DNA of 64,000 nucleotides from NCBI RefSeq assembly GCF_018613235.1, contig NZ_JAGGQP010000016.1, positions 1 to 64,000 of the forward strand. The letters run 5' to 3'. This document shows, piece after piece, positions 1 to 64,000 of this stretch. The position numbers and the translations under genes are program-made. Source of the stretch: Bacillus sp. ISL-41 (GTDB lineage: Bacteria > Bacillota > Bacilli > Bacillales > Cytobacillaceae). Each line of letters opens with the position of its first letter. The first letter of the stretch is position 1. The notes beneath the pieces are model-generated. The model ran no database searches. It had not been told where the DNA came from and saw only the letters and a program-made list of their open reading frames with translations.

Positions 1-385
1 ATACCGTCTGAAGTTCCTCTGAATTTGGTCTTCTTTACCGAGAACCCCCCTGCACCTGTATAAAGTTTCTCTGCCTTGTCACAGCCTTATCGCTTTTCCC
101 CCTGAACCTGTCTTAAGTTGCTCCGACTTTTGACAGCTTTTCTACTTTCCCCCCTGAACCTGTCTGAAGTTACTCTGACTTTTGACAGCTTTTCCGCTTT
201 TCCCCCTGAACCTGTCTGAAGTTGCTATGACTTTTGACAGCTTTTCCGCTTTTCCCCCTGAACCTGTCTGAAGTTGCTCTGTCTTTTGACAACTTTTCCG
301 CTTTTCCCGCTGAACCTGTCTGAAGTTGCTCTGTCTTTTGACAACTTTCCCGCTTTACCCGTTGAACCTGTCTGAAGTTGCTATG
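1..385. repeat. 52-bp tandem repeat array A
   Basis: Imperfect tandem copies of a 52-bp unit. The core CTGAACCTGTCTGAAG recurs at 102, 154, 206, 258, 310 and 362, with decayed copies near 50 and at the left edge, so the array probably continues outside the window. Most copies carry CTGTC and GACAG arms 19 nt apart. The period is not a multiple of three, so it does not encode a repeat protein. It lies downstream of the ABC-F gene. Confidence 0.85.
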
Positions 386-404
386 ACTTCAAAGAAGTAT
401 AAGA

Positions 405-439
405 CAGAAAAAATAAGACCTGGTTTCCCAGGCCTTATT
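405..439 (-). terminator. Rho-independent terminator of the ABC-F gene
   Basis: On the minus strand a 12-bp hairpin (arms 412-423 and 428-439, one G-T pair) is followed by a T run. The stem overlaps the TAA stop codon at 435-437. Confidence 0.8.
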
Positions 440-2318
440 CGTTTTCTGCGAGCTCGGATAAATAGCTCCATCTCTCAATTAGATACTCTAATTGCTCATT
501 CAATTCTTTCTCTTCGTTTACCAGTGCCTGGCCCTTTTCAAAATCGCTTCCGATATTGGCCATTTCGGCCTGGATCTCTTCAAGGCGTGTTTCTGTACCA
601 GTAATCTTATCTTCAATTTCTGCCCATTCTTTTTGCTCTTTGAAGGATAGTTTCTTTTTCTTTGGCTTTTCTGTCTGCTCTACTTTTTCCTTCTTCGGTA
701 CCATAGGAGCAGCTTCTGGTTTCGGCTTCTTTTCAAGGTATTCGGAGTAGTTGCCGTAATGAAGGTCTGTCTGTCCGTTTCCTTCCAGTACAAGCAGCAA
801 ATCTACGACCTTATCAAGGAAGTAACGATCATGGGAAACGGTAATGACGACACCCGGGAATTCTTCCAGATAATCTTCCAGTACAGTCAATGTCTGTGTG
901 TCCAAATCATTCGTCGGCTCATCCAGCAGCAGGACATTTGGTTCTTCCATTAACAGTTTTAACAGGTAAAGTCTGCGTTTTTCGCCACCGGAAAGCTTTC
1001 TGATAGGAGTTCCATGTGCATAAGGCGGGAACAGGAATCTCTCTAGCATTTGTGCAGCGGAAATTGTCTTGCCATCAGTCGTTTGGACTATTTCCGCCGT
1101 CTCTTTCAGGTATTCTATTACCCGCTTATTTTCGTCCATATCTTCGTTTTCTTGAGTATAGTAAGCGATCTTAACGGTTTGTCCGGTAATGATTTCACCA
1201 TCATCAAGCTTGATCCTGCCTGCGAGGATATTCAGCAAAGTTGATTTGCCTGTTCCGTTTCGGCCGATGATTCCCAGTCTGTCTCCAGGTTTCACAAGCA
1301 GATTAAAGTGGTCGAGTATTACTTTATCTTCATATTTTTTGGTTGCATCCTTCAGTTCAAGCACTTGTTTCCCCAGCCTGCTGCCACTTAAAGAGATATC
1401 GAGTTTCTCTGAAGACTTAACATTAGAAACTTCATCATCCAGTTTGTCAAAGCGCTGAATGCGGGCCTTCTGTTTAGTCGTCCTTGCCTTAGCTCCGCGC
1501 CTGATCCACTCGAGTTCCTGTCTGAATAAGTTCTTCTTCTTTTCAAGTGTTGCCGCTTCGTTTTCCTCGCGGATCGCCTTGGCTTCGAGGAAGCTGGCAT
1601 AGTTGCCTTTATAGCTGTACAGATTCCCTCCGTCAAGTTCAAAAATCCTATTCGTGACTCTATCAAGGAAATAGCGATCATGGGTGACGAGCAGAAGCGA
1701 TCCTGAATATCTGGAGAGATAGTCTTCAAGCCATTTTACCGTCTCATAATCAAGATGGTTTGTCGGCTCATCCAAGATCAATAAGTCGGGAGCTTCAATC
1801 AACACCTGAGCGAGTGCGACACGCTTCTTTTGCCCACCGGATAGCTCCCCCATTTTTTTGGAGAAGTCAGAAATCCCAAGCTGCATGAGAATGGATTTTG
1901 CGGCAGTATTGGCATCCCAGCCATCTGAACTATCCATTCTCCGCTGCAACTCATAAAATCTTTCCTGAAGTCCTGAATCATCAGGTTTTCTGTTTAATTC
2001 AGATAGAATAATCTCATAATCCCTCATTAGCTTCAGGATTGGCGCCTCCCCGCTGAAAACCTGATCAAGTACTGTTTTATCAGGTTCCATTTCAGGCTGT
2101 TGGGATAAAAATGAGATTTTATAGTCTTTTGCAAAGATTAAATCTCCAGAATCCGGCTGATCAATCCCAGCCACAATCCGGAGTAAAGAAGACTTTCCTG
2201 TTCCATTTACCCCAATCAGGCCTACTCTTTCACGCTCGCCGATCGTAAAAGAAATCCCATTGAAAAGCTCTTTTTCTCCGTATGTTTTCGTCACGTTTTC
2301 AATCGTGATCATTTTCAT
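435..2318 (-). CDS. yfmR: ABC-F family ATPase, Uup/YfmR type
   Basis: A 627-aa soluble ABC-F protein with two ABC domains and no membrane segments. Walker A GVNGTGKSS lies near residue 38 and GRNGTGKST near 355. Both LSGGQ-like signatures (ELSGGQKKR, KLSGGEKRR) and Walker B/DEPTNHLD and DEPTNDLD motifs are present. A charged helical C-terminal domain after about residue 545 is typical of Uup/YfmR. Family members act on ribosomes or replication-linked structures; the precise role here is inferred. The ATG overlaps the stop of the upstream HD gene (ATGA), suggesting translational coupling. The second ATG at 2310-2312 has better spacing from AAGG and could be the true start. Confidence 0.9.
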   Translation of the reverse strand: MKMITIENVTKTYGEKELFNGISFTIGERERVGLIGVNGTGKSSLLRIVAGIDQPDSGDLIFAKDYKISFLSQQPEMEPDKTVLDQVFSGEAPILKLMRDYEIILSELNRKPDDSGLQERFYELQRRMDSSDGWDANTAAKSILMQLGISDFSKKMGELSGGQKKRVALAQVLIEAPDLLILDEPTNHLDYETVKWLEDYLSRYSGSLLLVTHDRYFLDRVTNRIFELDGGNLYSYKGNYASFLEAKAIREENEAATLEKKKNLFRQELEWIRRGAKARTTKQKARIQRFDKLDDEVSNVKSSEKLDISLSGSRLGKQVLELKDATKKYEDKVILDHFNLLVKPGDRLGIIGRNGTGKSTLLNILAGRIKLDDGEIITGQTVKIAYYTQENEDMDENKRVIEYLKETAEIVQTTDGKTISAAQMLERFLFPPYAHGTPIRKLSGGEKRRLYLLKLLMEEPNVLLLDEPTNDLDTQTLTVLEDYLEEFPGVVITVSHDRYFLDKVVDLLLVLEGNGQTDLHYGNYSEYLEKKPKPEAAPMVPKKEKVEQTEKPKKKKLSFKEQKEWAEIEDKITGTETRLEEIQAEMANIGSDFEKGQALVNEEKELNEQLEYLIERWSYLSELAENE

Positions 2319-2968
2319 GCCTTACCATTCCATTCACTGTAAAATTGATCAAGGAAAGTCTCCATGAATCCATGTCGTTCCTCAGCTAGAAGTCTCGCTT
2401 GCTCAGTATTCATTTTATCCTTAAGTTTCAAAAGCTTCTCATAAAAGTGATTGACCGAAGAACTGTCGCCATTCCTGTATTCCTCAAACGTCATTTCCCC
2501 CCTGACATCCAGGTCAGGCTCGTAGATCGGGTGGCCTTTTTTACCGCCAAAGGCAAATGTCCTTGCAATCCCGATCGCACCAAGGGCATCAAGGCGGTCG
2601 GCATCCTGGACAATCTTCGCTTCAATACTATTAAGCTCGATCACCCTGCCGCCTTTATAGGAAACTGTTTCAATACAACTCTTTATTCTTGATGAGGTTT
2701 CACTATCTAATTGTATGCTTTGTAAAAATGAATCAAGTTTCATCCATCCGGCTTCTTCTGATTCATTCAATTTATCATCTGGAATGTCGTGGAGCAAGGC
2801 GGCCATTTCTATGATGAACCAGTCACCCTGCTGTTCTTTGCTCCATATAAGTCGGGCATTCTTCCTGACCCTGTCAATATGGTGCCAATCATGCCCGGAA
2901 GAATCCTTGCCAAGTTCAGCTTTGACAAACTCCACTGCCATTGCTAATTTATCTCTCATATCCTGCAC
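2315..2968 (-). CDS. ypgQ: HD-domain phosphohydrolase, YpgQ-like
   Basis: A 217-aa cytosolic HD-superfamily protein. The metal-binding H...HD...D pattern is visible: GHDWHHIDRV near residue 25, LLHDIPDD near 59 and QDADRLDALG near 125. The family (YpgQ/YedJ) hydrolyses phosphate esters; YpgQ has been characterised as a (deoxy)nucleotide pyrophosphohydrolase, but the substrate here is inferred. Length matches YpgQ (about 205 aa). It is the first gene of a two-gene unit with the ABC-F gene, overlapping it by 4 nt. Position upstream of the metA region agrees with the B. subtilis order. Confidence 0.85.
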   Translation of the reverse strand: MQDMRDKLAMAVEFVKAELGKDSSGHDWHHIDRVRKNARLIWSKEQQGDWFIIEMAALLHDIPDDKLNESEEAGWMKLDSFLQSIQLDSETSSRIKSCIETVSYKGGRVIELNSIEAKIVQDADRLDALGAIGIARTFAFGGKKGHPIYEPDLDVRGEMTFEEYRNGDSSSVNHFYEKLLKLKDKMNTEQARLLAEERHGFMETFLDQFYSEWNGKA

Positions 2969-3130
2969 CTACTTTCCTACCGAACTCATTTTACCATAGA
3001 AATTGGTTTATGGCGGCTGGGTTAATTGGGAATTCGACAAATCTTTCTTGGTTGGAATGTTAGTCCTTTTATTGTCCCCCGTTGACCTTTAGAAACATTT
3101 ATAGGATATCTTCCCGTTTCCGCCTATGTT

Positions 3131-3210
3131 TGTCAGATAGAGCCTGCCTATCGGACACTTTTCATGATTTCCTCCATCCATTTGTCCGATAGAGCCTTCC
3201 TACCCTGTTT
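3131..3210. repeat. Two-copy 52-bp repeat with palindrome
   Basis: TGTC(A/C)GATAGAGCC(T)... occurs at 3131 and 3183, exactly 52 bp apart. The first copy is a palindrome (TGTCAGATAG with CTATCGGACA, one mismatch); its outer TGTC/GACA arms are 19 nt apart, the same geometry as array A. It lies in the 294-bp gap between degV and ypgQ, in which I see no gene. Confidence 0.6.
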
Positions 3211-3235
3211 TGATTGCATCGGAGTAGTTGTTTAA

Positions 3236-3265
3236 GTAAAAAAAAAAGTGCCAATTTGGCACTTA
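3236..3265 (-). terminator. Terminator of degV
   Basis: Hairpin AAGTGCCAA/TTGGCACTT (3246-3264) followed on the minus strand by ten T residues. The stem overlaps the TAA stop of the DegV gene. Confidence 0.9.
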
Positions 3266-4111
3266 TGCATCTGCGTTATTCCAGCTGATTCCGATTGTAT
3301 GTTCACCTGCATGGACGCCGATCACGGCTCCAATCGGACAGCTGAGGAAAGTGATCTCAGGAAATATTGCCTCCAGCTCTCGTTGCCATTCATCAGCAAC
3401 CTCCTTATGAAGGCCATAGAGAATGTACACTTCCTTAATTCCGTATTTCTCGTTAGACTGGGTCAAATAATCAAATATTTTCTCGCGTGCCTTTTTATCG
3501 CTGCGGACCTTTTCCTTGGTATTCAATGCGCCATCTTCAATACTGATGATTGGTTTGATATTCAGCATGCTTCCAAGATAGAATTGCATCCCCGACATAC
3601 GGCCGCTTCGGTGAAGCTGTTCCAGGCTTCCTATCATCACATAGGTTTCATTGGACTCCCGAATGGTTTCCAGCTTCTCTTTGATTTCCTCGATTGTTGC
3701 CCCCTGTTCAGCCAACGCAATTCCTTTTTTCAATTGGGATGTTAATGGATATGTGAGAACTTTAGAATCAAAGGTTATGACAGGAATATTGACGGCTTGG
3801 GCAGCCTGTAAACTTGAGGCGACTGTCCCGCTCAGCTTGGATGAGATCAGGACAGAAAAGACGAGATCATAGTCTTTCTCAAGCTTCTCATATAGTTCCA
3901 TAAAGACACCAACAGGCGGCTGCGAGGTTTTCGGCGCCGTTTTCACGGTCTTTAATTTTTTATATAGTTCTTCTGCAGTCAGATCTTTTCCATCAAGGTA
4001 CTCAACATCATCCAATACAATAGTCATCGGTACTTGATATACATCAGGATGATTTTTCAACTCCTCATCCAGGTAGGCTGTACTGTCAGTAACCCAGGCG
4101 ATTTTTTTCAA
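3263..4111 (-). CDS. DegV family fatty-acid-binding protein
   Basis: A 282-aa protein with the DegV fold. It starts with the typical WVTDSTAYL strand, has the TSQPPVG motif near residue 81 and SSKLSGT near 109 that cradle the lipid carboxylate, and ends with HAGEHTIG-type sequence. DegV/FakB proteins bind fatty acids and can present them to the FakA kinase; whether this paralogue works with FakA is not shown. It is monocistronic, with its own terminator. Bacillaceae usually have several DegV paralogues, so no symbol is given. Confidence 0.9.
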   Translation of the reverse strand: MKKIAWVTDSTAYLDEELKNHPDVYQVPMTIVLDDVEYLDGKDLTAEELYKKLKTVKTAPKTSQPPVGVFMELYEKLEKDYDLVFSVLISSKLSGTVASSLQAAQAVNIPVITFDSKVLTYPLTSQLKKGIALAEQGATIEEIKEKLETIRESNETYVMIGSLEQLHRSGRMSGMQFYLGSMLNIKPIISIEDGALNTKEKVRSDKKAREKIFDYLTQSNEKYGIKEVYILYGLHKEVADEWQRELEAIFPEITFLSCPIGAVIGVHAGEHTIGISWNNADA

Positions 4112-4299
4112 ATAAACTCCCCCTATTTCATTTTTTCATTTTAATAGTATTATGGTTTGCAGATGCCAACCCATTCCCCTGTATCAATCGTACAGAGAAT
4201 CCTAACCTTAAAAGGGCTGATATGCTTGTCCTAACAATGGGTGCTTCCACCAATAGCAGAATTATAGAGAACCCCTTTGTTAATAGATTATTCTGAAAA

Positions 4300-4335
4300 C
4301 AATACAGAAATTCCTGCCTTAAAGACAGGAATTAT
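4300..4335 (-). terminator. Weak terminator of the 4339-4878 gene
   Basis: Perfect 8-bp stem AATTCCTG/CAGGAATT (4309-4316, 4326-4333) just after the stop codon on the minus strand; the downstream T tract is interrupted, so strength is uncertain. Confidence 0.5.
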
Positions 4336-4338
4336 TAT

Positions 4339-4878
4339 TCAATCAATAATTTTTTTTAATTTTTCCAGTGAAGTTATCATATAATCGACCATTTCTGACA
4401 AGTCGTCGATCTGTTCTTCGAAAACAAGGCGATTAAAGGAAACCTTCACCTGACTTTGTATGAGTGATTTCTTTTCCAAAGGGTCGATCATGGCGGTCTG
4501 CACAATCGCCCGGTCCCTTCCCCAAATCCCCACCAGTGCTTTCTGAACTTCATTAAAAACATTCATTTCGTTTCTATGTAAAAGCTTGAATGAAATACCT
4601 ACTATACAACCTGCAAGCTGTTTGGCATTCTCGTTTTGCAATAGTTCAGCAGAGAGGTTCTCCAACCCGGCCTCGATGGTCATGTTTGCCGACAAGAGCC
4701 CCTGTTCATATCCTTTTTTTGCGAATGAAATTTCGTATTTACGCGACAACTTGGCGGCATTGATCCAGTCATTGCGGTCAATGACAATAATTTCCCCGCT
4801 CAAATCCCTGTCATATATATCGCCTTCAATGACGACTTTGATGTTTTCAAAAGCTGTCGGATCAAACAAAGCTTCCAC
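4339..4878 (-). CDS. Hypothetical protein, 179 aa
   Basis: I do not recognise the family. The 179-aa product has no signal peptide or membrane segment. It starts MEALFDPTAFENIKVV and is mixed alpha/beta, with a likely helical C-terminal third (after about residue 135, rich in L/E/K). Codon use and reading-frame length look genuine, and the gene has a downstream stem-loop. The opposite-strand frame over it is a shadow. It lies between fhs and degV; nothing in the context gives a function. Confidence 0.75.
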   Translation of the reverse strand: MEALFDPTAFENIKVVIEGDIYDRDLSGEIIVIDRNDWINAAKLSRKYEISFAKKGYEQGLLSANMTIEAGLENLSAELLQNENAKQLAGCIVGISFKLLHRNEMNVFNEVQKALVGIWGRDRAIVQTAMIDPLEKKSLIQSQVKVSFNRLVFEEQIDDLSEMVDYMITSLEKLKKIID

Positions 4879-4920
4879 TCCTTTTACCAGTCATAATTCT
4901 GCCCTTTACCAAATGAAAAA

Positions 4921-5005
4921 TGGTCAGTCCAATGTAAAGCACTATGTCAGACGCTAGATAGAAATAACAATCACACGTCGACACTATGCCTGCCAGGACT
5001 GACCA
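4921..5005. repeat. Long-range inverted repeat downstream of fhs
   Basis: A perfect 10-bp inverted pair TGGTCAGTCC (4921-4930) and GGACTGACCA (4996-5005) encloses 65 nt in the gap between fhs and the next gene. No T run follows on either strand, so it is not a simple terminator. It could be a structured 3-prime end or a small mobile remnant. Confidence 0.5.
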
Positions 5006-5021
5006 AAATGTTTTATTTTAC

Positions 5022-6710
5022 TTAGAACAATCCAACAGCGTTGCCCTCTTCATCGACATCCATATTCAATGCTGCCGGAAGCTTCGGCAAGCCAGGCATT
5101 GTCATGACTTCGCCAGTCAATGCGACGATAAATCCCGCACCTACTGACGGCTTAAGTTCCCTGACTGTAATAATGAAGCCTGTTGGCCTTCCAAGTTTTT
5201 GCGGATCATCAGACAATGAATATTGTGTTTTGGCCATACAGATTGGCAGCACACCCCAGCCAAAACCTTCAAAGTCAACAAGCTGCTTCTTGGCTTTCGG
5301 CGAAAATTCGACTCCATCCGCACCATAAACCTGACGGGCAATCGTATTGATTTTATCCTCGAGTGAATCGGACAAGTCATAAAGGTGGGCAAATGTGTTT
5401 TCACTTTTTTCAATTACATCAAGAAGCTTCTCCGCAAGCTCCACTCCGCCGGCGCCGCCCTTTTCCCAAACTTCCGTCAAGGCAACCGGGATCCCAGCAT
5501 TCTCGCACAGCTCTCTCAATGTATTTGTTTCTAGTTCTGTATCTGTAATGAATCGATTGATTGCAACAACATATGGCAAACCAAAGCTTGAAATCGTCTC
5601 AATATGCTTTTTAAGGTTCGTGAATCCATCCCTTAATGCTTTCACGTCTTCTCTGACCAATTCCGTTTTCTTCATTCCGCCATGCATCTTCAGTGCGCGT
5701 ATAGTCGCTACAATAACAACAGCTGACGGATCAATTCCTGCTGTTCTTGCTTTAATATTCAAGAATTTCTCTGCTCCAAGATCGGCACCGAACCCTGCTT
5801 CCGTAACGACGAAATCAGCAAGCTTGGATGCAGCCTCGGTGGCGATGACACTATTGCACCCGTGTGCGATATTCGCAAATGGACCACCATGGATCAATGC
5901 CGGAGTATGTTCAATCGTCTGGACAAGATTTGGCTTGACTGCTTCCTTCAATAAAAGCGTCAAAGCCCCTTCTACTCCTAGATCACCCACAGTGACAGGC
6001 TGCTTGTCATAATTATAAGCAACAACCATTTTTGAAAGACGCAGTTTCAAATCCTTCAGGTCACTTGCAAGGCAAAGGACAGCCATGATTTCAGAAGCAA
6101 CCGTAATATCGAAGCCGTCTTCACGAGGAACTCCCTGCATTGGCCCGCCAAGTCCGACGATAACCTTCCTCAATGCACGATCATTCAAGTCGAGAGCCCG
6201 CTTCCAAACTATCCTGCGCTGATCAATATTAAGGTTGTTTTCCTGCTGCATATGGTTATCAATCAATGCAGCCAGCGCATTATTCGCTGTTGTAATCGCA
6301 TGCAGGTCACCCGTGAAGTGAAGATTGATATCCTCCATCGGAAGCACCTGTGCGAAACCTCCGCCTGTTGCACCGCCTTTGATTCCCATAGTAGGTCCTA
6401 AAGAAGGCTCACGCATAGCAATCATTGTTTTTTTACCAAGCTTGTTCAACGCATCTGCAAGTCCGACTGTAACAGTTGATTTCCCTTCCCCTGCAGGAGT
6501 AGGATTGATCGCAGTAACAAGTACGACCTTGCCGCTTTCTTTTGTTTTTAATTTAGCCAAAGCTTCTGACGAAAGCTTCGCCTTATACTTTCCGAACAGC
6601 TCAATATCATCGGCGTCCAGGCCAATGTTCGCTGCAATATCAACAATTGGTTTCATTTTACTATCACGAGCAATTTCAATATCTGACTTAACTTGAATAT
6701 TTGTTCCCAT
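5022..6710 (-). CDS. fhs: Formate--tetrahydrofolate ligase
   Basis: A 562-aa ATP-dependent ligase that makes 10-formyl-THF from formate and THF, feeding one-carbon metabolism in the cytosol. The P-loop-like [14 protein letters not shown] lies near residue 68, followed by [15 protein letters not shown] (about 96-110) and [15 protein letters not shown]-type sequence, all diagnostic of FTHFS. Length is normal (about 555-560). The ATG at 6708-6710 is preferred: GGGGGGA sits 6 nt upstream, while the ATG at 6714-6716 abuts that Shine-Dalgarno. The gene is absent from B. subtilis 168, so it is an accessory gene inside an otherwise conserved block. Confidence 0.95.
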
Positions 6711-6876
6711 TTCCATTCCCCCCAGATATTCTCTATATGCTTACCAACTTATATTTTACCATCAGAGAAATACTATCAGACAAAAAATATTTATTTGTCA
6801 TAAAATTTCCTCTTTAGCCAATTGCTCCACGAAAGAATTCAGACTATAATAAAAATTATTGATTTTAGTTTACTAA

Positions 6877-6994
6877 GGCTCTTTTCAAAAACTTTGTTAC
6901 TTTTTCAAACAAAAGTAAAAACCGCCACATGGGTTTTTTGCGAGTATAGATGCAATCATTATACAGAAGTCTCCATGAAAAGAGCCTCGATACC
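6877..6994. mobile_element. MITE-like inverted-repeat element upstream of metA
   Basis: Terminal inverted repeats GGCTCTTTTCA (6877-6887) and TGAAAAGAGCC (6976-6986) enclose non-coding sequence. The 8-mer TTTACTAA occurs just left of the element (6869-6876) and again at 6995-7002, so the right end may extend to 6994 with an 8-bp target duplication. The left end matches the end of the element at 35718-35899. The GGCTCTTT ends and 8-bp duplication recall ISL3-family ends, tentatively. Confidence 0.5.
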
Positions 6995-7076
6995 TTTACT
7001 AATACGGTTATTAGAACATGTACGATTAGCAACAAGGATTGCGAAAAACAGCATTTACCAAAGGGGAGGTTATACT

Positions 7077-7985
7077 TTGCCAATAAAAATCCCGCTGCAC
7101 TTGCCAGCGAAAGAAATACTGGAAAAAGAAAATATATTTATCATGGACGACAGCCGAGCTGCAAAACAGGATATCCGGCCGTTGAATATATTGATCCTGA
7201 ATCTCATGCCCGAAAAAGAAAAAACAGAGAGACAGCTGCTGAGACTGCTTGGAAATACACCACTCCAGGTGAACATAACATTTTTAAAAACCGCTACATA
7301 CGATTCAAAAAATACATCACAATACCATCTGGAAGAGTTTTACCAAACCTTTACCGAAGTAAAAGAAAAGAAATATGACGGCATGATCATCACCGGTGCA
7401 CCAATCGAGTTGATGGAATTTGAGGAAGTACATTACTGGGACGAACTGAAGGACATCCTCAACTGGACAGAGCAGAACGTCACTTCCACATTGCATATAT
7501 GCTGGGGAGCACAGGCTGCTTTATACCATCATTTTGGCATCAAAAAGTATGCCCTGCAGAGAAAGTGCTCAGGCGTGTTCAACCATAGAGTTCTTGACCA
7601 TACCGAAAAAATCTTAAGAGGATTCGACGATGAATTTATTGCTCCGCATTCGAGAAATACGGATATCCCTGAAGAGTCATTGCAAGATCATCCTGATTTG
7701 AAGCTGCTGGCTTCATCAGAAGAAGCCGGCGCTCTGATTATTTCCAGCAGAGACAGCAGGAAAATCATGATTACCGGCCACCTTGAATACGAAGCTGCAA
7801 CACTCGCAGAAGAATACTTAAGAGATAAGGAAAAAGGGATTGAAATCGAAGTGCCTGAGAATTATTTCCCTAATGATAATCCTGAAAACAAACCGGTCAA
7901 CCGCTGGAGGTCACATGCCCATTTGTTCTTCTCCAATTGGCTGAACTATTATGTATACCAGGCTACACCATATGAATGGGATTAA
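7077..7985 (+). CDS. metA: Homoserine O-acetyltransferase MetA
   Basis: A 302-aa cytosolic enzyme of methionine synthesis that acylates homoserine. Catalytic Cys142 (HICWG), His235 and Glu237 (TGHLEYE) fall at the canonical positions. Residue 111 is Glu (TGAPIEL); in this family Glu111 favours acetyl-CoA and Gly111 succinyl-CoA, so acetyltransferase activity is expected despite the common succinyltransferase name. The TTG start at 7077 is chosen because AAGGGGAGGT ends 6 nt upstream and the protein then begins [13 protein letters not shown] like B. subtilis MetA. Longer frames upstream run through the MITE. No SAM riboswitch is visible upstream. Confidence 0.95.
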
Positions 7986-8020
7986 GAAAAGGCATCGACG
8001 GAGTCGATGCCTTTCTTCAT
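7986..8020 (+). terminator. Terminator after metA
   Basis: Nine-bp stem GGCATCGAC/GTCGATGCC (7991-7999, 8003-8011) followed by CTTTCTT. It may also end transcription of the converging AIM24 gene. Confidence 0.8.
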
Positions 8021-8045
8021 TTCGGATCTATTTCCGGCTCTTCTA

Positions 8046-8679
8046 TTAACTTTGCGGAGCGTAATAAACTTCTTCAAAAGGCTGGACGACAACGAAGCCT
8101 TCTCCACTGAATTTCATCTGAATGGATTCGCCGCTTCCACGGCCAAGGAACGTTTTGAACGAAATATCTGTTACGAATTCCGGCTGGAGATTTCCAGACC
8201 AGGCTACTGTTGCGTTCGGGTCTGTATAAACCGGATTATCCGGGCTGACAAGCAGGGTCAGCGGTTCATAATGGGATGTGATCGCTACCATGCCCGTACC
8301 CTCGAGGCGGACATTGAACAATCCGCCGGACAGCATTCCGGCGACCCGGCGCATCAACTTGATATCCCAGCTAATGGAAGGCTCGAATGCCAACAGGTCA
8401 TTGCCGTTTACGAAAATGGCTTCGTTTTGCAAATGCAAGATTGATATTTTCTTTCCCTGATCAGCAAGATAAAGCTTTCCATTTCCATTTGCCTTCATTA
8501 GTGAAGCACCTTCACCCGTTAACGCCTTTTTAAACATCTTGCCGATCCCATGTTCAAGCACTCCCTCGCGCTCAAACTTGATCTGGCCGCGATAGGAAAC
8601 CATCGCTCCTGCTTTCGACCATACCTGGCCATTCAAATTGATTTCTGTTCACAAACTCTTCAATTGAATACCGACTCAT
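8046..8679 (-). CDS. AIM24/TIGR00266 family protein, frameshifted near 5-prime end
   Basis: The intact 196-codon frame (from about 8636) encodes an AIM24 (DUF124) beta-sandwich protein beginning [12 protein letters not shown]. These are soluble proteins of unknown function. A perfect start lies further upstream in another frame: AAGGAGG then ATG at 8677-8679, giving [12 protein letters not shown], which matches the usual family N-terminus. The two frames join only if 1-2 nt are gained or lost around 8643-8652; the downstream frame is closed by TGA just upstream. Either the gene is mutated or there is a sequencing error. The TTG at 8636 has no ribosome site. It lies 12 nt after the methyltransferase gene, in the same likely operon. 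Confidence 0.75.
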
Positions 8680-8691
8680 TATAATGCCTCC

Positions 8692-9375
8692 TTATTTTAA
8701 AACCTGGAACATGAAAACCCACATAAATGATAGTGCTTGCTGCAGTTCTGCTGGCAATGAACCATGCGGCACCTGCTCTGCTGCTTTTTTAAAAACTCCG
8801 AACTCACCCGCTTTTCTCCAGCCATTTTCCATAGCGAGCCTCTCTAGTTCCCATGGCATGATTGTGTTGCAGATTACCTCTTCTCCATACAATCTTCTGA
8901 AGCTCTTTGTCCTTGGGCCTGCAGTTGGACCGAGTATGCCTATGCAGGCATATCCATTCGGTTTGAGGATGCGAGCCATTTCACTTAAAGCTTCATTGGG
9001 ATGGTTCGTCCATTCTATTGAATTAATTGCCATGACCGCGTCGAAATAGTTATCAGGACTTCCGCAATCCGATAGACTTACCTTGTTGAAAAAACAGTGC
9101 TCATTCCTTGGATTCAGCCTGGCTCTTTCAAGCATCTCCTCGGAAAGATCGATTCCAGTTACCAGATATCCTGCTTCCGCCAACTTTTCCGAACCTGTTC
9201 CATCCGCGCAGCCTAAATCACAAATAAGGGAACCCTCCGGAACAAATTGCTTGATGAATGGCACGATATCCTTTCGGCTTCCAGATTCCCACATCCCCCT
9301 GCTCCTGGAATTCCACGAGGGGGCCATACTGTCCCACTGTTTTTCAGATTCCATTTTCCAGTCAAATGTATCCAT
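8692..9375 (-). CDS. Class I SAM-dependent methyltransferase
   Basis: A 227-aa protein with a Rossmann-type methyltransferase core: motif I CDLGCADGTGS near residue 54, motif II acidic residue in GIDLSEEML near 75, FDAVMAINSIEW near 115 and ARILKPNGYACI near 138. The substrate cannot be told from sequence. It is most like small-molecule methyltransferases of the Methyltransf_11 type. It is the first gene of a two-gene unit with the AIM24 gene downstream. Confidence 0.85.
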   Translation of the reverse strand: MDTFDWKMESEKQWDSMAPSWNSRSRGMWESGSRKDIVPFIKQFVPEGSLICDLGCADGTGSEKLAEAGYLVTGIDLSEEMLERARLNPRNEHCFFNKVSLSDCGSPDNYFDAVMAINSIEWTNHPNEALSEMARILKPNGYACIGILGPTAGPRTKSFRRLYGEEVICNTIMPWELERLAMENGWRKAGEFGVFKKAAEQVPHGSLPAELQQALSFMWVFMFQVLK

Positions 9376-9497
9376 AAGCTCACCTGCCTAGTTTCTAATT
9401 ACTATAATAGTTATTTCGCTACGAAAAAGGGAATTCCTCTTAAGTTTAATTTTACAGAAAAAGTGCAAGACTAGGAGGTGTGAAAGGAGAGATTATA

Positions 9498-9716
9498 TTG
9501 GAACAAGAACAATTGGTTGCCATACATAAAAATAACGCTGGTGAAATCATCAGTTTCCAGACATCGAGCGGAAGGATCATTTCTTACCGTAAGGCACTGA
9601 TGGAAGTTAATACAGGAACAATTACAGGCGTAAATATCAATGAGGGTGCAGATGGAAATAATTCCTTAGCCTCAGCTGATGGAACAGGCTTTGAACAATT
9701 TCCCGATATTTATTAA
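9498..9716 (+). CDS. DUF3892-like small protein
   Basis: A 72-aa protein. The pattern LVAIHKNNAGEIISFQ, SSGRIISYRKAL and GTITGVNINEGADGN matches what I know of the DUF3892 family, small Firmicute proteins of unknown function. The TTG at 9498 is preferred because AAAGGAG lies 8 nt upstream; the GTG at 9480 overlaps the first AGGAGGT. It is monocistronic and followed by a strong terminator. Confidence 0.7.
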   Translation: MEQEQLVAIHKNNAGEIISFQTSSGRIISYRKALMEVNTGTITGVNINEGADGNNSLASADGTGFEQFPDIY

Positions 9717-9724
9717 AAAACGAA

Positions 9725-9760
9725 TAAACCACCTGACAGCATTGTCAGGTGGTTTGTATA
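9725..9760 (+). terminator. Terminator of the DUF3892 gene
   Basis: Perfect 10-bp stem CCACCTGACA/TGTCAGGTGG (9729-9738, 9743-9752) with TTTGTAT after it. Confidence 0.85.
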
Positions 9761-9812
9761 TATAGAAAAGGACGGAAGTAAACCTATAAATTTATGTAAG
9801 AAGGAGTAGGCT

Positions 9813-10015
9813 GCTTTAATCCTAACCTTATGCAGGGGGTTCACCTTCTATAAGGGCACGATTCGGCTTTTATCGTAACCTTATGCAGGGAGTTTGTCTT
9901 CCATAAGGGCACGATTTGGCTTTTATCGTAACCTTATGCAGGGGGTTCACCTTCTATAAGGGCACGATTCGGCTTTTATCGTAACCATATGCAGGGAGTC
10001 ACCTTCCAGAAGGGT
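9813..10015. repeat. 53-bp tandem repeat array B
   Basis: Four copies of a 53-bp unit; TAACC(T/A)TATGCAGGG recurs at 9823, 9876, 9929 and 9982. The complete copies contain CCTTAT and ATAAGG arms separated by 18 nt. The array fills the convergent gap between the DUF3892 gene and mntR, where I see no gene. Sequence is unrelated to arrays A and C, but period and palindrome layout are the same. Confidence 0.85.
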
Positions 10016-10061
10016 ACATTTCATTGATGATATAGCATTTACCACTTCCGAAATTAACCAC

Positions 10062-10104
10062 TCACAAAAAAGTAGACAAGCTCCGTTTCAGTGAGCTTGT
10101 CTAC
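10062..10104 (-). terminator. Terminator of mntR
   Basis: Perfect 12-bp stem GTAGACAAGCTC/GAGCTTGTCTAC (10072-10104) followed on the minus strand by six T. A second hairpin, ACACCTGA/TCAGGTGT, lies at about 10112-10133, closer to the stop codon. Confidence 0.85.
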
Positions 10105-10140
10105 AGTCTGAACACCTGAATTAATGGTCAGGTGTTTGTT

Positions 10141-10563
10141 TTATTCTTCATCATTTTGTTTTTGAATTGCTCTTAATTCCTGGAGACGAGATTTATCTTC
10201 TTCAAAGAACTGGACAAGGTCTCCAATCCTGTCGATTGCATCCCAGCTTAAATGATGTTCAATACCTTCTACATCATTATATATATTTTCTTCCTTTACG
10301 CCAATCACCTTCAGCAATTGCTCAAGTAGTTCATGACGGTCGACCAGCCTTTTGCCGGTTTTATATCCTTTTGGAGTCAGCACAAGACCTCGATATTTCT
10401 CGTAAACCACGAACTGGTCTTTATCAAGCTTCTGGACCATTTTTGTCACTGAGGAGGGATGGACCGATAATGCCTCTGCGATATCCACTACCCGGGCATA
10501 TCCTTTTTGTTCTATTAATATAAAAATTTGTTCAATATAATCTTCCATACTAGGTGTTGGCAT
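10141..10563 (-). CDS. mntR: Manganese-dependent transcriptional regulator MntR
   Basis: A 140-aa DtxR-family repressor that binds Mn(II) and represses manganese uptake genes. The N-terminal winged helix (about 1-62) is followed by the dimerisation domain. Every B. subtilis metal ligand is present at the same number: Asp8, Glu11, His77, Glu99, Glu102 and His103. Length is 140 against 142. No Mn transporter lies nearby, so targets are elsewhere. It has its own terminator downstream. Confidence 0.97.
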
Positions 10564-10633
10564 CCCATGACCTCCAATGCTTAAGCAATAGCCATATTAA
10601 AGTTTACTATAGAAGAACAAGGGTGACAAGGCG

Positions 10634-12811
10634 CTATCCCCCTTGCTTGACCGGCTGTGCAGCTATATCGAATTTGAGTTTATTTTCCTCTCCATCCCAA
10701 TATAGCTTCGCGTTGAAGGTTTTATCCTTACTCTGGAAGCCTTCAATCACGTCTGTACTTCCTTCTGCCAACAGCTTCTTGATATTTTTCTGTGTTACTG
10801 TCTTTCCAAGGATTTGTTTGGAGAGAGTGAAATTGCATTTAGTTTTCTGGTAGTTTGAACAGCCGTAGAACGTCCCTTTGTCCACAACCATGCCATCGCA
10901 TATTTTACATTTCCCCAGGTTAGTAGTTCGGCGGGATCGCCCGCCCTTTTTCCCCGGCACAAAGGCGTTTGTAAGTTCCTCGGAAAAAGTCCAGCCTGAG
11001 GAGCCTTCGGAGGTTTCAGAAACAAGATGTTTAATCATTTTTGATGTCTGCTCAATGAACTGCTTGGGCGAAGCCTCTCCCTGCCCTATTTGATGCAGCC
11101 TCTGCTCCCATTTCGCTGTCATTTCCGGTGATGCAAGGACTTGTCCACCAACGGCCGCGACGAGTATTTTTGCTTTTGCAGTTGCATATACGAGGTTTTT
11201 GCGGACTTCAATATATGCTCTGTCTTTAAGCATGGTAATGATGCCTGCTCTCGTCGCTTCAGTTCCAAGGCCTTCAGCTTTCATCAAAACCTTTTCAAGT
11301 TCCTTGTCCTCAATATGCTTTCCTGCAGTTTTCATTAAGGTAATCAACTGGCCTTCAGTCAGCCTTTTTGGCGGCTGTGTTTTGCTTTCCTTTACCTCTG
11401 CTTTCATGACCGTTCCAGTTTCTCCTTGCTGGACAGCAGGCAGCTCTGGCTCTTTGTCTGAGTCTTTTTGCGGAAGAACTTTTTTCCAGCCTTCATCCAG
11501 CTGGACTTTTCCCTTGGAAATAAACTCAGCTCGTCCCTCCACGACCGTCTTGATGGTTGTATATTCCGCGATGTATGGACCATAATGGGCTGCAATCAGT
11601 GTCCTTGCCAGCAAATCATATAATTTCAGCTCATCCCCGGACAGCCTGCTTAGGTTTGGAACTTGTTCAGTCGGGATGATTGCGTAGTGATCTGTGACTT
11701 TTTTTTCATTCACGTAGCGTTTATTATTTTTTATCGATGAATTTGGTAATGGAAAAAGCTGCTGATACTCATGATTAGCCTGCAGTTTATTCAAAATGGC
11801 AGAAAAGCCTTCTGCTTCTCCTGGGGTTACATATCTGGAATCAGATCGCGGATAGGATACGATTCCCCTTTGATATAATCCTTGTAAAATGTCCAGAGTC
11901 TTTTTTGGCGACATTTTAAAACGGCGATTTGCTTCCGCCTGAATTGCAGAAAGATTAAAAAAAAGCGGCGGCAGGAATTCTTTTTTCTCAGAGGCAACCT
12001 CTGCTGCTTCCGCAGTCTTCCCATCGCAAAAAGCAGCAATTTTCTCGGCCATTTCTTTCGTTTTAATCCGTGAATCACCGTCTTTTTCCCATTTTCCGCT
12101 GTACTTCTTGCCATTGATATTGAATTTTGCGAGTACTTCCCAAAATGGTTCCGATACGAAATTTTCGATTTCAAGCTCTCTTTTTACAATTAAAGCAAGC
12201 GTAGGAGTCTGTACCCTGCCGACAGAGAACACGTCTGAATAGCCTTTCTTTTGAAGAAGAAGAGTGTACAGCCTCGATGCGTTCATGCCTACAACCCAGT
12301 CAGCACAAGCACGAGTGTATGCTTCAAAATATAGATTCTTTGTATCTGATTCTTTCAAAAGGTTTTGAAAGCCTTCCTTTATCGCTTTCGGAGTCAGCGA
12401 GGAAATCCACAATCTTTTCATTGGCTTCATGCAGTTGGCAAGGCGAAGGATGTTCCTGATGATCAGTTCACCTTCGCGCCCGGCATCGCCTGCATGGATG
12501 ATTTCAGTGACCTGCGGATCGGTGGCAAGCTTTTTTATGATCTGGAATTGCTTTGCTTTCGATTTGACGACTTCGTACTTGAAATTTTCCGGAATGATCG
12601 GCAGTGTATCCAGCGACCATTTTTTCCAGGCTGGACTATATTGCTCGGGTGCAGACAATTCCGTTAAATGGCCGATTGCCCATGAAACGTAAGCACCTTT
12701 AGGGAATATTTCATTGGGGAGTATCTCGATGAATCCATCCCTTTTTTTCATTTTGAATACGGAGGCCAGCGTTCTGCCCTGGTCAGGCTTTTCCGCAACA
12801 ATCAATTTCAT
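10634..12811 (-). CDS. topB: DNA topoisomerase III
   Basis: A 725-aa type IA topoisomerase that relaxes negative supercoils and decatenates DNA through a 5-prime phosphotyrosine. The TOPRIM domain begins LIVAEKPDQG and carries HAGDAGREGELI near residue 105. The active-site Tyr is in GIVSYPRSDSRYV (about 310). A C-terminal zinc-ribbon-like CKICDG/GCSNYQKTKC segment follows. Length matches B. subtilis TopB (727). It is transcribed with a short gap upstream of mntR but probably independently. Confidence 0.97.
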   Translation of the reverse strand: MKLIVAEKPDQGRTLASVFKMKKRDGFIEILPNEIFPKGAYVSWAIGHLTELSAPEQYSPAWKKWSLDTLPIIPENFKYEVVKSKAKQFQIIKKLATDPQVTEIIHAGDAGREGELIIRNILRLANCMKPMKRLWISSLTPKAIKEGFQNLLKESDTKNLYFEAYTRACADWVVGMNASRLYTLLLQKKGYSDVFSVGRVQTPTLALIVKRELEIENFVSEPFWEVLAKFNINGKKYSGKWEKDGDSRIKTKEMAEKIAAFCDGKTAEAAEVASEKKEFLPPLFFNLSAIQAEANRRFKMSPKKTLDILQGLYQRGIVSYPRSDSRYVTPGEAEGFSAILNKLQANHEYQQLFPLPNSSIKNNKRYVNEKKVTDHYAIIPTEQVPNLSRLSGDELKLYDLLARTLIAAHYGPYIAEYTTIKTVVEGRAEFISKGKVQLDEGWKKVLPQKDSDKEPELPAVQQGETGTVMKAEVKESKTQPPKRLTEGQLITLMKTAGKHIEDKELEKVLMKAEGLGTEATRAGIITMLKDRAYIEVRKNLVYATAKAKILVAAVGGQVLASPEMTAKWEQRLHQIGQGEASPKQFIEQTSKMIKHLVSETSEGSSGWTFSEELTNAFVPGKKGGRSRRTTNLGKCKICDGMVVDKGTFYGCSNYQKTKCNFTLSKQILGKTVTQKNIKKLLAEGSTDVIEGFQSKDKTFNAKLYWDGEENKLKFDIAAQPVKQGG

Positions 12812-12949
12812 AATTTCCTCCTGAAAAACTTTTATATGAACGTGCTGTTTAATCTTCGAACTCTATTTTATCTTTTTTTCGACAAAAGCGTAAAGGACTT
12901 TTATTGCTGCTTTCCCCGCCTTCCTGCATTGGCTGTGTACCCTAACCCT

Positions 12950-12987
12950 TAAAAAAATAACAGGCAGCTGAAATGATCAGCTGCCTA
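12950..12987 (-). terminator. Terminator of the 12997-13284 gene
   Basis: Nine-bp stem AGGCAGCTG/CAGCTGCCT (12962-12970, 12978-12986) followed on the minus strand by TTATTTTTTT. Confidence 0.85.
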
Positions 12988-12996
12988 AAAGATTTA

Positions 12997-13284
12997 TTAT
13001 TCCTCAAATGGCTCGACTATGTTGTTGTCATTAATGTACCATCGATTCCTGTTAACGACTGCCGAGACGGTTAAAATCAGCGAAGGAACTTTTTCGATCC
13101 GCACCACGATTGCCCCGACCAGCTGCTGGAAAATCACAAAGGATTCCCCATGGCTGAACCCCGCCCACTGGGGACCCATGATGGCAATGGAACGGATAAT
13201 TTCTTCCTTTTCTGTTTGCTCAAGTGAAAGATGCGGAGAAAAAATGATAATCCAATCCTCATCACCTATCGAAAAGCGGTACAT
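12997..13284 (-). CDS. Hypothetical protein, 95 aa
   Basis: A 95-aa protein beginning MYRFSIGDEDWIIIFSPHL. I do not recognise the family. It is probably soluble, with alternating hydrophobic strands and a low-charge centre. It lies between topB and the HD-GYP gene with its own strong terminator, 60 nt downstream of the HD-GYP gene stop, so it may be the second gene of that transcript. No function can be assigned. Confidence 0.7.
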   Translation of the reverse strand: MYRFSIGDEDWIIIFSPHLSLEQTEKEEIIRSIAIMGPQWAGFSHGESFVIFQQLVGAIVVRIEKVPSLILTVSAVVNRNRWYINDNNIVEPFEE

Positions 13285-13344
13285 GCCCTCACCCTTTTAA
13301 TTCATCATCATTGACTATTAAAAGATATGAACGGCGTCAGCAGA

Positions 13345-14331
13345 TTATACCCCTACAATTGAATCATTAAGCACTCGAGAGATCCTTAACCCGCGATTCA
13401 GCCGCAAATCAACAAGTGTATCCCCGGTTTTAATCAATGCTCTTAACGGCTCGAATTGGTCAACCATCAAGATTGTCCCCTCTTCGCCGTCGCTAAGGAG
13501 GATACGCCTTCCTACAAGGCTGTCCATGATTCTGTACAGGAAAACGAGCATGATTTTCGGATTGAATTTTCCGAATACATCGTTTTGCATCTGGGAAATA
13601 ACAATATGGAAAGGCTCTGCCTGGTGATAGACCCTTGAGGATGACATGGCATGGTATACGTCTGCAATGGCAACGATTTTCGCAAGCTCGTCTATCTTTT
13701 CGCTGCTCAGGCTGAACGGATAGCCTCCACCATCCTCACGCTCATGGTGCTGAAGAGCAATCAGCGCAACTCTTTCATTTAGTTCTGGAATGTCCTTTAA
13801 CATCCGGTAGCCATAAGCTGTATGGCGTTTCATTTCAATGTATTCTTCCTGCGTCAGCCTTCCTGGCTTGTTCAGGATGTTGGCAGGGATACGAGCTTTC
13901 CCTATATCATGGAGTGTCGCTCCCAAAGTGAGATCATTCAACTCCGATTGGCCCAGATTCATCCATTTCCCTATCAATGTGGAGATGATGCCAACACAGA
14001 CTGTGTGCCTGTAGGTATACTCATCCTGCGCCTTCAGCTCATAGAAGAGATGGTAGATATGGGGAATTTCAGCCGCCTGCCTGATTACAGGAAGGATGTC
14101 ATTCTTGATTTCACCAACAGGGACAACTCCTGTCTTTGCAACAATATCGAATATCTCTTCCATTTGCCTGGAAGCCTCATCGATTTTCTTTGATATATCA
14201 TCAAGCTTTTTATTTACTGCGATCTGTGGTGTGCGGTCCTGAATGGCATTGCCATTCCTGATTGTATCCAATAATGCATCAATTTGATGATCAGTTAAGG
14301 ACGTGAACGCGGATGGAGTGGTCTTCTTCAT
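13345..14331 (-). CDS. HD-GYP domain protein, probable cyclic-di-GMP phosphodiesterase
   Basis: A 328-aa protein. The helical N-terminal region (about 1-95) is followed by an HD-GYP domain with HTVCVG, ATLHDIGKARIP (about 149), KRHTAYG and HHEREDGGGYP (about 198), so both the HD pair and the GYP triplet are intact. The family hydrolyses cyclic di-GMP; that activity is inferred. A C-terminal beta-rich domain (about 275-328) is present. There is no membrane segment or receiver domain, so the input signal is unknown. Confidence 0.88.
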   Translation of the reverse strand: MKKTTPSAFTSLTDHQIDALLDTIRNGNAIQDRTPQIAVNKKLDDISKKIDEASRQMEEIFDIVAKTGVVPVGEIKNDILPVIRQAAEIPHIYHLFYELKAQDEYTYRHTVCVGIISTLIGKWMNLGQSELNDLTLGATLHDIGKARIPANILNKPGRLTQEEYIEMKRHTAYGYRMLKDIPELNERVALIALQHHEREDGGGYPFSLSSEKIDELAKIVAIADVYHAMSSSRVYHQAEPFHIVISQMQNDVFGKFNPKIMLVFLYRIMDSLVGRRILLSDGEEGTILMVDQFEPLRALIKTGDTLVDLRLNRGLRISRVLNDSIVGV

Positions 14332-14501
14332 TGATACCCTCCTCTTAGCTTATAATAGACTTGTAGTTTAAAATGATTGCTCTCTGATTAAGAAAATAAT
14401 AACAAATATTTCCGGAAATAGGAACTAAAGAGGAGATAATTTCATTTTATTTTAAATTGACTAAATTTTAAGATTATTTAGTTTGTATGACGCTTACATT
14501 C

Positions 14502-14531
14502 TTGACTGAATCCTTCCCAATATTGTATATT
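14502..14531 (+). promoter_or_regulatory. SigA-type promoter of cspD
   Basis: TTGACT (14502-14507), 18-nt spacer, TATATT (14526-14531). The predicted start near 14538 gives a 5-prime leader of about 110 nt, as is usual for cold-shock mRNAs that fold to control translation. The 14332-14501 stretch upstream is AT-rich and shows no gene. Confidence 0.65.
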
Positions 14532-14649
14532 TAAGACATCATTTAATAGATTATAATTGCCATGGCAAAACTGCAGGTGTATCCATTAGATGATAATATT
14601 CAACTTGGCACACATTTGTGCCGCGAAAGACATGGGAGGAAAGTTTAAC

Positions 14650-14850
14650 ATGCAAAACGGTAAAGTAAAATGGTTCAACAATGAAAAAGGTTTCGGTTTC
14701 ATCGAAGTAGAAGGCGGAGACGATGTATTCGTCCACTTCTCAGCAATCCAGGGCGATGGTTATAAGTCACTAGAAGAGGGTCAGGAAGTTTCTTTCGAAA
14801 TCGTTGAAGGAAATCGCGGACCACAAGCTGCTAACGTAGTAAAACTATAA
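14650..14850 (+). CDS. cspD: Cold-shock protein CspD
   Basis: A 66-aa single OB-fold RNA chaperone, nearly identical to B. subtilis CspD from memory. RNP1 KGFGFIEV and RNP2 [10 protein letters not shown] are intact. The ATG at 14650 follows GGGAGG with good spacing; a longer in-frame ATG upstream lies within the leader. It binds single-stranded RNA/DNA and melts mRNA secondary structure in cold and stationary phase. Monocistronic, with its own promoter and terminator. Confidence 0.97.
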
Positions 14851-14859
14851 TTCAAAAAG

Positions 14860-14892
14860 TTGAAGGCTGGCGCCTGACGCCAGCCTTTTTTG
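14860..14892 (+). terminator. Terminator of cspD
   Basis: Stem GGCTGGCG/CGCCAGCC (14865-14885) followed by six T. Confidence 0.9.
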
Positions 14893-14920
14893 ATTGGTTG
14901 ATTGTTCTGAGCGTTTTATG

Positions 14921-15225
14921 GACATTTTGACTTCGAACTTCCAATGAAATGTCCATAAAAATCACTTTCTTAGACATTTTGACCTCGAACTTCCAATGAA
15001 ATGTCCATTAAACGCTTTTTCTTAGACATTTTGACTTCACTCATCCGCTGAAATGTCCATAAAAATCACTTTCTTAGACATTTTGACTTCACTCATCCGC
15101 TGAAATGTCCATTAAAACCACTTTCTTAGACATTTTGACTTCACTCCTCCGTTGAAATGTCCATAAAATTATCTTTCTTGGACATTTCGGCCACTCATTT
15201 CCTTTAAAATGTCCTTAAAAGATCT
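14921..15225. repeat. 52-bp tandem repeat array C
   Basis: Six copies of a 52-bp unit; GACATTT recurs at 14921, 14973, 15025, 15077, 15129 and 15181. Each unit has GACATTT and AAATGTC arms with a 19-nt loop, joined by a spacer that often reads TAAAAATCACTTTCTTA. It occupies the convergent gap between cspD and ypeQ. Confidence 0.9.
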
Positions 15226-15240
15226 ACCATGAAATCGAAA

Positions 15241-15414
15241 CTAAAGTCTTTGTCCGCATTTTTTTATTTTTTCCCCAACGGTGCATTCGTTAATGCAGAA
15301 CCGGTGGGCATATCTTTTTCCGTTTTCTTGCCGGTGATGCTTTTTCAGGAAGCATCCATTGCAGAATGTATTGAGCAATGTTTCCACCTCGGCAAGGACT
15401 TCATTACGCGTCAA
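15241..15414 (-). CDS. ypeQ: Small zinc-finger protein YpeQ
   Basis: A 57-aa frame read from the sequence, with a TTG start at 15412-15414 and a GGCGGG ribosome site 6 nt upstream. It contains FCNGCFLKK and RFCINECTVGEKI, i.e. CxxC plus CxxxC, a likely zinc site. It begins 24 nt after the ypeP stop, as ypeQ follows ypeP in B. subtilis. Function is unknown. The symbol rests on size, cysteine pattern and position. Confidence 0.75.
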   Translation of the reverse strand: MTRNEVLAEVETLLNTFCNGCFLKKHHRQENGKRYAHRFCINECTVGEKIKKCGQRL

Positions 15415-15438
15415 TCTATTCCCGCCTTTCTCTCCTCG

Positions 15439-16095
15439 TTATAATATTTGCATTTTGCTATTGATCATTTTACCTTGCAATGCCTGTGTCGCCAGTTTGT
15501 CAGCCTCTTTATTTTCCTTCCTGCCTACAGGATTGTATTTCGGATACAATCCCAGTTCCTTGATCTTATTCTCAATCCTGTCGAGCCAGCGGTTCAGGGT
15601 TTCTTCATAGCATGGCCACTCACCCTCAAGCTGCTTGAGTACCACTTGCGAATCCCCTTTAATGTCACAGGTCATGTTCCTTACACCCATTTCCTCAAGG
15701 ATGGTGAGGGCAAAATAAAGAGCAGCGTATTCTGCTTCGTTATTCGTTTCAAGCTCATCGAAGACCTCATTGGCACGCAATCTGTACTTCTTCTTTCCCT
15801 GCTTGAAGTAGATTATGGTTCCAAGTCCTGCCTTATGATTAAAATTATCAAATCCACCGTCAAAGTAAACTGTAAGGTCATGAGGTTCTTCTTCTACTTC
15901 TTCAAGAAGCTTGCGCATCTCCTTTATCGTCCACGAAGTACCGATTTCATCTATAAAAGATATTTCTCCAGCTTTACCTGATTTCTCTAACTCTTCACCG
16001 GCCTGAAGTGCATGCTCACCATCAAGAAAATCTGAGCTGAACAGGATTCGATCTATTCCTTTTACTTTATATTCCCATTCCAATTTATATTTCAT
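15439..16095 (-). CDS. ypeP: RNase H-like protein YpeP
   Basis: A 218-aa protein. An N-terminal region of about 85 aa precedes an RNase HI-like domain with YFDGGFDN, TNNEAEYAAL, KGDSQVVLKQL and NKEADKLA, which supplies the Asp-Glu-Asp-Asp metal residues. Whether it cuts RNA-DNA hybrids is not established. The ATG at 16093-16095 is chosen because GGGGGAG lies just upstream. It is divergent from ypdQ, another RNase H-like gene, and probably cotranscribed with ypeQ. Confidence 0.88.
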   Translation of the reverse strand: MKYKLEWEYKVKGIDRILFSSDFLDGEHALQAGEELEKSGKAGEISFIDEIGTSWTIKEMRKLLEEVEEEPHDLTVYFDGGFDNFNHKAGLGTIIYFKQGKKKYRLRANEVFDELETNNEAEYAALYFALTILEEMGVRNMTCDIKGDSQVVLKQLEGEWPCYEETLNRWLDRIENKIKELGLYPKYNPVGRKENKEADKLATQALQGKMINSKMQIL

Positions 16096-16289
16096 GAATT
16101 CTCCCCCGCTTTCTAATCTGTTTTTTCGCTCCGCCAAATGGGTTATTTTTAGTTATCTTACCCATTTTCTGAACACGTTACAATGAAAAAGGGACGATGA
16201 AACTTTATTGGTGGTAGTATATTTTATAAATTATCGCTCCTCTTATGATACACTAACTATTATCTGTACAAACAAACCGGGAGTGATCT

Positions 16290-16700
16290 TTGTTGTTCGA
16301 AGTTTATATTGATGGCGCAAGTGCTGGCAACCCTGGACCAAGCGGTGCTGGCATTTTTATAAAAGGAGAAGGAGAAGTTTTCAGATACTCCATCCCTCTT
16401 GGGGTCATGTCTAACCATGAAGCTGAATATCATGCATTTATAAAAGCATTGGAAATCTGTCTTGAAAAAGGTTTCAGTGTTGTATCATTCAGGACCGATT
16501 CGCAGCTCGTAAATGCAGCAGTGGAAAAGGAGTTCGTGAAAAACAAGCTTTATTCCCCCCTGCTAGAAAAAGCATTAATGCTTGCCGGGCAATTTGATTT
16601 GTTCTTCATGAAATGGATTCCATCGAGTGAAAATAAAACAGCGGACGACCTGGCAAGAAAGGCTGTAAGGGAGAACAACATGAAAGGAACCGAAGAATAA
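16290..16700 (+). CDS. ypdQ: RNase HI-like protein YpdQ
   Basis: A 136-aa stand-alone RNase H domain: VYIDGASAGNPGPSGAG at the N-terminus, NHEAEYHAF near 42, RTDSQLV near 69 and KTADDLARKA near 117 give the four acidic residues. Canonical activity is cleavage of RNA in RNA-DNA hybrids, but YpdQ-type proteins have been reported as poorly active, so the role is open. It starts at TTG after GGGAGTGA. Its stop lies one nucleotide before the transporter ATG, so the two genes are coupled. Confidence 0.88.
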   Translation: MLFEVYIDGASAGNPGPSGAGIFIKGEGEVFRYSIPLGVMSNHEAEYHAFIKALEICLEKGFSVVSFRTDSQLVNAAVEKEFVKNKLYSPLLEKALMLAGQFDLFFMKWIPSSENKTADDLARKAVRENNMKGTEE

Positions 16701-16701
16701 T

Positions 16702-17640
16702 ATGAAAGCATCAACTTTCGCGGATTTAAGCTTGCTTTTCGTAGCCCTCATCTGGGGAGCAACATTTGTGCTTGTACAAAATGCAATATCTTTTCTCGAG
16801 CCACAATCCTTCAATGCAGTCCGATTTACCCTGGCAGCAATCTTGTTAGGACTTTGGCTTATGGTTTTTGAAAAAGACCAGCTAAAAAAGCTGGATAAGA
16901 AATTGATATTATCCGGGATCATGCTGGGATTCTGGCTTTTCATCGGCTATGCATTCCAGACATTAGGATTGCTGTATACGACTTCATCCAAGGCTGGCTT
17001 TATAACTGGATTGAGTGTGGTCCTGGTACCACTGTTAATGCTTGGAATCCTGAAACAGCGGCCGAGCTTGAACTCGATCGCAGGGGTCTCTGCAGCAACT
17101 GCTGGCCTTTATCTCTTAACAATGTCGGATGTATCCAGCCTGAATATTGGTGACGGCTTTGTCCTAATATGTGCCGCAGGATTCGCACTGCACATCGTTT
17201 TCACAGGAAAGTTCAGCAGCAGTTATCCGACACTCCTTTTGACGATGGTCCAAATCGCAACTGTAGGGGCTCTGTCAGCAATATCAGCTATCCTTTTTGA
17301 GGATTGGAAAAGAGCATTCAACCCTGAGGTCATCTTTTCAGCGAATGTCCTGATCGCCCTGCTGGTTACATCCATACTGGCGACTGCTCTGGCGTTTTTT
17401 ATCCAGACGAATTTCCAGAAACACACAACGGCCACTCGAGTTGCCTTGATTTTTGCAATGGAACCAGTTTTTGCAGCAATTACGGCTTACTTCTGGGCAG
17501 ATGAGCGCCTAACCTATATTGCCCTTGCCGGCTGTGTATTAATTTTTGCCGGTATGGTTTTCGCGGAATTGCCGTCTGGCAAATTCGAAAGTTTCATTCG
17601 TAAAATAATCCCTAAAAAAGAGGCTGATTTCAAAGCATAG
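16702..17640 (+). CDS. EamA/DMT family transporter
   Basis: A 312-aa membrane protein with ten predicted hydrophobic segments in two EamA repeats (about 8-140 and 150-292). WGATFVLVQ near residue 19 and the second-half EPVFAAITAYFWADE motif near 250 are typical. Substrate is unknown; relatives export amino acids, purines or other metabolites. It is translationally linked to ypdQ and ends in a hairpin terminator that covers its stop codon. Confidence 0.88.
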   Translation: MKASTFADLSLLFVALIWGATFVLVQNAISFLEPQSFNAVRFTLAAILLGLWLMVFEKDQLKKLDKKLILSGIMLGFWLFIGYAFQTLGLLYTTSSKAGFITGLSVVLVPLLMLGILKQRPSLNSIAGVSAATAGLYLLTMSDVSSLNIGDGFVLICAAGFALHIVFTGKFSSSYPTLLLTMVQIATVGALSAISAILFEDWKRAFNPEVIFSANVLIALLVTSILATALAFFIQTNFQKHTTATRVALIFAMEPVFAAITAYFWADERLTYIALAGCVLIFAGMVFAELPSGKFESFIRKIIPKKEADFKA

Positions 17641-17672
17641 CGCTTTGGAACCAGCCTCTCTTTATATTCTAG
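17618..17672 (+). terminator. Terminator of the DMT gene
   Basis: Long interrupted stem, GAGGCTG pairing with CAGCCTC and TTCAAAG with CTTTGGA across the stop codon (17620-17660), then TCTTTATATT. Confidence 0.65.
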
Positions 17673-17717
17673 TTCAGCTTCAGCGCTTGTCGGGGCTGAC
17701 CCGGCGCTTCCGCTTTT
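17668..17717 (-). repeat. Short copy of dispersed GCGC...CAGCCCCGACAAGCG repeat
   Basis: On the minus strand the sequence contains GTCAGCCCCGACAAGCGCTG and GAAGCTGAAC, the core of the longer repeat at 42249-42540. It fills most of the gap between the DMT gene and the next gene. Confidence 0.6.
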
Positions 17718-17719
17718 TG

Positions 17720-18013
17720 TCATACGGCCAAAAGCTCGATTTTTTTAACGTACTGCAACGCTTCTTTGCGGGAATGAATTTTATTAGAAGCAAAGGTTTC
17801 CAAGAGCGAAATATAAAAGCTTCCATCAAATCCTTTTTGGGCTTTTAGTGTGATTTCAATGGCTGTATTTGTGAGTTCATCGGTAGAATTTGTATACTGT
17901 TGACCGAAATAAATAAAGCCGATGGCGTCCTCACGCAACTGGAACCCTTTGCTTTTCAAATGAAGCAGGTAATCTTCAACTGTCCGCACTGACTGAATCA
18001 ATCCTCTCTTCAA
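17720..18013 (-). CDS. Small conserved protein, possibly DUF6123
   Basis: A 97-aa helical, soluble protein with SVRTVEDYLLHLKSKGF near the N-terminus and AIGFIYFGQQYTNSTDEL in the middle. It resembles what I remember of the Bacillaceae DUF6123 family, without certainty. Function is unknown. It stands alone between the DMT gene and the PAP2-like gene. Confidence 0.65.
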   Translation of the reverse strand: MKRGLIQSVRTVEDYLLHLKSKGFQLREDAIGFIYFGQQYTNSTDELTNTAIEITLKAQKGFDGSFYISLLETFASNKIHSRKEALQYVKKIELLAV

Positions 18014-18054
18014 GCCGTTTCTAGTAAAATTTTACCGCAATATTCGAGCTTTTT

Positions 18055-18516
18055 CTACCGTTTTTTTGTTAAAAGATATCCAGCAAATCCCATCGCCATG
18101 CCAATAAAGGCTCCGCCAAGTACCTCTTTTGGCTGGTGGCCCAGCATTTCTTTCAATGGATCTGGAGACTTTTCTTCAAACTCTACAGGGTCATCCTCAT
18201 GAATCTTATCCATTAATTCATCAAGATCATTAACTTTTAAAGTCAGTTCTCCTGTTTGTCTCCTTATCCCCTGGGCATCATACATGACAATAATGCCATA
18301 CACGAGTGACAATGCAAAATCAACCGAACGTACACCTTTAGTAAGAGCAACATATGTTGTTAAAGATGAGACACCAGCTGAATGGGAGCTTGGCATTCCG
18401 CCGCTGGCCAAAAATAAATCTGGTTTCCATTCCTGTGTCTTAGCATAATGAAACGGTATTTTTAAAGCCTGAGCAAGGCCAATACTTGAAATTGCAATAA
18501 CTGCACCTTTATTCAT
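18055..18516 (-). CDS. Divergent PAP2 family membrane protein (YuiD-like)
   Basis: A 153-aa integral membrane protein with the divergent-PAP2 (DUF212) fold. GGMPSSHSAGVSS near residue 39 is the phosphatase-superfamily motif, and hydrophobic segments lie at the N-terminus, near 65-80 and near 133-150. Related to B. subtilis YuiD (158 aa). Substrate is unknown, possibly a lipid phosphate. Monocistronic. Confidence 0.85.
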   Translation of the reverse strand: MNKGAVIAISSIGLAQALKIPFHYAKTQEWKPDLFLASGGMPSSHSAGVSSLTTYVALTKGVRSVDFALSLVYGIIVMYDAQGIRRQTGELTLKVNDLDELMDKIHEDDPVEFEEKSPDPLKEMLGHQPKEVLGGAFIGMAMGFAGYLLTKKR

Positions 18517-18673
18517 CTTCCGTCACCTCCATGTTATTTTGAAGAAAAATGATTGCTTTTATTCTTGCCCGTTCATAATAAGGATTAAGCTGTAATAAGC
18601 AGACAACCTATAAAGGTTAATTCTCATTTCTGAACATTTTTAAACAAAAATTTTTCTGGAGGGATTGCTGAAT

Positions 18674-18805
18674 ATGAGCAAAAAGGGAAACAGAGGGACA
18701 AAGGCACCCGGGGTAAATCCACAAGGCTATGGACAAGATGCTGAATTGGCTGAAGAACCAAAGTCAAAGCTGGAAAATGCCGCTAAGAAAAAGAATACAA
18801 AATAA
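18674..18805 (+). CDS. sspL: Small acid-soluble spore protein SspL
   Basis: A 43-aa frame, MSKKGNRGTKAPGVNPQGYG..., with GGAGGG upstream. It shares the GVNPQG, LEE/LENAAKKKNTK pattern and size of B. subtilis SspL (42 aa) and sits beside ypcP as in that species. Minor SASPs are made in the forespore late in sporulation. Very Lys/Gln/Asn-rich, with no hydrophobic core. Confidence 0.85.
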   Translation: MSKKGNRGTKAPGVNPQGYGQDAELAEEPKSKLENAAKKKNTK

Positions 18806-18829
18806 CGAAGTTTGCTGAACGCTAAACCA

Positions 18830-18862
18830 TAAAAAAACGGCTGGTATATTACCAGCCGTTCC
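18830..18862. terminator. Bidirectional terminator sspL / ypcP
   Basis: Stem AACGGCTGG/CCAGCCGTT (18836-18860). The T run lies on the minus-strand side (seven T), so it mainly ends ypcP, and it also faces sspL. Confidence 0.85.
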
Positions 18863-18864
18863 CA

Positions 18865-19752
18865 TTAAGCGTGCATTTCGTATTCGAACAGACGGTGCAG
18901 CCCTTTGAGTTCAACTTCATTGAACTTGGAAAGAAGCTTTTCCCGGTCAATTTTAAACCTGGCGTCGTCGATCTTGCATTCAACAGGTACATCACATTTG
19001 ATTTCAGCCAGCTGTCTGCTTAAATGAAGCATATCAAGGTCAGCTTCGATTTTAGCTCGCTGAGATTTTGTCAGTAGATGCAGGTTCGCGATGACACCTT
19101 CAACATCCCTATGTTCCTGAAGCAGCTTAATAGCAGTCTTTTCACCAATCCCGCGGACTCCAGGATAGTTATCACTTGGGTCGCCCATGAAGGCTTTTAA
19201 ATCAATCATCTGTTCAGGCCAGATGCCTTTTTCTGCAAAAAGGCTATGGCGATCGTGGACTTGATAATTGCCGTAGCCCTTCTGGAGCAGGATGACAGAA
19301 ACCCGGTCGTCAATAAGCTGTAGGATATCCTTATCACCTGTCAGAATCGTAATGGAGTCCACTTCCTTAGCCGTCCTGGCAATCGTCCCTATACAGTCAT
19401 CAGCTTCATAGCCTCTCAAACCAATGTTTGGTACATCCAGAGCTTCCACTACCTCTTTAACAAGGTCAAACTGCGGCAGCAGCTCAACAGGCGCCTCAGG
19501 TCTATTTGCTTTATAATGGTCGAACATTTCTGTACGGAAGGTTTTGCTGCCCATATCCCAGCATACTGCAGTATGGGTAGGCTTGAAATTTGCAACTGCA
19601 GTCGCAAAGTGTTTTATGAACCCGTGGATCGCATTTGTTGGGACCCCTTTGGAATTTATCATGAACTGTCCGGAAACAGCTGTTGCATAGAATGCTCTGA
19701 AAAGCAAAGCCATCCCGTCAACCAGCATTAGCGAAGTTTTATTATTTTCCAA
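18865..19752 (-). CDS. ypcP: 5-prime to 3-prime exonuclease / flap endonuclease YpcP
   Basis: A 295-aa stand-alone homologue of the DNA polymerase I 5-prime nuclease domain. Metal-binding acids are in LMLVDGMALLFRAF, CWDMGS, GYEADDCIGTIA (about 112) and TGDKDILQL (about 138). The helix-hairpin-helix GVRGIGEKTAIKLL lies near 195. Expected role is Okazaki-fragment RNA primer and flap removal, overlapping with PolA. Position beside sspL matches B. subtilis. Confidence 0.93.
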   Translation of the reverse strand: MENNKTSLMLVDGMALLFRAFYATAVSGQFMINSKGVPTNAIHGFIKHFATAVANFKPTHTAVCWDMGSKTFRTEMFDHYKANRPEAPVELLPQFDLVKEVVEALDVPNIGLRGYEADDCIGTIARTAKEVDSITILTGDKDILQLIDDRVSVILLQKGYGNYQVHDRHSLFAEKGIWPEQMIDLKAFMGDPSDNYPGVRGIGEKTAIKLLQEHRDVEGVIANLHLLTKSQRAKIEADLDMLHLSRQLAEIKCDVPVECKIDDARFKIDREKLLSKFNEVELKGLHRLFEYEMHA

Positions 19753-19929
19753 GCTGGCACCTCCAATGAGAATTTTGAGCCATTGCTTTATTTAAAAAGC
19801 TTGATGCCTTAATGTGAAAGTCAACTTTGATATTATAACACAATTATAGGTGTTCCCTTGTATATTCCGAAAATAACCATTCTTCAATCATCTAACCAGA
19901 CTGAGTCAAAGCGACTTTTCCCCAAAACA

Positions 19930-20775
19930 TCATTCACTTTTGGAAACGGGATTTTCATGATAAGAAACCCAATCGCTGAAGCTTCCTGCATAGAGTCTGA
20001 CATTCTTGAATCCAGCTTCTTTTAAGGCGATATAATTAGGCGTTGCCGTAACACCTGAGCCGCAATAAACGATGATTGGCTCGCTAAAATCTAGGTCTTT
20101 AAATCTCTTTTCCTGCTCGTCCCGAGGCTTAAAAAAACCATTTTCAAAGCCGTCCATCCAAGGTTTATTAATCGCTGTCGGGATATGGCCGGGAATCCGG
20201 TCAATTGGCTCCTCGATTCCAAGGTAACGTCTGCTTTCCCGGGAATCAACAAGGACAGCACTCCCATTCCCTTCAAGTGCAATATCTTTCACCTCTTCAT
20301 AGGAAGCCAGCATATCGTTATTTTCATTTATCGTGTAATTTGTCTTTTGATAATGCGTTACGGATTCCTCAGTCGGATACCCTGCCTTCTTCCACGCGTC
20401 GAAGCCTCCGTTCAGGATATAGACTTTCTCATGTCCAACGTATTGAAGAAGCCACCACATCCTTGATGCGAATGCTCCTTCCTTTCCGTCGTAGACAACG
20501 ATTGTTGTTTCATTATCGATTCCAGCATTCTGAAGCTTCTCTTTAAACTGACTTGTTTCAGGGAGAGGGTGCCTGCCGCCATGCTCCCCGACCGAACCAG
20601 AAAGATCTTTTTCCAGGTCGAAATAAACAGCGCCTGGAATATGGCTTTGTTCATATAGAAGCCTGCCCTCATCAGGATTCCCCAGCTTGAATCGGCAATC
20701 GACGACTCTTGTATCCTTGTCTCCCAGACGATCATTAAGCCATTTTGAATCAACATGATTTCTCAAGGCATTCAC
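19930..20775 (-). CDS. Two-domain sulfurtransferase (3-mercaptopyruvate/thiosulfate type)
   Basis: A 281-aa tandem-rhodanese protein. The inactive N-terminal domain (about 5-135) ends WWLLQYVGHEKVYILNGG. The active C-terminal domain carries the loop YCGSGVTATPN near residue 238, whose CGSGVTA form is typical of 3-mercaptopyruvate sulfurtransferase. It transfers sulfane sulfur to cyanide or thiol acceptors in the cytosol; the physiological acceptor is unknown. Its start overlaps by 4 nt the stop of the small Cys-rich gene upstream. Confidence 0.92.
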   Translation of the reverse strand: MNALRNHVDSKWLNDRLGDKDTRVVDCRFKLGNPDEGRLLYEQSHIPGAVYFDLEKDLSGSVGEHGGRHPLPETSQFKEKLQNAGIDNETTIVVYDGKEGAFASRMWWLLQYVGHEKVYILNGGFDAWKKAGYPTEESVTHYQKTNYTINENNDMLASYEEVKDIALEGNGSAVLVDSRESRRYLGIEEPIDRIPGHIPTAINKPWMDGFENGFFKPRDEQEKRFKDLDFSEPIIVYCGSGVTATPNYIALKEAGFKNVRLYAGSFSDWVSYHENPVSKSE

Positions 20776-20957
20776 TCCTTCGTTTGTTTTTGGACCATCA
20801 ATTTTTTTACATGCTCCTTTGGATCCCAGCAGTTGAATTGATAGTGGCTTTTCGTTTCATAGCCCAGCCTTAGGCAATGATATTTCATTTTCCCATCAAT
20901 TTTTTCAGCCTGAAAATTAACACAAGTAGCACATGCATGAAATCGGTTACTGGTCAT
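20772..20957 (-). CDS. Small Cys4 protein, 61 aa
   Basis: A 61-aa protein with four cysteines (CATC at 9-12, Cys28, Cys43) plus His7, suggesting one bound zinc or a small metal centre. I do not recognise a named family. It lies between dynA and the sulfurtransferase; ATGA overlap with the sulfurtransferase suggests coupled translation and perhaps a sulfur or metal link, which is inference. Confidence 0.75.
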   Translation of the reverse strand: MTSNRFHACATCVNFQAEKIDGKMKYHCLRLGYETKSHYQFNCWDPKEHVKKLMVQKQTKE

Positions 20958-20971
20958 CCCTCATACAACCT

Positions 20972-23900
20972 TTATTGATCGTTTTTTATATTCATCAATG
21001 CAGCTTTCACAGTATCGATAGAGAAATTATCATCAAGGGCAGAGGTGATTCCTTCGAAATACTCGGTGATCTGCTCTGAAAAATCCTTTTGGACTTTCTC
21101 AAACTCACGATCTAATTCAGGAAGGTAGTGGTCTTTCAGCCTTGCATTCTCTTTTTCAAGATAATCCTCTGCAGGTCCGTGTAAAAGCTTTTCAAGTTCA
21201 TCTGCCATTAATTTCTTTTCATTTTTCTCAAAGAAGGATTTGGGATTCTTGAACATTCCAAGCGTCTTCTTGAATATCGCATGATCGATGTCCTGGTATG
21301 CTGTTTCAAAGTCTACTCCGGTTAATGGACCATTTTCTGTGGCAGAAATAGAAACCGAAGAATTAATTTTCAGCAATTCGGCTGACAAAGCTTCCTGGAA
21401 CTCTTTCAATATCCGTAAAATAAACGCCTCGGCCCTTAATGAGGTGGCCCTCATTTCCTGAGCCAGGTCATATCCAATGCTCTCAATCAATTCATCAAGC
21501 GCTGTTTCAAGAGCCTTCTTCATATTGCGCCCATCGTCCTTCAAAAGCGCTGGATTGAAGGCCTCCCTAAAGAATTCCCCAAACCTGATGAAGACACGCT
21601 GGCGAATATAATATGTCAATTCATCGCTTTCCTGGACAAGGCGGTCCTTAAGCACTGCCGGTTGCTTCTCGGATAAAACGCTCAGCATTTCTTCTTTTTG
21701 TGATAATAGCTTCCTCCGCCTATCAGTCCTTGCAGCCTTGTCTTCTTCTGCCGACCTAATCATTTCCTCGATCACATTGACAGCCTGACGCCATTTTGCC
21801 CCTGCAGACTCAACAGCCATATTCATAAGGTCATTGGCAATGAATGAATAAAATGCCTTTTCAAATCGATTAAAAAGCTGGTCTCCACCAGTCTCTTGAT
21901 CCAACTTAGCATTTAAGCCATTCAAACTTGAAACTGGGAACAGATGAGGCTTCCTGATGCCATATTGGACAAGCTGGTCTTTCACATATTCTAATACGGC
22001 TGACTGCTCTTCCTCCGAATTCGCCAAATCAACGGCATTGACAATGAAAAACATTTTATCAAGCTCAAAGGTATCCTTGACCCTGCCCAGCTGGATCAGG
22101 AACTCCCTATCCGCTTTTGAGAAGGCATGATTATAGTAGGTTACGAATAAAATAGCATCCGAATTCTTGATATAATCGAAGGCAACTCCTGTATGGCGGG
22201 CATTGATTGAATCGGCACCAGGCGTATCAACCAAAGTGATCCCCTCTCTTGTAAGTTCGCAATCATAATAGACCTCTATCCATTCAACAAAACAAGATTT
22301 TTCCTCTTCAGCAACATAGCCTCGGAATGATTCAAGATCAACAAAAAGCTTCTCGCCGAAACTATTTTTAAAATCACTGAATCCTTTGGCAAAAGCCTGG
22401 AGAAATGAGTAATGCGTTTTTTCTGCGGCACTGTAACCGCTATCCTCGGAATTAAGACTATTGATTTGATCGATCGCTCGTTCGAAATCAGTCGTGTTCT
22501 TGCCGAATAATCCCAGAGAGCGGTCCAGTTCTTTCAGTAATTCACTGGCACTTTTTATTTTGACAATGACCGTTCCGTGAGGATTCTCATTTGTCACCGG
22601 TTTAATTTTATTGATGGCAGCAGTTGTCGGATTTGGTGATACCGGCAAAATCCGTTCCCCTACCAGAGCATTTGCGAAAGAGGACTTCCCAGCGCTGAAT
22701 GCCCCGAACAAGGCAACAGTAAATTCTCTTTCCTTTAACCTTGAGGCTTTATCCTTTAATTCACGGGCGATTTTTTTCAAGCCAGGTATATTCTCGATCT
22801 GTTCAGATGTAAAATTCATTTTTCTTACCAGCTTCTGTTGTTTCTCATGAAATTGTGCAATCTCAATCCCGCCTTGCTCGACAGGAGCTTCCTGTACTAA
22901 AGGATCGGTCACTTCCTTCGCAGTGTTTGAGGAGGCAATATCATCAGTTACGATCACTTCTGGCTCGTCTTCGGCAGCCTTAAAAATCAGATACGCTTCC
23001 TCTTGATATTCTGTCGGTTGACCATACAGAATTTCTGATACGAACCTGCGTTGCTCGGCCAGGTTTTCCAGAATGACATTCAATGCCTTCCACGCTGAGA
23101 AAAGCTTCGCGAGTTGTTCTTCTTTCTTGAGAATTTCATTTATCTCCTCATCATCCTGACCTTTTACATAGCCGATGAACTTTTCCTTGATGGGCTCCAG
23201 CTTTCTTCTTGCAAGATTCTTCAATGCTTCCGCCACGTCGTTAGTATAATTGAGAACATAGTCTCCTGAAAGTCTTGCACCAGACTTGACGGCTCCAGAT
23301 AGCAGCTCGGTTTGGAACTCAATCTTAAAGCTATTGGCTGATGTCTGCAGCTCGGTCTGCGAAAGATTATGTTTCTTGAACAGCTCGGATAAAAAGTTCT
23401 TGATATGCCAGTCGAGCTGGGATTGAACTTTATCCTCGAGGTCTCGATAGAAACTGTCGAGTCTTGCTGTTCGTTCCTGTTCCGTTTTTTGTTTTGAAAA
23501 TAGCAAACCCACTTTAAAGTCTGGCTGCCTTGACTGAAGATAAGCCTCCGCCAGCTCCCTTGTCTGGAATGGCATTAGATAGGCGCTTTTTAGAATATCA
23601 TTGAGTCCATCCCGGAATTCACGTTCAGGATCCCGTTCACCCTGGATTTTTTCAATATTCATCCTTAAATTATCCAGTTCATATGACAGCTGTTGCCTTT
23701 CACTGTCCGAAAGCCCTTCGAGGATTGTTTCAAATTGATCGATTTCTTCAGAGACATTCTGATGAAGATGCGCCAAATGATCCTCGGTCAATTTTTCCAT
23801 CGACTTAAAAATCGAAACTGGCAGTATTTCTTTTCTCTTGCTCTTCCGCTCCATGATAAACGAAAGGAGTATCTGAAATTGATTATGTGGCGATTCAGGG

Positions 23901-24625
23901 GCTTTCAGCGATGTATAAAAAATCCCCGCATGTTTTACTCCCCAGTCAGCAAAAGAATTTTCAACACTCGTCTTGAACTGCTCAAAAGACAATTCTGCAT
24001 CCTGGTGCTTGTCGACCTGGTTGATAATCAAATATAGTTCTTTTCCTGCATCTGTTAATTCCTTCGTAAAAAGGAAATTCAGTTCAGATTGGACATGGTT
24101 ATAATCCATCACATAAAACACGATATCTGAAAGATGGAGCGCCGATTCAGTGGCAATCCGATGGGCATCATCAGTGGAATCGATCCCAGGTGTGTCCATG
24201 ATGACGGCCTGTTCCAGAAACTCCGCACCATTATGGCTGATTTCGATAGCCTGGATTTGCTCGCCATCCTTGCAGTAAGTTTTGACAGTTTCATAATCAT
24301 ATGGTGCCGGATATAAGCGTGAGCCGCCGTCTTTGAAGATGACCTTTGCATATTCAGTACCTGACTTAATCCGTACCAGGTTCGCACTGGTCGGAATTGG
24401 GCTTGAGGGCAGGATATTGTCGCCGATCAGCCTGTTGATCATGCTCGACTTCCCTGCAGAAAAGTGTCCGCAAAAAGCAATTGAAAATTCCTCCTCAACT
24501 GCTTTCCTTCCCAATTCCTTTACTTTTTCAGCTGTATCGTCATCGTGATTTGAATTCATTAAATTATATAAAGATAAAATCTTTCCAAGAAGCTTATGAT
24601 CTTGCTGTGCAATAGTCTGGCCCAT
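20972..24625 (-). CDS. dynA: Bacterial dynamin-like protein DynA, double GTPase
   Basis: A 1217-aa fusion of two dynamin-like units. P-loops are GHFSAGKSSMIN near residue 55 and GAFSAGKSSFAN near 640. G3 motifs MDTPGIDSTDD and VDTPGADSIN, and G4-like INQVDK and VNAVDL, are visible. Long coiled-coil helices fill the rest. B. subtilis DynA (YpbR, 1193 aa) fuses and protects membranes under phage or pore stress. The ATG at 24623-24625 is preferred (AAGGGG 8 nt upstream) over the TTG at 24646. Confidence 0.95.
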   Translation of the reverse strand: MGQTIAQQDHKLLGKILSLYNLMNSNHDDDTAEKVKELGRKAVEEEFSIAFCGHFSAGKSSMINRLIGDNILPSSPIPTSANLVRIKSGTEYAKVIFKDGGSRLYPAPYDYETVKTYCKDGEQIQAIEISHNGAEFLEQAVIMDTPGIDSTDDAHRIATESALHLSDIVFYVMDYNHVQSELNFLFTKELTDAGKELYLIINQVDKHQDAELSFEQFKTSVENSFADWGVKHAGIFYTSLKAPESPHNQFQILLSFIMERKSKRKEILPVSIFKSMEKLTEDHLAHLHQNVSEEIDQFETILEGLSDSERQQLSYELDNLRMNIEKIQGERDPEREFRDGLNDILKSAYLMPFQTRELAEAYLQSRQPDFKVGLLFSKQKTEQERTARLDSFYRDLEDKVQSQLDWHIKNFLSELFKKHNLSQTELQTSANSFKIEFQTELLSGAVKSGARLSGDYVLNYTNDVAEALKNLARRKLEPIKEKFIGYVKGQDDEEINEILKKEEQLAKLFSAWKALNVILENLAEQRRFVSEILYGQPTEYQEEAYLIFKAAEDEPEVIVTDDIASSNTAKEVTDPLVQEAPVEQGGIEIAQFHEKQQKLVRKMNFTSEQIENIPGLKKIARELKDKASRLKEREFTVALFGAFSAGKSSFANALVGERILPVSPNPTTAAINKIKPVTNENPHGTVIVKIKSASELLKELDRSLGLFGKNTTDFERAIDQINSLNSEDSGYSAAEKTHYSFLQAFAKGFSDFKNSFGEKLFVDLESFRGYVAEEEKSCFVEWIEVYYDCELTREGITLVDTPGADSINARHTGVAFDYIKNSDAILFVTYYNHAFSKADREFLIQLGRVKDTFELDKMFFIVNAVDLANSEEEQSAVLEYVKDQLVQYGIRKPHLFPVSSLNGLNAKLDQETGGDQLFNRFEKAFYSFIANDLMNMAVESAGAKWRQAVNVIEEMIRSAEEDKAARTDRRRKLLSQKEEMLSVLSEKQPAVLKDRLVQESDELTYYIRQRVFIRFGEFFREAFNPALLKDDGRNMKKALETALDELIESIGYDLAQEMRATSLRAEAFILRILKEFQEALSAELLKINSSVSISATENGPLTGVDFETAYQDIDHAIFKKTLGMFKNPKSFFEKNEKKLMADELEKLLHGPAEDYLEKENARLKDHYLPELDREFEKVQKDFSEQITEYFEGITSALDDNFSIDTVKAALMNIKNDQ

Positions 24626-24763
24626 TCCTCTAACCCCTTGTGACAAAATTGTGAATAACTTTATTTTATATGATTTTTCGGTCTTTTCCTATAATTACAT
24701 TTTCGCCTCTTGTAAAAAGTAAAACAAATAAATTAATCAACCTAGAAAAGCACTGACAAATGG

Positions 24764-24798
24764 ACAAAAAGAAAAAGCCCGAACTTAGTCCGGGCTTT
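24764..24798 (-). terminator. Terminator of short Fur-linked transcript
   Basis: Seven-bp stem AAGCCCG/CGGGCTT (24774-24797) followed on the minus strand by TTTCTTTTT. It separates the small unit upstream from dynA. Confidence 0.85.
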
Positions 24799-24820
24799 CA
24801 TCTAATTGAGAATCTGTTTA

Positions 24821-24907
24821 TTAATGTGGTTTTAGTACATTGCTCAATACATATTTCATAAGTAAGGAGTAAGCTGCTATGGTAGAAACAACTAACATGG
24901 AAACCAT
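24821..24907 (-). CDS. Possible small membrane protein (28-45 aa)
   Basis: From the ATG at 24905-24907 a 28-aa frame reads MVSMLVVSTIAAYSLLMK and ends VLKPH; one hydrophobic helix is obvious. The frame stays open upstream to 24958 with a polar lead (NYSQLKKNLKDGVVP) but no good start codon, so the true start is unclear. It lies between a promoter with a Fur-like box and a strong terminator. It may be coding or part of a small RNA. Confidence 0.35.
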   Translation of the reverse strand: MVSMLVVSTIAAYSLLMKYVLSNVLKPH

Positions 24908-24966
24908 TGGTACGACACCATCCTTAAGGTTCTTTTTTAACTGAGAATAATTTTCATCTTAAGGAA

Positions 24967-24995
24967 AGTGTAGCACTATTGATTATCATTTTCAA
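24967..24995 (-). promoter_or_regulatory. Promoter with overlapping Fur-box-like site
   Basis: On the minus strand TTGAAA (24995-24990), 17-nt spacer, TACACT (24972-24967). A site matching 13 of 15 positions of the 7-1-7 Fur consensus TGATAATnATTATCA covers 24980-24994, over the -35 and spacer. It would drive a transcript of about 200 nt ending at the 24764-24798 terminator. Confidence 0.5.
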
Positions 24996-25005
24996 TGGAA
25001 GCAGA

Positions 25006-25575
25006 TTAATTGTCACACTTATTTAACAAATTCGGGACGAACCGACCCTGATTCGAGAATTCAGATTCATACATGGTCAACTCTCGCAATGCCTTCTCCT
25101 CTGCAGGAATCCTGATCGATAAAATCAGGATGTTCAGCAAGGTGAAGACTGCCATTGTGATATAGGCATTGAACATTAAAGGAATAACAATCAATTCTAT
25201 TGCTACAATTAAATAGTTTGGATGCTTGATGATTTTATATGGTCCTCTTTTGATGACGTTAGCTCCTGGAAGAATGATGATCTTTGTATTCCAGAACCTT
25301 CCCAATGAAGAGAGTGACCAAATTCTCATCACCTGCGTAAAAATAAACAAAGCAAGTAATGCCGGCCAATATCCTGACAGGTTTTTATCAAAGAAGATCA
25401 CTTCCAGGATAAAAAATATGAAAAAAGCTGTATGGATTGACACCATTGCGGGATAGTGCCCCTGCCCAAACTCTATTGCTCCCTGTGCTTTCATCCAGGC
25501 TTCATTTTTTCTGGCTATGACTAGTTCTGTCAGCCTCTGAAAGATGATTAATCCGATAAATATGAGGAACACCAT
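25006..25575 (-). CDS. bpsB: Alkylpyrone O-methyltransferase, ICMT-like (BpsB/YpbQ)
   Basis: A 189-aa integral membrane protein with four to five hydrophobic segments and the isoprenylcysteine carboxyl methyltransferase signature GPYKIIKHPNYL near residue 110, where SAM binds. In B. subtilis the homologue YpbQ/BpsB methylates alkylpyrones made by BpsA. The gene starts one nucleotide after the bpsA stop, supporting the same pathway here. The SAM-dependent activity is inferred from the family. Confidence 0.88.
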   Translation of the reverse strand: MVFLIFIGLIIFQRLTELVIARKNEAWMKAQGAIEFGQGHYPAMVSIHTAFFIFFILEVIFFDKNLSGYWPALLALFIFTQVMRIWSLSSLGRFWNTKIIILPGANVIKRGPYKIIKHPNYLIVAIELIVIPLMFNAYITMAVFTLLNILILSIRIPAEEKALRELTMYESEFSNQGRFVPNLLNKCDN

Positions 25576-25576
25576 G

Positions 25577-26662
25577 TTATTCCCACCTCATCAAAAGCAA
25601 TTCGGAGCTAAATCCGGGTCCTAAGGCTGCCCCCAGTCCAAGATCGCCTGCCTCCGCTGTCTCCATGAACCTTTTTAATACATATAGTATTGTTGCTGAA
25701 GACATATTCCCATAATCTTTTAAGACCTCCATTGATGTCCTGGTCATTGCTTCAGGGAATTTGAGAGCAGAAACATAGGCATCCAGGACCTTCTTTCCTC
25801 CTGGGTGCGCAATGAAGTGATCGAGATTCGGAACGTCAAGGTTATTGCTGTTCAAAAACCTTAAAACATTAGGCTGAAGCCAGTTTTCGATGATCGTCGG
25901 TATATCCTTGGAAAACACGACATAAAGTCCCTCATTTTTCACTTCCCAGCCCATGACATCCTCAGAGTCAGGCATGGTTGTTGACTGAGTGCCGATAATA
26001 TTAGGTGCAGCATCTTTTTTCATGATATTCTCATAGCCGGAATCATCACCACAGACCAGGGCGCACGCAACCCCATCCGCAAACAGTGAAGTTCCAATCA
26101 GATTGCTTTTTGAACGGTCATTACGCTGGAAGGTTAAACTGCATAATTCAATTGACAGCACCAGAACCTTTGCCTCCGGGTATGCCAGACAATATTCAAA
26201 GGCTCGCGACAGTCCAGCTGCCCCACCAGCACACCCAAGACCCCAGATTGGGATCCTTTTAGTATATTGAGATGATGGCAGGATATTCATTATTCTCGCA
26301 TCAATGCTTGGGGTCGACACACCCGTGCTGCTGATAGTAAAAATAGCATCGATTTCTTCAAGTTGTACTTGGTTTTTTAAAAACTCATCACTTTTCAGGC
26401 AATTCGAGATTGCTTGTGCTCCTAGTTCCACAGCTGCCTCAATATAGGCATTATTCTTCTCTTCAAAAGTATGGTCACTTTCAAACCAATCAAGATTTTT
26501 AGCAAAATGGCGTTTCTCGATTTGGCCATTCTGAAATACAGTTAGCAGCCTATTTATATCTTTAAAGGATTCTTTGAATAGCTTTTCTGCAAAATCCATT
26601 ACCTTTTCCTGCTCTATTGAAAATGGCGGCACAGCTTCTGCGATGGATATAACTCTTGGCAT
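25577..26662 (-). CDS. bpsA: Type III polyketide synthase, alkylpyrone synthase BpsA
   Basis: A 361-aa chalcone-synthase-like enzyme that extends fatty acyl-CoA with malonyl-CoA to give alkylpyrones. The catalytic triad is visible: Cys in GLGCAGGAAGLSRA (about 142), His in FIAHPGGKK and Asn in YGNMSSAT. The ATG at 26660-26662 follows GAGGAG by 9 nt and gives MPRVISIAEAVPPF, matching the usual family start; the upstream in-frame ATG has no ribosome site. First gene of a two-gene operon with bpsB. Confidence 0.92.
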   Translation of the reverse strand: MPRVISIAEAVPPFSIEQEKVMDFAEKLFKESFKDINRLLTVFQNGQIEKRHFAKNLDWFESDHTFEEKNNAYIEAAVELGAQAISNCLKSDEFLKNQVQLEEIDAIFTISSTGVSTPSIDARIMNILPSSQYTKRIPIWGLGCAGGAAGLSRAFEYCLAYPEAKVLVLSIELCSLTFQRNDRSKSNLIGTSLFADGVACALVCGDDSGYENIMKKDAAPNIIGTQSTTMPDSEDVMGWEVKNEGLYVVFSKDIPTIIENWLQPNVLRFLNSNNLDVPNLDHFIAHPGGKKVLDAYVSALKFPEAMTRTSMEVLKDYGNMSSATILYVLKRFMETAEAGDLGLGAALGPGFSSELLLMRWE

Positions 26663-26743
26663 GTTTATACTCTCCTCACATCTATGTACGGTTACTTTTT
26701 CCATTTACCCAGAGAGTATACAGTCAAACTAGACTTGGACTGA

Positions 26744-26781
26744 AACGAAAAAAAGCTTTCCCCACAAATAAGGGAAAGCCT
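26744..26781 (-). terminator. Minus-strand terminator in the SDR-bpsA gap
   Basis: Stem GCTTTCCC/GGGAAAGC (26755-26779) followed on the minus strand by seven T. It would end transcripts coming from the SDR gene. The rest of 26663-27168 holds an unassigned open frame (26826-26975, no start codon) and the palindrome at 27004. Confidence 0.75.
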
Positions 26782-27003
26782 AACGTTTTGAAGGAGTTGC
26801 TGTGCAAGTTCATTATACAATGCACTCAAGCCTTGTACATTATAAAATCATTACCAGTTGACATTATATTTCTTAGAAGACTGTCTGTTTTTACCTCAAT
26901 GGCTTCTTTTGTACGAAGCAGAGTACCTGCTTTTACCGTTTTAAACCTCGCGGATCTTTTTCGGGTAATGGATAATTACATTTCGATATCGTTCAAGCAG
27001 AAA

Positions 27004-27041
27004 GATACCCTTATGGAAGGCATTCCTCCTCCATAAGGGTA
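27004..27041. repeat. Single palindrome of the CCTTAT/ATAAGG type
   Basis: ATACCCTTATGGA pairs with TCCATAAGGGTAT. The CCTTAT and ATAAGG core arms are 18 nt apart, as in array B, although only one copy is present. Confidence 0.55.
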
Positions 27042-27168
27042 TTATTCAAGCGTAAAGTTACTATTAAGCATGCAAATCCACTTTTTTTACAGTTTGCTCC
27101 TCAATAACATTTTCAGGACAATACAGTAAACAAACTACTGCTTACAGTAAGTCTATTTTATCAGGCAA

Positions 27169-27942
27169 TCAAAAACCATGGATCGTCATTCCACCGTCTA
27201 CAAACAGGGTTTGTCCAGTGACATAATTCCCGGCATCTGAGCTTAGGAATACCACCGGCCCCACAAGCTCAGGCAACTCCCCGATCCGCTTCAATGGTGT
27301 AACTGCCAGGATATCCTGCACATACGCTTCGTCGGCCAATAGCTTTTCAGTCAGAGGCGTTTTGAAGTACCATGGACCGATTGAATTCACATTGATATCG
27401 TATTGTCCCCATTCCATCGCAAGCACCTTTGTCATCTGCATAAGGGCGGCCTTAGTTGCCGCATAGGCCACGCCCGTCCTGAGGGCTACTTGACCCGCTA
27501 CAGACGCAATATTAATGATTTTGCCTCCTGATTCCTGTACCTTCATGATTTTTCCCGCTTCCTGGGACATCATGAAGGCAGATTTCAGATTGGTATCCAT
27601 GATTGTTTGCCATTCTTCATCCGTTGCTTCCAGAGCCTTTGAACGGATGTTCATACCCGCATTGTTGACAAGAATATCAATCTTTTTCCATTCAGACCTT
27701 ACTGTAGAAATCGAATTATGTACTTGATCCCTTTTTGTCACATCTGTTGGCAGCACCAGAGTCTTTCTTCCCATTTTTTTAATTACCGAAGATGTTTCTT
27801 TGAGATCTTCCTCCGTGCGTGCAAATAAGGCAACATCTGCTCCAGCTTCAGCCAGACCGATTGAAATCGCTCGGCCAATCCCTCTGCCAGCACCTGACAC
27901 TACTGCTGTTTTACCTTTCAAATCAAAAGATGGCAAAAACAT
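27169..27942 (-). CDS. Short-chain dehydrogenase/reductase
   Basis: A 257-aa classical SDR. TGxxxGxG cofactor motif SGAGRGIGRAI lies near residue 17, NNAG near 93, catalytic Ser in IASVAG near 147 and YAATK near 160. The C-terminal YVTGQTLFVDGGMTIHG is typical. An Arg after the glycine motif and FART near 41 hint at NADP preference. Sequence resembles gluconate 5-dehydrogenase or 3-oxoacyl reductases; the substrate is unknown. Monocistronic; GGAGG lies 9 nt before the ATG. Confidence 0.88.
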   Translation of the reverse strand: MFLPSFDLKGKTAVVSGAGRGIGRAISIGLAEAGADVALFARTEEDLKETSSVIKKMGRKTLVLPTDVTKRDQVHNSISTVRSEWKKIDILVNNAGMNIRSKALEATDEEWQTIMDTNLKSAFMMSQEAGKIMKVQESGGKIINIASVAGQVALRTGVAYAATKAALMQMTKVLAMEWGQYDINVNSIGPWYFKTPLTEKLLADEAYVQDILAVTPLKRIGELPELVGPVVFLSSDAGNYVTGQTLFVDGGMTIHGF

Positions 27943-28014
27943 TCACATCATCCTCCCGCTTTAAAATTGACTTAATTTTAACATATTGTCCGGGAAAATC
28001 AGGATATCTCGCCT

Positions 28015-28048
28015 GCGAATACGAAAAAGCACCAAACCAGGTGCTATT
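28015..28048 (-). terminator. Terminator of the small zinc-ribbon gene
   Basis: Stem AGCACC/GGTGCT (28029-28046) followed on the minus strand by TTTTTCG. The stem covers the TAG stop. Confidence 0.7.
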
Positions 28049-28169
28049 TTTCGTCGGACTGCTTTTGTACCTCAATCCAGATTTGTTTTTCAGCTGCCCT
28101 CCCGCATTTTTTGCATAATCTTATTTCATCATATATGAGGCGGCAATGTTCGCAATAATACTTTTGCAT
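28044..28169 (-). CDS. Small zinc-ribbon protein, 41 aa
   Basis: A 41-aa frame, MQKYYCEHCRLIYDE..., with AGGAAG 8 nt upstream of the ATG at 28167-28169. Two CxxC knuckles (CEHC, CKKC) indicate a zinc ribbon. I do not recognise a named family. It lies between the SDR gene and the divergent ba3 oxidase operon and has its own terminator. Confidence 0.65.
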   Translation of the reverse strand: MQKYYCEHCRLIYDEIRLCKKCGRAAEKQIWIEVQKQSDEK

Positions 28170-28360
28170 AAACCCACTTCCTGATAGATCCATTTTCTAT
28201 TAGTTTATTAGCTAAACGTGGAATGGTGATTCCTGTTTTTCTAATTGCTTTTTTAAAAATGTCAAGTCGTTCTGTCACATCCCGATTTGATTGCTTGCTA
28301 ATATGCTCAAATTTTCACATAAATCTATTCACAGATTTTTCACATTTACCCATCGTTACA

Positions 28361-28403
28361 TGTGACTTAAATCACTGTATTGACGCGTTTTCACCATTAA
28401 CAT
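28361..28403 (+). promoter_or_regulatory. Crp/Fnr-box promoter of the ba3 oxidase operon
   Basis: TGTGACTTAAATCACT (28361-28376) matches 9 of 10 positions of TGTGA-N6-TCACA. A -10-like TAACAT lies at 28398-28403, 21 nt further on, so the box centre is about -41.5 from a start near 28410. An overlapping SigA-like pair TTGACG (28380)/TAGTAA (28403) with 17-nt spacing is an alternative. 28170-28360 shows no gene. Confidence 0.65.
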
Positions 28404-28533
28404 AGTAAATATATCAGGTATGAACAATTTGTGAACTGTCTGAAACCATATTTACGTTTCCAAATTGTTTTGTATTATGAAAATGTACTTATCATTTATA
28501 AACGAACATTTCATACGAAGGGAGTGGACCGGG

Positions 28534-28683
28534 ATGGCTCAGCCTGGAATCGGGAAGAAAACACATACAAAGGTGGAAGACCAATCTTCCTTGAAAGGAA
28601 CACTTGCATCCGTTTTCTTGTTAGGATTCTTTTTAATCGTTACTTGGGTAGGCGTTTATTTCTTGTTTGTTGATCGTTTCTAA
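28534..28683 (+). CDS. Cytochrome c oxidase subunit IIa (ba3 type)
   Basis: A 49-aa protein with a polar lead and a single transmembrane helix (LASVFLLGFFLIVTWVGVYF), ending FVDRF. Size, topology and position directly before subunit II match the CoxIIa subunit of Thermus-type ba3 oxidases. The ATG at 28534 follows GGGAGTGG. First gene of the oxidase operon. Confidence 0.8.
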   Translation: MAQPGIGKKTHTKVEDQSSLKGTLASVFLLGFFLIVTWVGVYFLFVDRF

Positions 28684-28710
28684 GATAGACCAAAAGGGGA
28701 GAAAGAAGTT

Positions 28711-29187
28711 ATGCATATTCATAAATTTGAAAAAATCTGGCTGATATTCGGAATTACGACCTTAATCGTATTCCTGACTGTTATTGGGGTCAGCGCCTTC
28801 TATTTAGGCAACCAGCCTCCGAGCTGCCTGGCAACAATCAATCCTGAAAAGGTAGATACTACAGCACCTTTCGATAAACCTGGACTAAAGAAGGTTGAAG
28901 GAAAAGAATGGGATTACGAACTTGTTTTCGTGGCATCGGCATTTGCCTACAACCCTGGACAGGTCGAAGTTCCTAAAGGAGCTAAAGTGAAAGTAATCGC
29001 GACTACAAAAGACGTCATTCACGGTTTCCAGGTTGCAGGAACTAATATCAACATGATGCTTGAGCCTGGATATATCAGTGAGTACGTCACCACGTTTGAC
29101 AAAGCCGGTGATTACCTGATTGTTTGTAATGAATATTGTGGTGTCGGCCACCACATGATGTCGTCTAAAATCGAGGTGGTAGAATAA
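28711..29187 (+). CDS. Cytochrome c oxidase subunit II (ba3 type, CuA)
   Basis: A 158-aa subunit with one N-terminal membrane anchor (about 10-32) and an extracellular cupredoxin domain. The dinuclear CuA site is complete: His near 106 (VIHGF) and CNEYCGVGHHMM near 137. It passes electrons from cytochrome c to subunit I. Short length and single anchor mark the ba3 class (CbaB), unlike aa3 CtaC. Its TAA overlaps the subunit I ATG by one base. Confidence 0.92.
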   Translation: MHIHKFEKIWLIFGITTLIVFLTVIGVSAFYLGNQPPSCLATINPEKVDTTAPFDKPGLKKVEGKEWDYELVFVASAFAYNPGQVEVPKGAKVKVIATTKDVIHGFQVAGTNINMMLEPGYISEYVTTFDKAGDYLIVCNEYCGVGHHMMSSKIEVVE

Positions 29188-30842
29188 TGAATACTAAATC
29201 AATTAATCCAAAGGTTGACCGCCGAGACGGCAAATTGGCAATGGCCCACTTTTATGTCGCTTTCATCGCTCTTGCAATTGGCGGTCTTGCAGGTTTGCTC
29301 CAGACACTTGTCCGTTCAGGAAAATTTGAATTACCTTCATGGACTGGGTATTACCAAATCCTTACCATCCATGGTGTCGTACTTGGACTCGTGCTTACAA
29401 CATTTTTCATTATGGGATTCCAGCTCTCTCTTGTGAGCAAAACATCCGGAACATTAACAAATAAACAGCGAAAGACTGGCTGGATTGGTTTCTGGACGAT
29501 GACCATCGGTACTGTAATGGCTGCTATCATGATCCTGACAAACCAGGCTTCTGTTCTTTATACATTCTACGCACCATTACAGGCACACGCACTCTTTTAC
29601 TTGGGACTTACACTCGTGATCGTCGGAAGCTGGATTGACGGCGCTGCAATCATCATGGCTTACTCTTCGTGGAGAAAAGCTAATCCTGGAAAGCCTAGCC
29701 CGCTGTTGACTTTCATGTCACTCGTCAACACGCTTATGTGGATCGTAGCTACGATTGGTGTTGCTGCAACAGTACTATTCCAGCTGCTTCCTTGGTCGCT
29801 TGGCCTTGTTGAGCGTGTAGATGTATTGGTCAGCCGTACATTGTTCTGGTATTTCGGCCACCCGCTTGTGTATTTCTGGTTATTGCCTGCATATATGGCC
29901 TGGTACGCAATCGTTCCAAAAATTATAGGCGGAAAGATTTTCTCTGATTCATTAGCTAGAATGTCATTCATTCTGTTCCTGTTGTTCTCAATTCCGGTTG
30001 GTTTCCACCACCAGTTAATGGAACCAGGTATTGACCCAGCATGGAAATTCCTTCAGGTTATTTTGACTTTCCTTGTTGTCATCCCATCATTGATGACCGC
30101 ATTCTCATTGTTTGCGACATTTGAAATGTTTGGCCGTTCTAAAGGATCTACCGGCCTATTCGGCTGGGTGAAAAAGCTTCCTTGGGGAGATGCCCGATTC
30201 GCAGTACCTTTCATAGGTATGCTTGCATTCATCCCTGCCGGTGCTGGTGGACTAGTCAACGCTTCCCACCAGTTGAACCAGGTAGTACACAACACAATCT
30301 GGGTTACAGGACACTTCCATTTAACACTTGCAACTTCAGTTGTCCTTACTTTCTTTGGGATTTCTTATTGGCTGGTCCCTCACCTGACTGGCAGGGTCTT
30401 GACAAAGGCTATGAATAAACTAGCCATTATCCAGGGAATTGTTTGGGCAATCGGTATGACATTCATGTCCGGTGCGATGCACGCAGCTGGTCTCCTTGGA
30501 GCTCCACGCCGTTCTTCATTCTCAACGTACGGCGGTTCAGAGCAAGCAGCTGAATGGATTCCTTACCAGGTTGCACAGGCAGTCGGCGGATCTATCCTGT
30601 TCCTTGGAATCATCCTGATCCTTTACATTTTCATTAACCTTGCATTCTTCGCACCTAAAGGGGAAGAAGAATTCCCTGTTGGAGAAGTTGCTGACCAAGC
30701 AGAGAAAACTCCGATGGTATTCGAAAACTGGAAGCTATGGCTTGGCATCACTGTCCTTTTGATTCTCTTCGCATACACGATACCGTTCATCGATATGATC
30801 GAAAATGCACCGATCGGGTCGAAGGGATATAAATTCTTCTAA
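29187..30842 (+). CDS. Cytochrome c oxidase subunit I (ba3 type)
   Basis: A 551-aa haem-copper oxidase catalytic subunit with about 13 membrane helices. Haem and CuB ligands are visible: His in TIHGVVLG (helix II), GHPLVYFWLLPAY (CuB His and Tyr), HHQLMEPG and the two His of TGHFHLTL. It reduces O2 to water and pumps protons; B-type oxidases have high O2 affinity. B. subtilis lacks this operon but Geobacillus and other Bacillaceae have it. Control by a Crp/Fnr box fits microaerobic use. Confidence 0.93.
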   Translation: MNTKSINPKVDRRDGKLAMAHFYVAFIALAIGGLAGLLQTLVRSGKFELPSWTGYYQILTIHGVVLGLVLTTFFIMGFQLSLVSKTSGTLTNKQRKTGWIGFWTMTIGTVMAAIMILTNQASVLYTFYAPLQAHALFYLGLTLVIVGSWIDGAAIIMAYSSWRKANPGKPSPLLTFMSLVNTLMWIVATIGVAATVLFQLLPWSLGLVERVDVLVSRTLFWYFGHPLVYFWLLPAYMAWYAIVPKIIGGKIFSDSLARMSFILFLLFSIPVGFHHQLMEPGIDPAWKFLQVILTFLVVIPSLMTAFSLFATFEMFGRSKGSTGLFGWVKKLPWGDARFAVPFIGMLAFIPAGAGGLVNASHQLNQVVHNTIWVTGHFHLTLATSVVLTFFGISYWLVPHLTGRVLTKAMNKLAIIQGIVWAIGMTFMSGAMHAAGLLGAPRRSSFSTYGGSEQAAEWIPYQVAQAVGGSILFLGIILILYIFINLAFFAPKGEEEFPVGEVADQAEKTPMVFENWKLWLGITVLLILFAYTIPFIDMIENAPIGSKGYKFF

Positions 30843-30866
30843 AAAACACTTTCTATGAATCAACCA

Positions 30867-30915
30867 AAACAGGGTATGAAATTGCAAAAAATTTCACCCT
30901 GTTTTTTGTTGTTTT
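30867..30915 (+). terminator. Terminator of the ba3 oxidase operon
   Basis: AACAGGGT pairs with ACCCTGTT with an inner GAAATT/AATTTC stem (30868-30902), followed by TTTTTTGTTGTTTT. Confidence 0.85.
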
Positions 30916-31104
30916 AGCAGCATTTATACGATTAACATATAAATAAAAAACTTAATATCACACTATTTAGCATGCTGATCTTGTCATTCCCGCCCTGTTA
31001 TTTTACATACAAAATACCTGCCATTAAAATCGAACATAACCCGATGCCTACCAATATAAGAGGCTTGTTATGGGCCGCATCATGGAATAGCTTATTCGAC
31101 TTCC

Positions 31105-31136
31105 ATGAAAAAAATAGGATGCCTCAGCATCCTATT
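31105..31136 (-). terminator. Terminator of asnS
   Basis: Stem TAGGATG/CATCCTA (31115-31134) followed on the minus strand by TTTTTTTC. Between 30915 and 31105 I see no confirmed gene. Confidence 0.85.
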
Positions 31137-31159
31137 TTGCATTTTCACACATATTTTAA

Positions 31160-32551
31160 TTAAAATTCTGCATTTCCTGGTGTACGAGGGAATGGAATGA
31201 CATCGCGGATGTTTTTCATTCCAGTTAGATACATAACAAGTCGTTCGAATCCAATACCATAACCAGAATGCTTTGTGCTGCCGTATTTTCTAAGCTCGAG
31301 ATACCACCAGTAATCTTCTTCCGCCATACCAAGTTCTTTAATTCGCTCTGCAAGAACGTCTTCTCTTTCCTCACGCTGGCTTCCGCCGATTAACTCGCCA
31401 ATGCCGGGAACCAAAAGGTCTGTCGCGGCAACTGTCTTGCCATCCTCATTCGCTCGCATATAAAATGCCTTAATTTCTTTCGGATAGTCGGTTACGAAGA
31501 CAGGACGTTTGTAAATTTCCTCGCTAAGGTAACGTTCATGTTCCGTTTGCAAATCTGTACCCCATTCAACAGGGTATTCAAATTCCTTATCTGAGTTCTT
31601 CAATAATTCAACAGCTTCGCTATAAGTAACGCGTCCGAAATCGGATTCTAATGCATTCTTCAATCTTTCGATAAGTGTTTTATCAATAAAGCTGTTAAAG
31701 AAGGCCATTTCTTCTGGTGCATGTTCAAAAACGTAATCAATGACATACTTGACCATTTCTTCTCCAAGGTCCATGATATCCGGTAATTCTGCAAAGGCAA
31801 CTTCCGGCTCGATCATCCAGAATTCTGAGGCATGTCGTGCCGTATTGGAATTTTCTGCTCTGAATGTCGGACCAAAGGTATACACATTACGGAAAGCAAG
31901 AGCAAAGCTTTCGACATTTAATTGGCCGCTAACAGTTAAGTTTGTTTCTTTACCGAAGAAATCTGCACTGTCATCCACTTTTCCGTCTTCGGTTTTTGGA
32001 AGCTGGTTCAAGTCCATTGATGTTACACGGAACATCTCCCCTGCTCCTTCAGTATCACTTCCGGTAATAATCGGTGTATGTACATATACAAACCCTTTGT
32101 CTTGAAAGAATTTATGAAGGGCATAGGATGCAAGAGATCTTACTCTGAAGACGGCTGAGAAGGCGTTGGCTCTCGGACGTAAATGAGCGATTGTTCTCAA
32201 ATATTCAAGGGTATGTCTCTTTTTTTGTATAGGATAATCTGTATCCGACAATCCCTCGACTACAATTTTTGTTGCTTTAATTTCAAACGGCTGCTTCATT
32301 TCAGGAGTTGGAACAAATTCACCTTCTACTAAAACAGAAGAGCTAATAGGCAACTTTGTAATTTCTTTGAAGTTATCAAGGGTATCTTCAAAAACAACTT
32401 GTACACTCTTAAAGAATGTTCCATCGTTTAACTCCATAAAACCAATGGTTTTGGAATCGCGTAGCGTACGGATCCACCCTGTAATTTGAACAGTTTTGTC
32501 TTTAAAATTTTCTTGATTTCTGTATAAATCTTTTACTACGGTCTTAATCAT
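31160..32551 (-). CDS. asnS: Asparaginyl-tRNA synthetase
   Basis: A 463-aa class IIb synthetase. The N-terminal OB-fold anticodon domain (about 1-105) is followed by the catalytic core with motif 2 [19 protein letters not shown] and motif 3 [13 protein letters not shown]. It charges tRNA-Asn with Asn. The ATG at 32549-32551 follows AAGGAGG; the longer frame runs into the T-box. In B. subtilis asnS lies between dnaD and aspB; here that slot is empty and asnS sits alone under a T-box, a different arrangement. Confidence 0.95.
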
Positions 32552-32581
32552 AATTAGCCTCCTTATGGTAATTTTTTTGCA

Positions 32582-32840
32582 ATAAAAAAAGCCTTCTATC
32601 CCCAAAAAAGGGACGAAAGGCTGAACTTCCGCGGTACCACCCAAATTGTCATAAAATGACCAGCTTTACTATTGCATATCCCAGTCTATAACGTGCTGGA
32701 AACGTCTAAGCCTACTCACGATATCCCTTTCGGTTAGAACTCAAAGGTGTTCTTCATTTATGCTTCATCGCCAGGCTTCCACCGTCCCCGGCTCGCTATC
32801 GAATATAGCAAAAACTACTTTCCTTTTCATCGATTTAAAA
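32582..32840 (-). promoter_or_regulatory. T-box riboswitch leader, tRNA-Asn responsive
   Basis: The conserved T-box GGGTGGTACCGCGG is at 32642-32629 on the minus strand, followed by a terminator stem (AGCCTTTCGTCCC with GGGGATAGAAGGCT, then a T run, 32582-32622). Upstream, Stem I features GAGCCGGGGACGGTGG and ACCTTTGAG are present. The specifier triplet just before ACCTTTGAG reads AAC (32751-32749), an Asn codon. Uncharged tRNA-Asn should favour read-through into asnS. Confidence 0.93.
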
Positions 32841-32997
32841 ATATGTAGTTTTCAAAGGATTTTTACTGTAATAATTTATCACAAAACATAATCCTTTGTC
32901 TAGTTGCCCCCTAAGTTATCTGCATTTTTCGCTAAAAATCTTTGATTACAATCTAAAGTGAAACAATTTACCTAAACGAAAAAGTGCTTTAATTTAA

Positions 32998-33036
32998 GAG
33001 AAAAGGAGCCTGGGTTTGTGACCAGGCTCCTTTCTC
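32998..33036 (-). terminator. Terminator of the second DMT gene
   Basis: Nine-bp stem GGAGCCTGG/CCAGGCTCC (33005-33030) with TTTTC on the minus-strand side. Confidence 0.8.
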
Positions 33037-33089
33037 TGTTAATTCGTGCGTTTATTATTTGCTTTTTTACCACTTCAAACGAGATTGAA

Positions 33090-33995
33090 TCACACAGTGA
33101 AGTGCTTTTTTTGCTTCCTGATGGGAATTGAGATATTGATAGATATTACAGATATGATAATCAACGCAGATCCGAGCATCTGAAGACCGCCCAGCCTGTC
33201 ACCATACACCAGTATTCCCAGCATGGTGGCAATGACGGGTTCCAGTGTAGCAACTACTGCAGCAGTACTGCTTTCCGTCCTTTCAAGGCCCCAGGAGTAT
33301 GCAAAATATGCAATCACAGTCGGGAAGATCCCTAACCCTATCGCATAAAGCCACGCATTCCCGGTGAAAAGGACAGAAGCCTTGCTGACTATACCAGTTG
33401 TCGGAGCCAGGGCAGCCGAAGCCACAAGGAATGTATACAAAGTGACCGTAAAAGGATGGTACCGCCTTAATGCCAACTTGCCAAATATACTGTAAAGAGC
33501 GTAGCCGAACCCTGCCCCTAGGCCAATAAGGATACTGGAGACAGAAAATGACGTCCCCCCGTGCCCTGTAATGCCTGCGGCAAGTGTGCAGCCGATGACC
33601 GTCATGACAATCGCCAACAGCTTCCTCCTGTTAATGCTTTCTTTCAGGAAAAGAAATGATAAAACCGCAACAAAAGCAGGAGAAGTATACAGTAAAGCTA
33701 CAGCAATCGGGATGTTCATCAGGTTGATTGCCGTAAAATAAGACCAATTAAAAAAAACAATGCTTAAAATTCCTGTACCCACAAAAAGATACAAGTCTTT
33801 CACCCTGATTTTTAAATGGCTTCGGTAAAAAGCAATTCCCACCAGAATCAAAATAATGGCTGCGGTCAACACACGGATAGCCACAATCTCCATAGCACTG
33901 AACCCGGCATTATTCAGGCCTTTAACAAAAAAACCAATCAGGCCCCACATTGCCGCAGCAAATGCGATCATAAAATAAGGCAATTTCCCGTACAT
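33090..33995 (-). CDS. EamA/DMT family transporter
   Basis: A 301-aa membrane protein with ten hydrophobic segments in two EamA repeats. WGLIGFFVKGLN near the N-terminus and the second-repeat motif TLEPVIATMLGILVYGD near 265 are typical. Substrate is unknown. The ATG at 33993-33995 is preferred to the GTG at 34007, since GGGTGA lies upstream of the ATG. It follows ypwA, with a weak hairpin between them. Confidence 0.85.
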   Translation of the reverse strand: MYGKLPYFMIAFAAAMWGLIGFFVKGLNNAGFSAMEIVAIRVLTAAIILILVGIAFYRSHLKIRVKDLYLFVGTGILSIVFFNWSYFTAINLMNIPIAVALLYTSPAFVAVLSFLFLKESINRRKLLAIVMTVIGCTLAAGITGHGGTSFSVSSILIGLGAGFGYALYSIFGKLALRRYHPFTVTLYTFLVASAALAPTTGIVSKASVLFTGNAWLYAIGLGIFPTVIAYFAYSWGLERTESSTAAVVATLEPVIATMLGILVYGDRLGGLQMLGSALIIISVISINISIPIRKQKKHFTV

Positions 33996-34011
33996 ACATT
34001 CACCCACAGAA

Positions 34012-34036
34012 AAGATGGCAGGAAGACTGCCATCTT
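34012..34036 (-). terminator. Hairpin between ypwA and the DMT gene
   Basis: Perfect 9-bp stem AAGATGGCA/TGCCATCTT, with only TTTTCT downstream on the minus strand and close to the next ribosome site; it may be a partial terminator or processing site. Confidence 0.55.
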
Positions 34037-34057
34037 ATTTTCTAAAAAAGAATCTTA

Positions 34058-35566
34058 TTAAACCAGCTGATATACTTTATTGTATTTTTCGTATAAATAA
34101 TCGACTAAGTACTGAGCATTAAGTCCCTCTCCAGTTACATCAGTCAATATTTCAAGTGGTTTTTTCATTTTTCCATGCTTATGGACTTTCTCAGTCATCC
34201 ACTCTTTAACCGGCTGAAGATTTCCTTGTTCCAGGAGTGCCTCATAGTCAGGCAAATCTTTGAGCATGGCATTCTTGAACTGCGCTGCATACATATAGCC
34301 TAAAGCATAGGATGGGAAGTAGCCAAAGCTGCCTCCTGCCCAGTGTACATCCTGCAGCACACCTTGTGCATCATTTTCCGGCCTGATTCCGAGATACTGT
34401 TCATATCTATCATTCCAGATCTGCGGAAGGTCCTTTACTTCAATTTCATCATTGAATAAGCCTTTTTCAATTTCATATCGTACCATCACATGGAGTGGAT
34501 ATGTCAGCTCATCTGCCTCAATCCTGATCAAGCTTGGCTTGGACTCATTAATTGCACGATAGAATTCCTCTGCCTCCACCCCGGTAAACTGTCCTTCAGA
34601 GAACTCCTGCAGCAGGCTGTAGTTGTGCTTCCAGAAAGAGTAATTTCGTCCAACAAAGTTCTCATAGAAAAGCGACTGTGATTCATGGATGCCCATTGAA
34701 GTGCCTGAACTCAGAGGAGTTCCAACCAGTTCATCCGAGATGTTTTGTTCATAAAGAGCGTGGCCGCCTTCATGAATGGTACCGAAAACAGCTGTCCTGA
34801 AATCTGCTTCATCATATTTCGTCGTAACCCTTACATCTCCTGGGTTAAGCCCCATTGCGAATGGGTGAACCGTTTCATCAAGCCGGCCTGCATCAAAATC
34901 ATATCCCATTTGCTTTAGGATCTCGAGGCTGAAAGCACGCTGCTTTTCTTTAGGAAAATGCTCAAAAAGGAACTCTGTATCAGGTTTGGCAGTTGAACTG
35001 GAAATCTGCTGTACAAGCGGGACAATTTTTTCACGAAGGTCTCCAAACACCTGGTCCAAAACATCGACCGTGACCCCAGGTTCATACATATCGAGCAAGG
35101 TGTTGTATTTATTGCCTTCATATCCCCAGTAACCAATGAATCTCTTAGTGGTATCCACCAATTTTTCAAGATACGGTCTGAACATTTCAAAATCGGACTC
35201 TGCTTTTGCCTCTTCCCAAACACTTTCTGCTTTTGATTGAAGAATCACATATTCAAGATATTCTTCTGCAGGGATTTTTTTATTGCGGTCATAATCCTTT
35301 CTGCACTCATCCAGCGTTTTACGGGTAATCTCAGATAAACTTGTTTCATTAGAAAGTCGTGCTATGTATGATGCCATTTCTTCTGATGTTGACATGTTAA
35401 AAAGCTCTGAAGATAGTACTCCGATCACTTCAGAACGCTGACCTGCTCCCTTTTTTGGGGCTCCTGTCCTTAAATCCCAATAAATCAAAGAAAGCGCCTC
35501 TCCATAGGCAGCCATTTTTTTGACATAATCCAAAAATTTCTTTTCTGTTTGCATGACTTCACTCAT
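34058..35566 (-). CDS. ypwA: M32 metallocarboxypeptidase YpwA
   Basis: A 502-aa thermostable-carboxypeptidase-1 family enzyme, almost all helical. The zinc site HEGGHALYE lies near residue 256, and DVRVTTKYDE and GIHESQSLFYEN motifs follow, as in all M32 peptidases. It removes C-terminal residues from peptides in the cytosol. Length matches B. subtilis YpwA (501). Order bpsA...ypwA...ypsC is conserved. Confidence 0.95.
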   Translation of the reverse strand: MSEVMQTEKKFLDYVKKMAAYGEALSLIYWDLRTGAPKKGAGQRSEVIGVLSSELFNMSTSEEMASYIARLSNETSLSEITRKTLDECRKDYDRNKKIPAEEYLEYVILQSKAESVWEEAKAESDFEMFRPYLEKLVDTTKRFIGYWGYEGNKYNTLLDMYEPGVTVDVLDQVFGDLREKIVPLVQQISSSTAKPDTEFLFEHFPKEKQRAFSLEILKQMGYDFDAGRLDETVHPFAMGLNPGDVRVTTKYDEADFRTAVFGTIHEGGHALYEQNISDELVGTPLSSGTSMGIHESQSLFYENFVGRNYSFWKHNYSLLQEFSEGQFTGVEAEEFYRAINESKPSLIRIEADELTYPLHVMVRYEIEKGLFNDEIEVKDLPQIWNDRYEQYLGIRPENDAQGVLQDVHWAGGSFGYFPSYALGYMYAAQFKNAMLKDLPDYEALLEQGNLQPVKEWMTEKVHKHGKMKKPLEILTDVTGEGLNAQYLVDYLYEKYNKVYQLV

Positions 35567-35709
35567 TCATTTCACCCCATTTTTCTCTTTCTCGTCTATC
35601 TTATCATACTTTTCTGAACTTTACGTTCAAGAAAATCTAAAAGCCATCCCGCCTAAAAGGGGTGTGCGCTGAAGCCGTATTCTTTATGAACTTAATGAAT
35701 TGTGAAACA

Positions 35710-35907
35710 AAATAAAAGGCTGTTTCGTAAAGATTATTGTTAAAATCCTAAAGTTGATTTTAACGTAATAAAGCCATTTTGCAGGTCGGTATTAAGTTTG
35801 ACATGCTCTTTTTTCACAAAAGAGTCAACTTTGCGAAGAACATATTGGTCTTTCAACCCGATTTTGTAGTCAATAGCAACAAAGTTTGAGAAAAGAGCCA
35901 AATAAAA
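35710..35907. mobile_element. MITE-like element with 8-bp target duplication
   Basis: A 182-bp element (35718-35899) starting GGCTGTTTCGTAAAG and ending AAAAGAGCC is flanked by perfect 8-bp direct repeats AAATAAAA (35710-35717 and 35900-35907). Its right end, read in reverse, GGCTCTTTTCTCAAACTTTGTT, closely matches the left end of the element at 6877. No transposase frame; the short ORF across it is fortuitous. It lies in the gap between ypwA and the DUF2249 gene. Confidence 0.65.
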
Positions 35908-35958
35908 ACAACAGGCGAACCTGTTGTTTAATAGAATCATAGGATGTTTTCCAGATAA

Positions 35959-36192
35959 TTATTTCGTTTTACCGATTGCCACTCGCCATGTTTCTGGGCC
36001 TTCCTCTAGATACTCCCATGAAAATGACTCCGGGCGTTCCATCATGAATTGGTATTGCAGCGGTCTAGGGTCATGGTCATTGACGATTTGCATGAATTCC
36101 CCCTTGTGCAGTGAGTCAAAGTTTTGGAATATGGTCGGGTGTTTTTCCCGTGGGGCATAATCAGGAACATTGATAATAACATTGAAAGTCAT
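35959..36192 (-). CDS. DUF2249 domain protein
   Basis: A 77-aa protein, essentially one DUF2249 domain: NVPDYAPREKHPTIFQNFDSL, then HDPRPLQYQF and a C-terminal WRVAIGK. The family has a SirA/TusA-like fold and often accompanies hemerythrin, NO reductase and Crp/Fnr genes; the biochemical role is unknown. The promoter has a Crp/Fnr box at -41.5. It is one of three DUF2249 genes within 4.5 kb. Confidence 0.85.
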   Translation of the reverse strand: MTFNVIINVPDYAPREKHPTIFQNFDSLHKGEFMQIVNDHDPRPLQYQFMMERPESFSWEYLEEGPETWRVAIGKTK

Positions 36193-36232
36193 TTCACTCT
36201 CTCCTTTAATTTCTGATTTCCTTTACATTTAC

Positions 36233-36275
36233 ATTATAATTCTCCTGTATCCCACTTGTAGTGAGCGCGGTCACA
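36233..36275 (-). promoter_or_regulatory. Crp/Fnr-box promoter of the DUF2249 gene
   Basis: Minus strand TGTGACCGCGCTCACT (36275-36260) matches 9 of 10 key positions; 21 nt on is a perfect TATAAT (36238-36233). Box centre is about -41.5 from a start near 36226, the classic class II activator geometry. Confidence 0.75.
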
Positions 36276-36388
36276 GAGTAACTATGACTTCTTTCATTCG
36301 AGAAGTTCAGTCACCTCTAAATGTGATCTGTAAAAAAATAGAGGAACTACTTTTTCTAGAGAGAATTCTATGAAGGGGAGGGGATTTT

Positions 36389-36523
36389 TTGAAGGAGCTA
36401 GTTGGCAGCTGCGATCGTTGTGGAAAAGAGATTTTTTGCCTGGATGGTTTTTTGAATGGTGTACATAAAGATGGGAAAGTGCTTTGTTTTGAATGCGAAA
36501 AAGAAGAGGAACAAAAATCATAA
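36389..36523 (+). CDS. Small zinc-ribbon protein, 44 aa
   Basis: A 44-aa frame beginning MKELVGSCDRCGKEIF, TTG start at 36389 preceded by GGGGAGGGGA. Two CxxC knuckles (CDRC, CFEC) and a Glu/Lys-rich tail suggest a zinc ribbon. No named family recognised. It lies between the DUF2249 gene and norZ, converging with norZ and sharing its terminator. Whether the nearby Crp/Fnr box also drives it is unclear, since no -10 sits at the right spacing on this strand. Confidence 0.65.
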   Translation: MKELVGSCDRCGKEIFCLDGFLNGVHKDGKVLCFECEKEEEQKS

Positions 36524-36556
36524 TAAAAACCGCAAAGCTAACGCTTTGCGGTTTTC
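36524..36556. terminator. Bidirectional terminator, zinc-ribbon gene / norZ
   Basis: Stem AAAACCGCAAAG/CTTTGCGGTTTT (36527-36554) with A and T tracts on both sides. Confidence 0.85.
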
Positions 36557-36559
36557 CTA

Positions 36560-38923
36560 TTAATCTTCATCAATAGCCAAATCTTTTACTGGCAGCTGTT
36601 CTTCTTCTTTATGTGTCACATTACGGAGATTGAAGAGTGCTTTTAAGCTGAATATTGCCAGCGCAGCAACACCAATCAAGAAAATCGTATCTGGTATTGC
36701 CCTCAGCGTCAGGAGCATTTCAACTGTTTCCCGCTGTAAGAACTGAGATGAACGTGAAGCTGCATAACCATTGAAATATGCTTCTTTTAACTGAAGATAT
36801 CCGACTGGCAGCAATGACAGGAATACCATGCCAGCCAAGCCTGCGTTCAGCATGATGACTATGAATTTAACCCACCTGTCGTTCCACTTTTCAGGCTTCA
36901 CAATATTGCGCAATGAGTAGATCAATACTGCGCCTGCGAACATTCCATACACACCCATCATCGCCGCGTGGCCGTGTGCTGGTGTCAGGAATTGGCCGTG
37001 CTCAAGGAAGCTGACTGCAGGCAGGTTGATCAGGAAGCCAAGTACACCTGCACCTACCAGATTCCAAATGGCTACTGAAATCAAGAACCAGAATGTACCT
37101 TTATAAGGGAAATCAACTCCCCCATCCCTCATCATTTTGTACTGTTCATATGCTTCCAGAATGAGCAAGGTCAACGGGATGACTTCCAGAGCAGAGAATA
37201 CAGAACCGAGCGCAATCCAGACTTCGGAAGAACCATTGTAATAATAATGGTGGCCGATACCGATGACACCTGCTCCCATCAGCAGGATTAACTGGAAGTA
37301 TAATGCTTTTATTGTTGATTTTTTCGTGACTAGCTTCATTTGGACCATTAAGAAACCAATGACAACGACTGCGAAAACTTCGAATATTCCTTCAACCCAG
37401 AGATGGATGATCCACCAGCGCCAGTAGTCAGCAAAGGTATAGTGTGTGCCTGGATTGATCATGAAAGCGAAGAAGTAAAATGCTGGCACGGCAATTGCTG
37501 AGTAAAACAACAGGTGAATCAGGCCGCCTTTGTCTGATTCCCTCTTCAACCCACTCTTGATCCCGCGGAATACGATGAACAGCCAGATCAGCATTCCGGT
37601 CGCAAGAATGAACTGCCATATGCGTCCCAGCTCAAGGTATTCCCAGCCCTGGTGACCTAATAAGAACCAATTGTTGCCCAGGTAGCCGTTTGCACCAAGC
37701 CATTGGCCAATCATGCTGCCGGCTACAAGCACAACTAGTGCCCAGAATAATATGTCGACTAGTATTCCCTGGCGCTTTGGTTCATGCCCGCCGACCAGCG
37801 GAGCGATGAAGATGCCCATTCCTAACCATGCAGTCGCAATCCAGAAGATTGCCAGCTGAAGGTGGAATCCTTTTGTAATATTGAATGGCAGGATATCATG
37901 GACCCACTTCATTCCAAAGAAACTGTCAGGCTCGATATAATAGTGAGCGAGCAGCGCTCCGAACATTGCCTGAACAAAGAACAGTACAGAAACAACCGCG
38001 AAATACTTACCTGTTTTCAATTGCGAGGATGTAAGCGGAAGCTTCCTCAAATCGATTTTCGGGAAGTTCCCGGCTGTATAAGCCTCTTGCATCCCTAAAT
38101 GATAACGGTAGAAAACAAACAGGATTAATCCTACGAATAGGATCAATATGGTCACACTCGCACCACTCCACCAGATTGCAGAGAAGGACATAGTGTTTCC
38201 GGCATCCTCATAATATGGCCAGTTATTTGTATAAGTAATATCATCTTCGGGTCTTTCTGTACTTGAAAGCCATGCTGTCCAGAAAAAGAAATCAGCGATT
38301 TGCTCAATCTGATCGCCCTTTGATACCCAGGCTCGCTCCCCGTCCGGCATATGTTTTTCCTGAATTAACCCTGGCTTTAGACCCCACTGATCACCTTCAG
38401 TAAAAATAGTATGATAGAATTCCCTTACCTTTTCGTGCCCATTTATTTGTGCCTCTGTCAGCACCAGCTTATCGGTATCCGGCACATAACGGTTTTCACG
38501 CATCTCCTTCATGACAGTGTCCCGGATGATTGTTTGTTCATCTCCCGTCAACGCTTTAAAAGCCTTACCATATTTTTCTTGTGACTTGAAGTCATGCATC
38601 CCATCAGTATAAATTTTCAGTGCCTCTGCCGTGTAATCAGGCCCCATATAGGATCCATGCCCTAATACAGTTCCATAATCCATCAAACCATATTTCTGGA
38701 AGACAGCCTGCCCTCCCATGATGCTTTCTTTCGTTAAGATGACCTCTCCCTTTTCGTTTGTCACTTCTAGCGGCCTAGGAGCCATATCTTTAAAGATCCA
38801 GTAACCTCCTGTCAGGAGTACTGTAAAGCTAAGTAATAATGTGATGATGAGTACGGATTTCAGCAGTGAGTTTCTATTTTTCTTGACCACTGCCTTCGTG
38901 GATGTTCCACGCTGGATTTCCAT
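36560..38923 (-). CDS. norZ: Quinol-dependent nitric oxide reductase (qNOR)
   Basis: A 787-aa single-chain NO reductase that reduces 2 NO to N2O. An N-terminal NorC-like extension (first helix about 23-45, then a periplasmic-type domain to about 250) is fused to a NorB core of about 12 helices. Haem/FeB ligand region FHLQLAIFW, GHQGWEYLELGR and WIIHLWVEGIFEV with its conserved Glu are visible, and HGHAAMMGVYG lies near the end. It detoxifies NO or works in denitrification. Crp/Fnr box at -41.5; divergent from a Crp/Fnr gene. Confidence 0.95.
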   Translation of the reverse strand: MEIQRGTSTKAVVKKNRNSLLKSVLIITLLLSFTVLLTGGYWIFKDMAPRPLEVTNEKGEVILTKESIMGGQAVFQKYGLMDYGTVLGHGSYMGPDYTAEALKIYTDGMHDFKSQEKYGKAFKALTGDEQTIIRDTVMKEMRENRYVPDTDKLVLTEAQINGHEKVREFYHTIFTEGDQWGLKPGLIQEKHMPDGERAWVSKGDQIEQIADFFFWTAWLSSTERPEDDITYTNNWPYYEDAGNTMSFSAIWWSGASVTILILFVGLILFVFYRYHLGMQEAYTAGNFPKIDLRKLPLTSSQLKTGKYFAVVSVLFFVQAMFGALLAHYYIEPDSFFGMKWVHDILPFNITKGFHLQLAIFWIATAWLGMGIFIAPLVGGHEPKRQGILVDILFWALVVLVAGSMIGQWLGANGYLGNNWFLLGHQGWEYLELGRIWQFILATGMLIWLFIVFRGIKSGLKRESDKGGLIHLLFYSAIAVPAFYFFAFMINPGTHYTFADYWRWWIIHLWVEGIFEVFAVVVIGFLMVQMKLVTKKSTIKALYFQLILLMGAGVIGIGHHYYYNGSSEVWIALGSVFSALEVIPLTLLILEAYEQYKMMRDGGVDFPYKGTFWFLISVAIWNLVGAGVLGFLINLPAVSFLEHGQFLTPAHGHAAMMGVYGMFAGAVLIYSLRNIVKPEKWNDRWVKFIVIMLNAGLAGMVFLSLLPVGYLQLKEAYFNGYAASRSSQFLQRETVEMLLTLRAIPDTIFLIGVAALAIFSLKALFNLRNVTHKEEEQLPVKDLAIDED

Positions 38924-38960
38924 CTATCATACACCCCTTCCCTGTTTTTTTTACAACTTA

Positions 38961-39003
38961 AGCATAATGGGAATGAAATGTTTAGTTTGTGAAGTTCTTC
39001 ATT
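38961..39003 (-). promoter_or_regulatory. Crp/Fnr-box promoter of norZ
   Basis: The 38988-39003 sequence TGTGAAGTTCTTCATT matches 8 of 10 key positions; 21 nt on (minus strand) is TATGCT (38966-38961). Box centre about -41.5 from a start near 38954. The same -10 hexamer and spacing recur at hcp. Confidence 0.65.
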
Positions 39004-39010
39004 TGCCGGG

Positions 39011-39026
39011 TGTGATATTTCCCACA
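39011..39026. promoter_or_regulatory. Second Crp/Fnr box in the norZ-crp gap
   Basis: TGTGATATTTCCCACA matches 9 of 10 key positions. It lies 23 bp from the norZ box centre-to-centre (about two turns) and is not at the 21-nt spacing to any -10, so it may be an auxiliary site. Confidence 0.5.
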
Positions 39027-39030
39027 GCAA

Positions 39031-39045
39031 TGATAATTATTTTCA
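39031..39045. promoter_or_regulatory. Fur-box-like site in the norZ-crp gap
   Basis: TGATAATTATTTTCA matches 14 of 15 positions of the 7-1-7 Fur consensus TGATAATnATTATCA. Position between two divergent promoters suggests iron (or NO acting through Fur) input; this is inference. Confidence 0.5.
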
Positions 39046-39059
39046 TAAAAACGTCAAAA

Positions 39060-39102
39060 TATGATTCAGGTCACTTAGCCCTCCTCTTTCCCTTGATAAA
39101 AT
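39060..39102 (+). promoter_or_regulatory. Crp/Fnr-box promoter of crp/fnr-1
   Basis: TATGATTCAGGTCACT (39060-39075) matches 8 of 10 key positions; 21 nt on is TAAAAT (39097-39102). Box centre about -41.5 from a start near 39109, suggesting autoregulation or control by the second paralogue. Confidence 0.6.
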
Positions 39103-39144
39103 TTACGGCAGATACTTAATCAAATCATAGAGGAGCAGATTGAG

Positions 39145-39834
39145 ATGCATATATCACAAATCAAACAGCAATTGAAAGAAGTTCCTATTTTCAAAGAATT
39201 ATCGACAGAGGAGCTGGATCCGATCATAGAAATCGCCCAGCCAAGATTCTTTAAAAATAAAATGTATGCTTTCATGCAGGGAGATCCGCTAGACCGCGTT
39301 TTCTTCATTCATTCAGGGAAGGTGAAAATTTATAAAACCGACTCATCAGGAAGAGAACAAATCGTTTCTGTCCTTGAATCCGGTGAAATGTTTCCTCACG
39401 CTGGCTTCTTCAGGAAAGGCCAATATCCTGCCCACGCGGAAATAATGGAAGACACACTGATGATCATCGTACCAATCTCTAAATTTGAAGAGATCCTGGT
39501 TGCCTATCCCGAACTATCTATTAAGTTATTCCGAGTCCTTGGAGAGAAGATCATTGATTTGCAGGCCAGGCTCGAGGAACAGATTCTTCACAATACATAC
39601 GAACAGATCATTATGCTGTTACTCCGCCTTTGCAAGACAAATGGAGAAAAGAAGGAACATGGATTTAAATTGACCACCCATTTTACCAATAAGGAATTTG
39701 CCAACATGATCGGTACTTCCAGGGAAACCGTCAGCAGAACCATCAACCATTTAAAGAAAAAAGATTACTTAAGTTTGGATCCTGACGGCTACTATCTGAT
39801 CGACCATGAAAAATTGCATCAGGAATTGTTTTAA
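39145..39834 (+). CDS. Crp/Fnr family transcriptional regulator (paralogue 1)
   Basis: A 229-aa regulator: cyclic-nucleotide-binding-like beta-roll (about 15-115), long dimerisation helix (about 120-145) and winged HTH with TNKEFANMIGTSRETVSRTI. ETVSR is the recognition helix of the Fnr branch. It has one Cys only, so it cannot hold an Fnr-type [4Fe-4S] cluster. A conserved EMFPHAGFFRKG loop with a His is shared with the 50093 paralogue. Adjacent to norZ, so NO or redox sensing is likely but inferred. Confidence 0.9.
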   Translation: MHISQIKQQLKEVPIFKELSTEELDPIIEIAQPRFFKNKMYAFMQGDPLDRVFFIHSGKVKIYKTDSSGREQIVSVLESGEMFPHAGFFRKGQYPAHAEIMEDTLMIIVPISKFEEILVAYPELSIKLFRVLGEKIIDLQARLEEQILHNTYEQIIMLLLRLCKTNGEKKEHGFKLTTHFTNKEFANMIGTSRETVSRTINHLKKKDYLSLDPDGYYLIDHEKLHQELF

Positions 39835-39860
39835 CAGGAAGAGCAATTTTTCTGCGGTTA

Positions 39861-39903
39861 AGTGATGCGTATCACGGCAGAAAAGAGTGAAAATGATTAT
39901 CAT
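39861..39903 (+). promoter_or_regulatory. Crp/Fnr-box promoter of the DUF2249 operon, with Fur-like site
   Basis: AGTGATGCGTATCACG (39861-39876) matches 8 of 10 key positions and is itself a GTGAT/ATCAC palindrome; TATCAT (39898-39903) is 21 nt on, putting the box near -41.5 from a start near 39910. A Fur-like site TGAAAATGATTATCA (39888-39902, 14 of 15) overlaps the -10, so Fur would block polymerase. Confidence 0.65.
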
Positions 39904-39941
39904 TTAATCATACCAACTAAAGTATCGAGGAGCTGAATGAT

Positions 39942-40181
39942 ATGGAACACAGAACGATAGAATTGGATGTGCGTGAGGATATAAATAACAAGCTGGAGCC
40001 TTTCCAAAAAATCATGGAAGCCATTGGCGATTTAGAATTGAATGACAGACTGGTCCTCCATGCACCTTTCAAGCCTGTCCCCTTGTATGGGGTTTTAAAA
40101 GCAAAGGGATTTGAACACGTAGTCGAAAAAATCGAGGCAAAACATTATAAAATCACTTTTACAAAAAAGGGAGGGAAATAA
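39942..40181 (+). CDS. DUF2249 domain protein (operon gene 1)
   Basis: A 79-aa single DUF2249 domain: TIELDVREDINNKLEPFQKI, then LNDRLVLHAPFKPVPLYGVL and a C-terminal HYKITFTKKGG strand. Predicted SirA-like alpha/beta fold; function unknown. First gene of a four-gene operon with a second DUF2249 gene starting 2 nt later. Confidence 0.85.
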   Translation: MEHRTIELDVREDINNKLEPFQKIMEAIGDLELNDRLVLHAPFKPVPLYGVLKAKGFEHVVEKIEAKHYKITFTKKGGK

Positions 40182-40182
40182 G

Positions 40183-40398
40183 ATGATCCTGGATAACAGA
40201 GGGCTTGAACCGCCACAGCCGATGATGCGGACACTGGCAAAGCTGGAGGAGCTTGAGGAAGGACAGACGCTTATCATTATCAATGACCGACGTCCGATGT
40301 TTCTGTTCGAGCAGCTTGATGAACTAGGATATCTTTATTTGACTGAACAGCAAGAAGATGGAAGCTATCGCGTGACTATTTCCCGCAAAGCGGGGTGA
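40183..40398 (+). CDS. DUF2249 domain protein (operon gene 2)
   Basis: A 71-aa DUF2249 domain: LDNRGLEPPQPMMRTLAKLEEL with EPPxPM typical of SirA-like folds, LIIINDRRPMFLFEQL and a C-terminal YRVTISRK. Distinct in sequence from gene 1, so the two may form a heteromer. GGGAGG ribosome site lies between the genes; the stop overlaps the region of the next gene start. Confidence 0.85.
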   Translation: MILDNRGLEPPQPMMRTLAKLEELEEGQTLIIINDRRPMFLFEQLDELGYLYLTEQQEDGSYRVTISRKAG

Positions 40399-40403
40399 AT
40401 CAA

Positions 40404-41648
40404 ATGTTTCAGCAAAACAGTGGTAACGAAACAAATATAAAGCTTCCTTTTTCATTCATCGGCTTCAGCATGCTCGCGTTAATTCTTTCACAGCTGCTAA
40501 TCCTGCTGAACGGTGACCTTCTTGTTTCCGGCGTATTCCGATTGCCGGCAATCTGGTCAGCTGCACATCTGTTCGTACTCGGCTGGGCCCTGATGGTAGC
40601 TATGGGTGCCATGTACCAGCTGGTCCCTGTCGCATTCCTGACACCGATTTGGAACGAAAAATTTGGATTTTGGCAATTGGCTGTAACGACTGCAGGAATC
40701 GTATCTTTCGCTGCAGCATTATACCTTCGCCCACAGGATGCCTTGGTTCCAGGAATCCTGACATTGCTCGGAATTTTGATGTTCATATTTCAGATGTTCA
40801 TGACGCTTAAAAGCCAGGCAAAACCAAATATCTTAACTTTGTTCGTCGGTACTGCACTGTTTTCTCTCCTGGCAACAATTACACTTGGTATCACATTGGT
40901 TCTGAGCATGAAGTCAGGTTTTGCATCAGAGTATTATCAAGCTATTTTTAAAACTCATATCCTGCTGGGTACAGTGGGCTGGTTCTCATTATTGATCTTT
41001 GGTTTTTCTTATAAAATGGTTCCGATGTTCTCACTTTCACATGGGTATTCCATGAAACCGGCACCATTTGTATTCGGTGTTTATGTTGTTGGAATTATCA
41101 TTTTGATCTTTTCCTTCTTAACGGGCAGCCATTTATTTGAAGTGTTGGGAACTTTCATGCTATTTGCCGGATTCATGATTTTCACCTGGCATGTCAAAAT
41201 AATCATTGATAAGCGTGTGAAGAAGAAGCTTGACCGCCCATTCATGTTCGCCTTATTTGCGATTGGCTGCGGTGCTTTAATCCACTTTGCCGCTTTTGCA
41301 GGAAGTGCCGCAAATCTCCTTTCAAAAATGGCAGGGCCGATTATTTTACTATATTTAGTCGCCTGGATTGCTTTCAGTATCATTGGTTATCTATATAAGA
41401 TCGTCCCATTCCTGTGGTGGACTCATAAATACAGCAAGGAAATCGGTAAAAAGAAGGTGCCTGCGTTAAAGGACATGATGGATGAGAAGCTGGCACTGCC
41501 GCTTTTCATCTTGTTTACTGCCGGGACGATCCTTCTATTACTTTCATTCATTGCCAGGCTGATGCCGGTCTTTTACATCGGTCAGGGATTGATTGTTATC
41601 GGGACTGTCCTATTCAGCTATATTATCGCCAAAGTGGTCACTATTTAA
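40404..41648 (+). CDS. Polytopic membrane protein, NnrS / haem-copper oxidase subunit I-like
   Basis: A 414-aa protein with about 12 hydrophobic helices. Histidines sit within helices as in haem proteins: WSAAHLFVLGW near 38, FKTHILLGTVGW near 184, LSHGYSMKP, GCGALIHFAAF near 295 and FLWWTHKYSK. This layout recalls NnrS and NorB/CcoN-like proteins; whether it binds haem or is an enzyme is not known. ATG at 40404 preferred (GGGGTG 6 nt upstream) over the GTG at 40395. It is coupled to the DUF2249 pair. Confidence 0.7.
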   Translation: MFQQNSGNETNIKLPFSFIGFSMLALILSQLLILLNGDLLVSGVFRLPAIWSAAHLFVLGWALMVAMGAMYQLVPVAFLTPIWNEKFGFWQLAVTTAGIVSFAAALYLRPQDALVPGILTLLGILMFIFQMFMTLKSQAKPNILTLFVGTALFSLLATITLGITLVLSMKSGFASEYYQAIFKTHILLGTVGWFSLLIFGFSYKMVPMFSLSHGYSMKPAPFVFGVYVVGIIILIFSFLTGSHLFEVLGTFMLFAGFMIFTWHVKIIIDKRVKKKLDRPFMFALFAIGCGALIHFAAFAGSAANLLSKMAGPIILLYLVAWIAFSIIGYLYKIVPFLWWTHKYSKEIGKKKVPALKDMMDEKLALPLFILFTAGTILLLLSFIARLMPVFYIGQGLIVIGTVLFSYIIAKVVTI

Positions 41649-41661
41649 GGAGGAGTTAGAA

Positions 41662-41967
41662 ATGAATGAATTATTGGAAAAAATCAGGGGAAATTTAAAA
41701 ACTGTGATCGATCCAGAATTGAATATTAATGTTGTGGATCTAGGTTTGATATATGAAATAGATGTTCCAGAACCCCGCAAAGCAAAGATTTTAATGACAC
41801 TGACAACTCCGGGCTGCCCACTTCATGACAGCATCGCCAGCGGCATTAAATATTGCGTACAAGGCATGGAGGAAATTGACCATGCAGACGTCCAATTGAC
41901 ATGGGAGCCAGCCTGGACACCAGAACGGATGACCGAGGATGGAAAAAGACTGCTTCAGGGTTTTTAA
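41662..41967 (+). CDS. DUF59/MIP18 family metal-sulfur cluster assembly protein
   Basis: A 101-aa DUF59 (PaaD/SufT-like) protein. TVIDPELNINVVDLGLIYEI and TLTTPGCPLHDSI, with its conserved Cys, are diagnostic. The family helps mature Fe-S proteins or the Fe-S/di-iron enzymes damaged by NO. AAGGAGG lies upstream. Last gene of the DUF2249 operon, which ends in a strong terminator. A repair role for NO-damaged clusters is inference from context. Confidence 0.88.
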   Translation: MNELLEKIRGNLKTVIDPELNINVVDLGLIYEIDVPEPRKAKILMTLTTPGCPLHDSIASGIKYCVQGMEEIDHADVQLTWEPAWTPERMTEDGKRLLQGF

Positions 41968-42000
41968 TCAGGGGAAATGATGGTTTCATAATCAAACAGC

Positions 42001-42047
42001 AAAGATGCAAAGAAACGCTTGGGCTTCAAGCGTTCTTTGCATCTTTG
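42001..42047. terminator. Bidirectional terminator, DUF59 gene / 42055 gene
   Basis: About 18-bp stem AGATGCAAAGAAACGCTTG with CAAGCGTTCTTTGCATCT (42003-42044, one bulge), ending the + operon and the small minus gene. Confidence 0.85.
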
Positions 42048-42054
42048 CATTGGC

Positions 42055-42222
42055 TTATTTAAGATTTGAAAGGCCAAATGACAATGCCTGCCGAAAGTTA
42101 TTTTCTGCTTCCTGCAATTCTGCCAGCTGGAGTTCATCAGCCTGGAATTCATTACGCAAAGCCTCTGTACTAGTTGAAAGAGCTTTTAAGATCCTTTGGA
42201 AGTCGATAAATGTATAATTCAT
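42055..42222 (-). CDS. Small helical protein, 55 aa
   Basis: A 55-aa frame, MNYTFIDFQRILKAL..., with GGAGGG 6 nt upstream of the ATG at 42220-42222. Glu/Gln/Leu-rich in LQLAELQEAENNFRQAL, a predicted amphipathic or coiled-coil helix. Family not recognised. It converges on the DUF59 operon and shares its terminator. Confidence 0.65.
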   Translation of the reverse strand: MNYTFIDFQRILKALSTSTEALRNEFQADELQLAELQEAENNFRQALSFGLSNLK

Positions 42223-42248
42223 TGCCATCCCTCCGTTTCATAAGAAAT

Positions 42249-42540
42249 GCGCAAGCGCCTTGTTCAGCCCCGACAAGCGTTGGAGGGCCGACCACTGAAG
42301 TCGCTTTTTGACTTCATTGGGCGGACCGAACTCGAAAAGCGTTTGCGACTGCCCAACACCGACAAGCTCTGGAGGGCCTGACAGTGAAGTCGCTCTTTGA
42401 CTTCATTGGCAGGACCGAAGAGTCTCGAGGAGTTAGGAGCCGCAGCTAGACAAACGTCTCGAGCTGCTCAAAGCTAACGCTTTGAGCAAGATTCTCGAAG
42501 AAGCCCTCTCGGGGATGAAAAAGGCGCTGAAGCTGGACAC
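42249..42540. repeat. Dispersed Bacillaceae intergenic repeat, long copy
   Basis: Starts GCGCAAGCGCCTTGTTCAGC and ends AAGGCGCTGAAGCTGGACAC. An internal segment of about 89 bp is duplicated (GACAAGC...GGAGGGCC...TGAAGTCGCT...GACTTCATTGG at 42272 and 42361). Several stem-loops are possible. Shorter copies of the core lie at 17668-17717 and 55181-55225. I recall similar sequences being common in Bacillus/Mesobacillus genomes. The rest of 42541-42690 shows no gene. Confidence 0.75.
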
Positions 42541-42689
42541 TAATCTAAGTGTAAACAGTTGGTACTTTCTTATCCTTTACGAAATACAGATATAAATGTA
42601 TTTTATGATGTTCTCCCCATATTTATTCCTGTTAGTCAGCCTAGTGTTTTTTTAGAGGCTGTTTCATCTTGCATATTTCAATTTTTCCA

Positions 42690-42722
42690 GAAAAAATAAA
42701 GCCTCCTGGTATACAGGAGGCT
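42690..42722 (-). terminator. Terminator of ypsC
   Basis: Stem GCCTCCTG/CAGGAGGC with a short loop (42701-42721), then TTTATTTTTT on the minus strand. Confidence 0.85.
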
Positions 42723-42727
42723 GTGTC

Positions 42728-43870
42728 TTATTTATCAACTCTTGGAGGGCGTTTACCCCAGTACTGATAGTAATCTGTCCGGATGAACCCATTGAACAAC
42801 TTCCGTTTCTTAGTTGCCGGCTTTCCGTACACTTGTTCAAAGTCCTCATTGGAAGTCAGGATGTAAATGGACCATGTGTCAAGCGGGTCAAAAGCCTTGC
42901 CCATCTGGCTGTACATTTCTTCAACTGCTTTCTTTTCACCCAGTCGCTCCCCGTATGGCGGGTTGCCAACAATGACGCCATAGTCTTTCTTTGTCGTAAA
43001 GTCCTGGACACGCATTTGCTTGAAGGAAATCAAATCGCCAAGCCCCGCTTCAAAAGCATTCTCTTCGGCGATTTTTACCATACGATGGTCGATGTCCATG
43101 CCGCTGATGTCCAGAGGCTGATCGTATTTTGCAAGATCCTCTGATTCCATCCTTACCTCGTCCCAAACGGAATCAGGAAGAATTGGCCAGCCTTCTGATA
43201 CAAATTCTCTGTTAAAGCCTGGTGCAATATTTTGACCAATTAATGCAGCTTCAATCGGAATCGTTCCAGACCCGCAGAACGGATCGACAAAGGGCTTGTC
43301 CGGATTCCAATTGGTCAGCATGATCAGGGCAGCTGCAAGAGTCTCCTTCAATGGAGCCTCCCCCTGGCCAGTCCTGTAACCGCGCTTATGAAGGCCGCTT
43401 CCGCTGGTGTCTATTGTCAGTGTTACGACATCCTTCAGGAGGGCAACTTCTATTTTGAACAATGGCCCGTTCTCTTCAAACCATGTTGTTGTTTTGTATG
43501 ACTTTCTCATTCGCTCAACAATAGCTTTCTTAACGATTGCCTGGCAATCCGATACACTGAAAAGCTTGGATTTCACTGACTTGCCCGAAACAGGAAATTC
43601 AGCATTCTCCGGTAAAAAATCCTCCCATGGGAGAGCCTTCGTTTTTTCAAATAATTCGTCAAAAGTATAAGCCTTGAATTCGCCGATTTTGATCTTAATT
43701 CGGTCAGCGGTCCGGAGCCACATATTGCTTCTGGCTATCGCCCTGGCGTCCCCTTTATAAATGATCTTACCGTTTTCCACCTGACATTCGTACCCTAAGT
43801 CACGGACTTCCTTTGCGACAATTGCTTCAAGACCCATAGCAGAGGTTGCGATTATATCAAAATTCTTCAT
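42728..43870 (-). CDS. ypsC: THUMP-domain RNA methyltransferase YpsC (RlmL-like)
   Basis: A 380-aa protein: THUMP RNA-binding domain (about 45-165) and a C-terminal SAM methyltransferase with VDPFCGSGTIPIEAA near 188 and the catalytic GNPPYGERLG near 304. It is related to the E. coli RlmL N2-methylguanosine 23S rRNA enzyme, so rRNA modification is expected. The ATG at 43868-43870 gives MKNFDIIATSAMG; the longer frame lacks a ribosome site. Located downstream of rnpB, as in B. subtilis. Confidence 0.92.
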   Translation of the reverse strand: MKNFDIIATSAMGLEAIVAKEVRDLGYECQVENGKIIYKGDARAIARSNMWLRTADRIKIKIGEFKAYTFDELFEKTKALPWEDFLPENAEFPVSGKSVKSKLFSVSDCQAIVKKAIVERMRKSYKTTTWFEENGPLFKIEVALLKDVVTLTIDTSGSGLHKRGYRTGQGEAPLKETLAAALIMLTNWNPDKPFVDPFCGSGTIPIEAALIGQNIAPGFNREFVSEGWPILPDSVWDEVRMESEDLAKYDQPLDISGMDIDHRMVKIAEENAFEAGLGDLISFKQMRVQDFTTKKDYGVIVGNPPYGERLGEKKAVEEMYSQMGKAFDPLDTWSIYILTSNEDFEQVYGKPATKKRKLFNGFIRTDYYQYWGKRPPRVDK

Positions 43871-43937
43871 CGTTTCACCCTTTATATCCAATATCTTATG
43901 TACTCCATTATTAAGTTTGCCCAATAGACTTAATATA

Positions 43938-43972
43938 CATAAAAAAGCACTCCTGGCAAAAGGAGAGCTTTA
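43938..43972 (-). terminator. Terminator of rnpB
   Basis: AGCTCTCCT pairs with AGGAGTGCT (43946-43970, one mismatch) followed by TTTTTT on the minus strand. Confidence 0.75.
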
Positions 43973-43989
43973 GTAAACACTCATACAAA

Positions 43990-44400
43990 TCCATTAATAA
44001 CGTTCTGTAAGCCATGTTTTGTACCTTTGTACTGCAAACGACCAAAAGTCTCGTACTCCGGCGGTAATCATCTATCTACAGATGAGAACTCATCTGTCCT
44101 TCCCTTTGTTCAGTTCCTCCAGGAAGATGCCCCTACCATCGTTTGGGTTTCTCGCTCGTGGGGTTTACCTCGTTCCACCCTTCCGATTTCTCGAAAGGCT
44201 CCGTCACTGTGGCACTTTTATAGGTATTCATGCCATATCGTTGCCGACTTAGGCATTTTCCCGGCCGTCAGCCGAGCGTGAGCCCGACTGCCCTGGCTTA
44301 TGAATTGGCCAGGCACGAACACTACAGGCATCTCAGCCTGTGCGAGCATGGACTTTCCTCTGCAGCAGAACTGCAGCGATTACCCGAACGTTATTAACAG
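43990..44400 (-). ncRNA. rnpB: RNase P RNA, Bacillus class B
   Basis: Read on the minus strand: AACGTTCGGGTAATCGCTGC at the 5-prime end, GAGGAAAGTCCATGCTCGCAC (conserved region), CAGTGACG, GGTAAACCCC, GAGCGAGAAACCCAAA and the 3-prime GGCTTACAGAACGTTA, which pairs with the 5-prime end. These match B. subtilis rnpB, about 400 nt. It is the catalytic RNA that matures tRNA 5-prime ends. Flanked by gpsB upstream and ypsC downstream, the conserved location. Confidence 0.97.
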
Positions 44401-44474
44401 CTACAAGAAACATTATATGAAATATAGGTTTGAAAAGCAATGGTAATACATTTCAAAAACTAGCAAATGCTGGA

Positions 44475-44774
44475 TTAATCGTAAAGTTTATCCCCAAAAA
44501 CATGCTTTTCCAGATTCGAAAGCCTTTTAAGGATATCGAAATTCGTTGTGCCGGCCGCCTGTGTGCTTGGTCGGCGCGAAGCTTCATCAAGCTGCTTTTT
44601 CAGGCGAAGATTGTCCTGTTGAAGCTCCTCGATCTCCTGCTGCATCACTTCATAGTCCTTAATGATCATATCAAGAAACTTATCGACATCTTCTGGTTTG
44701 TAACCACGCATTGCTGTTTTGAATTCTTTTTCTAAAATATCTTTAGCAGTTAACTGTATTTTATCGGATAGCAT
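44475..44774 (-). CDS. gpsB: Cell-division adaptor GpsB
   Basis: A 99-aa DivIVA-like coiled-coil protein. The N-terminal membrane-binding [18 protein letters not shown] and [13 protein letters not shown] helix are followed by a coiled coil and a C-terminal trimerisation helix ([15 protein letters not shown]). It recruits PBP1A (ponA, also in this window) between division site and side wall. The ATG at 44772-44774 follows GAGGTG by 6 nt. Confidence 0.95.
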
Positions 44775-44881
44775 TCCATTCACCTCAATATACCACAATC
44801 GTCACATTCATTTTTTCAAAAACAAGGGGATTTGTCAATTTTTCTTTTATTAAACTTATTTATGTGGTTCTGAAAGCAATT

Positions 44882-45442
44882 TTAAAAATCCTGCTGTTTC
44901 AATTGTTCCTCTTCAACCGCCATTTGTAAATCGTACAATGTAATTAATCTTATCTCATAATCGTTTGCTTCTTGATATTTTTTTGCTGTTTCATATATAA
45001 ATTTTGGACTGCCTTCTTTTTCAGGATCGTAAAGCAGGACCAACAGGTCGCTTTTCTCTACAAAAAATTGATTCTTCAACCTGAATTGCCACGGTTTTTC
45101 ATAAGGCTTTTTAGTGATGGAATCAACATGGTCAGCGCCAGCAAGCACTGATTCATACCACTCCTTATTGGCTTCTTTCCAAGTTTCCTCCTGATTCAAG
45201 AAAGGGGTGAATACAGAAAGTTTAAGTTCGGGATATTCTTCCTGCAGCTCGAAAACCGCTTCACCAGCCCACAATTCGACACCCAGCTGTCCGCTTATCA
45301 TCACCCATTCCAGCCCTTCTTCAATTAAAGGAATCAAGCTTTTTTTTATCGCAATTTTTATGTATTCTGCTGACGGATGATTATGCTGGAACACGCCAAG
45401 TTCAAAAGGTTTATAACCAGTTATCGCAACTACTTTTACCAT
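44882..45442 (-). CDS. ypsA: DUF1273/SLOG protein YpsA
   Basis: A 186-aa Rossmann-like protein of the SLOG/DprA superfamily. [13 protein letters not shown] and [14 protein letters not shown] carry the glycine-rich nucleotide-binding features; [14 protein letters not shown] lies near 135. B. subtilis YpsA (180 aa) affects cell division and oxidative-stress survival. Position next to gpsB is conserved and functionally suggestive. Confidence 0.93.
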
Positions 45443-45529
45443 ATAATCTCCTTTGAATCTTTTATTAAATCAAAGACTCCATATTGAAGGTATTCCCTAT
45501 ATACAGGAATTATTACACCTTAAAATTTC

Positions 45530-45562
45530 AAAAAAACAAGGGCTTCAGGAGCCCTTGTTGAA
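45530..45562 (-). terminator. Terminator of cotD
   Basis: Stem CAAGGGCT/AGCCCTTG (45537-45559) followed on the minus strand by seven T. Confidence 0.88.
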
Positions 45563-45569
45563 AGTCATT

Positions 45570-45887
45570 TTATCGACCAAATCCTGGACCGCCAAATCCT
45601 GGTCCACCAAATCCTGGACCGCCGAATCCTGGGCGCGGTCTCGGGCCAACTGGAGCCACTCCGCCTGGTACCGGACCAGGTCCGCCATAATGATTCTGGT
45701 GTGTCACCTGATTAACCGTGGACTGTGTCTGCGGGAAATAATGGACATGGTCGTAATTGATGTGGTTTACGTTTGTAGTGTGTGTTGGATGAACATGCGG
45801 AACCACATTGTTTGTAAAGTTATGGTTCGTGCAGCACTTTGTAGGATGAACTACTGTTGGCAATACATGTGTCGGCTTGCAGTGCAT
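45570..45887 (-). CDS. cotD: Spore coat protein CotD-like
   Basis: A 105-aa His/Thr/Asn/Pro-rich inner coat protein. MHCKPTHVLPTVVHPTKCC and PHVHPTHTTNVNHINYDHVH match the CotD pattern. The C-terminus is unusual: after residue 68 it becomes Gly/Pro-rich and ends in four GFGGP-type repeats, making it longer than B. subtilis CotD (75 aa). A SigK-like promoter lies upstream. Adjacent to ypsA as in B. subtilis. Confidence 0.88.
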   Translation of the reverse strand: MHCKPTHVLPTVVHPTKCCTNHNFTNNVVPHVHPTHTTNVNHINYDHVHYFPQTQSTVNQVTHQNHYGGPGPVPGGVAPVGPRPRPGFGGPGFGGPGFGGPGFGR

Positions 45888-45928
45888 AGTGCATAACTCC
45901 TTTCATTTAGACTTATTGTTTACATTAT

Positions 45929-45956
45929 CAGCCTATGAAGAAGTCATGCGTCTTGT
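45929..45956 (-). promoter_or_regulatory. SigK-like promoter of cotD
   Basis: On the minus strand AC (45956-45955), 17-nt spacer, CATAGGCTG (45937-45929), one mismatch to the SigK -10 CATAnnnTA. Fits mother-cell expression of a coat gene. Confidence 0.5.
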
Positions 45957-46055
45957 ACTAATGAAAACACCTATTTTTCAAATAAATTCATTGCAACTAC
46001 CTAGTTTTTGCAGCGCAACCACCTAGTGATTTCAATGAAATCCTATTAAAAACTC

Positions 46056-46151
46056 CTAGAGGAATGTGTAAAAGTTGTCCTTCAACCCGCTGAAAATCAC
46101 AGCGATGAGAGTAATCACAACAAAATATAGAACTAATACCGCTTTATACAT
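46056..46151 (-). CDS. Tiny membrane protein, 31 aa
   Basis: A 31-aa frame beginning MYKAVLVLYFVVITLIAVIF, almost entirely one transmembrane helix, ending KDNFYTFL. Ribosome site is weak (GGGGCTGG). Location between cotD and yprB in a 428-bp gap suggests it may be a sporulation-period micro-protein, but that is a guess. Confidence 0.45.
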   Translation of the reverse strand: MYKAVLVLYFVVITLIAVIFSGLKDNFYTFL

Positions 46152-46315
46152 CAAACCAGCCCCGTAAAATTATATTGTTTTTTAACACCATACAATTTTA
46201 CATTTTACAACGTCGAAACCATACATACAACAGGATATTACAGGTTTTGAAAGGATAAATGTTAAAATTTTGTTACAATTCAAGATTCCTTGACGAAACC
46301 TGGCACGAAAGCAAT

Positions 46316-47593
46316 TTATTTTGGCGAATTCTGCGCTTGCCCGGGAAATTCTTTTCGGGAAATCCTCAGAATTCTTTTTTCAAGCTCCATGGTGAAAATC
46401 ATGTCTTTTTTTGTTGTACCCTTTTCTTCGCGGTGTATTTCTTCAGCAAGAGAGCAATACTTCATCGCCAGTTCAAGGTCTTTCTCGCGATGCTCGTAAT
46501 GTTTGGCCAACTCAATGCACGCTTCTTTCCGCTGCTTTTTCGTCCCTTTAGCTGCACTTTCTTTCCATAGGGCGACTGCTTTTTGCCATTCTTTATGCTT
46601 TTTATACTCAAAAGCCAGTGCATGCTTAGCAGAGACCGCTTCCTCATTTCCGTCATCTAGAAGACCACTGAACGCTTGCTTCGCTTTATCTGATTCGCCA
46701 AGATAGGAAAACCAGCGTCCCACCTCGTAAGTTTCCCGCGATGTTTGTGAGCGGTCCCTCCCAAGAATCTGGAATGTTAAATGTGTATAGAGAGTCACTA
46801 GTGACAGGATATCCGTTTCATTGTGCTTAATGACTCCCAGCAAGCCTTCGGGGTTACTCCTCTCAAGAAAGTCAAAATAGATCATTGGTGCTAAAAAGCC
46901 AGGAATGTCATCCTTTCTTTCAAGACCTAGTACTTCTTGTTCCACAATGCTTAATTTCATCCGCTCAATCTTATGCTTCCACAATCTCCGGGCCGCATGA
47001 TATAAATCAAAATGGCCATAGGAAGGCAGCTTTGGCACATGGTCACGAACAAGGGTGTGTCTCGTTTTGACCTGTGGCCAATCGAAAGCCTTGCCATTGT
47101 ATGTAACCAATGTCGTATAATCGGCATTCAGTAAAAAGCTCTGGTAAAGAGCTACTTCCGCTCCCGGGTTTGGCAGGATATGCTGTTTCAAATTCAGTGA
47201 ATTCCCTGAAATGGACGCATGGCCAAGCAGGAAGATAGTATTGCCTGCCCCTCCCCCTAGTCCTGTTGTTTCAGTATCAAAAAATACCAGGTCGGCTGGG
47301 CTGTGCCCGACTGCAGAAAGCGGATGCTTTGTCTGCTCCTTGTTCCACAGTGACACAGCCTCCAGTAAATCGCCGAATTGGTAATGGCCGTGCTGTTGGT
47401 CTAGTGGATAACTCACTTCCCTGACAAGGCAATATTGTCCGTCAAAATAGAAGGGGGATACCTGCTCCTGCTGCCAAACATCAAGATATGGGATTTCCGG
47501 CGTTTCTTCCGCTTTTACGGGTTCGGTCTTGGGCTTTTCAACTCCGCTTTTTATATGCGGCTTCAGCCTGTTCAATTTATTCTTGAGACTCAT
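46316..47593 (-). CDS. yprB: Exonuclease YprB (MrfB)
   Basis: A 425-aa protein. A DEDD-type 3-prime to 5-prime exonuclease domain with VFFDTETTGLGGG near 104, YNGKAFDWPQ near 165 and HNETDILSL near 256 supplies the metal residues. A TPR-like helical C-terminus (about 290-400) follows. In B. subtilis MrfB acts with the helicase MrfA (YprA) in a mitomycin-C repair pathway. The two genes are 15 nt apart here, so they form one operon. Confidence 0.92.
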   Translation of the reverse strand: MSLKNKLNRLKPHIKSGVEKPKTEPVKAEETPEIPYLDVWQQEQVSPFYFDGQYCLVREVSYPLDQQHGHYQFGDLLEAVSLWNKEQTKHPLSAVGHSPADLVFFDTETTGLGGGAGNTIFLLGHASISGNSLNLKQHILPNPGAEVALYQSFLLNADYTTLVTYNGKAFDWPQVKTRHTLVRDHVPKLPSYGHFDLYHAARRLWKHKIERMKLSIVEQEVLGLERKDDIPGFLAPMIYFDFLERSNPEGLLGVIKHNETDILSLVTLYTHLTFQILGRDRSQTSRETYEVGRWFSYLGESDKAKQAFSGLLDDGNEEAVSAKHALAFEYKKHKEWQKAVALWKESAAKGTKKQRKEACIELAKHYEHREKDLELAMKYCSLAEEIHREEKGTTKKDMIFTMELEKRILRISRKEFPGQAQNSPK

Positions 47594-47608
47594 ATTCCCC
47601 CTCCTTTC

Positions 47609-49885
47609 CTACACAGCGGCTTTAAGGAATAAATCCAGTAATTTTATGACGTCATTTTTTGAATGAATAGATGATGTATCCGTTCCGATGCAGGATGGGC
47701 ACCCGTCGGCACATTGGCAATTCATGACCATTTTTTTAGTTTGGTTCAAAATTTCTTCGATTCCGGTATATATTTTTTCGCTTAACCCGATCCCTCCAGG
47801 GTAGCGGTCATAAAAGAAGATAGTTGGCTTTTCATTATGAGCCGCTTTGACCTGCGGGACTACATGAACGTCAGAGGGATCGCACATTACGAATAATGGG
47901 GCGATATGTTTTAGTGCCTGGGATGTCCCAATCAGCCCTTCCTCAAGCCGGTCATGGCCGAACTCCGACAGCTCTTTGTTCAGTGATATCCATGCTGAGC
48001 TTGTATGGAGCTCCTCTTCCGGAAGGAAAATCGGTCCTGAGCCAATATTCTCATGTGTTTCAAACCGGATCTTCTTGAAAATTGTTGCCATTGCTCTGAC
48101 ACTGACATCGCCATAGCCGATTGCTGTTTCTTCATTGCCTCTGATTTTATCTTCTTCAAGGACGCTAAGCTGGACAGCAAGGTTGGCATCGGTAAAATAA
48201 TCGACATCCACTTCACGGACAAACGCCTTCTTTTCTTCCCAATCAAGCTTTTCCACCTGGAATTGTATTCCCTGGTGGAGATAAATGGCTTCTTCATGCA
48301 GCAATGTCATCGCTGAAAAAGTATCCATTTCGCCAATCACCCTTACATTTGCAACATCTGACTGGTCTATGATCACGACATTTTCCTGTGATGCTGAACG
48401 CAGGCTGATATTGTGTGCCGGGAAAGCGTCATTCATCCAGAACCACTTATCTCCGTTCTGGTGCAGGATACGCTCTTCCGTCAAATATTCAAGTATTTCC
48501 TCAATTTCAGCAGCACCAAAAGTGTCGCCCTTTTTGAAAGGCAATTCATAGGATGCACATTTGATGTGATCGATCAGGATAATCAAATTGTCCGGGTTGA
48601 TTCTCGCCGTTTCCGGACTGCGAGTAAAAAAGTAATCAGGATGCTGGATAACGTATTGATCCAGCGGGCTGGAGCTCGCCACCATGATGACAACCGATTC
48701 ACCGTGGCGGCGTCCTGCCCGCCCTGCCTGCTGCCAGGCACTGGCAATCGTTCCAGGGTATCCGTTCATGATACATACCTGAAGCTGTCCGATATCGACA
48801 CCAAGTTCCAGTGCGTTTGTGCTGACTACTCCATATATATCACCCGAACGCAAGCCTTTTTCAATTTCGCGCCTTTCTGTCGGAAGATAGCCGCCCCGGT
48901 ATCCTCTTATTGCCTTTGGACCGAGCTTGTGTTTGACAAGCTCCTGAAGATAAGTAAGCAGGATTTCGACTCTCACCCTACTTCTTGCAAACACGATGGT
49001 CTGAATCTTATTTTTCAGGAACTCACCTGCGAGCCTCCTGGTTTCAAGCGTTGCACTTCTGCGGACATTCAGCGGAATATTGACGACTGGAGGATTATAA
49101 AATAAAAAGTGCTTCCTTCCTGAAGGAGCCCCATTATTGTCAATCAGGACCATATCCTTTTCAGTCAGACCCTCAGCCAATTCAAGTGGATTTGCAATCG
49201 TCGCGGAAGTACAGATGAAAACGGGATCGCTTCCATAGTAATTGCAGATTCTTTTTAATCTTCTAATGACATTTGCCACATGGCTGCCAAAGACTCCCCT
49301 GTAAATATGTAATTCATCAATGACGACATACTTCAGGTTTTCAAAAAGGGAAACCCATTTTGTATGATGCGGAAGGATCGCAGAATGGAGCATGTCCGGG
49401 TTTGTTATAACGATATGCCCTGCTCTCCTGACCTTCTGGCGGATATTAGAAGGAGTGTCTCCGTCATATGTATAACTATTGATTGCCAGCTCCGCCTCCT
49501 GGATCAATTCATTGATTTCACTCTTCTGGTCTTGGGCCAGCGCTTTTGTCGGGAACATATAGAGCGCCCTGGCATTCGGATCATTAATGATTGATTGAAG
49601 CACTGGCAAGTTATAACACAATGTTTTCCCTGAAGCAGTCGGCGTGACAGCCACAATGCTTTGCCCCTTCATGATTTGTTCATATGAAGACTTCTGATGT
49701 GTATACAGGCGGGAAATTCCGCGTCTTTCAAGTGCGTTTCTTAATACGCCGCTTAATTCCTCTGGCATCTCTTCCGTTTGAGCTTCTCGCTCTTCAATCG
49801 TATGCCAGTGGACAATGTTTTTCTTAACCGATTCACTAACCTTTAGATCTTGCAAAATCTCTTGCATGCTTTTCCGGACCTTCAT
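47609..49885 (-). CDS. yprA: DEAH-box helicase YprA (MrfA)
   Basis: A 758-aa superfamily 2 helicase. Walker A TPTASGKT near 80, DEAH-type VIDELHIYRG near 189, STNALELGVD and QQAGRAGRR (motif VI) near 385. A C-terminal DUF1998 domain with CQCADGCPSC supplies a four-Cys zinc site. It unwinds DNA 3-prime to 5-prime in repair of mitomycin-induced damage with YprB. The ATG at 49883-49885 follows GAGGTG by 6 nt. Confidence 0.95.
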   Translation of the reverse strand: MKVRKSMQEILQDLKVSESVKKNIVHWHTIEEREAQTEEMPEELSGVLRNALERRGISRLYTHQKSSYEQIMKGQSIVAVTPTASGKTLCYNLPVLQSIINDPNARALYMFPTKALAQDQKSEINELIQEAELAINSYTYDGDTPSNIRQKVRRAGHIVITNPDMLHSAILPHHTKWVSLFENLKYVVIDELHIYRGVFGSHVANVIRRLKRICNYYGSDPVFICTSATIANPLELAEGLTEKDMVLIDNNGAPSGRKHFLFYNPPVVNIPLNVRRSATLETRRLAGEFLKNKIQTIVFARSRVRVEILLTYLQELVKHKLGPKAIRGYRGGYLPTERREIEKGLRSGDIYGVVSTNALELGVDIGQLQVCIMNGYPGTIASAWQQAGRAGRRHGESVVIMVASSSPLDQYVIQHPDYFFTRSPETARINPDNLIILIDHIKCASYELPFKKGDTFGAAEIEEILEYLTEERILHQNGDKWFWMNDAFPAHNISLRSASQENVVIIDQSDVANVRVIGEMDTFSAMTLLHEEAIYLHQGIQFQVEKLDWEEKKAFVREVDVDYFTDANLAVQLSVLEEDKIRGNEETAIGYGDVSVRAMATIFKKIRFETHENIGSGPIFLPEEELHTSSAWISLNKELSEFGHDRLEEGLIGTSQALKHIAPLFVMCDPSDVHVVPQVKAAHNEKPTIFFYDRYPGGIGLSEKIYTGIEEILNQTKKMVMNCQCADGCPSCIGTDTSSIHSKNDVIKLLDLFLKAAV

Positions 49886-50092
49886 AGCGTTCACCTCGTT
49901 ATCCCTATTTTACCGAATAAACGTTCGTTACAAAAGATAAAAGTTCAATAAATCAAACTGCTATTTTTTGGAAAACACACTTTTCCATCCCTAATATTCT
50001 CTATTTGACCTTCCTCGAAACAATCTGTTATGTCTTTTAAATCAGCCTTTTGTTAAAATAGAGTGGACAAACAGCTGATAGAGGTGTTTTTT

Positions 50093-50785
50093 TTGAATAA
50101 AAATGAGATAAAAAGGGTCCTGGCTAAATTTTCTTTGTTCAGGGATCTTGATGATAATGAACTAGATAAGATTGTCGATATATCAATTTCCCGAGAGTGG
50201 AAGAAAAACAGCCATATTTTCATGCAGGGCGATCCACTGGAAAATGTGTATTTTATTAATGAGGGAAAAGTGAAAGTCTATAAAAGTGATGCCAATGGCC
50301 GGGAGCAGATTGTGGCCATCCTGAAAAAAGGAGAGATGTTCCCGCATGTCGGTTTTTTCCGGAAAGGCGGCTATCCAGGTTATTCCGAGGTACTGGAACA
50401 GGCAAGCATTGTCGTGGTTCCGATTTTACAATTCGAGAAAGTCCTAGTTGATAACCCTCACTTAAGTATCAAGGTATTCAAGGTCCTTGGAGAAAAAATT
50501 GTTGATCTTCAAGAAAGGCTTGAAGCACAAATCCTGAACAACACTTATGAACAGATCATCAAGCTTTTGATCAGGCTGGGAGAACTTCATGGAGAAAAAC
50601 AGGAGGACGGCACGGTTTTGCTGAAGGCTGATTTCACAAACAAAGACCTCGCCAATATGATTGGAACAACCAGAGAAACAGTTAGCAGGACATTGACTAA
50701 AATGAAAAAAGATGAACTAATCTCTACTGATACAAACGGGAACATGGTATTGAACCCTGATGTTTTGATGGATGAGCTTGTTTAA
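50093..50785 (+). CDS. Crp/Fnr family transcriptional regulator (paralogue 2)
   Basis: A 230-aa regulator strongly similar to the 39145 gene: beta-roll with MQGDPLENVYFINEGKVKVY, EMFPHVGFFRKGGYP loop, dimer helix and HTH FTNKDLANMIGTTRETVSRTL. It has no cysteine at all, ruling out an Fe-S cluster. The TTG at 50093 is chosen because GAGGTG lies 6 nt upstream. No TGTGA box precedes it; TTGACC/TATGTC around 50006-50035 may be its promoter. It is convergent with hcp. Confidence 0.9.
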   Translation: MNKNEIKRVLAKFSLFRDLDDNELDKIVDISISREWKKNSHIFMQGDPLENVYFINEGKVKVYKSDANGREQIVAILKKGEMFPHVGFFRKGGYPGYSEVLEQASIVVVPILQFEKVLVDNPHLSIKVFKVLGEKIVDLQERLEAQILNNTYEQIIKLLIRLGELHGEKQEDGTVLLKADFTNKDLANMIGTTRETVSRTLTKMKKDELISTDTNGNMVLNPDVLMDELV

Positions 50786-50842
50786 TTTACTAGTAGACGC
50801 AAACCCTTTAATACTTTTCTTTACTATATAAGAAACATAGTA

Positions 50843-50871
50843 AAACGCCCGGATTCTGCTCCGGGCGTTTT
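50843..50871. terminator. Bidirectional terminator, crp/fnr-2 / hcp
   Basis: Stem AAACGCCCGG/CCGGGCGTTT (50843-50870), T-rich on both sides. Confidence 0.88.
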
Positions 50872-50876
50872 ACTTA

Positions 50877-52178
50877 TTATTCAGTTTTGCTTAATCCCAT
50901 CATTGTTTCCAAATCTTCCTGTGCGGTTGTGATCAACTTCAGGTTGAAGGTTTCCTGAAGAACTTCCATCACTCCATCAGAAATGAATTCTGGCGGCTTA
51001 GGCCCAATGCGGATATCCTGAATTCCAAGGCTGAACAATCCAAGCAGGATCGCTACAGCTTTTTGCTCGAACCAAGAAAGGACGATACTTACAGGCAGCT
51101 CATTTACGTCACATTCAAACGCATCAGCAAGTGCCTTAGCGATTTTCACAGTGGATACAGAGTTATTGCACTGTCCAAGATCCAAGTACCTAGGGATGTC
51201 TGTTCCAGGAACCACACCATAATCTACATCATTGAAACGGAATTTTCCGCAAGAAGTTGTCAGGATCACAGCTTCAGGAGGAAGTGATGTCGCAAGCTCA
51301 CGGTAGTATTCTCCCCCTTTACCAGGTGCGTCACAGCCTGCAATGACGAAGAATCGCTTGATCTTCCCGGATTTTACTGCATCGATAACCTCTGGCGCTA
51401 GGCCGATCACTGTTTCATGGTGGAAGCCTGTCACTAATGTTTCTTCAGATTCCATATTTGCTTCAGGAAGCTCCAATGCTTTTTCAATTAGCATTGTGAA
51501 ATCATCATTTTCTATTTTTCTTACATTTTCAAGGCCTGTAACTTCATAAGTGAACATACGGTCTGCATATGAACCTTTGATTGGCATTACACAGTTTGTC
51601 GTAGCCAGGATAGCTCCTGGGAACTTTTCAAACAGGCGGCGCTGGTCGAACCATGCTTTCCCGATGTTCCCCTTAAGATGCGGGTACTTTTTCAATGCCG
51701 GATAACCATGGGCAGGAAGCATCTCGGAGTGTGTATAGATGTTGATTCCTTTTCCTTCTGTTTGCTTCAATAATTCTTCAAGCGCGAACAGGTTATGTCC
51801 TGTTACGACGATGCATTTTCCTTCAATCTTATTCTGGCTGACCTTTACCGGCTGAGGGATCCCAAGGCGACTCGTATGCGCTTCATCAAGAAGCTCCATC
51901 ACGCGAACTGCTGATTGGCCAACCTTCATAGCCATATCGATATGTTCTTGTACATTGAAGTTTGAGTTAGTTAATGTCATATATAATGCTTCATGGGTTG
52001 TTGCGTCAACAAATGGATCTGTGAAACCAAGCTGATTCGCATGTGTTCTATATGCTGCAATCCCCTTCAAAGCAAAAATCATTGTATCCTGAAGACTAGC
52101 GATCGTTTCATCTTTTCCGCACACACCAACAACTGTACATCCCCCTGTTGGCGTTTGTTCACATTGGTAACAAAACAT
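50877..52178 (-). CDS. hcp: Hybrid-cluster protein / hydroxylamine reductase
   Basis: A 433-aa Fe-S enzyme. The N-terminal cluster motif is Cys3, Cys6, Cys14 and Cys20 (MFCYQCEQTP...). Hybrid-cluster ligands are visible in VTGHNLFALEE, TTNCVMP, AGCDAPG, TTSCGKFR and LGQCNNS. It is about 120 aa shorter than the 550-aa class I/II enzymes, resembling the short class III form. Hcp reduces NO or hydroxylamine under anaerobiosis. Crp/Fnr box at -41.5 links it to norZ. Confidence 0.93.
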   Translation of the reverse strand: MFCYQCEQTPTGGCTVVGVCGKDETIASLQDTMIFALKGIAAYRTHANQLGFTDPFVDATTHEALYMTLTNSNFNVQEHIDMAMKVGQSAVRVMELLDEAHTSRLGIPQPVKVSQNKIEGKCIVVTGHNLFALEELLKQTEGKGINIYTHSEMLPAHGYPALKKYPHLKGNIGKAWFDQRRLFEKFPGAILATTNCVMPIKGSYADRMFTYEVTGLENVRKIENDDFTMLIEKALELPEANMESEETLVTGFHHETVIGLAPEVIDAVKSGKIKRFFVIAGCDAPGKGGEYYRELATSLPPEAVILTTSCGKFRFNDVDYGVVPGTDIPRYLDLGQCNNSVSTVKIAKALADAFECDVNELPVSIVLSWFEQKAVAILLGLFSLGIQDIRIGPKPPEFISDGVMEVLQETFNLKLITTAQEDLETMMGLSKTE

Positions 52179-52214
52179 ATGTGTATTCCCCTCTTCTGCG
52201 TTATTTACTTTTTC

Positions 52215-52257
52215 AGCATACAGAGGATGAAAATCCAGTTAAGTGACCTAAATCACA
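52215..52257 (-). promoter_or_regulatory. Crp/Fnr-box promoter of hcp
   Basis: Minus strand TGTGATTTAGGTCACT (52257-52242) matches 9 of 10 key positions; 21 nt on is TATGCT (52220-52215), the same hexamer as at norZ. Box centre about -41.5 from a start near 52208. Confidence 0.75.
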
Positions 52258-52401
52258 CTAAAGGCATTTTTCACAAAGTGTTCAAAAATCTAAGGCGAAG
52301 TGATGAAGCCTTTCCAAGGTTAAAAAATCACCAATATTGAACAGGGACATTCCTGTCAACATATCCTATTATAAGAATTCCTGCAGAGGAGGATGTTCCC
52401 A

Positions 52402-52878
52402 ATGGCAACCAACCACCCTGACCGTCCAAAAAAACACGAGGCGCTGGAACAATGGTTTAAATCTATGAATCAACTGATGCAAGAAAAGCCGGTTAAAGGC
52501 ATACTGCAAAGCATTGATGATTTTTTCAGACAGCCTTTCCCACATTCACCCTTCAATGTGGTACTGCATGAAACAGAAAAGGAGTATATAGTGAAAGCGG
52601 AATTGCCAGGGGTTAAGAGAGACCAAATATCAATCAATATTATTAATAACTCCCTTACCATATTGGTCAATCAGACTGACGTCACTTCAGAGATCAATGA
52701 TATCTCCAAAACAGAGAAGCACATGGCTTCGACACAGCGTTTGAGCAGGACGATTCCCTTTTCTGTTCCTGTCAATGAAAGAAAGACCCGCGCTGCCTAT
52801 CGTGACGGGCTGCTTGAAGTCAAGGTAGTGAAAAAGCAAGGCAAGAAGATTGATATACTATCAGATCAGGATGAATGA
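52402..52878 (+). CDS. Hsp20 family small heat-shock protein
   Basis: A 158-aa alpha-crystallin-type chaperone. The ACD runs about 55-145 with FNVVLHETEKEYIVKAELPG and the conserved closing YRDGLLEVKV. The N-terminus is helical and Lys-rich. ATG at 52402 follows AGGAGG by 9 nt; an earlier in-frame ATG abuts the ribosome site. Similar B. subtilis proteins are YocM, CotM and CotP; which one this equals is unclear. Own terminator downstream. Confidence 0.88.
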   Translation: MATNHPDRPKKHEALEQWFKSMNQLMQEKPVKGILQSIDDFFRQPFPHSPFNVVLHETEKEYIVKAELPGVKRDQISINIINNSLTILVNQTDVTSEINDISKTEKHMASTQRLSRTIPFSVPVNERKTRAAYRDGLLEVKVVKKQGKKIDILSDQDE

Positions 52879-52942
52879 AATGATAAAAATCCTTATTTTA
52901 CCCTTATAGCAGACGAAACCCTCTCATATGTGTACGATCAAA

Positions 52943-52981
52943 AAACAAGCAGGCTAATTAAATGGCCTGCTTGTTTTTTTG
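52943..52981. terminator. Bidirectional terminator, hsp20 / yppG
   Basis: Stem AACAAGCAGGC/GCCTGCTTGTT (52944-52975) with seven T after it on the plus strand and a T run on the minus strand. Confidence 0.88.
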
Positions 52982-53041
52982 TTCCTATAGCTTTCGATTC
53001 CCCTCATGTTATTTCAGGAATTAAGGAAATCTCCATCTTAC

Positions 53042-53617
53042 TTAAACCTTGAACATCCCGCCAAGTCCTTTGACCAGCGAAGAAACCTGCGTCACTGCAT
53101 TCATCATCTGTCCTGCAGTATCAACCATTTTGTTGACATCCAGGTTACCATCCTGGCTTTTAAAAGAGTTCATGATCGATTGCAGGCCGGATGGCTGCTT
53201 TGGCATGAATGCATATTGAGGATATGGATTGAAATTCTGGTAATCTGCTTGAGAGTTATAGTATCCATAAATAGGGTCACCCTCAGGCTCAAGAGGATTC
53301 TGGAAAAGCATTTTGGAATAGTCATTCTTGTTCCCGCCCATTTGATTAGGCTGATTCCAAGAGCCATTACCCTGCATATATGGATTCATTGGATAACCCT
53401 GCTGCATATATGGGTTCACCAGGTTTTCCTGCTGTATATATTGGTTAGGCCAGTTTCCTGGCGCGGTATTCCAATATGGAGCGTTATATTGTTGAGGGTA
53501 TGGCTGCTGCCGGTTCAAACCTTGATTATTCACGTTTACAAAGTTAGGATTTAGATTATATTGATTTTCCCACCATTGTGGATGATTGGCATTCGTCTTA
53601 TTTCTGCGGCCAAACAT
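53042..53617 (-). CDS. yppG: YppG-like spore coat protein
   Basis: A 191-aa protein, Asn/Gln/Tyr/Pro-rich in its first 110 residues (NQYNLNPNFVN, three NPYMQ-type repeats) and with a more ordered C-terminus (GLQSIMNSFKSQDGNLDVNK). This matches YppG, a minor coat component, but is longer than in B. subtilis (125). The ATG at 53615-53617 follows GGAGGAGG by 9 nt. Position before yppF is conserved. Confidence 0.82.
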   Translation of the reverse strand: MFGRRNKTNANHPQWWENQYNLNPNFVNVNNQGLNRQQPYPQQYNAPYWNTAPGNWPNQYIQQENLVNPYMQQGYPMNPYMQGNGSWNQPNQMGGNKNDYSKMLFQNPLEPEGDPIYGYYNSQADYQNFNPYPQYAFMPKQPSGLQSIMNSFKSQDGNLDVNKMVDTAGQMMNAVTQVSSLVKGLGGMFKV

Positions 53618-53808
53618 GGCGAACATCCTCCTCCGGGTTTTCATTACGATATTATATGTTATGGCCGCCCAGTTGGTGATAAAGCTGGAAGGTGCTTCCG
53701 GTTTTGTCTAATGGTGAAAAATGTTGTCGGAAGTTTCAATTTTTGAAAAATAAATGACAATTGTATTTTCATGATACGATTGTTTCAAATGATGGAGGAG
53801 GATGAAAA

Positions 53809-54006
53809 ATGAACGTTCACGAACTAAAAAATTTATTTGCCGAAACAAAAGCATATACTCCGGAACATGTAAATGAATTGCTTGATTTCACTAAAAAATC
53901 GTACATTCATAATGAAATTTCCATTTTAGATTACCGGAACCTGGTTCGTGAGCTGGAGTTGCAAGGTGCCGTCATTCCCGAGGAACAGAAAGAAATATCC
54001 ATCTAA
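53809..54006 (+). CDS. yppF: YppF-like protein
   Basis: A 65-aa soluble helical protein, LKNLFAETKAYTPEHVNELL then LDYRNLVRELELQGA, matching the size and location of YppF (62 aa). Function unknown. ATG preceded by GGAGGAGG. Confidence 0.85.
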   Translation: MNVHELKNLFAETKAYTPEHVNELLDFTKKSYIHNEISILDYRNLVRELELQGAVIPEEQKEISI

Positions 54007-54011
54007 ACAGA

Positions 54012-54046
54012 TCGAAGCACCAGTTCAGAACTGGTGCTTCTTTACT
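54012..54046. terminator. Bidirectional terminator, yppF / yppE
   Basis: Perfect 12-bp stem GAAGCACCAGTT/AACTGGTGCTTC (54014-54040). Confidence 0.85.
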
Positions 54047-54047
54047 A

Positions 54048-54431
54048 TCATTTGCCTGGCTGACCAGCAGCTTGTTCGATGGCAATGATCATGCTGTTTA
54101 GAATGAATTCAACCGACTGTACTTGATCTAGGAATCTCTTCTTGCTTGTTTCAGGAAAAAAGGCCTGCACCGAGATGACTTCCAAATAATCAGCCGCTGT
54201 TTCGATTTGATTAGCATGCAGGTTCTTTGGTCTGTTAGTTCTTACCCAGTTGGCGGCAGATTCTCTCCAGGCATCCGCTGCTATTTTTACCTCATCAGCA
54301 AATGGCTTTACTTCCGAATGAAAGTCGCCCCTGACTCCCTCTTCTTTCGAATGTTGAAATCTTCTATGGGCCGTATCTACATTCACCAGCAATTTCCGGG
54401 ACAATGTCAGAATGTTATTTTCCAATTCCAT
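54048..54431 (-). CDS. yppE: DUF1798 protein YppE
   Basis: A 127-aa all-helical protein: LSRKLLVNVDTAHRRFQHS near residue 10, VKPFADEVKIAADAWRESAANWV in the middle, typical of the DUF1798 four-helix bundle. Function unknown. Conserved place between yppF and yppD. Own weak promoter region upstream (54432-54505). Confidence 0.87.
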   Translation of the reverse strand: MELENNILTLSRKLLVNVDTAHRRFQHSKEEGVRGDFHSEVKPFADEVKIAADAWRESAANWVRTNRPKNLHANQIETAADYLEVISVQAFFPETSKKRFLDQVQSVEFILNSMIIAIEQAAGQPGK

Positions 54432-54504
54432 GTTTCATCACACTTTCTTGAATCTATTTTACTTTCGCTATTGTATCCAATCGTTGGCCATCTTTCAGTT
54501 ATAC

Positions 54505-54537
54505 AAAAAAGTAGCCTTCTTTAAAAAAGCTACTTAA
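54505..54537 (-). terminator. Terminator of yppD
   Basis: AAGTAGC pairs with GCTACTT (54509-54535) then TTTTTTG on the minus strand. Confidence 0.75.
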
Positions 54538-54560
54538 CGTTGAATCTATTCTATTATATA

Positions 54561-54815
54561 TTAAAAACTCAATTCAAGTTTTAAAGATGTCTGTTCAGGC
54601 TTGGTATGCAAGGCTGGGGGCATTGGCTGTGGCAGTTTACCTTCCATTTTTTCTAAAAGAAAGCTGGTTTCTGCTAAATGCCTGGAATGTGTCCCATACA
54701 TTGTCTTTCGGGTTTCCGTCAATAAATCATGCAGGTTCATATCTGTAACTTCAAGGCTATGGGCCATGTCATTCAACATCCTTAAAATCTCATCTTTTTC
54801 AATTCCTGGTCTCAT
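54561..54815 (-). CDS. yppD: YppD-like protein
   Basis: An 84-aa protein, helical in its first half (GIEKDEILRMLNDMAHSLEV) and Pro-rich near KLPQPMPPALHTKPEQ. Size and position match YppD (80 aa). Function unknown. I see no other gene in 54816-55068 apart from the sspM upstream region. Confidence 0.78.
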   Translation of the reverse strand: MRPGIEKDEILRMLNDMAHSLEVTDMNLHDLLTETRKTMYGTHSRHLAETSFLLEKMEGKLPQPMPPALHTKPEQTSLKLELSF

Positions 54816-55068
54816 TTGGACATCTCTCCTTACTATAGTAACTTTTTGGGCTGGCAGAATCGAACTCGCTGCACGTCAAAGAATCTACGGAAATATAGGA
54901 ACTTTACTTGTAAATTCTATTTTTGGCTGAAACCTCCTTCCACGTTGACAAAACTAGAAGGAATTCGCCAAACAAAGTGCTTTTCAGCAACAATCTATCC
55001 AGCCTTCGACATGCAATTACCGAATGAAAAACCAGCAAATGAACAAACTAATCTCGGGAGGTGTTCAA

Positions 55069-55176
55069 ATGAATAAAAAACAACAGAAAACTGCACAGCA
55101 GCCTGGTAAAACCGCTGAGAAGAAAACAGGATATGGCGACAAAAAATTAGAAGGACCTAACCGTCCAGCAGAATGA
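55069..55176 (+). CDS. sspM: Small acid-soluble spore protein SspM
   Basis: A 35-aa frame, MNKKQQKTAQQPGKTAEKK..., ending LEGPNRPAE. The GPNRP end and DKKL motif match B. subtilis SspM (34 aa). GGGAGGTG lies 6 nt upstream. Forespore SASP, located beside yppC as in B. subtilis. Confidence 0.85.
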   Translation: MNKKQQKTAQQPGKTAEKKTGYGDKKLEGPNRPAE

Positions 55177-55180
55177 CGCA

Positions 55181-55225
55181 AAACGCAAGCCACTCGCTCA
55201 GCCCCAGCAAGCGATTCGAGCTGCA
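55181..55225 (+). repeat. Fragment of dispersed GCGC...CAGCCCC repeat
   Basis: ACGCAAGCCACTCGCTCAGC then CCCAGCAAGCGATTCGAGC match the left end of the repeat at 42249. Decayed copy between sspM and yppC. Confidence 0.55.
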
Positions 55226-55302
55226 CAAAGTGATTGATTTTTCACAAGGTACTCAAGGATGCCGACTTGGGAATGAAAACTGGCGGGGCATTAGATTAAG
55301 AA

Positions 55303-55336
55303 ACAAAAAAGCAAGGAGCTCCCTTGCTTTTTTGTT
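55303..55336. terminator. Bidirectional terminator, sspM / yppC
   Basis: Stem AAAAAAGCAAGG/CCTTGCTTTTTT (55305-55334) flanked by A and T runs. Confidence 0.88.
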
Positions 55337-55340
55337 TGGT

Positions 55341-56354
55341 TCATTCCGGTGTGAATAACTCCTTCAGCGAAATCAAAGCATGTAATTGTTTTTGTTTTTT
55401 TTTGTACCAACCGGTCAAGTGGGCAGGATGTCTGTGATTGAGTTCCTGGCTGAACCATTTTTTGTGATATCCCCTCTCTTTATACCAGTCACCTTGCTCG
55501 TGAAAATGATGCTGAATAATTGGATATGTACTCCGAAGGAACGGAGTGTCTCTTTTTTTATTACTAGGAAAGTACTGTTCATAATCATGCCTTGAAGCAG
55601 TATGTTCCGTATGCATCGCAAATTCCAAAAATAAAGGATAGTAGCGGTTGTCAAACAATATTGATGCAAGCCGCTTTCCAAGGTTAATCCTTTTGCTGAC
55701 AGATTTGAATCCATTCACACTTGCCCCGTAAAGTTCTCCCTCGCACGTCGGAAAAAGGACTGTGCTGAAATGCAAATAGTCTTCGAAGGAAAACATCAAG
55801 GTATTAAATACCCGTTTTTTATATACTGGATGTTTAATAACAGGATTATGAATTACATTTTGTTCATTAATGATCAAAGCCGTCAATAACCTCTTCTTAT
55901 CTCCCTGCTCCCAAAACATCTGCCATTCCTTTTCCATAAAAGACGAAACATCCAGGAATTTCAGCAGGTGAAACATTGGTGAGCTTTTTTTCGTCGAATA
56001 AGAGTATAAAAGGAGCTGAGAATAGGCATCGCGAAAGATTAGCCAATTCGCCCTTTCATATGTGAGGAACAAACGCTGGCGGATTGGAGGATCCAGAAAC
56101 TTCGGGAACCAGTCTCCCTCCAGGTCGCACATATTATATCCGCCATTTCTTGACACCATGCTGGCCAGGAACGACCAGATCATTTCTGGATAGTCCAGAT
56201 AGAAATCCAGATATGCTCTTGTTCTTGAGATATTGTCCAAATTCTTGCCATGTGTTTCCTGCCTGATTTTTTGCAGAACTTCGGCTTCGTGGTCAGTCAG
56301 TTGTTGAAATTGAGGATTTTGGGTTATTGACACACCTTTTCTCTTCCTTTTCAA
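55341..56354 (-). CDS. yppC: DUF2515 protein YppC
   Basis: A 337-aa protein of the DUF2515 family, found in spore-formers. Conserved features visible include NISRTRAYLDFYLDYPEMIW, LASMVSRNGGYNMCDLEG and QRLFLTYERANWLIFRDAYSQL. No signal peptide; likely cytosolic. Role unknown. Divergent from recU, as in B. subtilis. Confidence 0.88.
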   Translation of the reverse strand: MKRKRKGVSITQNPQFQQLTDHEAEVLQKIRQETHGKNLDNISRTRAYLDFYLDYPEMIWSFLASMVSRNGGYNMCDLEGDWFPKFLDPPIRQRLFLTYERANWLIFRDAYSQLLLYSYSTKKSSPMFHLLKFLDVSSFMEKEWQMFWEQGDKKRLLTALIINEQNVIHNPVIKHPVYKKRVFNTLMFSFEDYLHFSTVLFPTCEGELYGASVNGFKSVSKRINLGKRLASILFDNRYYPLFLEFAMHTEHTASRHDYEQYFPSNKKRDTPFLRSTYPIIQHHFHEQGDWYKERGYHKKWFSQELNHRHPAHLTGWYKKKQKQLHALISLKELFTPE

Positions 56355-56450
56355 TAGGTTCTTTATAGGGTGAATTGAAATGAGGCTTTTTATTCAACCA
56401 AAGTCCGTTGATATTTGGTATGATATAGAGTAGTCTGCGAGGTGGTCAGC

Positions 56451-57068
56451 TTGATATTCAATTATCCAAATGGGAAGAAATATACTCCAAACACAAGTAA
56501 TGAGCGGGCAAAGAAAGTCCGGGTGCAAAAAAACGCAGCCTACAGTAATAGAGGTATGACATTGGAGGAGGACCTGAATGAAACGAACTCCTACTATCTT
56601 GACCGGGGTATAGCGGTAATCCATAAAAAACCAACACCCGTTCAAATCGTTAATGTGGATTATCCGCGCAGGAGTGCAGCAGTTATAAAAGAGGCATACT
56701 TTAAACAAGCTTCTACTACAGACTATAATGGGGTTTACAAAGGTAGGTACATTGATTTTGAAGCGAAAGAGACAAAGTTTTCAACATCTTTTCCTTTGAA
56801 AAACTTTCATGAACACCAGATCGTCCATATGAAAGCCGTACTTGAGCAGCAAGGCATTTGTTTTGTGATTCTCCGCTTCTCCACCGAAGAAGAAATCTAC
56901 CTGCTCGAAGCCAGCCATTTACTTAATTTTTGGGAACGAATGATAACAGGCGGCAGGAAGTCAATCACAAAGGAAGAGGTCATGAAATTGGGCCATCAGA
57001 TCCCCCTTGGCCTTCATCCAAGGATTGACTATATAAAGGTTATCGATTATCTTTATAAACTTAGTTAG
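56451..57068 (+). CDS. recU: Holliday junction resolvase RecU
   Basis: A 205-aa endonuclease that resolves Holliday junctions and modulates Rec[43 protein letters not shown] (metal-binding Asp, Glu and Lys) and FHEHQIVHM are typical. The TTG start at 56451 is inferred from GAGGTG 6 nt upstream and agreement with the known N-terminus MI..YPNGK. Followed after 31 nt by ponA; recU-ponA operon is conserved. Confidence 0.95.
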
Positions 57069-57099
57069 TTTTTTATTGCGAGAAAGGAATGAACTATAT

Positions 57100-59664
57100 A
57101 TGGCACAAAAACCTCTAACTAGAGAGGAGCGACGAAGACAGCAGGCAGCCAAGAATAAGAAACCTAAAGGAAAGAAAGCGAATAAAGGAATGTTCAAGAA
57201 AATTTTCCTGACGCTGATCGCCCTAGGGATCATTGGCATGCTGACTGGAATCGCCACCTTTGCATTCATGATACAGGATACGCCAAAACTTGATGAAAGC
57301 TTGCTCAAAGACCCTATATCTTCCAAAATTTATGATAAAGACAAAGAGCTTGTAACAGAAGTAGGCTCGCAGAACAGGGATTATGTTGCCTATGAAGATA
57401 TACCAAAACTAGTGGAAAATGCCTTTTTAGCGACAGAGGACGTCAGATTCTATAAACATAATGGTATAGACGTCATCCGCCTTGGAGGAGCTGTTATAGC
57501 AAATATAACTGAAGGCTTTGGTTCCGAAGGTGCTTCTACCATCACTCAACAGGTCGTGAAAAACTACTTCCTCGGCTTTGAAAAAACAATTTCAAGGAAG
57601 GCACAGGAAGCATGGCTTGCATACCAGCTGGAACAGAAATATACAAAAGAACAAATCTTTGAAATGTATGTAAATAAAATTTATATGTCAGAAAATATGC
57701 ACGGTGTCCTGACTGCTTCAAAGACATACTTTGGCAAAGATGATTTAAGTGAACTTGAGCTTCATGAAGCCGCCCTGCTTGCAGGTATGCCTCAGAGCCC
57801 TAATAATTACAATCCTTTTACGAACCCTGAAAAAGCGGAGCAGCGAAGGAACACTGTATTAATGTTGATGCATCAGCATGGCTTCATTTCACAGGAAGCG
57901 AAAGAAAACGCACAGAAGATTCCAGTTGAATCCAGCCTCGTTAAGGAAGAAAACAGGAAGAATAAGAATGAAGAACCCTTCGATGCCTTTGTTGACATGG
58001 TGATCGAAGAGGTTACCGAAAAAACTGATTTTGATATCTTTTCCGATGGACTTGAAATTTATACAACCCTGGATCAAAATGCACAGAAACATGTGGAAAA
58101 TATCCTAAATACAGATGCCGCTGTACAATTCCCTAATGACGAAATGCAGGCTGGCATCACCCTTCTGGATACGAAAACCGGTGAAATACGCGCGATAGGC
58201 GGCGGTCGAAAACAGCAGGTAAAACGTGGACTGAATTATGCGATTGATGTAACAAGACAGCCAGGATCGACCATCAAGCCAATTCTTGACTATGGACCTG
58301 CGATTGAGCATCTGCGCTGGGGCACCTATCATATGCTTGAAGATAAGCCTATGACCTATTCAAACGGTGAACCGATTGGTAACTGGAACGACAAGTATAA
58401 CGGAGTCATGACCATGAGAATGGCTCTGGCAAAATCGATCAATATCCCTGCCCTGCAAGCCTTCCAGGCTGTAGGTCTTGAGAAGGCCAGAGAGTTTGGG
58501 ACCAATCTTGGTTTAACACTAGATGATCCTTTTTACGAATCAGCGTCGATTGGTGCCAAAGAAATAGCGCCAATTGAAATGGCTGGTGCGTATGCAGCAT
58601 TTGGAAACAATGGTTTCTTTACGGAGCCATATTCTGTCAAAAAGGTTGTACTCCGTGACAAGACAGAAATTGATCTGACTCCTGAAACTGAAGTCGTCAT
58701 GAAAGATTACACTGCCTTCATGATTTCCGATATGTTGAAAACGGCAATTAAACAAGGAACCGGTGCAGCTTACGCAAATATTTCAAACCTTCATGTTGCC
58801 GGAAAAACAGGAACCACGAATTACACGCCAGATGAAATAAAAGACTGGGGAATTCAAAATGGTGGTGTTCCTGACTCCTGGTTTGTAGGCTATACAACAA
58901 GGTATACAGCATCCGTCTGGACCGGTTATAGTGACAGGAAGACGGCACTGTATGGTAAAGAACAAAAAATATCCCAGACTCTTTTCAAGAATCTTATGAC
59001 ATATGTGTCTAAAGATGTAGATACTCCAGATTTCACCGTACCAAAGAGTGTCGAAAGAGTTAAAGTCGAAAAAGGCACAATGCCTGCAAAGCTTGCCAGT
59101 GAATATACTCCAAAGGACCAGATCCTTTATGAGTGGGCTGTAAAAGGAAATGTTCCTAAGGAAACTTCCAAGAAGTTTGAAAAGCTTGAAACTCCATCAA
59201 AGCTTGAAGCAAAATACGATGAAATCAAAAATGAAATCCTCCTGACTTGGGAATTCAATCAGGAGAATAAAGAGGATATTCAATTTGAGGTTACCGCATC
59301 CCTCGATGAAGGTCCTGAGCAAACACTGACCACGACAGCTGAGACAGGCTTGAAAATTGCCAATGCAGTTCCAGGCGGAATCTATTCATTCAAAGTCACA
59401 GCGATACATGGCGAACAGCGATCTGACCCAGCCACCCTGAAAGTCGAAGTTCCAGAACCACTCCTCCCAGAACCTGAAGATGGCGAGAATGAAGAAGGAA
59501 ATGAAAATGGGAACGGAAATGGTAATGGAAACGGCAACGGCACTGGTGATGGTGATGGCACAGGCACTGGTGATGGCACAGGCACTGGTGATGGCACTGG
59601 TGATGGTGATGGTGATGAAAATAATGATGACGGTGGGGATGAGAATAATCCCACTGGACCATAA
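57100..59664 (+). CDS. ponA: Class A penicillin-binding protein 1A/1B
   Basis: An 854-aa bifunctional cell-wall synthase. A cytoplasmic Lys-rich N-terminus and single anchor (about 38-62) precede the GT51 glycosyltransferase (EDVRFYKHNGID, STITQQVVKNY) and the transpeptidase with SxxK in GSTIKP, SIN and KTGTT. A fibronectin-III-like segment (about 695-790) is followed by a low-complexity Gly/Asn/Asp/Thr tail of about 55 residues. Regulated by GpsB in B. subtilis; gpsB is also here. ATG at 57100 chosen over a TTG upstream. Confidence 0.95.
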   Translation: MAQKPLTREERRRQQAAKNKKPKGKKANKGMFKKIFLTLIALGIIGMLTGIATFAFMIQDTPKLDESLLKDPISSKIYDKDKELVTEVGSQNRDYVAYEDIPKLVENAFLATEDVRFYKHNGIDVIRLGGAVIANITEGFGSEGASTITQQVVKNYFLGFEKTISRKAQEAWLAYQLEQKYTKEQIFEMYVNKIYMSENMHGVLTASKTYFGKDDLSELELHEAALLAGMPQSPNNYNPFTNPEKAEQRRNTVLMLMHQHGFISQEAKENAQKIPVESSLVKEENRKNKNEEPFDAFVDMVIEEVTEKTDFDIFSDGLEIYTTLDQNAQKHVENILNTDAAVQFPNDEMQAGITLLDTKTGEIRAIGGGRKQQVKRGLNYAIDVTRQPGSTIKPILDYGPAIEHLRWGTYHMLEDKPMTYSNGEPIGNWNDKYNGVMTMRMALAKSINIPALQAFQAVGLEKAREFGTNLGLTLDDPFYESASIGAKEIAPIEMAGAYAAFGNNGFFTEPYSVKKVVLRDKTEIDLTPETEVVMKDYTAFMISDMLKTAIKQGTGAAYANISNLHVAGKTGTTNYTPDEIKDWGIQNGGVPDSWFVGYTTRYTASVWTGYSDRKTALYGKEQKISQTLFKNLMTYVSKDVDTPDFTVPKSVERVKVEKGTMPAKLASEYTPKDQILYEWAVKGNVPKETSKKFEKLETPSKLEAKYDEIKNEILLTWEFNQENKEDIQFEVTASLDEGPEQTLTTTAETGLKIANAVPGGIYSFKVTAIHGEQRSDPATLKVEVPEPLLPEPEDGENEEGNENGNGNGNGNGNGTGDGDGTGTGDGTGTGDGTGDGDGDENNDDGGDENNPTGP

Positions 59665-59680
59665 GCCTTACTAAAATAAA

Positions 59681-59715
59681 CAAACGTCCTGACTCAGTCA
59701 GGACGTTTGTTTTTG
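59681..59715. terminator. Bidirectional terminator, ponA / ypoC
   Basis: Perfect 12-bp stem CAAACGTCCTGA/TCAGGACGTTTG (59681-59709); the stem extends into the ypoC stop region. Confidence 0.88.
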
Positions 59716-60071
59716 GATTTATTTAATACTAATTGCTTAGCAAACTGCTTTTCCTGTTCAGCGAACAGCTCAGCAAGCTGTTTATAAGAATGAAAAAGTT
59801 TTGGTCTAGAAACAATAAAATCAAGTCTTTCTTCTGTATTCACCGGTTTGATTTTACAGACTTTAATCGAATGCATATCCTGATTCAGGCCGTTTGAAAG
59901 AAAAAGAAATTGTTCAAATAACAGGATCGCCCTCTGCATCAAGGGCTCTGCCCCATCGCTATCCCTGTTCCTGAAGTGAGCGGCCAACTCGTCCTTACAC
60001 TGTTTCCACTCACTGAGCAGTCTCTCCACTGCTTTGTCACGATCTTTAGAGAAAGTATCTATTCTATCCAT
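59694..60071 (-). CDS. ypoC: YpoC-like protein
   Basis: A 125-aa soluble helical protein, MDRIDTFSKDRDKAVERLL..., with CKIKPVNTEERLDFIVSRP in the centre and a basic C-terminus. Matches YpoC in size and position. Function unknown. The ATG at 60069-60071 overlaps the nth TAA by one base (TAATG), so it is coupled to nth; a longer in-frame start inside nth is unlikely. Confidence 0.83.
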   Translation of the reverse strand: MDRIDTFSKDRDKAVERLLSEWKQCKDELAAHFRNRDSDGAEPLMQRAILLFEQFLFLSNGLNQDMHSIKVCKIKPVNTEERLDFIVSRPKLFHSYKQLAELFAEQEKQFAKQLVLNKSKNKRPD

Positions 60072-60721
60072 TACGCTTTTGCTCTCATCCTTTTCTTGCC
60101 CTCTCTGCATAACTGCAGCAAAGGACATGTTTCACACTTGGGGTTTTGCGCTTTACAATGGTACCGTCCAAAAAAGATCATCCTGTGATGCGTAATCGAC
60201 CACTCTTCCTCAGGAACCTTTTTCATCAGTGTCTTTTCCACCTCAAGAACAGAATCCTTCCAGCGGCAAAACGCCAGACGCTTGCTCACCCGCTCTACAT
60301 GTGTATCAACTGCAATGGCAGGTACTCCGAATGCTACCGAAACAACAACGTTTGCTGTTTTACGCCCAACACCAGGAAGATTAGTCAATTCATCCCTGTC
60401 CTGCGGCACTTCTCCGCCATACTCATCTATAATCATCCTGCACAGCTTCTGGATATTCTTCGCTTTATTTCGATATAATCCAATTGAGCGGATGTCCTGC
60501 TGAAGTTCTTCCAATGAAACACTCAAAAAATCCTCAGGAGTTTTGTATTTTTGGAATAAGTTTTTTGTCACCTTGTTCACAAGTGCATCAGTGCACTGCG
60601 CAGAGAGGGCGACAGCAATCACCAGCTCAAAGGGATTCGAGTGAACCAGTTCACAGTGTGCATGAGGAAACATCCGCCCCATCTCATCCAGGCAAAACCT
60701 TATCTGTTGTTTATTAAGCAT
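60071..60721 (-). CDS. nth: Endonuclease III
   Basis: A 216-aa base-excision glycosylase/AP lyase for oxidised pyrimidines. HhH motif LPGVGRKTANVV with catalytic Lys near 120, catalytic Asp in AVDTHVERVS near 139, and a [4Fe-4S] motif C-x6-C-x2-C-x5-C at the end. The ATG at 60719-60721 gives MLNKQQIRFCLDE like B. subtilis Nth. Part of dnaD-nth-ypoC order. Confidence 0.95.
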   Translation of the reverse strand: MLNKQQIRFCLDEMGRMFPHAHCELVHSNPFELVIAVALSAQCTDALVNKVTKNLFQKYKTPEDFLSVSLEELQQDIRSIGLYRNKAKNIQKLCRMIIDEYGGEVPQDRDELTNLPGVGRKTANVVVSVAFGVPAIAVDTHVERVSKRLAFCRWKDSVLEVEKTLMKKVPEEEWSITHHRMIFFGRYHCKAQNPKCETCPLLQLCREGKKRMRAKA

Positions 60722-60814
60722 GTATATCACCACTTTTCTAAATTTGGCCTTCAGAAATTTAAATATCCCATTCAAATTAAAAAAAGAGAGAATGGATGAA
60801 TTCTCTCGTTACAA

Positions 60815-61522
60815 TTACTGTTCAAGCCAGTTATAAAACGGAACAGGATTCGCAGAAACTTTTGGTTCTTCCTTCCCTGTCTTTTGCGCATTCTGATGCT
60901 GCCTGAATTTCCTTCCATAACTCTTTGCTTGTTCAATTGTCTTAATTCCATTCTTCTTCCATTCAAAAAGAATCCGGTCTATGTACCGAAAATTCAATTT
61001 TCCAGAGATGACAGCTTCTCTTAACGCAGCTTTAATGATGATCGGATCATGGTGATCATCATCCATCCACATTGCCAGTGACTCACATTCAAATGGTGAT
61101 AACGGCCGGCCGAATTCCCTTTCAAACGTTGTATATAAATCAGTCTCTTCCTTTTGGTCCAGAATCTCTTTTTCCTGTTTCCGCTTGAGCATAAACTGAT
61201 CGAACAGCTTTTCCCATAGCGGTTCCAGTGAATATTTTTCATATCTGATTCCGTCCGTGGAATTCCCGTCACTTATCGATATAAACCCTCTTTGAATCAG
61301 TGCTCGGAGCAAATCAGTACATTCGAAAGCCGATATCGTCATGCGGGCTGCAAGTTCCGTAGGCGTAGGAAATTCATTTCCTTTTTCAGAAAAATAGAAT
61401 ACATGAAGTAGTAGTGCCAATTCTTGTTCGTTCAATCTCATTTCTTTATACTGCGTAAGCAATACAGCAGGAATGGTAACATTCCCCTCTTTCAGCCAAT
61501 CTAACAAATCTGCTTTTTTCAT
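60815..61522 (-). CDS. dnaD: DNA replication initiation protein DnaD
   Basis: A 235-aa primosome protein that acts with DnaB and DnaI to load the helicase at oriC and restart sites. N-terminal DDBH1 winged helix (about 1-105) and C-terminal DDBH2 domain with LYTTFEREFGRPLSPFE and the FRYIDRILFEWKKNGIKT motif; ends PFYNWLEQ exactly as in B. subtilis. ATG at 61520-61522 follows GAGGTG by 6 nt. Confidence 0.95.
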   Translation of the reverse strand: MKKADLLDWLKEGNVTIPAVLLTQYKEMRLNEQELALLLHVFYFSEKGNEFPTPTELAARMTISAFECTDLLRALIQRGFISISDGNSTDGIRYEKYSLEPLWEKLFDQFMLKRKQEKEILDQKEETDLYTTFEREFGRPLSPFECESLAMWMDDDHHDPIIIKAALREAVISGKLNFRYIDRILFEWKKNGIKTIEQAKSYGRKFRQHQNAQKTGKEEPKVSANPVPFYNWLEQ

Positions 61523-61661
61523 TCCGGACACCTCTTTTCATAGTATAGCATGAACAAGCCCGGCTGGTAATAAAATAGAAAAAGATTAAAAAGGGAAATT
61601 AGTCGAAAAATAGCGAATAGGAAAGCTATGCCAGACAAGAAAAAGGATACTAAAATAGATC

Positions 61662-61697
61662 AAGGCCCGCACAATATACGGGCCTTTTGTTTTTTAA
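61662..61697 (+). terminator. Plus-strand terminator between dnaD and aspB
   Basis: Stem AAGGCCCG/CGGGCCTT (61662-61685) followed on the plus strand by TTGTTTTTT. The only nearby genes are on the minus strand, so its use is unclear; it may end antisense transcription. The 61523-61794 gap is where asnS sits in B. subtilis; I see no gene here. Confidence 0.6.
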
Positions 61698-61794
61698 AAC
61701 ATTTTGAAACAAGGATTATTATGGATAAGTTCAGCAAATGGGAATAAAATCAATTCACATAAATATTCTTCCCCGACTGATCCACGCTCCTGAT

Positions 61795-62982
61795 TTAAAC
61801 TCGGCTTTGAATGAATTTATGGATCCTGCTGACCGCTTCCTCCAGCTGGTCAAGGGAGGTTGCATATGATAGTCGCATATAGTCAGGTGCTCCAAAGCCA
61901 GAGCCAGGGACAACCGCAACATTTGCTTCTGTAAGCAACACTTCTGCAAACTCATCTACATCCTTGCAGCCTGACATCAGTGCTGCTTCTTTTGCATTCG
62001 GGAACAGGTAAAACGCTCCCTGGGGCTTAATGCAGCTGATTCCTGGAATGTCGTTCAGCTTTCCATGAATGATTTCAAGCCTATCTTCAAACGCTGAACG
62101 CATCCTTTCCACGGCATCCTGCTCTCCTGCATATGCAGCTATGGTTGCATACTGTGCCGGAGTAGTCGGGTTTGACGTGCTGTGGCTTGCCAGGTCGGTC
62201 ATTGCATTGATGATTCTGCTGTCCCCGGCAGCGTAGCCGATTCTCCAGCCTGTCATTGAATGTGACTTGGAAACACCATTAATGATGATGGTCTGCTTTT
62301 TCAGATCTGCTGAAAGCTGAGCAATCGAGATATGTTCAGCATCTCCATAAATTAATTTTTCATAGATTTCATCCGAAATGATCAGAATGCCCTTTTCCAG
62401 GCAGACTTCTCCAAGAGCCTGCAATTCCTCTTGAGAATAAACCATCCCGGTAGGGTTGCTCGGAGAATTGATGATGACTGCTTTCGTCTTTTCTGTCACC
62501 TTCTCCTTCAGTTGATCCGGAGTGATCTTGAATTTGTTCTGCTCCAGTCCCTCGACGTAAACCGGATTCCCACCCGCAAGCTTGACCTGCTCTGGATAAC
62601 TGACCCAGTATGGGATCGGAATGATGACCTCATCTCCCTCATTGAGAAGAACCTGAAAGAGTGTGTATAAACCATGCTTAGCTCCACTTGTCACAATGAT
62701 TTCATTCAGCTGATAGTCAAGACCTTGATCTTCTTTTAACTTAGCTGCGATTTCCTTTTTCAAATCTGGAAGACCTCCAGATGGTGTGTACTTTGTGAAG
62801 CCCTCATTCATTGACTTTACAGCAGCATCGATAATATGCTGCGGCGTGTTGAAGTCTGGTTCTCCTGCTCCGAGACCAATCACGTCTTTCCCTTGAGCTT
62901 TCAATTCTTTTGCTTTTGCGGTAATTGCCAAAGTTGAAGAAGGAGTGAGCGCTCCCACTCTGCTGGCTAACTGGATCTCCAT
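61795..62982 (-). CDS. aspB: Aspartate aminotransferase AspB
   Basis: A 395-aa class I PLP aminotransferase (subclass Ib). IGLGAGEPDFNTPQHI near 34, NSPSNPTG near 170, PLP Lys in GVSKSHSMTGWRIGYA near 235 and Arg near the C-terminus (PDYMRLSYAT). It interconverts aspartate/2-oxoglutarate and oxaloacetate/glutamate. The ATG at 62980-62982 follows AGGAGG by 7 nt. Forms ypmA-ypmB-aspB cluster. Confidence 0.95.
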   Translation of the reverse strand: MEIQLASRVGALTPSSTLAITAKAKELKAQGKDVIGLGAGEPDFNTPQHIIDAAVKSMNEGFTKYTPSGGLPDLKKEIAAKLKEDQGLDYQLNEIIVTSGAKHGLYTLFQVLLNEGDEVIIPIPYWVSYPEQVKLAGGNPVYVEGLEQNKFKITPDQLKEKVTEKTKAVIINSPSNPTGMVYSQEELQALGEVCLEKGILIISDEIYEKLIYGDAEHISIAQLSADLKKQTIIINGVSKSHSMTGWRIGYAAGDSRIINAMTDLASHSTSNPTTPAQYATIAAYAGEQDAVERMRSAFEDRLEIIHGKLNDIPGISCIKPQGAFYLFPNAKEAALMSGCKDVDEFAEVLLTEANVAVVPGSGFGAPDYMRLSYATSLDQLEEAVSRIHKFIQSRV

Positions 62983-63045
62983 CCCTTTACCTCCTATTTT
63001 TTTACATGTATGACGTCCTGTAAACCTCAAAATTTTCCACAGGAC

Positions 63046-63531
63046 TTACAAATTATCAATAGCCCTGAGTTTTTCACCCGTATCAAAATCGACATAATAA
63101 TAATTGATTGTGTCGCTGTTGTTTCGGTAAAAAATTTCCCATGCCGGCCTGTCCGTCTTTTGTATTCTGGCCATGCCGAGCCTTACTTCAATGATTTCAT
63201 TCGGATTTTTTTCCTGATATAGTTTATTTAAAGCCTCTTTTTTCGTGATACCATTTTTGGCATTTCTCGTGATAACTTCGCTGTTTTTTTCATTGATCCA
63301 TACATAAACAGCTTCTTCTTTGGCATTTTTTCCGGTCATCACATAATAAGTCTCTTCTCCGCTGTACAAACTGAAGTTTGTGAAATCGGTAAGATTTGTT
63401 TCTTTTGACGCAATTTGTACAGCCTCTTTTTCTGCAGCCTTGACTGGCTCAACAGCGTTTAAGTAAACATTGATCAGAATCCCCGTTATAGTAACAATAA
63501 TGAGAATGCTGAAAAATATCCATTTCTTCAC
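63046..63531 (-). CDS. ypmB: YpmB-like membrane-anchored protein
   Basis: A 161-aa protein with one N-terminal anchor (KKWIFFSILIIVTITGILI) and an extracellular PepSY-like domain (DUF5590) with YYVMTGKNAKEEAVYVWIN and YYYVDFDTGEKL. Length equals B. subtilis YpmB (161) when the GTG at 63529-63531 is used; GGGGA lies 5 nt upstream. Probably binds or protects something at the envelope; function unknown. Upstream of aspB. Confidence 0.85.
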   Translation of the reverse strand: MKKWIFFSILIIVTITGILINVYLNAVEPVKAAEKEAVQIASKETNLTDFTNFSLYSGEETYYVMTGKNAKEEAVYVWINEKNSEVITRNAKNGITKKEALNKLYQEKNPNEIIEVRLGMARIQKTDRPAWEIFYRNNSDTINYYYVDFDTGEKLRAIDNL

Positions 63532-63601
63532 ATGTATCCCCACTTTATGTATGCTCTTTTCTGCTTAACAAAACAGCAGTTCATGCACTATTATCTTTGT
63601 A

Positions 63602-63772
63602 TCATGTTCGGTAAATGGTGAAAACTGCTTTTTCTTTATCATCCTGATCCAGTGCAAGGCCGAACATAAGGTCATCACGCTTCAATGTCCTGTTCAGGGC
63701 ATCTACAATTTTATATAAATCAGGACTATTCTGGACTTTCACGGTAGAGACCACTTCAATTTTGCTTTCCAT
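63602..63772 (-). CDS. ypmA: YpmA-like protein (DUF4264)
   Basis: A 56-aa soluble protein, MESKIEVVSTVKVQNSPDL..., ending KAVFTIYRT, same length as B. subtilis YpmA. Start at 63770-63772 is preceded by AGGAGAGG. Function unknown. Confidence 0.85.
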   Translation of the reverse strand: MESKIEVVSTVKVQNSPDLYKIVDALNRTLKRDDLMFGLALDQDDKEKAVFTIYRT

Positions 63773-64000
63773 GTCTGTTCCCTCTCCTTTCACACAATTA
63801 TTGTCATTTATATATGTGCTTTCAACTGGCAACAATAGAATTAACACCACTCATTATATCAGGAGATAGCCCTCACTGGTAAGAGTATTACTTCCATACA
63901 AAAAACTTTTCTAGTCCAAACACAGAAAGGCGACAATTCACAAAGTGTTATTTTACTTCTTACAAAACTAAAATGGCTGCGCAGTTTATGCGCAGTTTTT
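63773..64000. other. Right-edge intergenic region
   Basis: No gene is visible. A hairpin CTGCGCA/TGCGCAG (about 63978-63996) at the edge is followed by T on the plus strand and a T-rich stretch on the minus strand; by B. subtilis order it may terminate dinG, which would lie just outside the window. Confidence 0.4.

What the first reader, a model, noticed from the sequence alone, without database searches (positions are those of the whole stretch)
28361..52257. Six promoters share one Crp/Fnr-box geometry, defining a likely NO/low-oxygen regulon
TGTGA-N6-TCACA-like boxes at 28361 (ba3 oxidase), 36260 (DUF2249), 38988 (norZ), 39060 (crp/fnr-1), 39861 (DUF2249 operon) and 52242 (hcp) each lie exactly 21 nt from a -10 hexamer, so every box is centred about -41.5. 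Weak individual boxes become convincing because the spacing is identical in six cases. It ties a high-affinity oxidase, NO reductase, hybrid-cluster protein and uncharacterised DUF2249 proteins into one unit within 24 kb.
Basis: partly seen in the sequence, partly recalled or inferred. Interest (0 to 1): 0.8.

Follow-up and report, generated by a model that had tools for sequence, protein, structure and literature searches.

The report
Nitric-oxide regulon under unusual Crp/Fnr regulators
Six promoters in this Bacillus relative carry the same control site at exactly the same distance from the presumed start of transcription, and comparison with relatives that lack individual regulators suggests that a little-studied regulator family without an iron-sulfur cluster, rather than the usual oxygen sensor, switches on their nitric-oxide defence and respiration genes.

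Summary
Each of the six boxes has a TANNNT -10 hexamer exactly 21 nt downstream; 0.2 such matches are expected by chance in the window. An unbiased test agrees: 29 perfect palindromes of the genome, chosen without regard to promoters, show TANNNT at 21 nt in 14 of 58 site-strands, against a mean of 1.5 at other spacings. The geometry is conserved across Bacillaceae.

The geometry is the ordinary class II (-41.5) arrangement. What is new is the likely regulator. Both window regulators (CRP1 beside norZ, CRP2 beside hcp) lack the Fe-S cysteines and share an FPHxGFF motif. A relative whose only Crp-type HTH over the Pfam cut-off is CRP2 has nine such promoters, all before NO or respiration genes. 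The ba3 box is present in 31 of 31 examined genomes with CRP2 and missing in 4 of 4 without it, one of which has an Fe-S Fnr.

NO as signal is inferred; low oxygen is not shown.

The parts
28314..28344 (-). TTCACA repeats at 28314, 28328 and 28339, ResD-like by recalled motif, upstream of the ba3 box
   Evidence: the 11-bp pair is kept also in relatives that lost the box
28361..28376 (+). Crp/Fnr box TGTGACTTAAATCACT of the ba3 promoter
28398..28403 (+). -10 hexamer TAACAT, 21 nt after the box
28534..28683 (+). 49-aa ORF with one hydrophobic stretch, first ORF of the ba3 transcript
   Evidence: function inferred from position
28711..30842 (+). ba3-type oxidase subunits II (28711-29187) and I (29187-30842)
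   Evidence: Pfam COX2 and COX1
35959..36192 (-). DUF2249a
   Evidence: PF10006
36260..36275 (-). Crp/Fnr box TGTGACCGCGCTCACT of DUF2249a; -10 TATAAT at 36233-36238
   Evidence: 21-nt spacing in 42 of 47 relatives
36560..38923 (-). norZ, quinol-type NO reductase
   Evidence: PF22085 and PF00115
38988..39003 (-). proximal Crp/Fnr box AATGAAGAACTTCACA of norZ; -10 TATGCT at 38961-38966
39011..39026 (-). second, distal norZ box TGTGGGAAATATCACA, 23 bp upstream of the first
   Evidence: second box at exactly 23 bp in 49 of 60 norZ promoters
39031..39045 (+). Fur-like box TGATAATTATTTTCA (1 mismatch to 7-1-7)
   Evidence: a Fur-like match in this intergenic region in 25 of 55 relatives
39060..39075 (+). 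Crp/Fnr box TATGATTCAGGTCACT of crp1; -10 TAAAAT at 39097-39102
   Evidence: 21-nt spacing in 47 of 55 relatives
39145..39834 (+). crp1: Cys-poor Crp/Fnr regulator with FPHAGFF motif
   Evidence: PF00027 and PF13545
39861..39876 (+). Crp/Fnr box AGTGATGCGTATCACG of the DUF2249b operon; -10 TATCAT at 39898-39903
   Evidence: 21-nt spacing in 22 of 50 relatives
39888..39902 (+). Fur-like box TGAAAATGATTATCA overlapping that -10
   Evidence: a Fur-like match in this intergenic region in 19 of 46 relatives
39942..41967 (+). operon: DUF2249b (39942-40181), DUF2249c (40183-40398), COX1/NnrS-like membrane protein (40395-41648), FeS_assembly_P protein (41593-41967)
   Evidence: gene order in relatives
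50063..50785 (+). crp2: Cys-free paralog of crp1 (53% identity) with FPHVGFF; no box in its own upstream region
50877..52178 (-). hcp, hybrid-cluster protein, 433-aa short form
   Evidence: NF003658
52242..52257 (-). Crp/Fnr box TGTGATTTAGGTCACT of hcp; -10 TATGCT at 52215-52220
   Evidence: box in 28 of 28 relatives with a located start, 21 nt in 23 and 22 nt in 5

Best explanation
The six promoters are class II activator-dependent promoters of a dispersed NO and respiration regulon. A dimer of the Cys-poor Crp/Fnr regulators CRP1 or CRP2 binds TGTGA-N6-TCACW centred at -41.5, takes the place of a -35 element and recruits RNA polymerase. CRP2, which has no such box before its own gene, is the older and sufficient regulator of hcp, ba3 oxidase, DUF2249, ScdA, YwiC and hemerythrin genes. 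CRP1, whose own promoter carries the box, would be an induced amplifier beside norZ. Most likely both sense NO through a ligand, probably heme, held at His85 in place of the cAMP-binding Glu. At norZ two boxes 23 bp apart probably bind two dimers, and Fur-like boxes at two promoters add iron or NO input. Shown by computation: geometry, conservation, co-occurrence of box and CRP2, motif, Fur-like boxes. Inferred: activation, NO as signal, heme, the CRP2-to-CRP1 order.
For: Unbiased peak at 21 nt (11 of 50 outside the window). 21-nt spacing in relatives: crp1 47 of 55, DUF2249a 42 of 47, norZ 60 of 80, hcp 23 of 28 (5 more at 22), ba3 26 of 28, DUF2249b 22 of 50. Natural knock-outs: G046 has no Fnr match at E 1e-25 and one Crp-type HTH over the Pfam cut-off, CRP2; it has 9 strict matches against 1 control, before 2 DUF2249a-like, DUF2249b-like, radical SAM, ScdA-like, YwiC, hemerythrin, ba3 and hcp genes. 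ba3 box in 31 of 31 genomes with a CRP2-type protein, 0 of 4 without; in three of those four an alignment shows the rest of the promoter kept. Close hcp in 0 of 13 genomes without CRP1/2 and 61 of 78 with. CRP1/CRP2 form a clade apart from the four Fnr paralogs (support 0.97) and have invariant R193, E194, R198 and H85 in 82 of 82 orthologs.
Against: No start site, binding or expression was measured. With the looser pattern CRP-only genomes show no clear genome-wide excess (63 matches against 43 control in 4 genomes), nor do genomes with neither regulator (108/62) or Fnr only (268/200), while the 16 genomes of the own genus show 546/118, so Fe-S Fnr may own many of the sites here. G004 and G029, the two other CRP2-without-Fnr genomes, have further Crp-type proteins that I did not identify. 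The four genomes without CRP2 are few and two are of one genus; P 1.9e-5 ignores kinship. 20 of 80 norZ promoters show no such box and 10 of the 19 intergenic matches elsewhere in this genome stand before genes I could not link to NO. DUF2249b lacks it in 28 of 50. No heme evidence; H85 is lost in 2 of 10 divergent relatives.
Confidence: 0.75

Rival explanations
1. The boxes are ordinary Fe-S Fnr sites: one or more of the four Fnr paralogs activates them at low oxygen, and CRP1/CRP2 are bystanders or minor partners.
For: Four Fnr paralogs with the C-terminal cysteine motif in the genome, with the same R, E and R in the recognition helix. The consensus TGTGANNNNNNTCACA is that used for Fnr in Bacillus (Table 1 of PMC8151001, passage seen). 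Genome-wide excess of the loose pattern is clear in the own genus, which has both types, and not in CRP-only genomes.
Against: G046 keeps nine promoters with no Fnr match. G023 has a clear Fnr (65% identity) but its ba3 box has decayed. hcp stays linked to crp2 and co-occurs with CRP1/2.
Confidence: 0.2
2. Mixed ownership: CRP2/CRP1 and Fe-S Fnr share the boxes, so that each promoter integrates oxygen and NO, with norZ using its two boxes for two different dimers.
For: Same recognition residues; nirB-like, MFS-transporter and YwiC-like targets elsewhere in the genome, with Fnr paralogs beside the C15 sites; the norZ proximal box is often RATGA rather than TGTGA, the distal one mostly consensus.
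Against: No test separates the owners site by site in this genome. This is compatible with the best explanation and differs only in degree.
Confidence: 0.4
3. Rex or another palindrome-binding repressor accounts for the boxes.
For: Rex boxes TTGTGAAW4TTCACAA (abstract of PMC2883068, listing) contain GTGA-N6-TCAC.
Against: None of the 14 sites with the 21-nt spacing has the full Rex pattern; one of the 29 palindromes has it and lacks the spacing. A fixed -41.5 position is the mark of an activator.
Confidence: 0.02
4. Chance: weak boxes and AT-rich hexamers chosen by eye.
For: Individual boxes such as AATGAAGAACTTCACA are weak.
Against: Shuffles, unbiased profile and conservation.
Confidence: 0.01

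Closest known systems
Bacillus subtilis-type Fnr regulon
   Same: Box TGTGA-N6-TCACA (PMC8151001 Table 1, passage) and, from recall, a -41.5 position; YwiC as target is recalled.
   Different: Fnr carries a [4Fe-4S] cluster on C-terminal cysteines (PMC3520743, passages); CRP1 has one Cys, CRP2 none, and the regulon holds hcp, norZ, ba3 and DUF2249 genes.
HcpR (Desulfovibrio, Porphyromonas)
   Same: Cys-less Crp/Fnr-type, linked to hcp, site wTGTGAnnnnnnTCACAw (PMC1274295, passages); NO response through heme in P. gingivalis (PMC12750200, passages).
   Different: HcpR uses Met68; CRP1/CRP2 have His85 in the cAMP pocket and belong to aerobic or facultative Bacillaceae. Direct phylogenetic comparison with HcpR was not made.
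DNR / NnrR of proteobacterial denitrifiers
   Same: Works like them: Crp/Fnr proteins without Fe-S ligands that control NO reductase genes.
   Different: Different DNA motif (recalled); not compared by tree.
B. licheniformis fnr2-qnorB neighbourhood
   Same: A Crp/Fnr gene beside qnorB is described (PMC4719734, passages); in the B. licheniformis group the norZ-side protein has the FPH motif at 41-43% identity and norZ has one box at 21 nt from a -10.
   Different: That paper names it a second Fnr and, in the passages seen, gives no box or regulon; the DUF2249 operon was not found beside norZ there.
CooA (CO sensor)
   Same: A heme Crp/Fnr protein; recalled heme ligand His77 lies in the same strand-turn region as H85.
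   Different: No alignment of H85 with CooA His77 was obtained; recall only. CooA-1 matched the 71-aa segment at E 0.12 to 0.33.

Membership tests
Class II Crp/Fnr-dependent promoter | Box centred at -41.5, one fixed spacing to -10 | tested here: met
   start sites themselves not mapped
Class II Crp/Fnr-dependent promoter | No good -35 element | tested here: met
   0 to 4 of 6 matches to TTGACA at 16-18 nt spacing; hcp is best with TTAACT
Class II Crp/Fnr-dependent promoter | Transcription depends on the regulator | not testable with these tools
   needs expression data
Fe-S Fnr (Bacillus type) | C-terminal cysteine motif for [4Fe-4S] | tested here: not met
   CRP1 one Cys, CRP2 none; present in four other paralogs
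cAMP-binding CRP | Glu in the GEL of the phosphate-binding cassette, and the following Arg-Ser | tested here: not met
   H85 stands opposite that Glu and Y-P-A-H opposite E-R-S; 82 of 82 orthologs have H85
HcpR | Co-localised with hcp | tested here: met
   CRP2 only; crp2 lies beside hcp in the window and in most hcp loci fetched
HcpR | Membership in the HcpR clade | not tested
   no HcpR sequences were aligned
HcpR | NO-responsive heme | not testable with these tools
   needs purified protein
Rex site | TTGTGAAN4TTCACAA | tested here: not met
   0 of 14 sites with the 21-nt spacing
Fur box | 7-1-7 TGATAATNATTATCA | tested here: met
   two sites with 1 mismatch, conserved; binding by Fur not tested

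The most novel reading that the evidence does not exclude
Bacillaceae own an undescribed clade of Crp/Fnr regulators marked by FPHxGFF, in which the cAMP-contacting Glu became a heme-ligating His. They would be the NO sensors that stand in for NsrR, HcpR or NorR: CRP2 as the core sensor and CRP1 as an autoactivated amplifier at norZ, with paired dimers 23 bp apart and Fur as a second, NO-sensitive gate. DUF2249 proteins would be a core part of the NO response.
Probability: 0.45. Interest if true: 0.75.

Novelty: new variant of a known kind. Interest (0 to 1): 0.6.

Why it matters
How Gram-positive soil bacteria sense NO outside the NsrR and ResDE cases is poorly described. Norz-type NO reductase makes N2O, so the switch bears on nitrous oxide emission by Bacillaceae. 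The finding gives a named regulator pair, a defined site geometry, and a genome (G046) in which one protein carries the regulon, so it can be tested with one deletion. It also places DUF2249 proteins, of unknown function, inside a conserved NO regulon, in line with their induction in haloarchaeal denitrification (PMC11218638, passages) and the DrpA proposal in Thermus (PMC6282519, passages).

Tried and rejected
Rex and chance were rejected. A structure model of CRP1 (pLDDT 88.6) matched GlxR and M. tuberculosis CRP best; this is the generic Crp fold and says nothing about the ligand. Regulator presence against genome-wide counts of the loose pattern did not separate CRP from Fnr (only 39 of 121 genomes were tallied: the 23 lacking at least one regulator type and the 16 of the own genus). 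A Pfam Rrf2 search of the own genome gave two proteins over the cut-off, a CymR-like and a YwnA-like one by eye, without the three-cysteine pattern that I recall for NsrR; absence of NsrR is likely, not proven. Two ba3 loci of genomes lacking CRP1/2 with more distant oxidases (G043, G083; 65% identity) have no box of 9 of 10 or better in the 2.5-2.6 kb fetched; I left them out of the 0 of 4. G041 (CRP2, no Fnr) has neither hcp nor ba3 and no such promoter in the 4.5 kb around crp2. G061 gave nothing useful (L161). Literature searches listed no paper describing this regulon; only listings and, for eleven papers, found passages were seen, and the library lacks most subscription journals. Reents 2006 (B. 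subtilis Fnr regulon) is not held and is cited from recall and from citing papers.
Full report
Observation. The six boxes at 28361, 36260, 38988, 39060, 39861 and 52242 are present, each oriented towards its gene, and each has a -10-like hexamer after exactly 21 nt. The exact pattern occurs six times in the window against 0.20 expected and 34 times in the genome against 8 for the reversed control.

Targets elsewhere in the genome. Of the 28 matches outside the window, 9 lie inside open frames of more than 450 nt and 19 are intergenic. Nine of the 19 precede genes that fit: a radical SAM protein, an MFS transporter (NarK-like by eye), ScdA, YwiC, a truncated globin, the second ba3 operon, a flavohemoglobin-like globin, a NirB-like oxidoreductase and DUF438. 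The other ten could not be linked to NO; three of these ten gave no Pfam match or only a weak one, and the rest I did not scan.

Conservation. NorZ relatives from 80 loci (249 relatives found, best 80 kept) show a conserved layout in Mesobacillus, Cytobacillus, Neobacillus, Geobacillus, Anoxybacillus and others: norZ divergent from crp1, DUF2249b, DUF2249c, a COX1/NnrS-like protein and a MIP18-type protein, with DUF2249a beyond norZ (crp1 at 240 bits or more in 55 of 80). The 21-nt spacing holds in 47 of 55 crp1, 42 of 47 DUF2249a, 22 of 50 DUF2249b and 60 of 80 norZ promoters (looser box threshold of 8 of 10). For hcp, the start was located in 28 of 30 loci; all 28 have a box, 23 at 21 nt and 5 at 22 nt. 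For ba3, 28 of 30 loci have a box at the expected place, 26 of them with TANNNT at 21 nt; the two without are G025 and G042.

norZ has a second box exactly 23 bp upstream of the first in 49 of the 60 promoters with a proximal box; of upstream boxes scoring 9 or more, 48 of 55 are at 23 bp. In the window it is TGTGGGAAATATCACA at 39011-39026. Two Fur-like boxes (1 mismatch) lie at 39031-39045 and 39888-39902; they are the only matches this good in the window. In the 80 relatives, matches with up to 2 mismatches occur in 25 of 55 norZ-crp1 and 19 of 46 crp1-DUF2249b intergenic regions, against 71 matches in all 1.05 Mb searched.

Which regulator. The genome has seven Crp/Fnr-type proteins. Four carry the C-terminal cysteine motif of Bacillus Fnr. 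The two in the window do not: CRP1 has one Cys, CRP2 none. They are 53% identical and, with relatives, form a clade apart from the Fnr paralogs (support 0.97). All share the DNA-reading R, E and R, so sequence alone cannot assign the boxes. Genomes lacking one or other regulator can. Among 121 genomes, 19 have no CRP1/2 match at E 1e-40 and 10 no Fnr match at E 1e-25. Three genomes of one genus (G004, G029, G046) have CRP2 and no Fnr match; all three keep a perfect ba3 box with 21 nt and TAACAT, and the hcp box, which in G029 survives although hcp is gone. Four genomes without CRP1/2 that have a close ba3 oxidase (G023, G025, G042, G101) have lost the box; G023 has a clear Fe-S Fnr. In the alignment, which holds G023, G025 and G042, the upstream TTCACA pair, the -10 region and a downstream TTTGTGAA remain, and only the box has decayed. 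Counting all examined, 31 of 31 with a CRP2-type protein against 0 of 4 without (Fisher P 1.9e-5, not corrected for kinship). CRP2 type was assigned by 50-57% identity to CRP1, and by linkage to hcp where seen.

G046 is the strongest case: one Crp-type HTH over the Pfam cut-off, CRP2. The strict pattern GTGA-N6-TCAC-N22-TANNNT gives 9 matches against 1 control (G004 6 against 3, G029 6 against 2; G023 4 against 2, G025 1 against 3, G042 2 against 1, G101 1 against 0). The nine precede two DUF2249a-like genes, a DUF2249b-like gene, a radical SAM gene, an ScdA-like frame (short, 69 aa), YwiC, a hemerythrin-domain gene, ba3 oxidase and hcp.

Results against. The looser pattern shows no clear excess in CRP-only genomes (63 against 43 in four) and a strong one in the own genus, which has both types (546 against 118 in 16). 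So Fe-S Fnr probably owns part of the sites in this genome. G004, G029 and G101 have other Crp-type proteins that I did not identify.

Sensing. H85 is invariant in 52 CRP1 and 30 CRP2 orthologs and stands opposite the Glu of E. coli CRP's GEL motif (that this Glu contacts cAMP is recalled). It is present in 8 of 10 more distant relatives; a second crp1 copy in L075 has Gln and L116 has Leu. This argues against cAMP and makes a heme or other ligand at H85 plausible. That is inference. crp1 carries its own box and crp2 does not, which suggests CRP2 as primary sensor and CRP1 as amplifier; also inference.

Known and new. -41.5 is the standard class II position (E. coli FNR: PMC4886647, passages). 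HcpR binds wTGTGAN6TCACAw and controls hcp (PMC1274295, passages). A Crp/Fnr gene beside qnorB is described in B. licheniformis as fnr2 (PMC4719734, passages). The assignment of a Bacillaceae-wide NO regulon to the FPH-type Crp/Fnr clade, the paired norZ boxes and the Fur-like overlay did not appear in the listings of my ten answered literature searches. I rate it a new variant of a known kind.

Noticed in passing
window 28314-28344: TTCACA repeats upstream of the ba3 box resemble ResD sites (motif recalled); the 11-bp pair is kept even in relatives that lost the Crp/Fnr box.
   Followed up: partly
window 39031-39045 and 39888-39902: Fur-like boxes between norZ and crp1 and over the -10 of the DUF2249b operon, conserved in relatives.
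   Followed up: partly
window 24942-24956 and 24980-24994: Two further Fur-like matches with 2 mismatches, 38 bp apart, in the gap between the ORFs 20972-24646 (-) and 25006-25575 (-).
   Followed up: no
window 28534-28683: 49-aa ORF with one hydrophobic stretch ahead of ba3 subunit II; a small ORF also precedes the second ba3 operon.
   Followed up: no
own genome C15:23151-34414, C5:58323, C24:136139: Four Fnr paralogs with the C-terminal cysteine motif in one genome, two of them on C15 near four matches of the same geometry.
   Followed up: partly
L157 (G029): hcp is gone but its promoter box with 21 nt and TATGTT remains, facing the end of crp2.
   Followed up: no
L075: crp1 is duplicated; one copy has lost the otherwise conserved His85 (FPQTVFFK).
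   Followed up: no
L055 and L124: Public records titled Chryseobacterium sp. ISL-80 and Pseudomonas sp. ISL-84 carry bacillar norZ clusters (91% and 81% identity) and look misnamed.
   Followed up: no
L076 and L077: Where crp1 is missing beside norZ or only a short match remains, norZ has a consensus TGTGAT box with 21 nt instead of the usual RATGA form; L079 has the consensus form with crp1 present.
   Followed up: no
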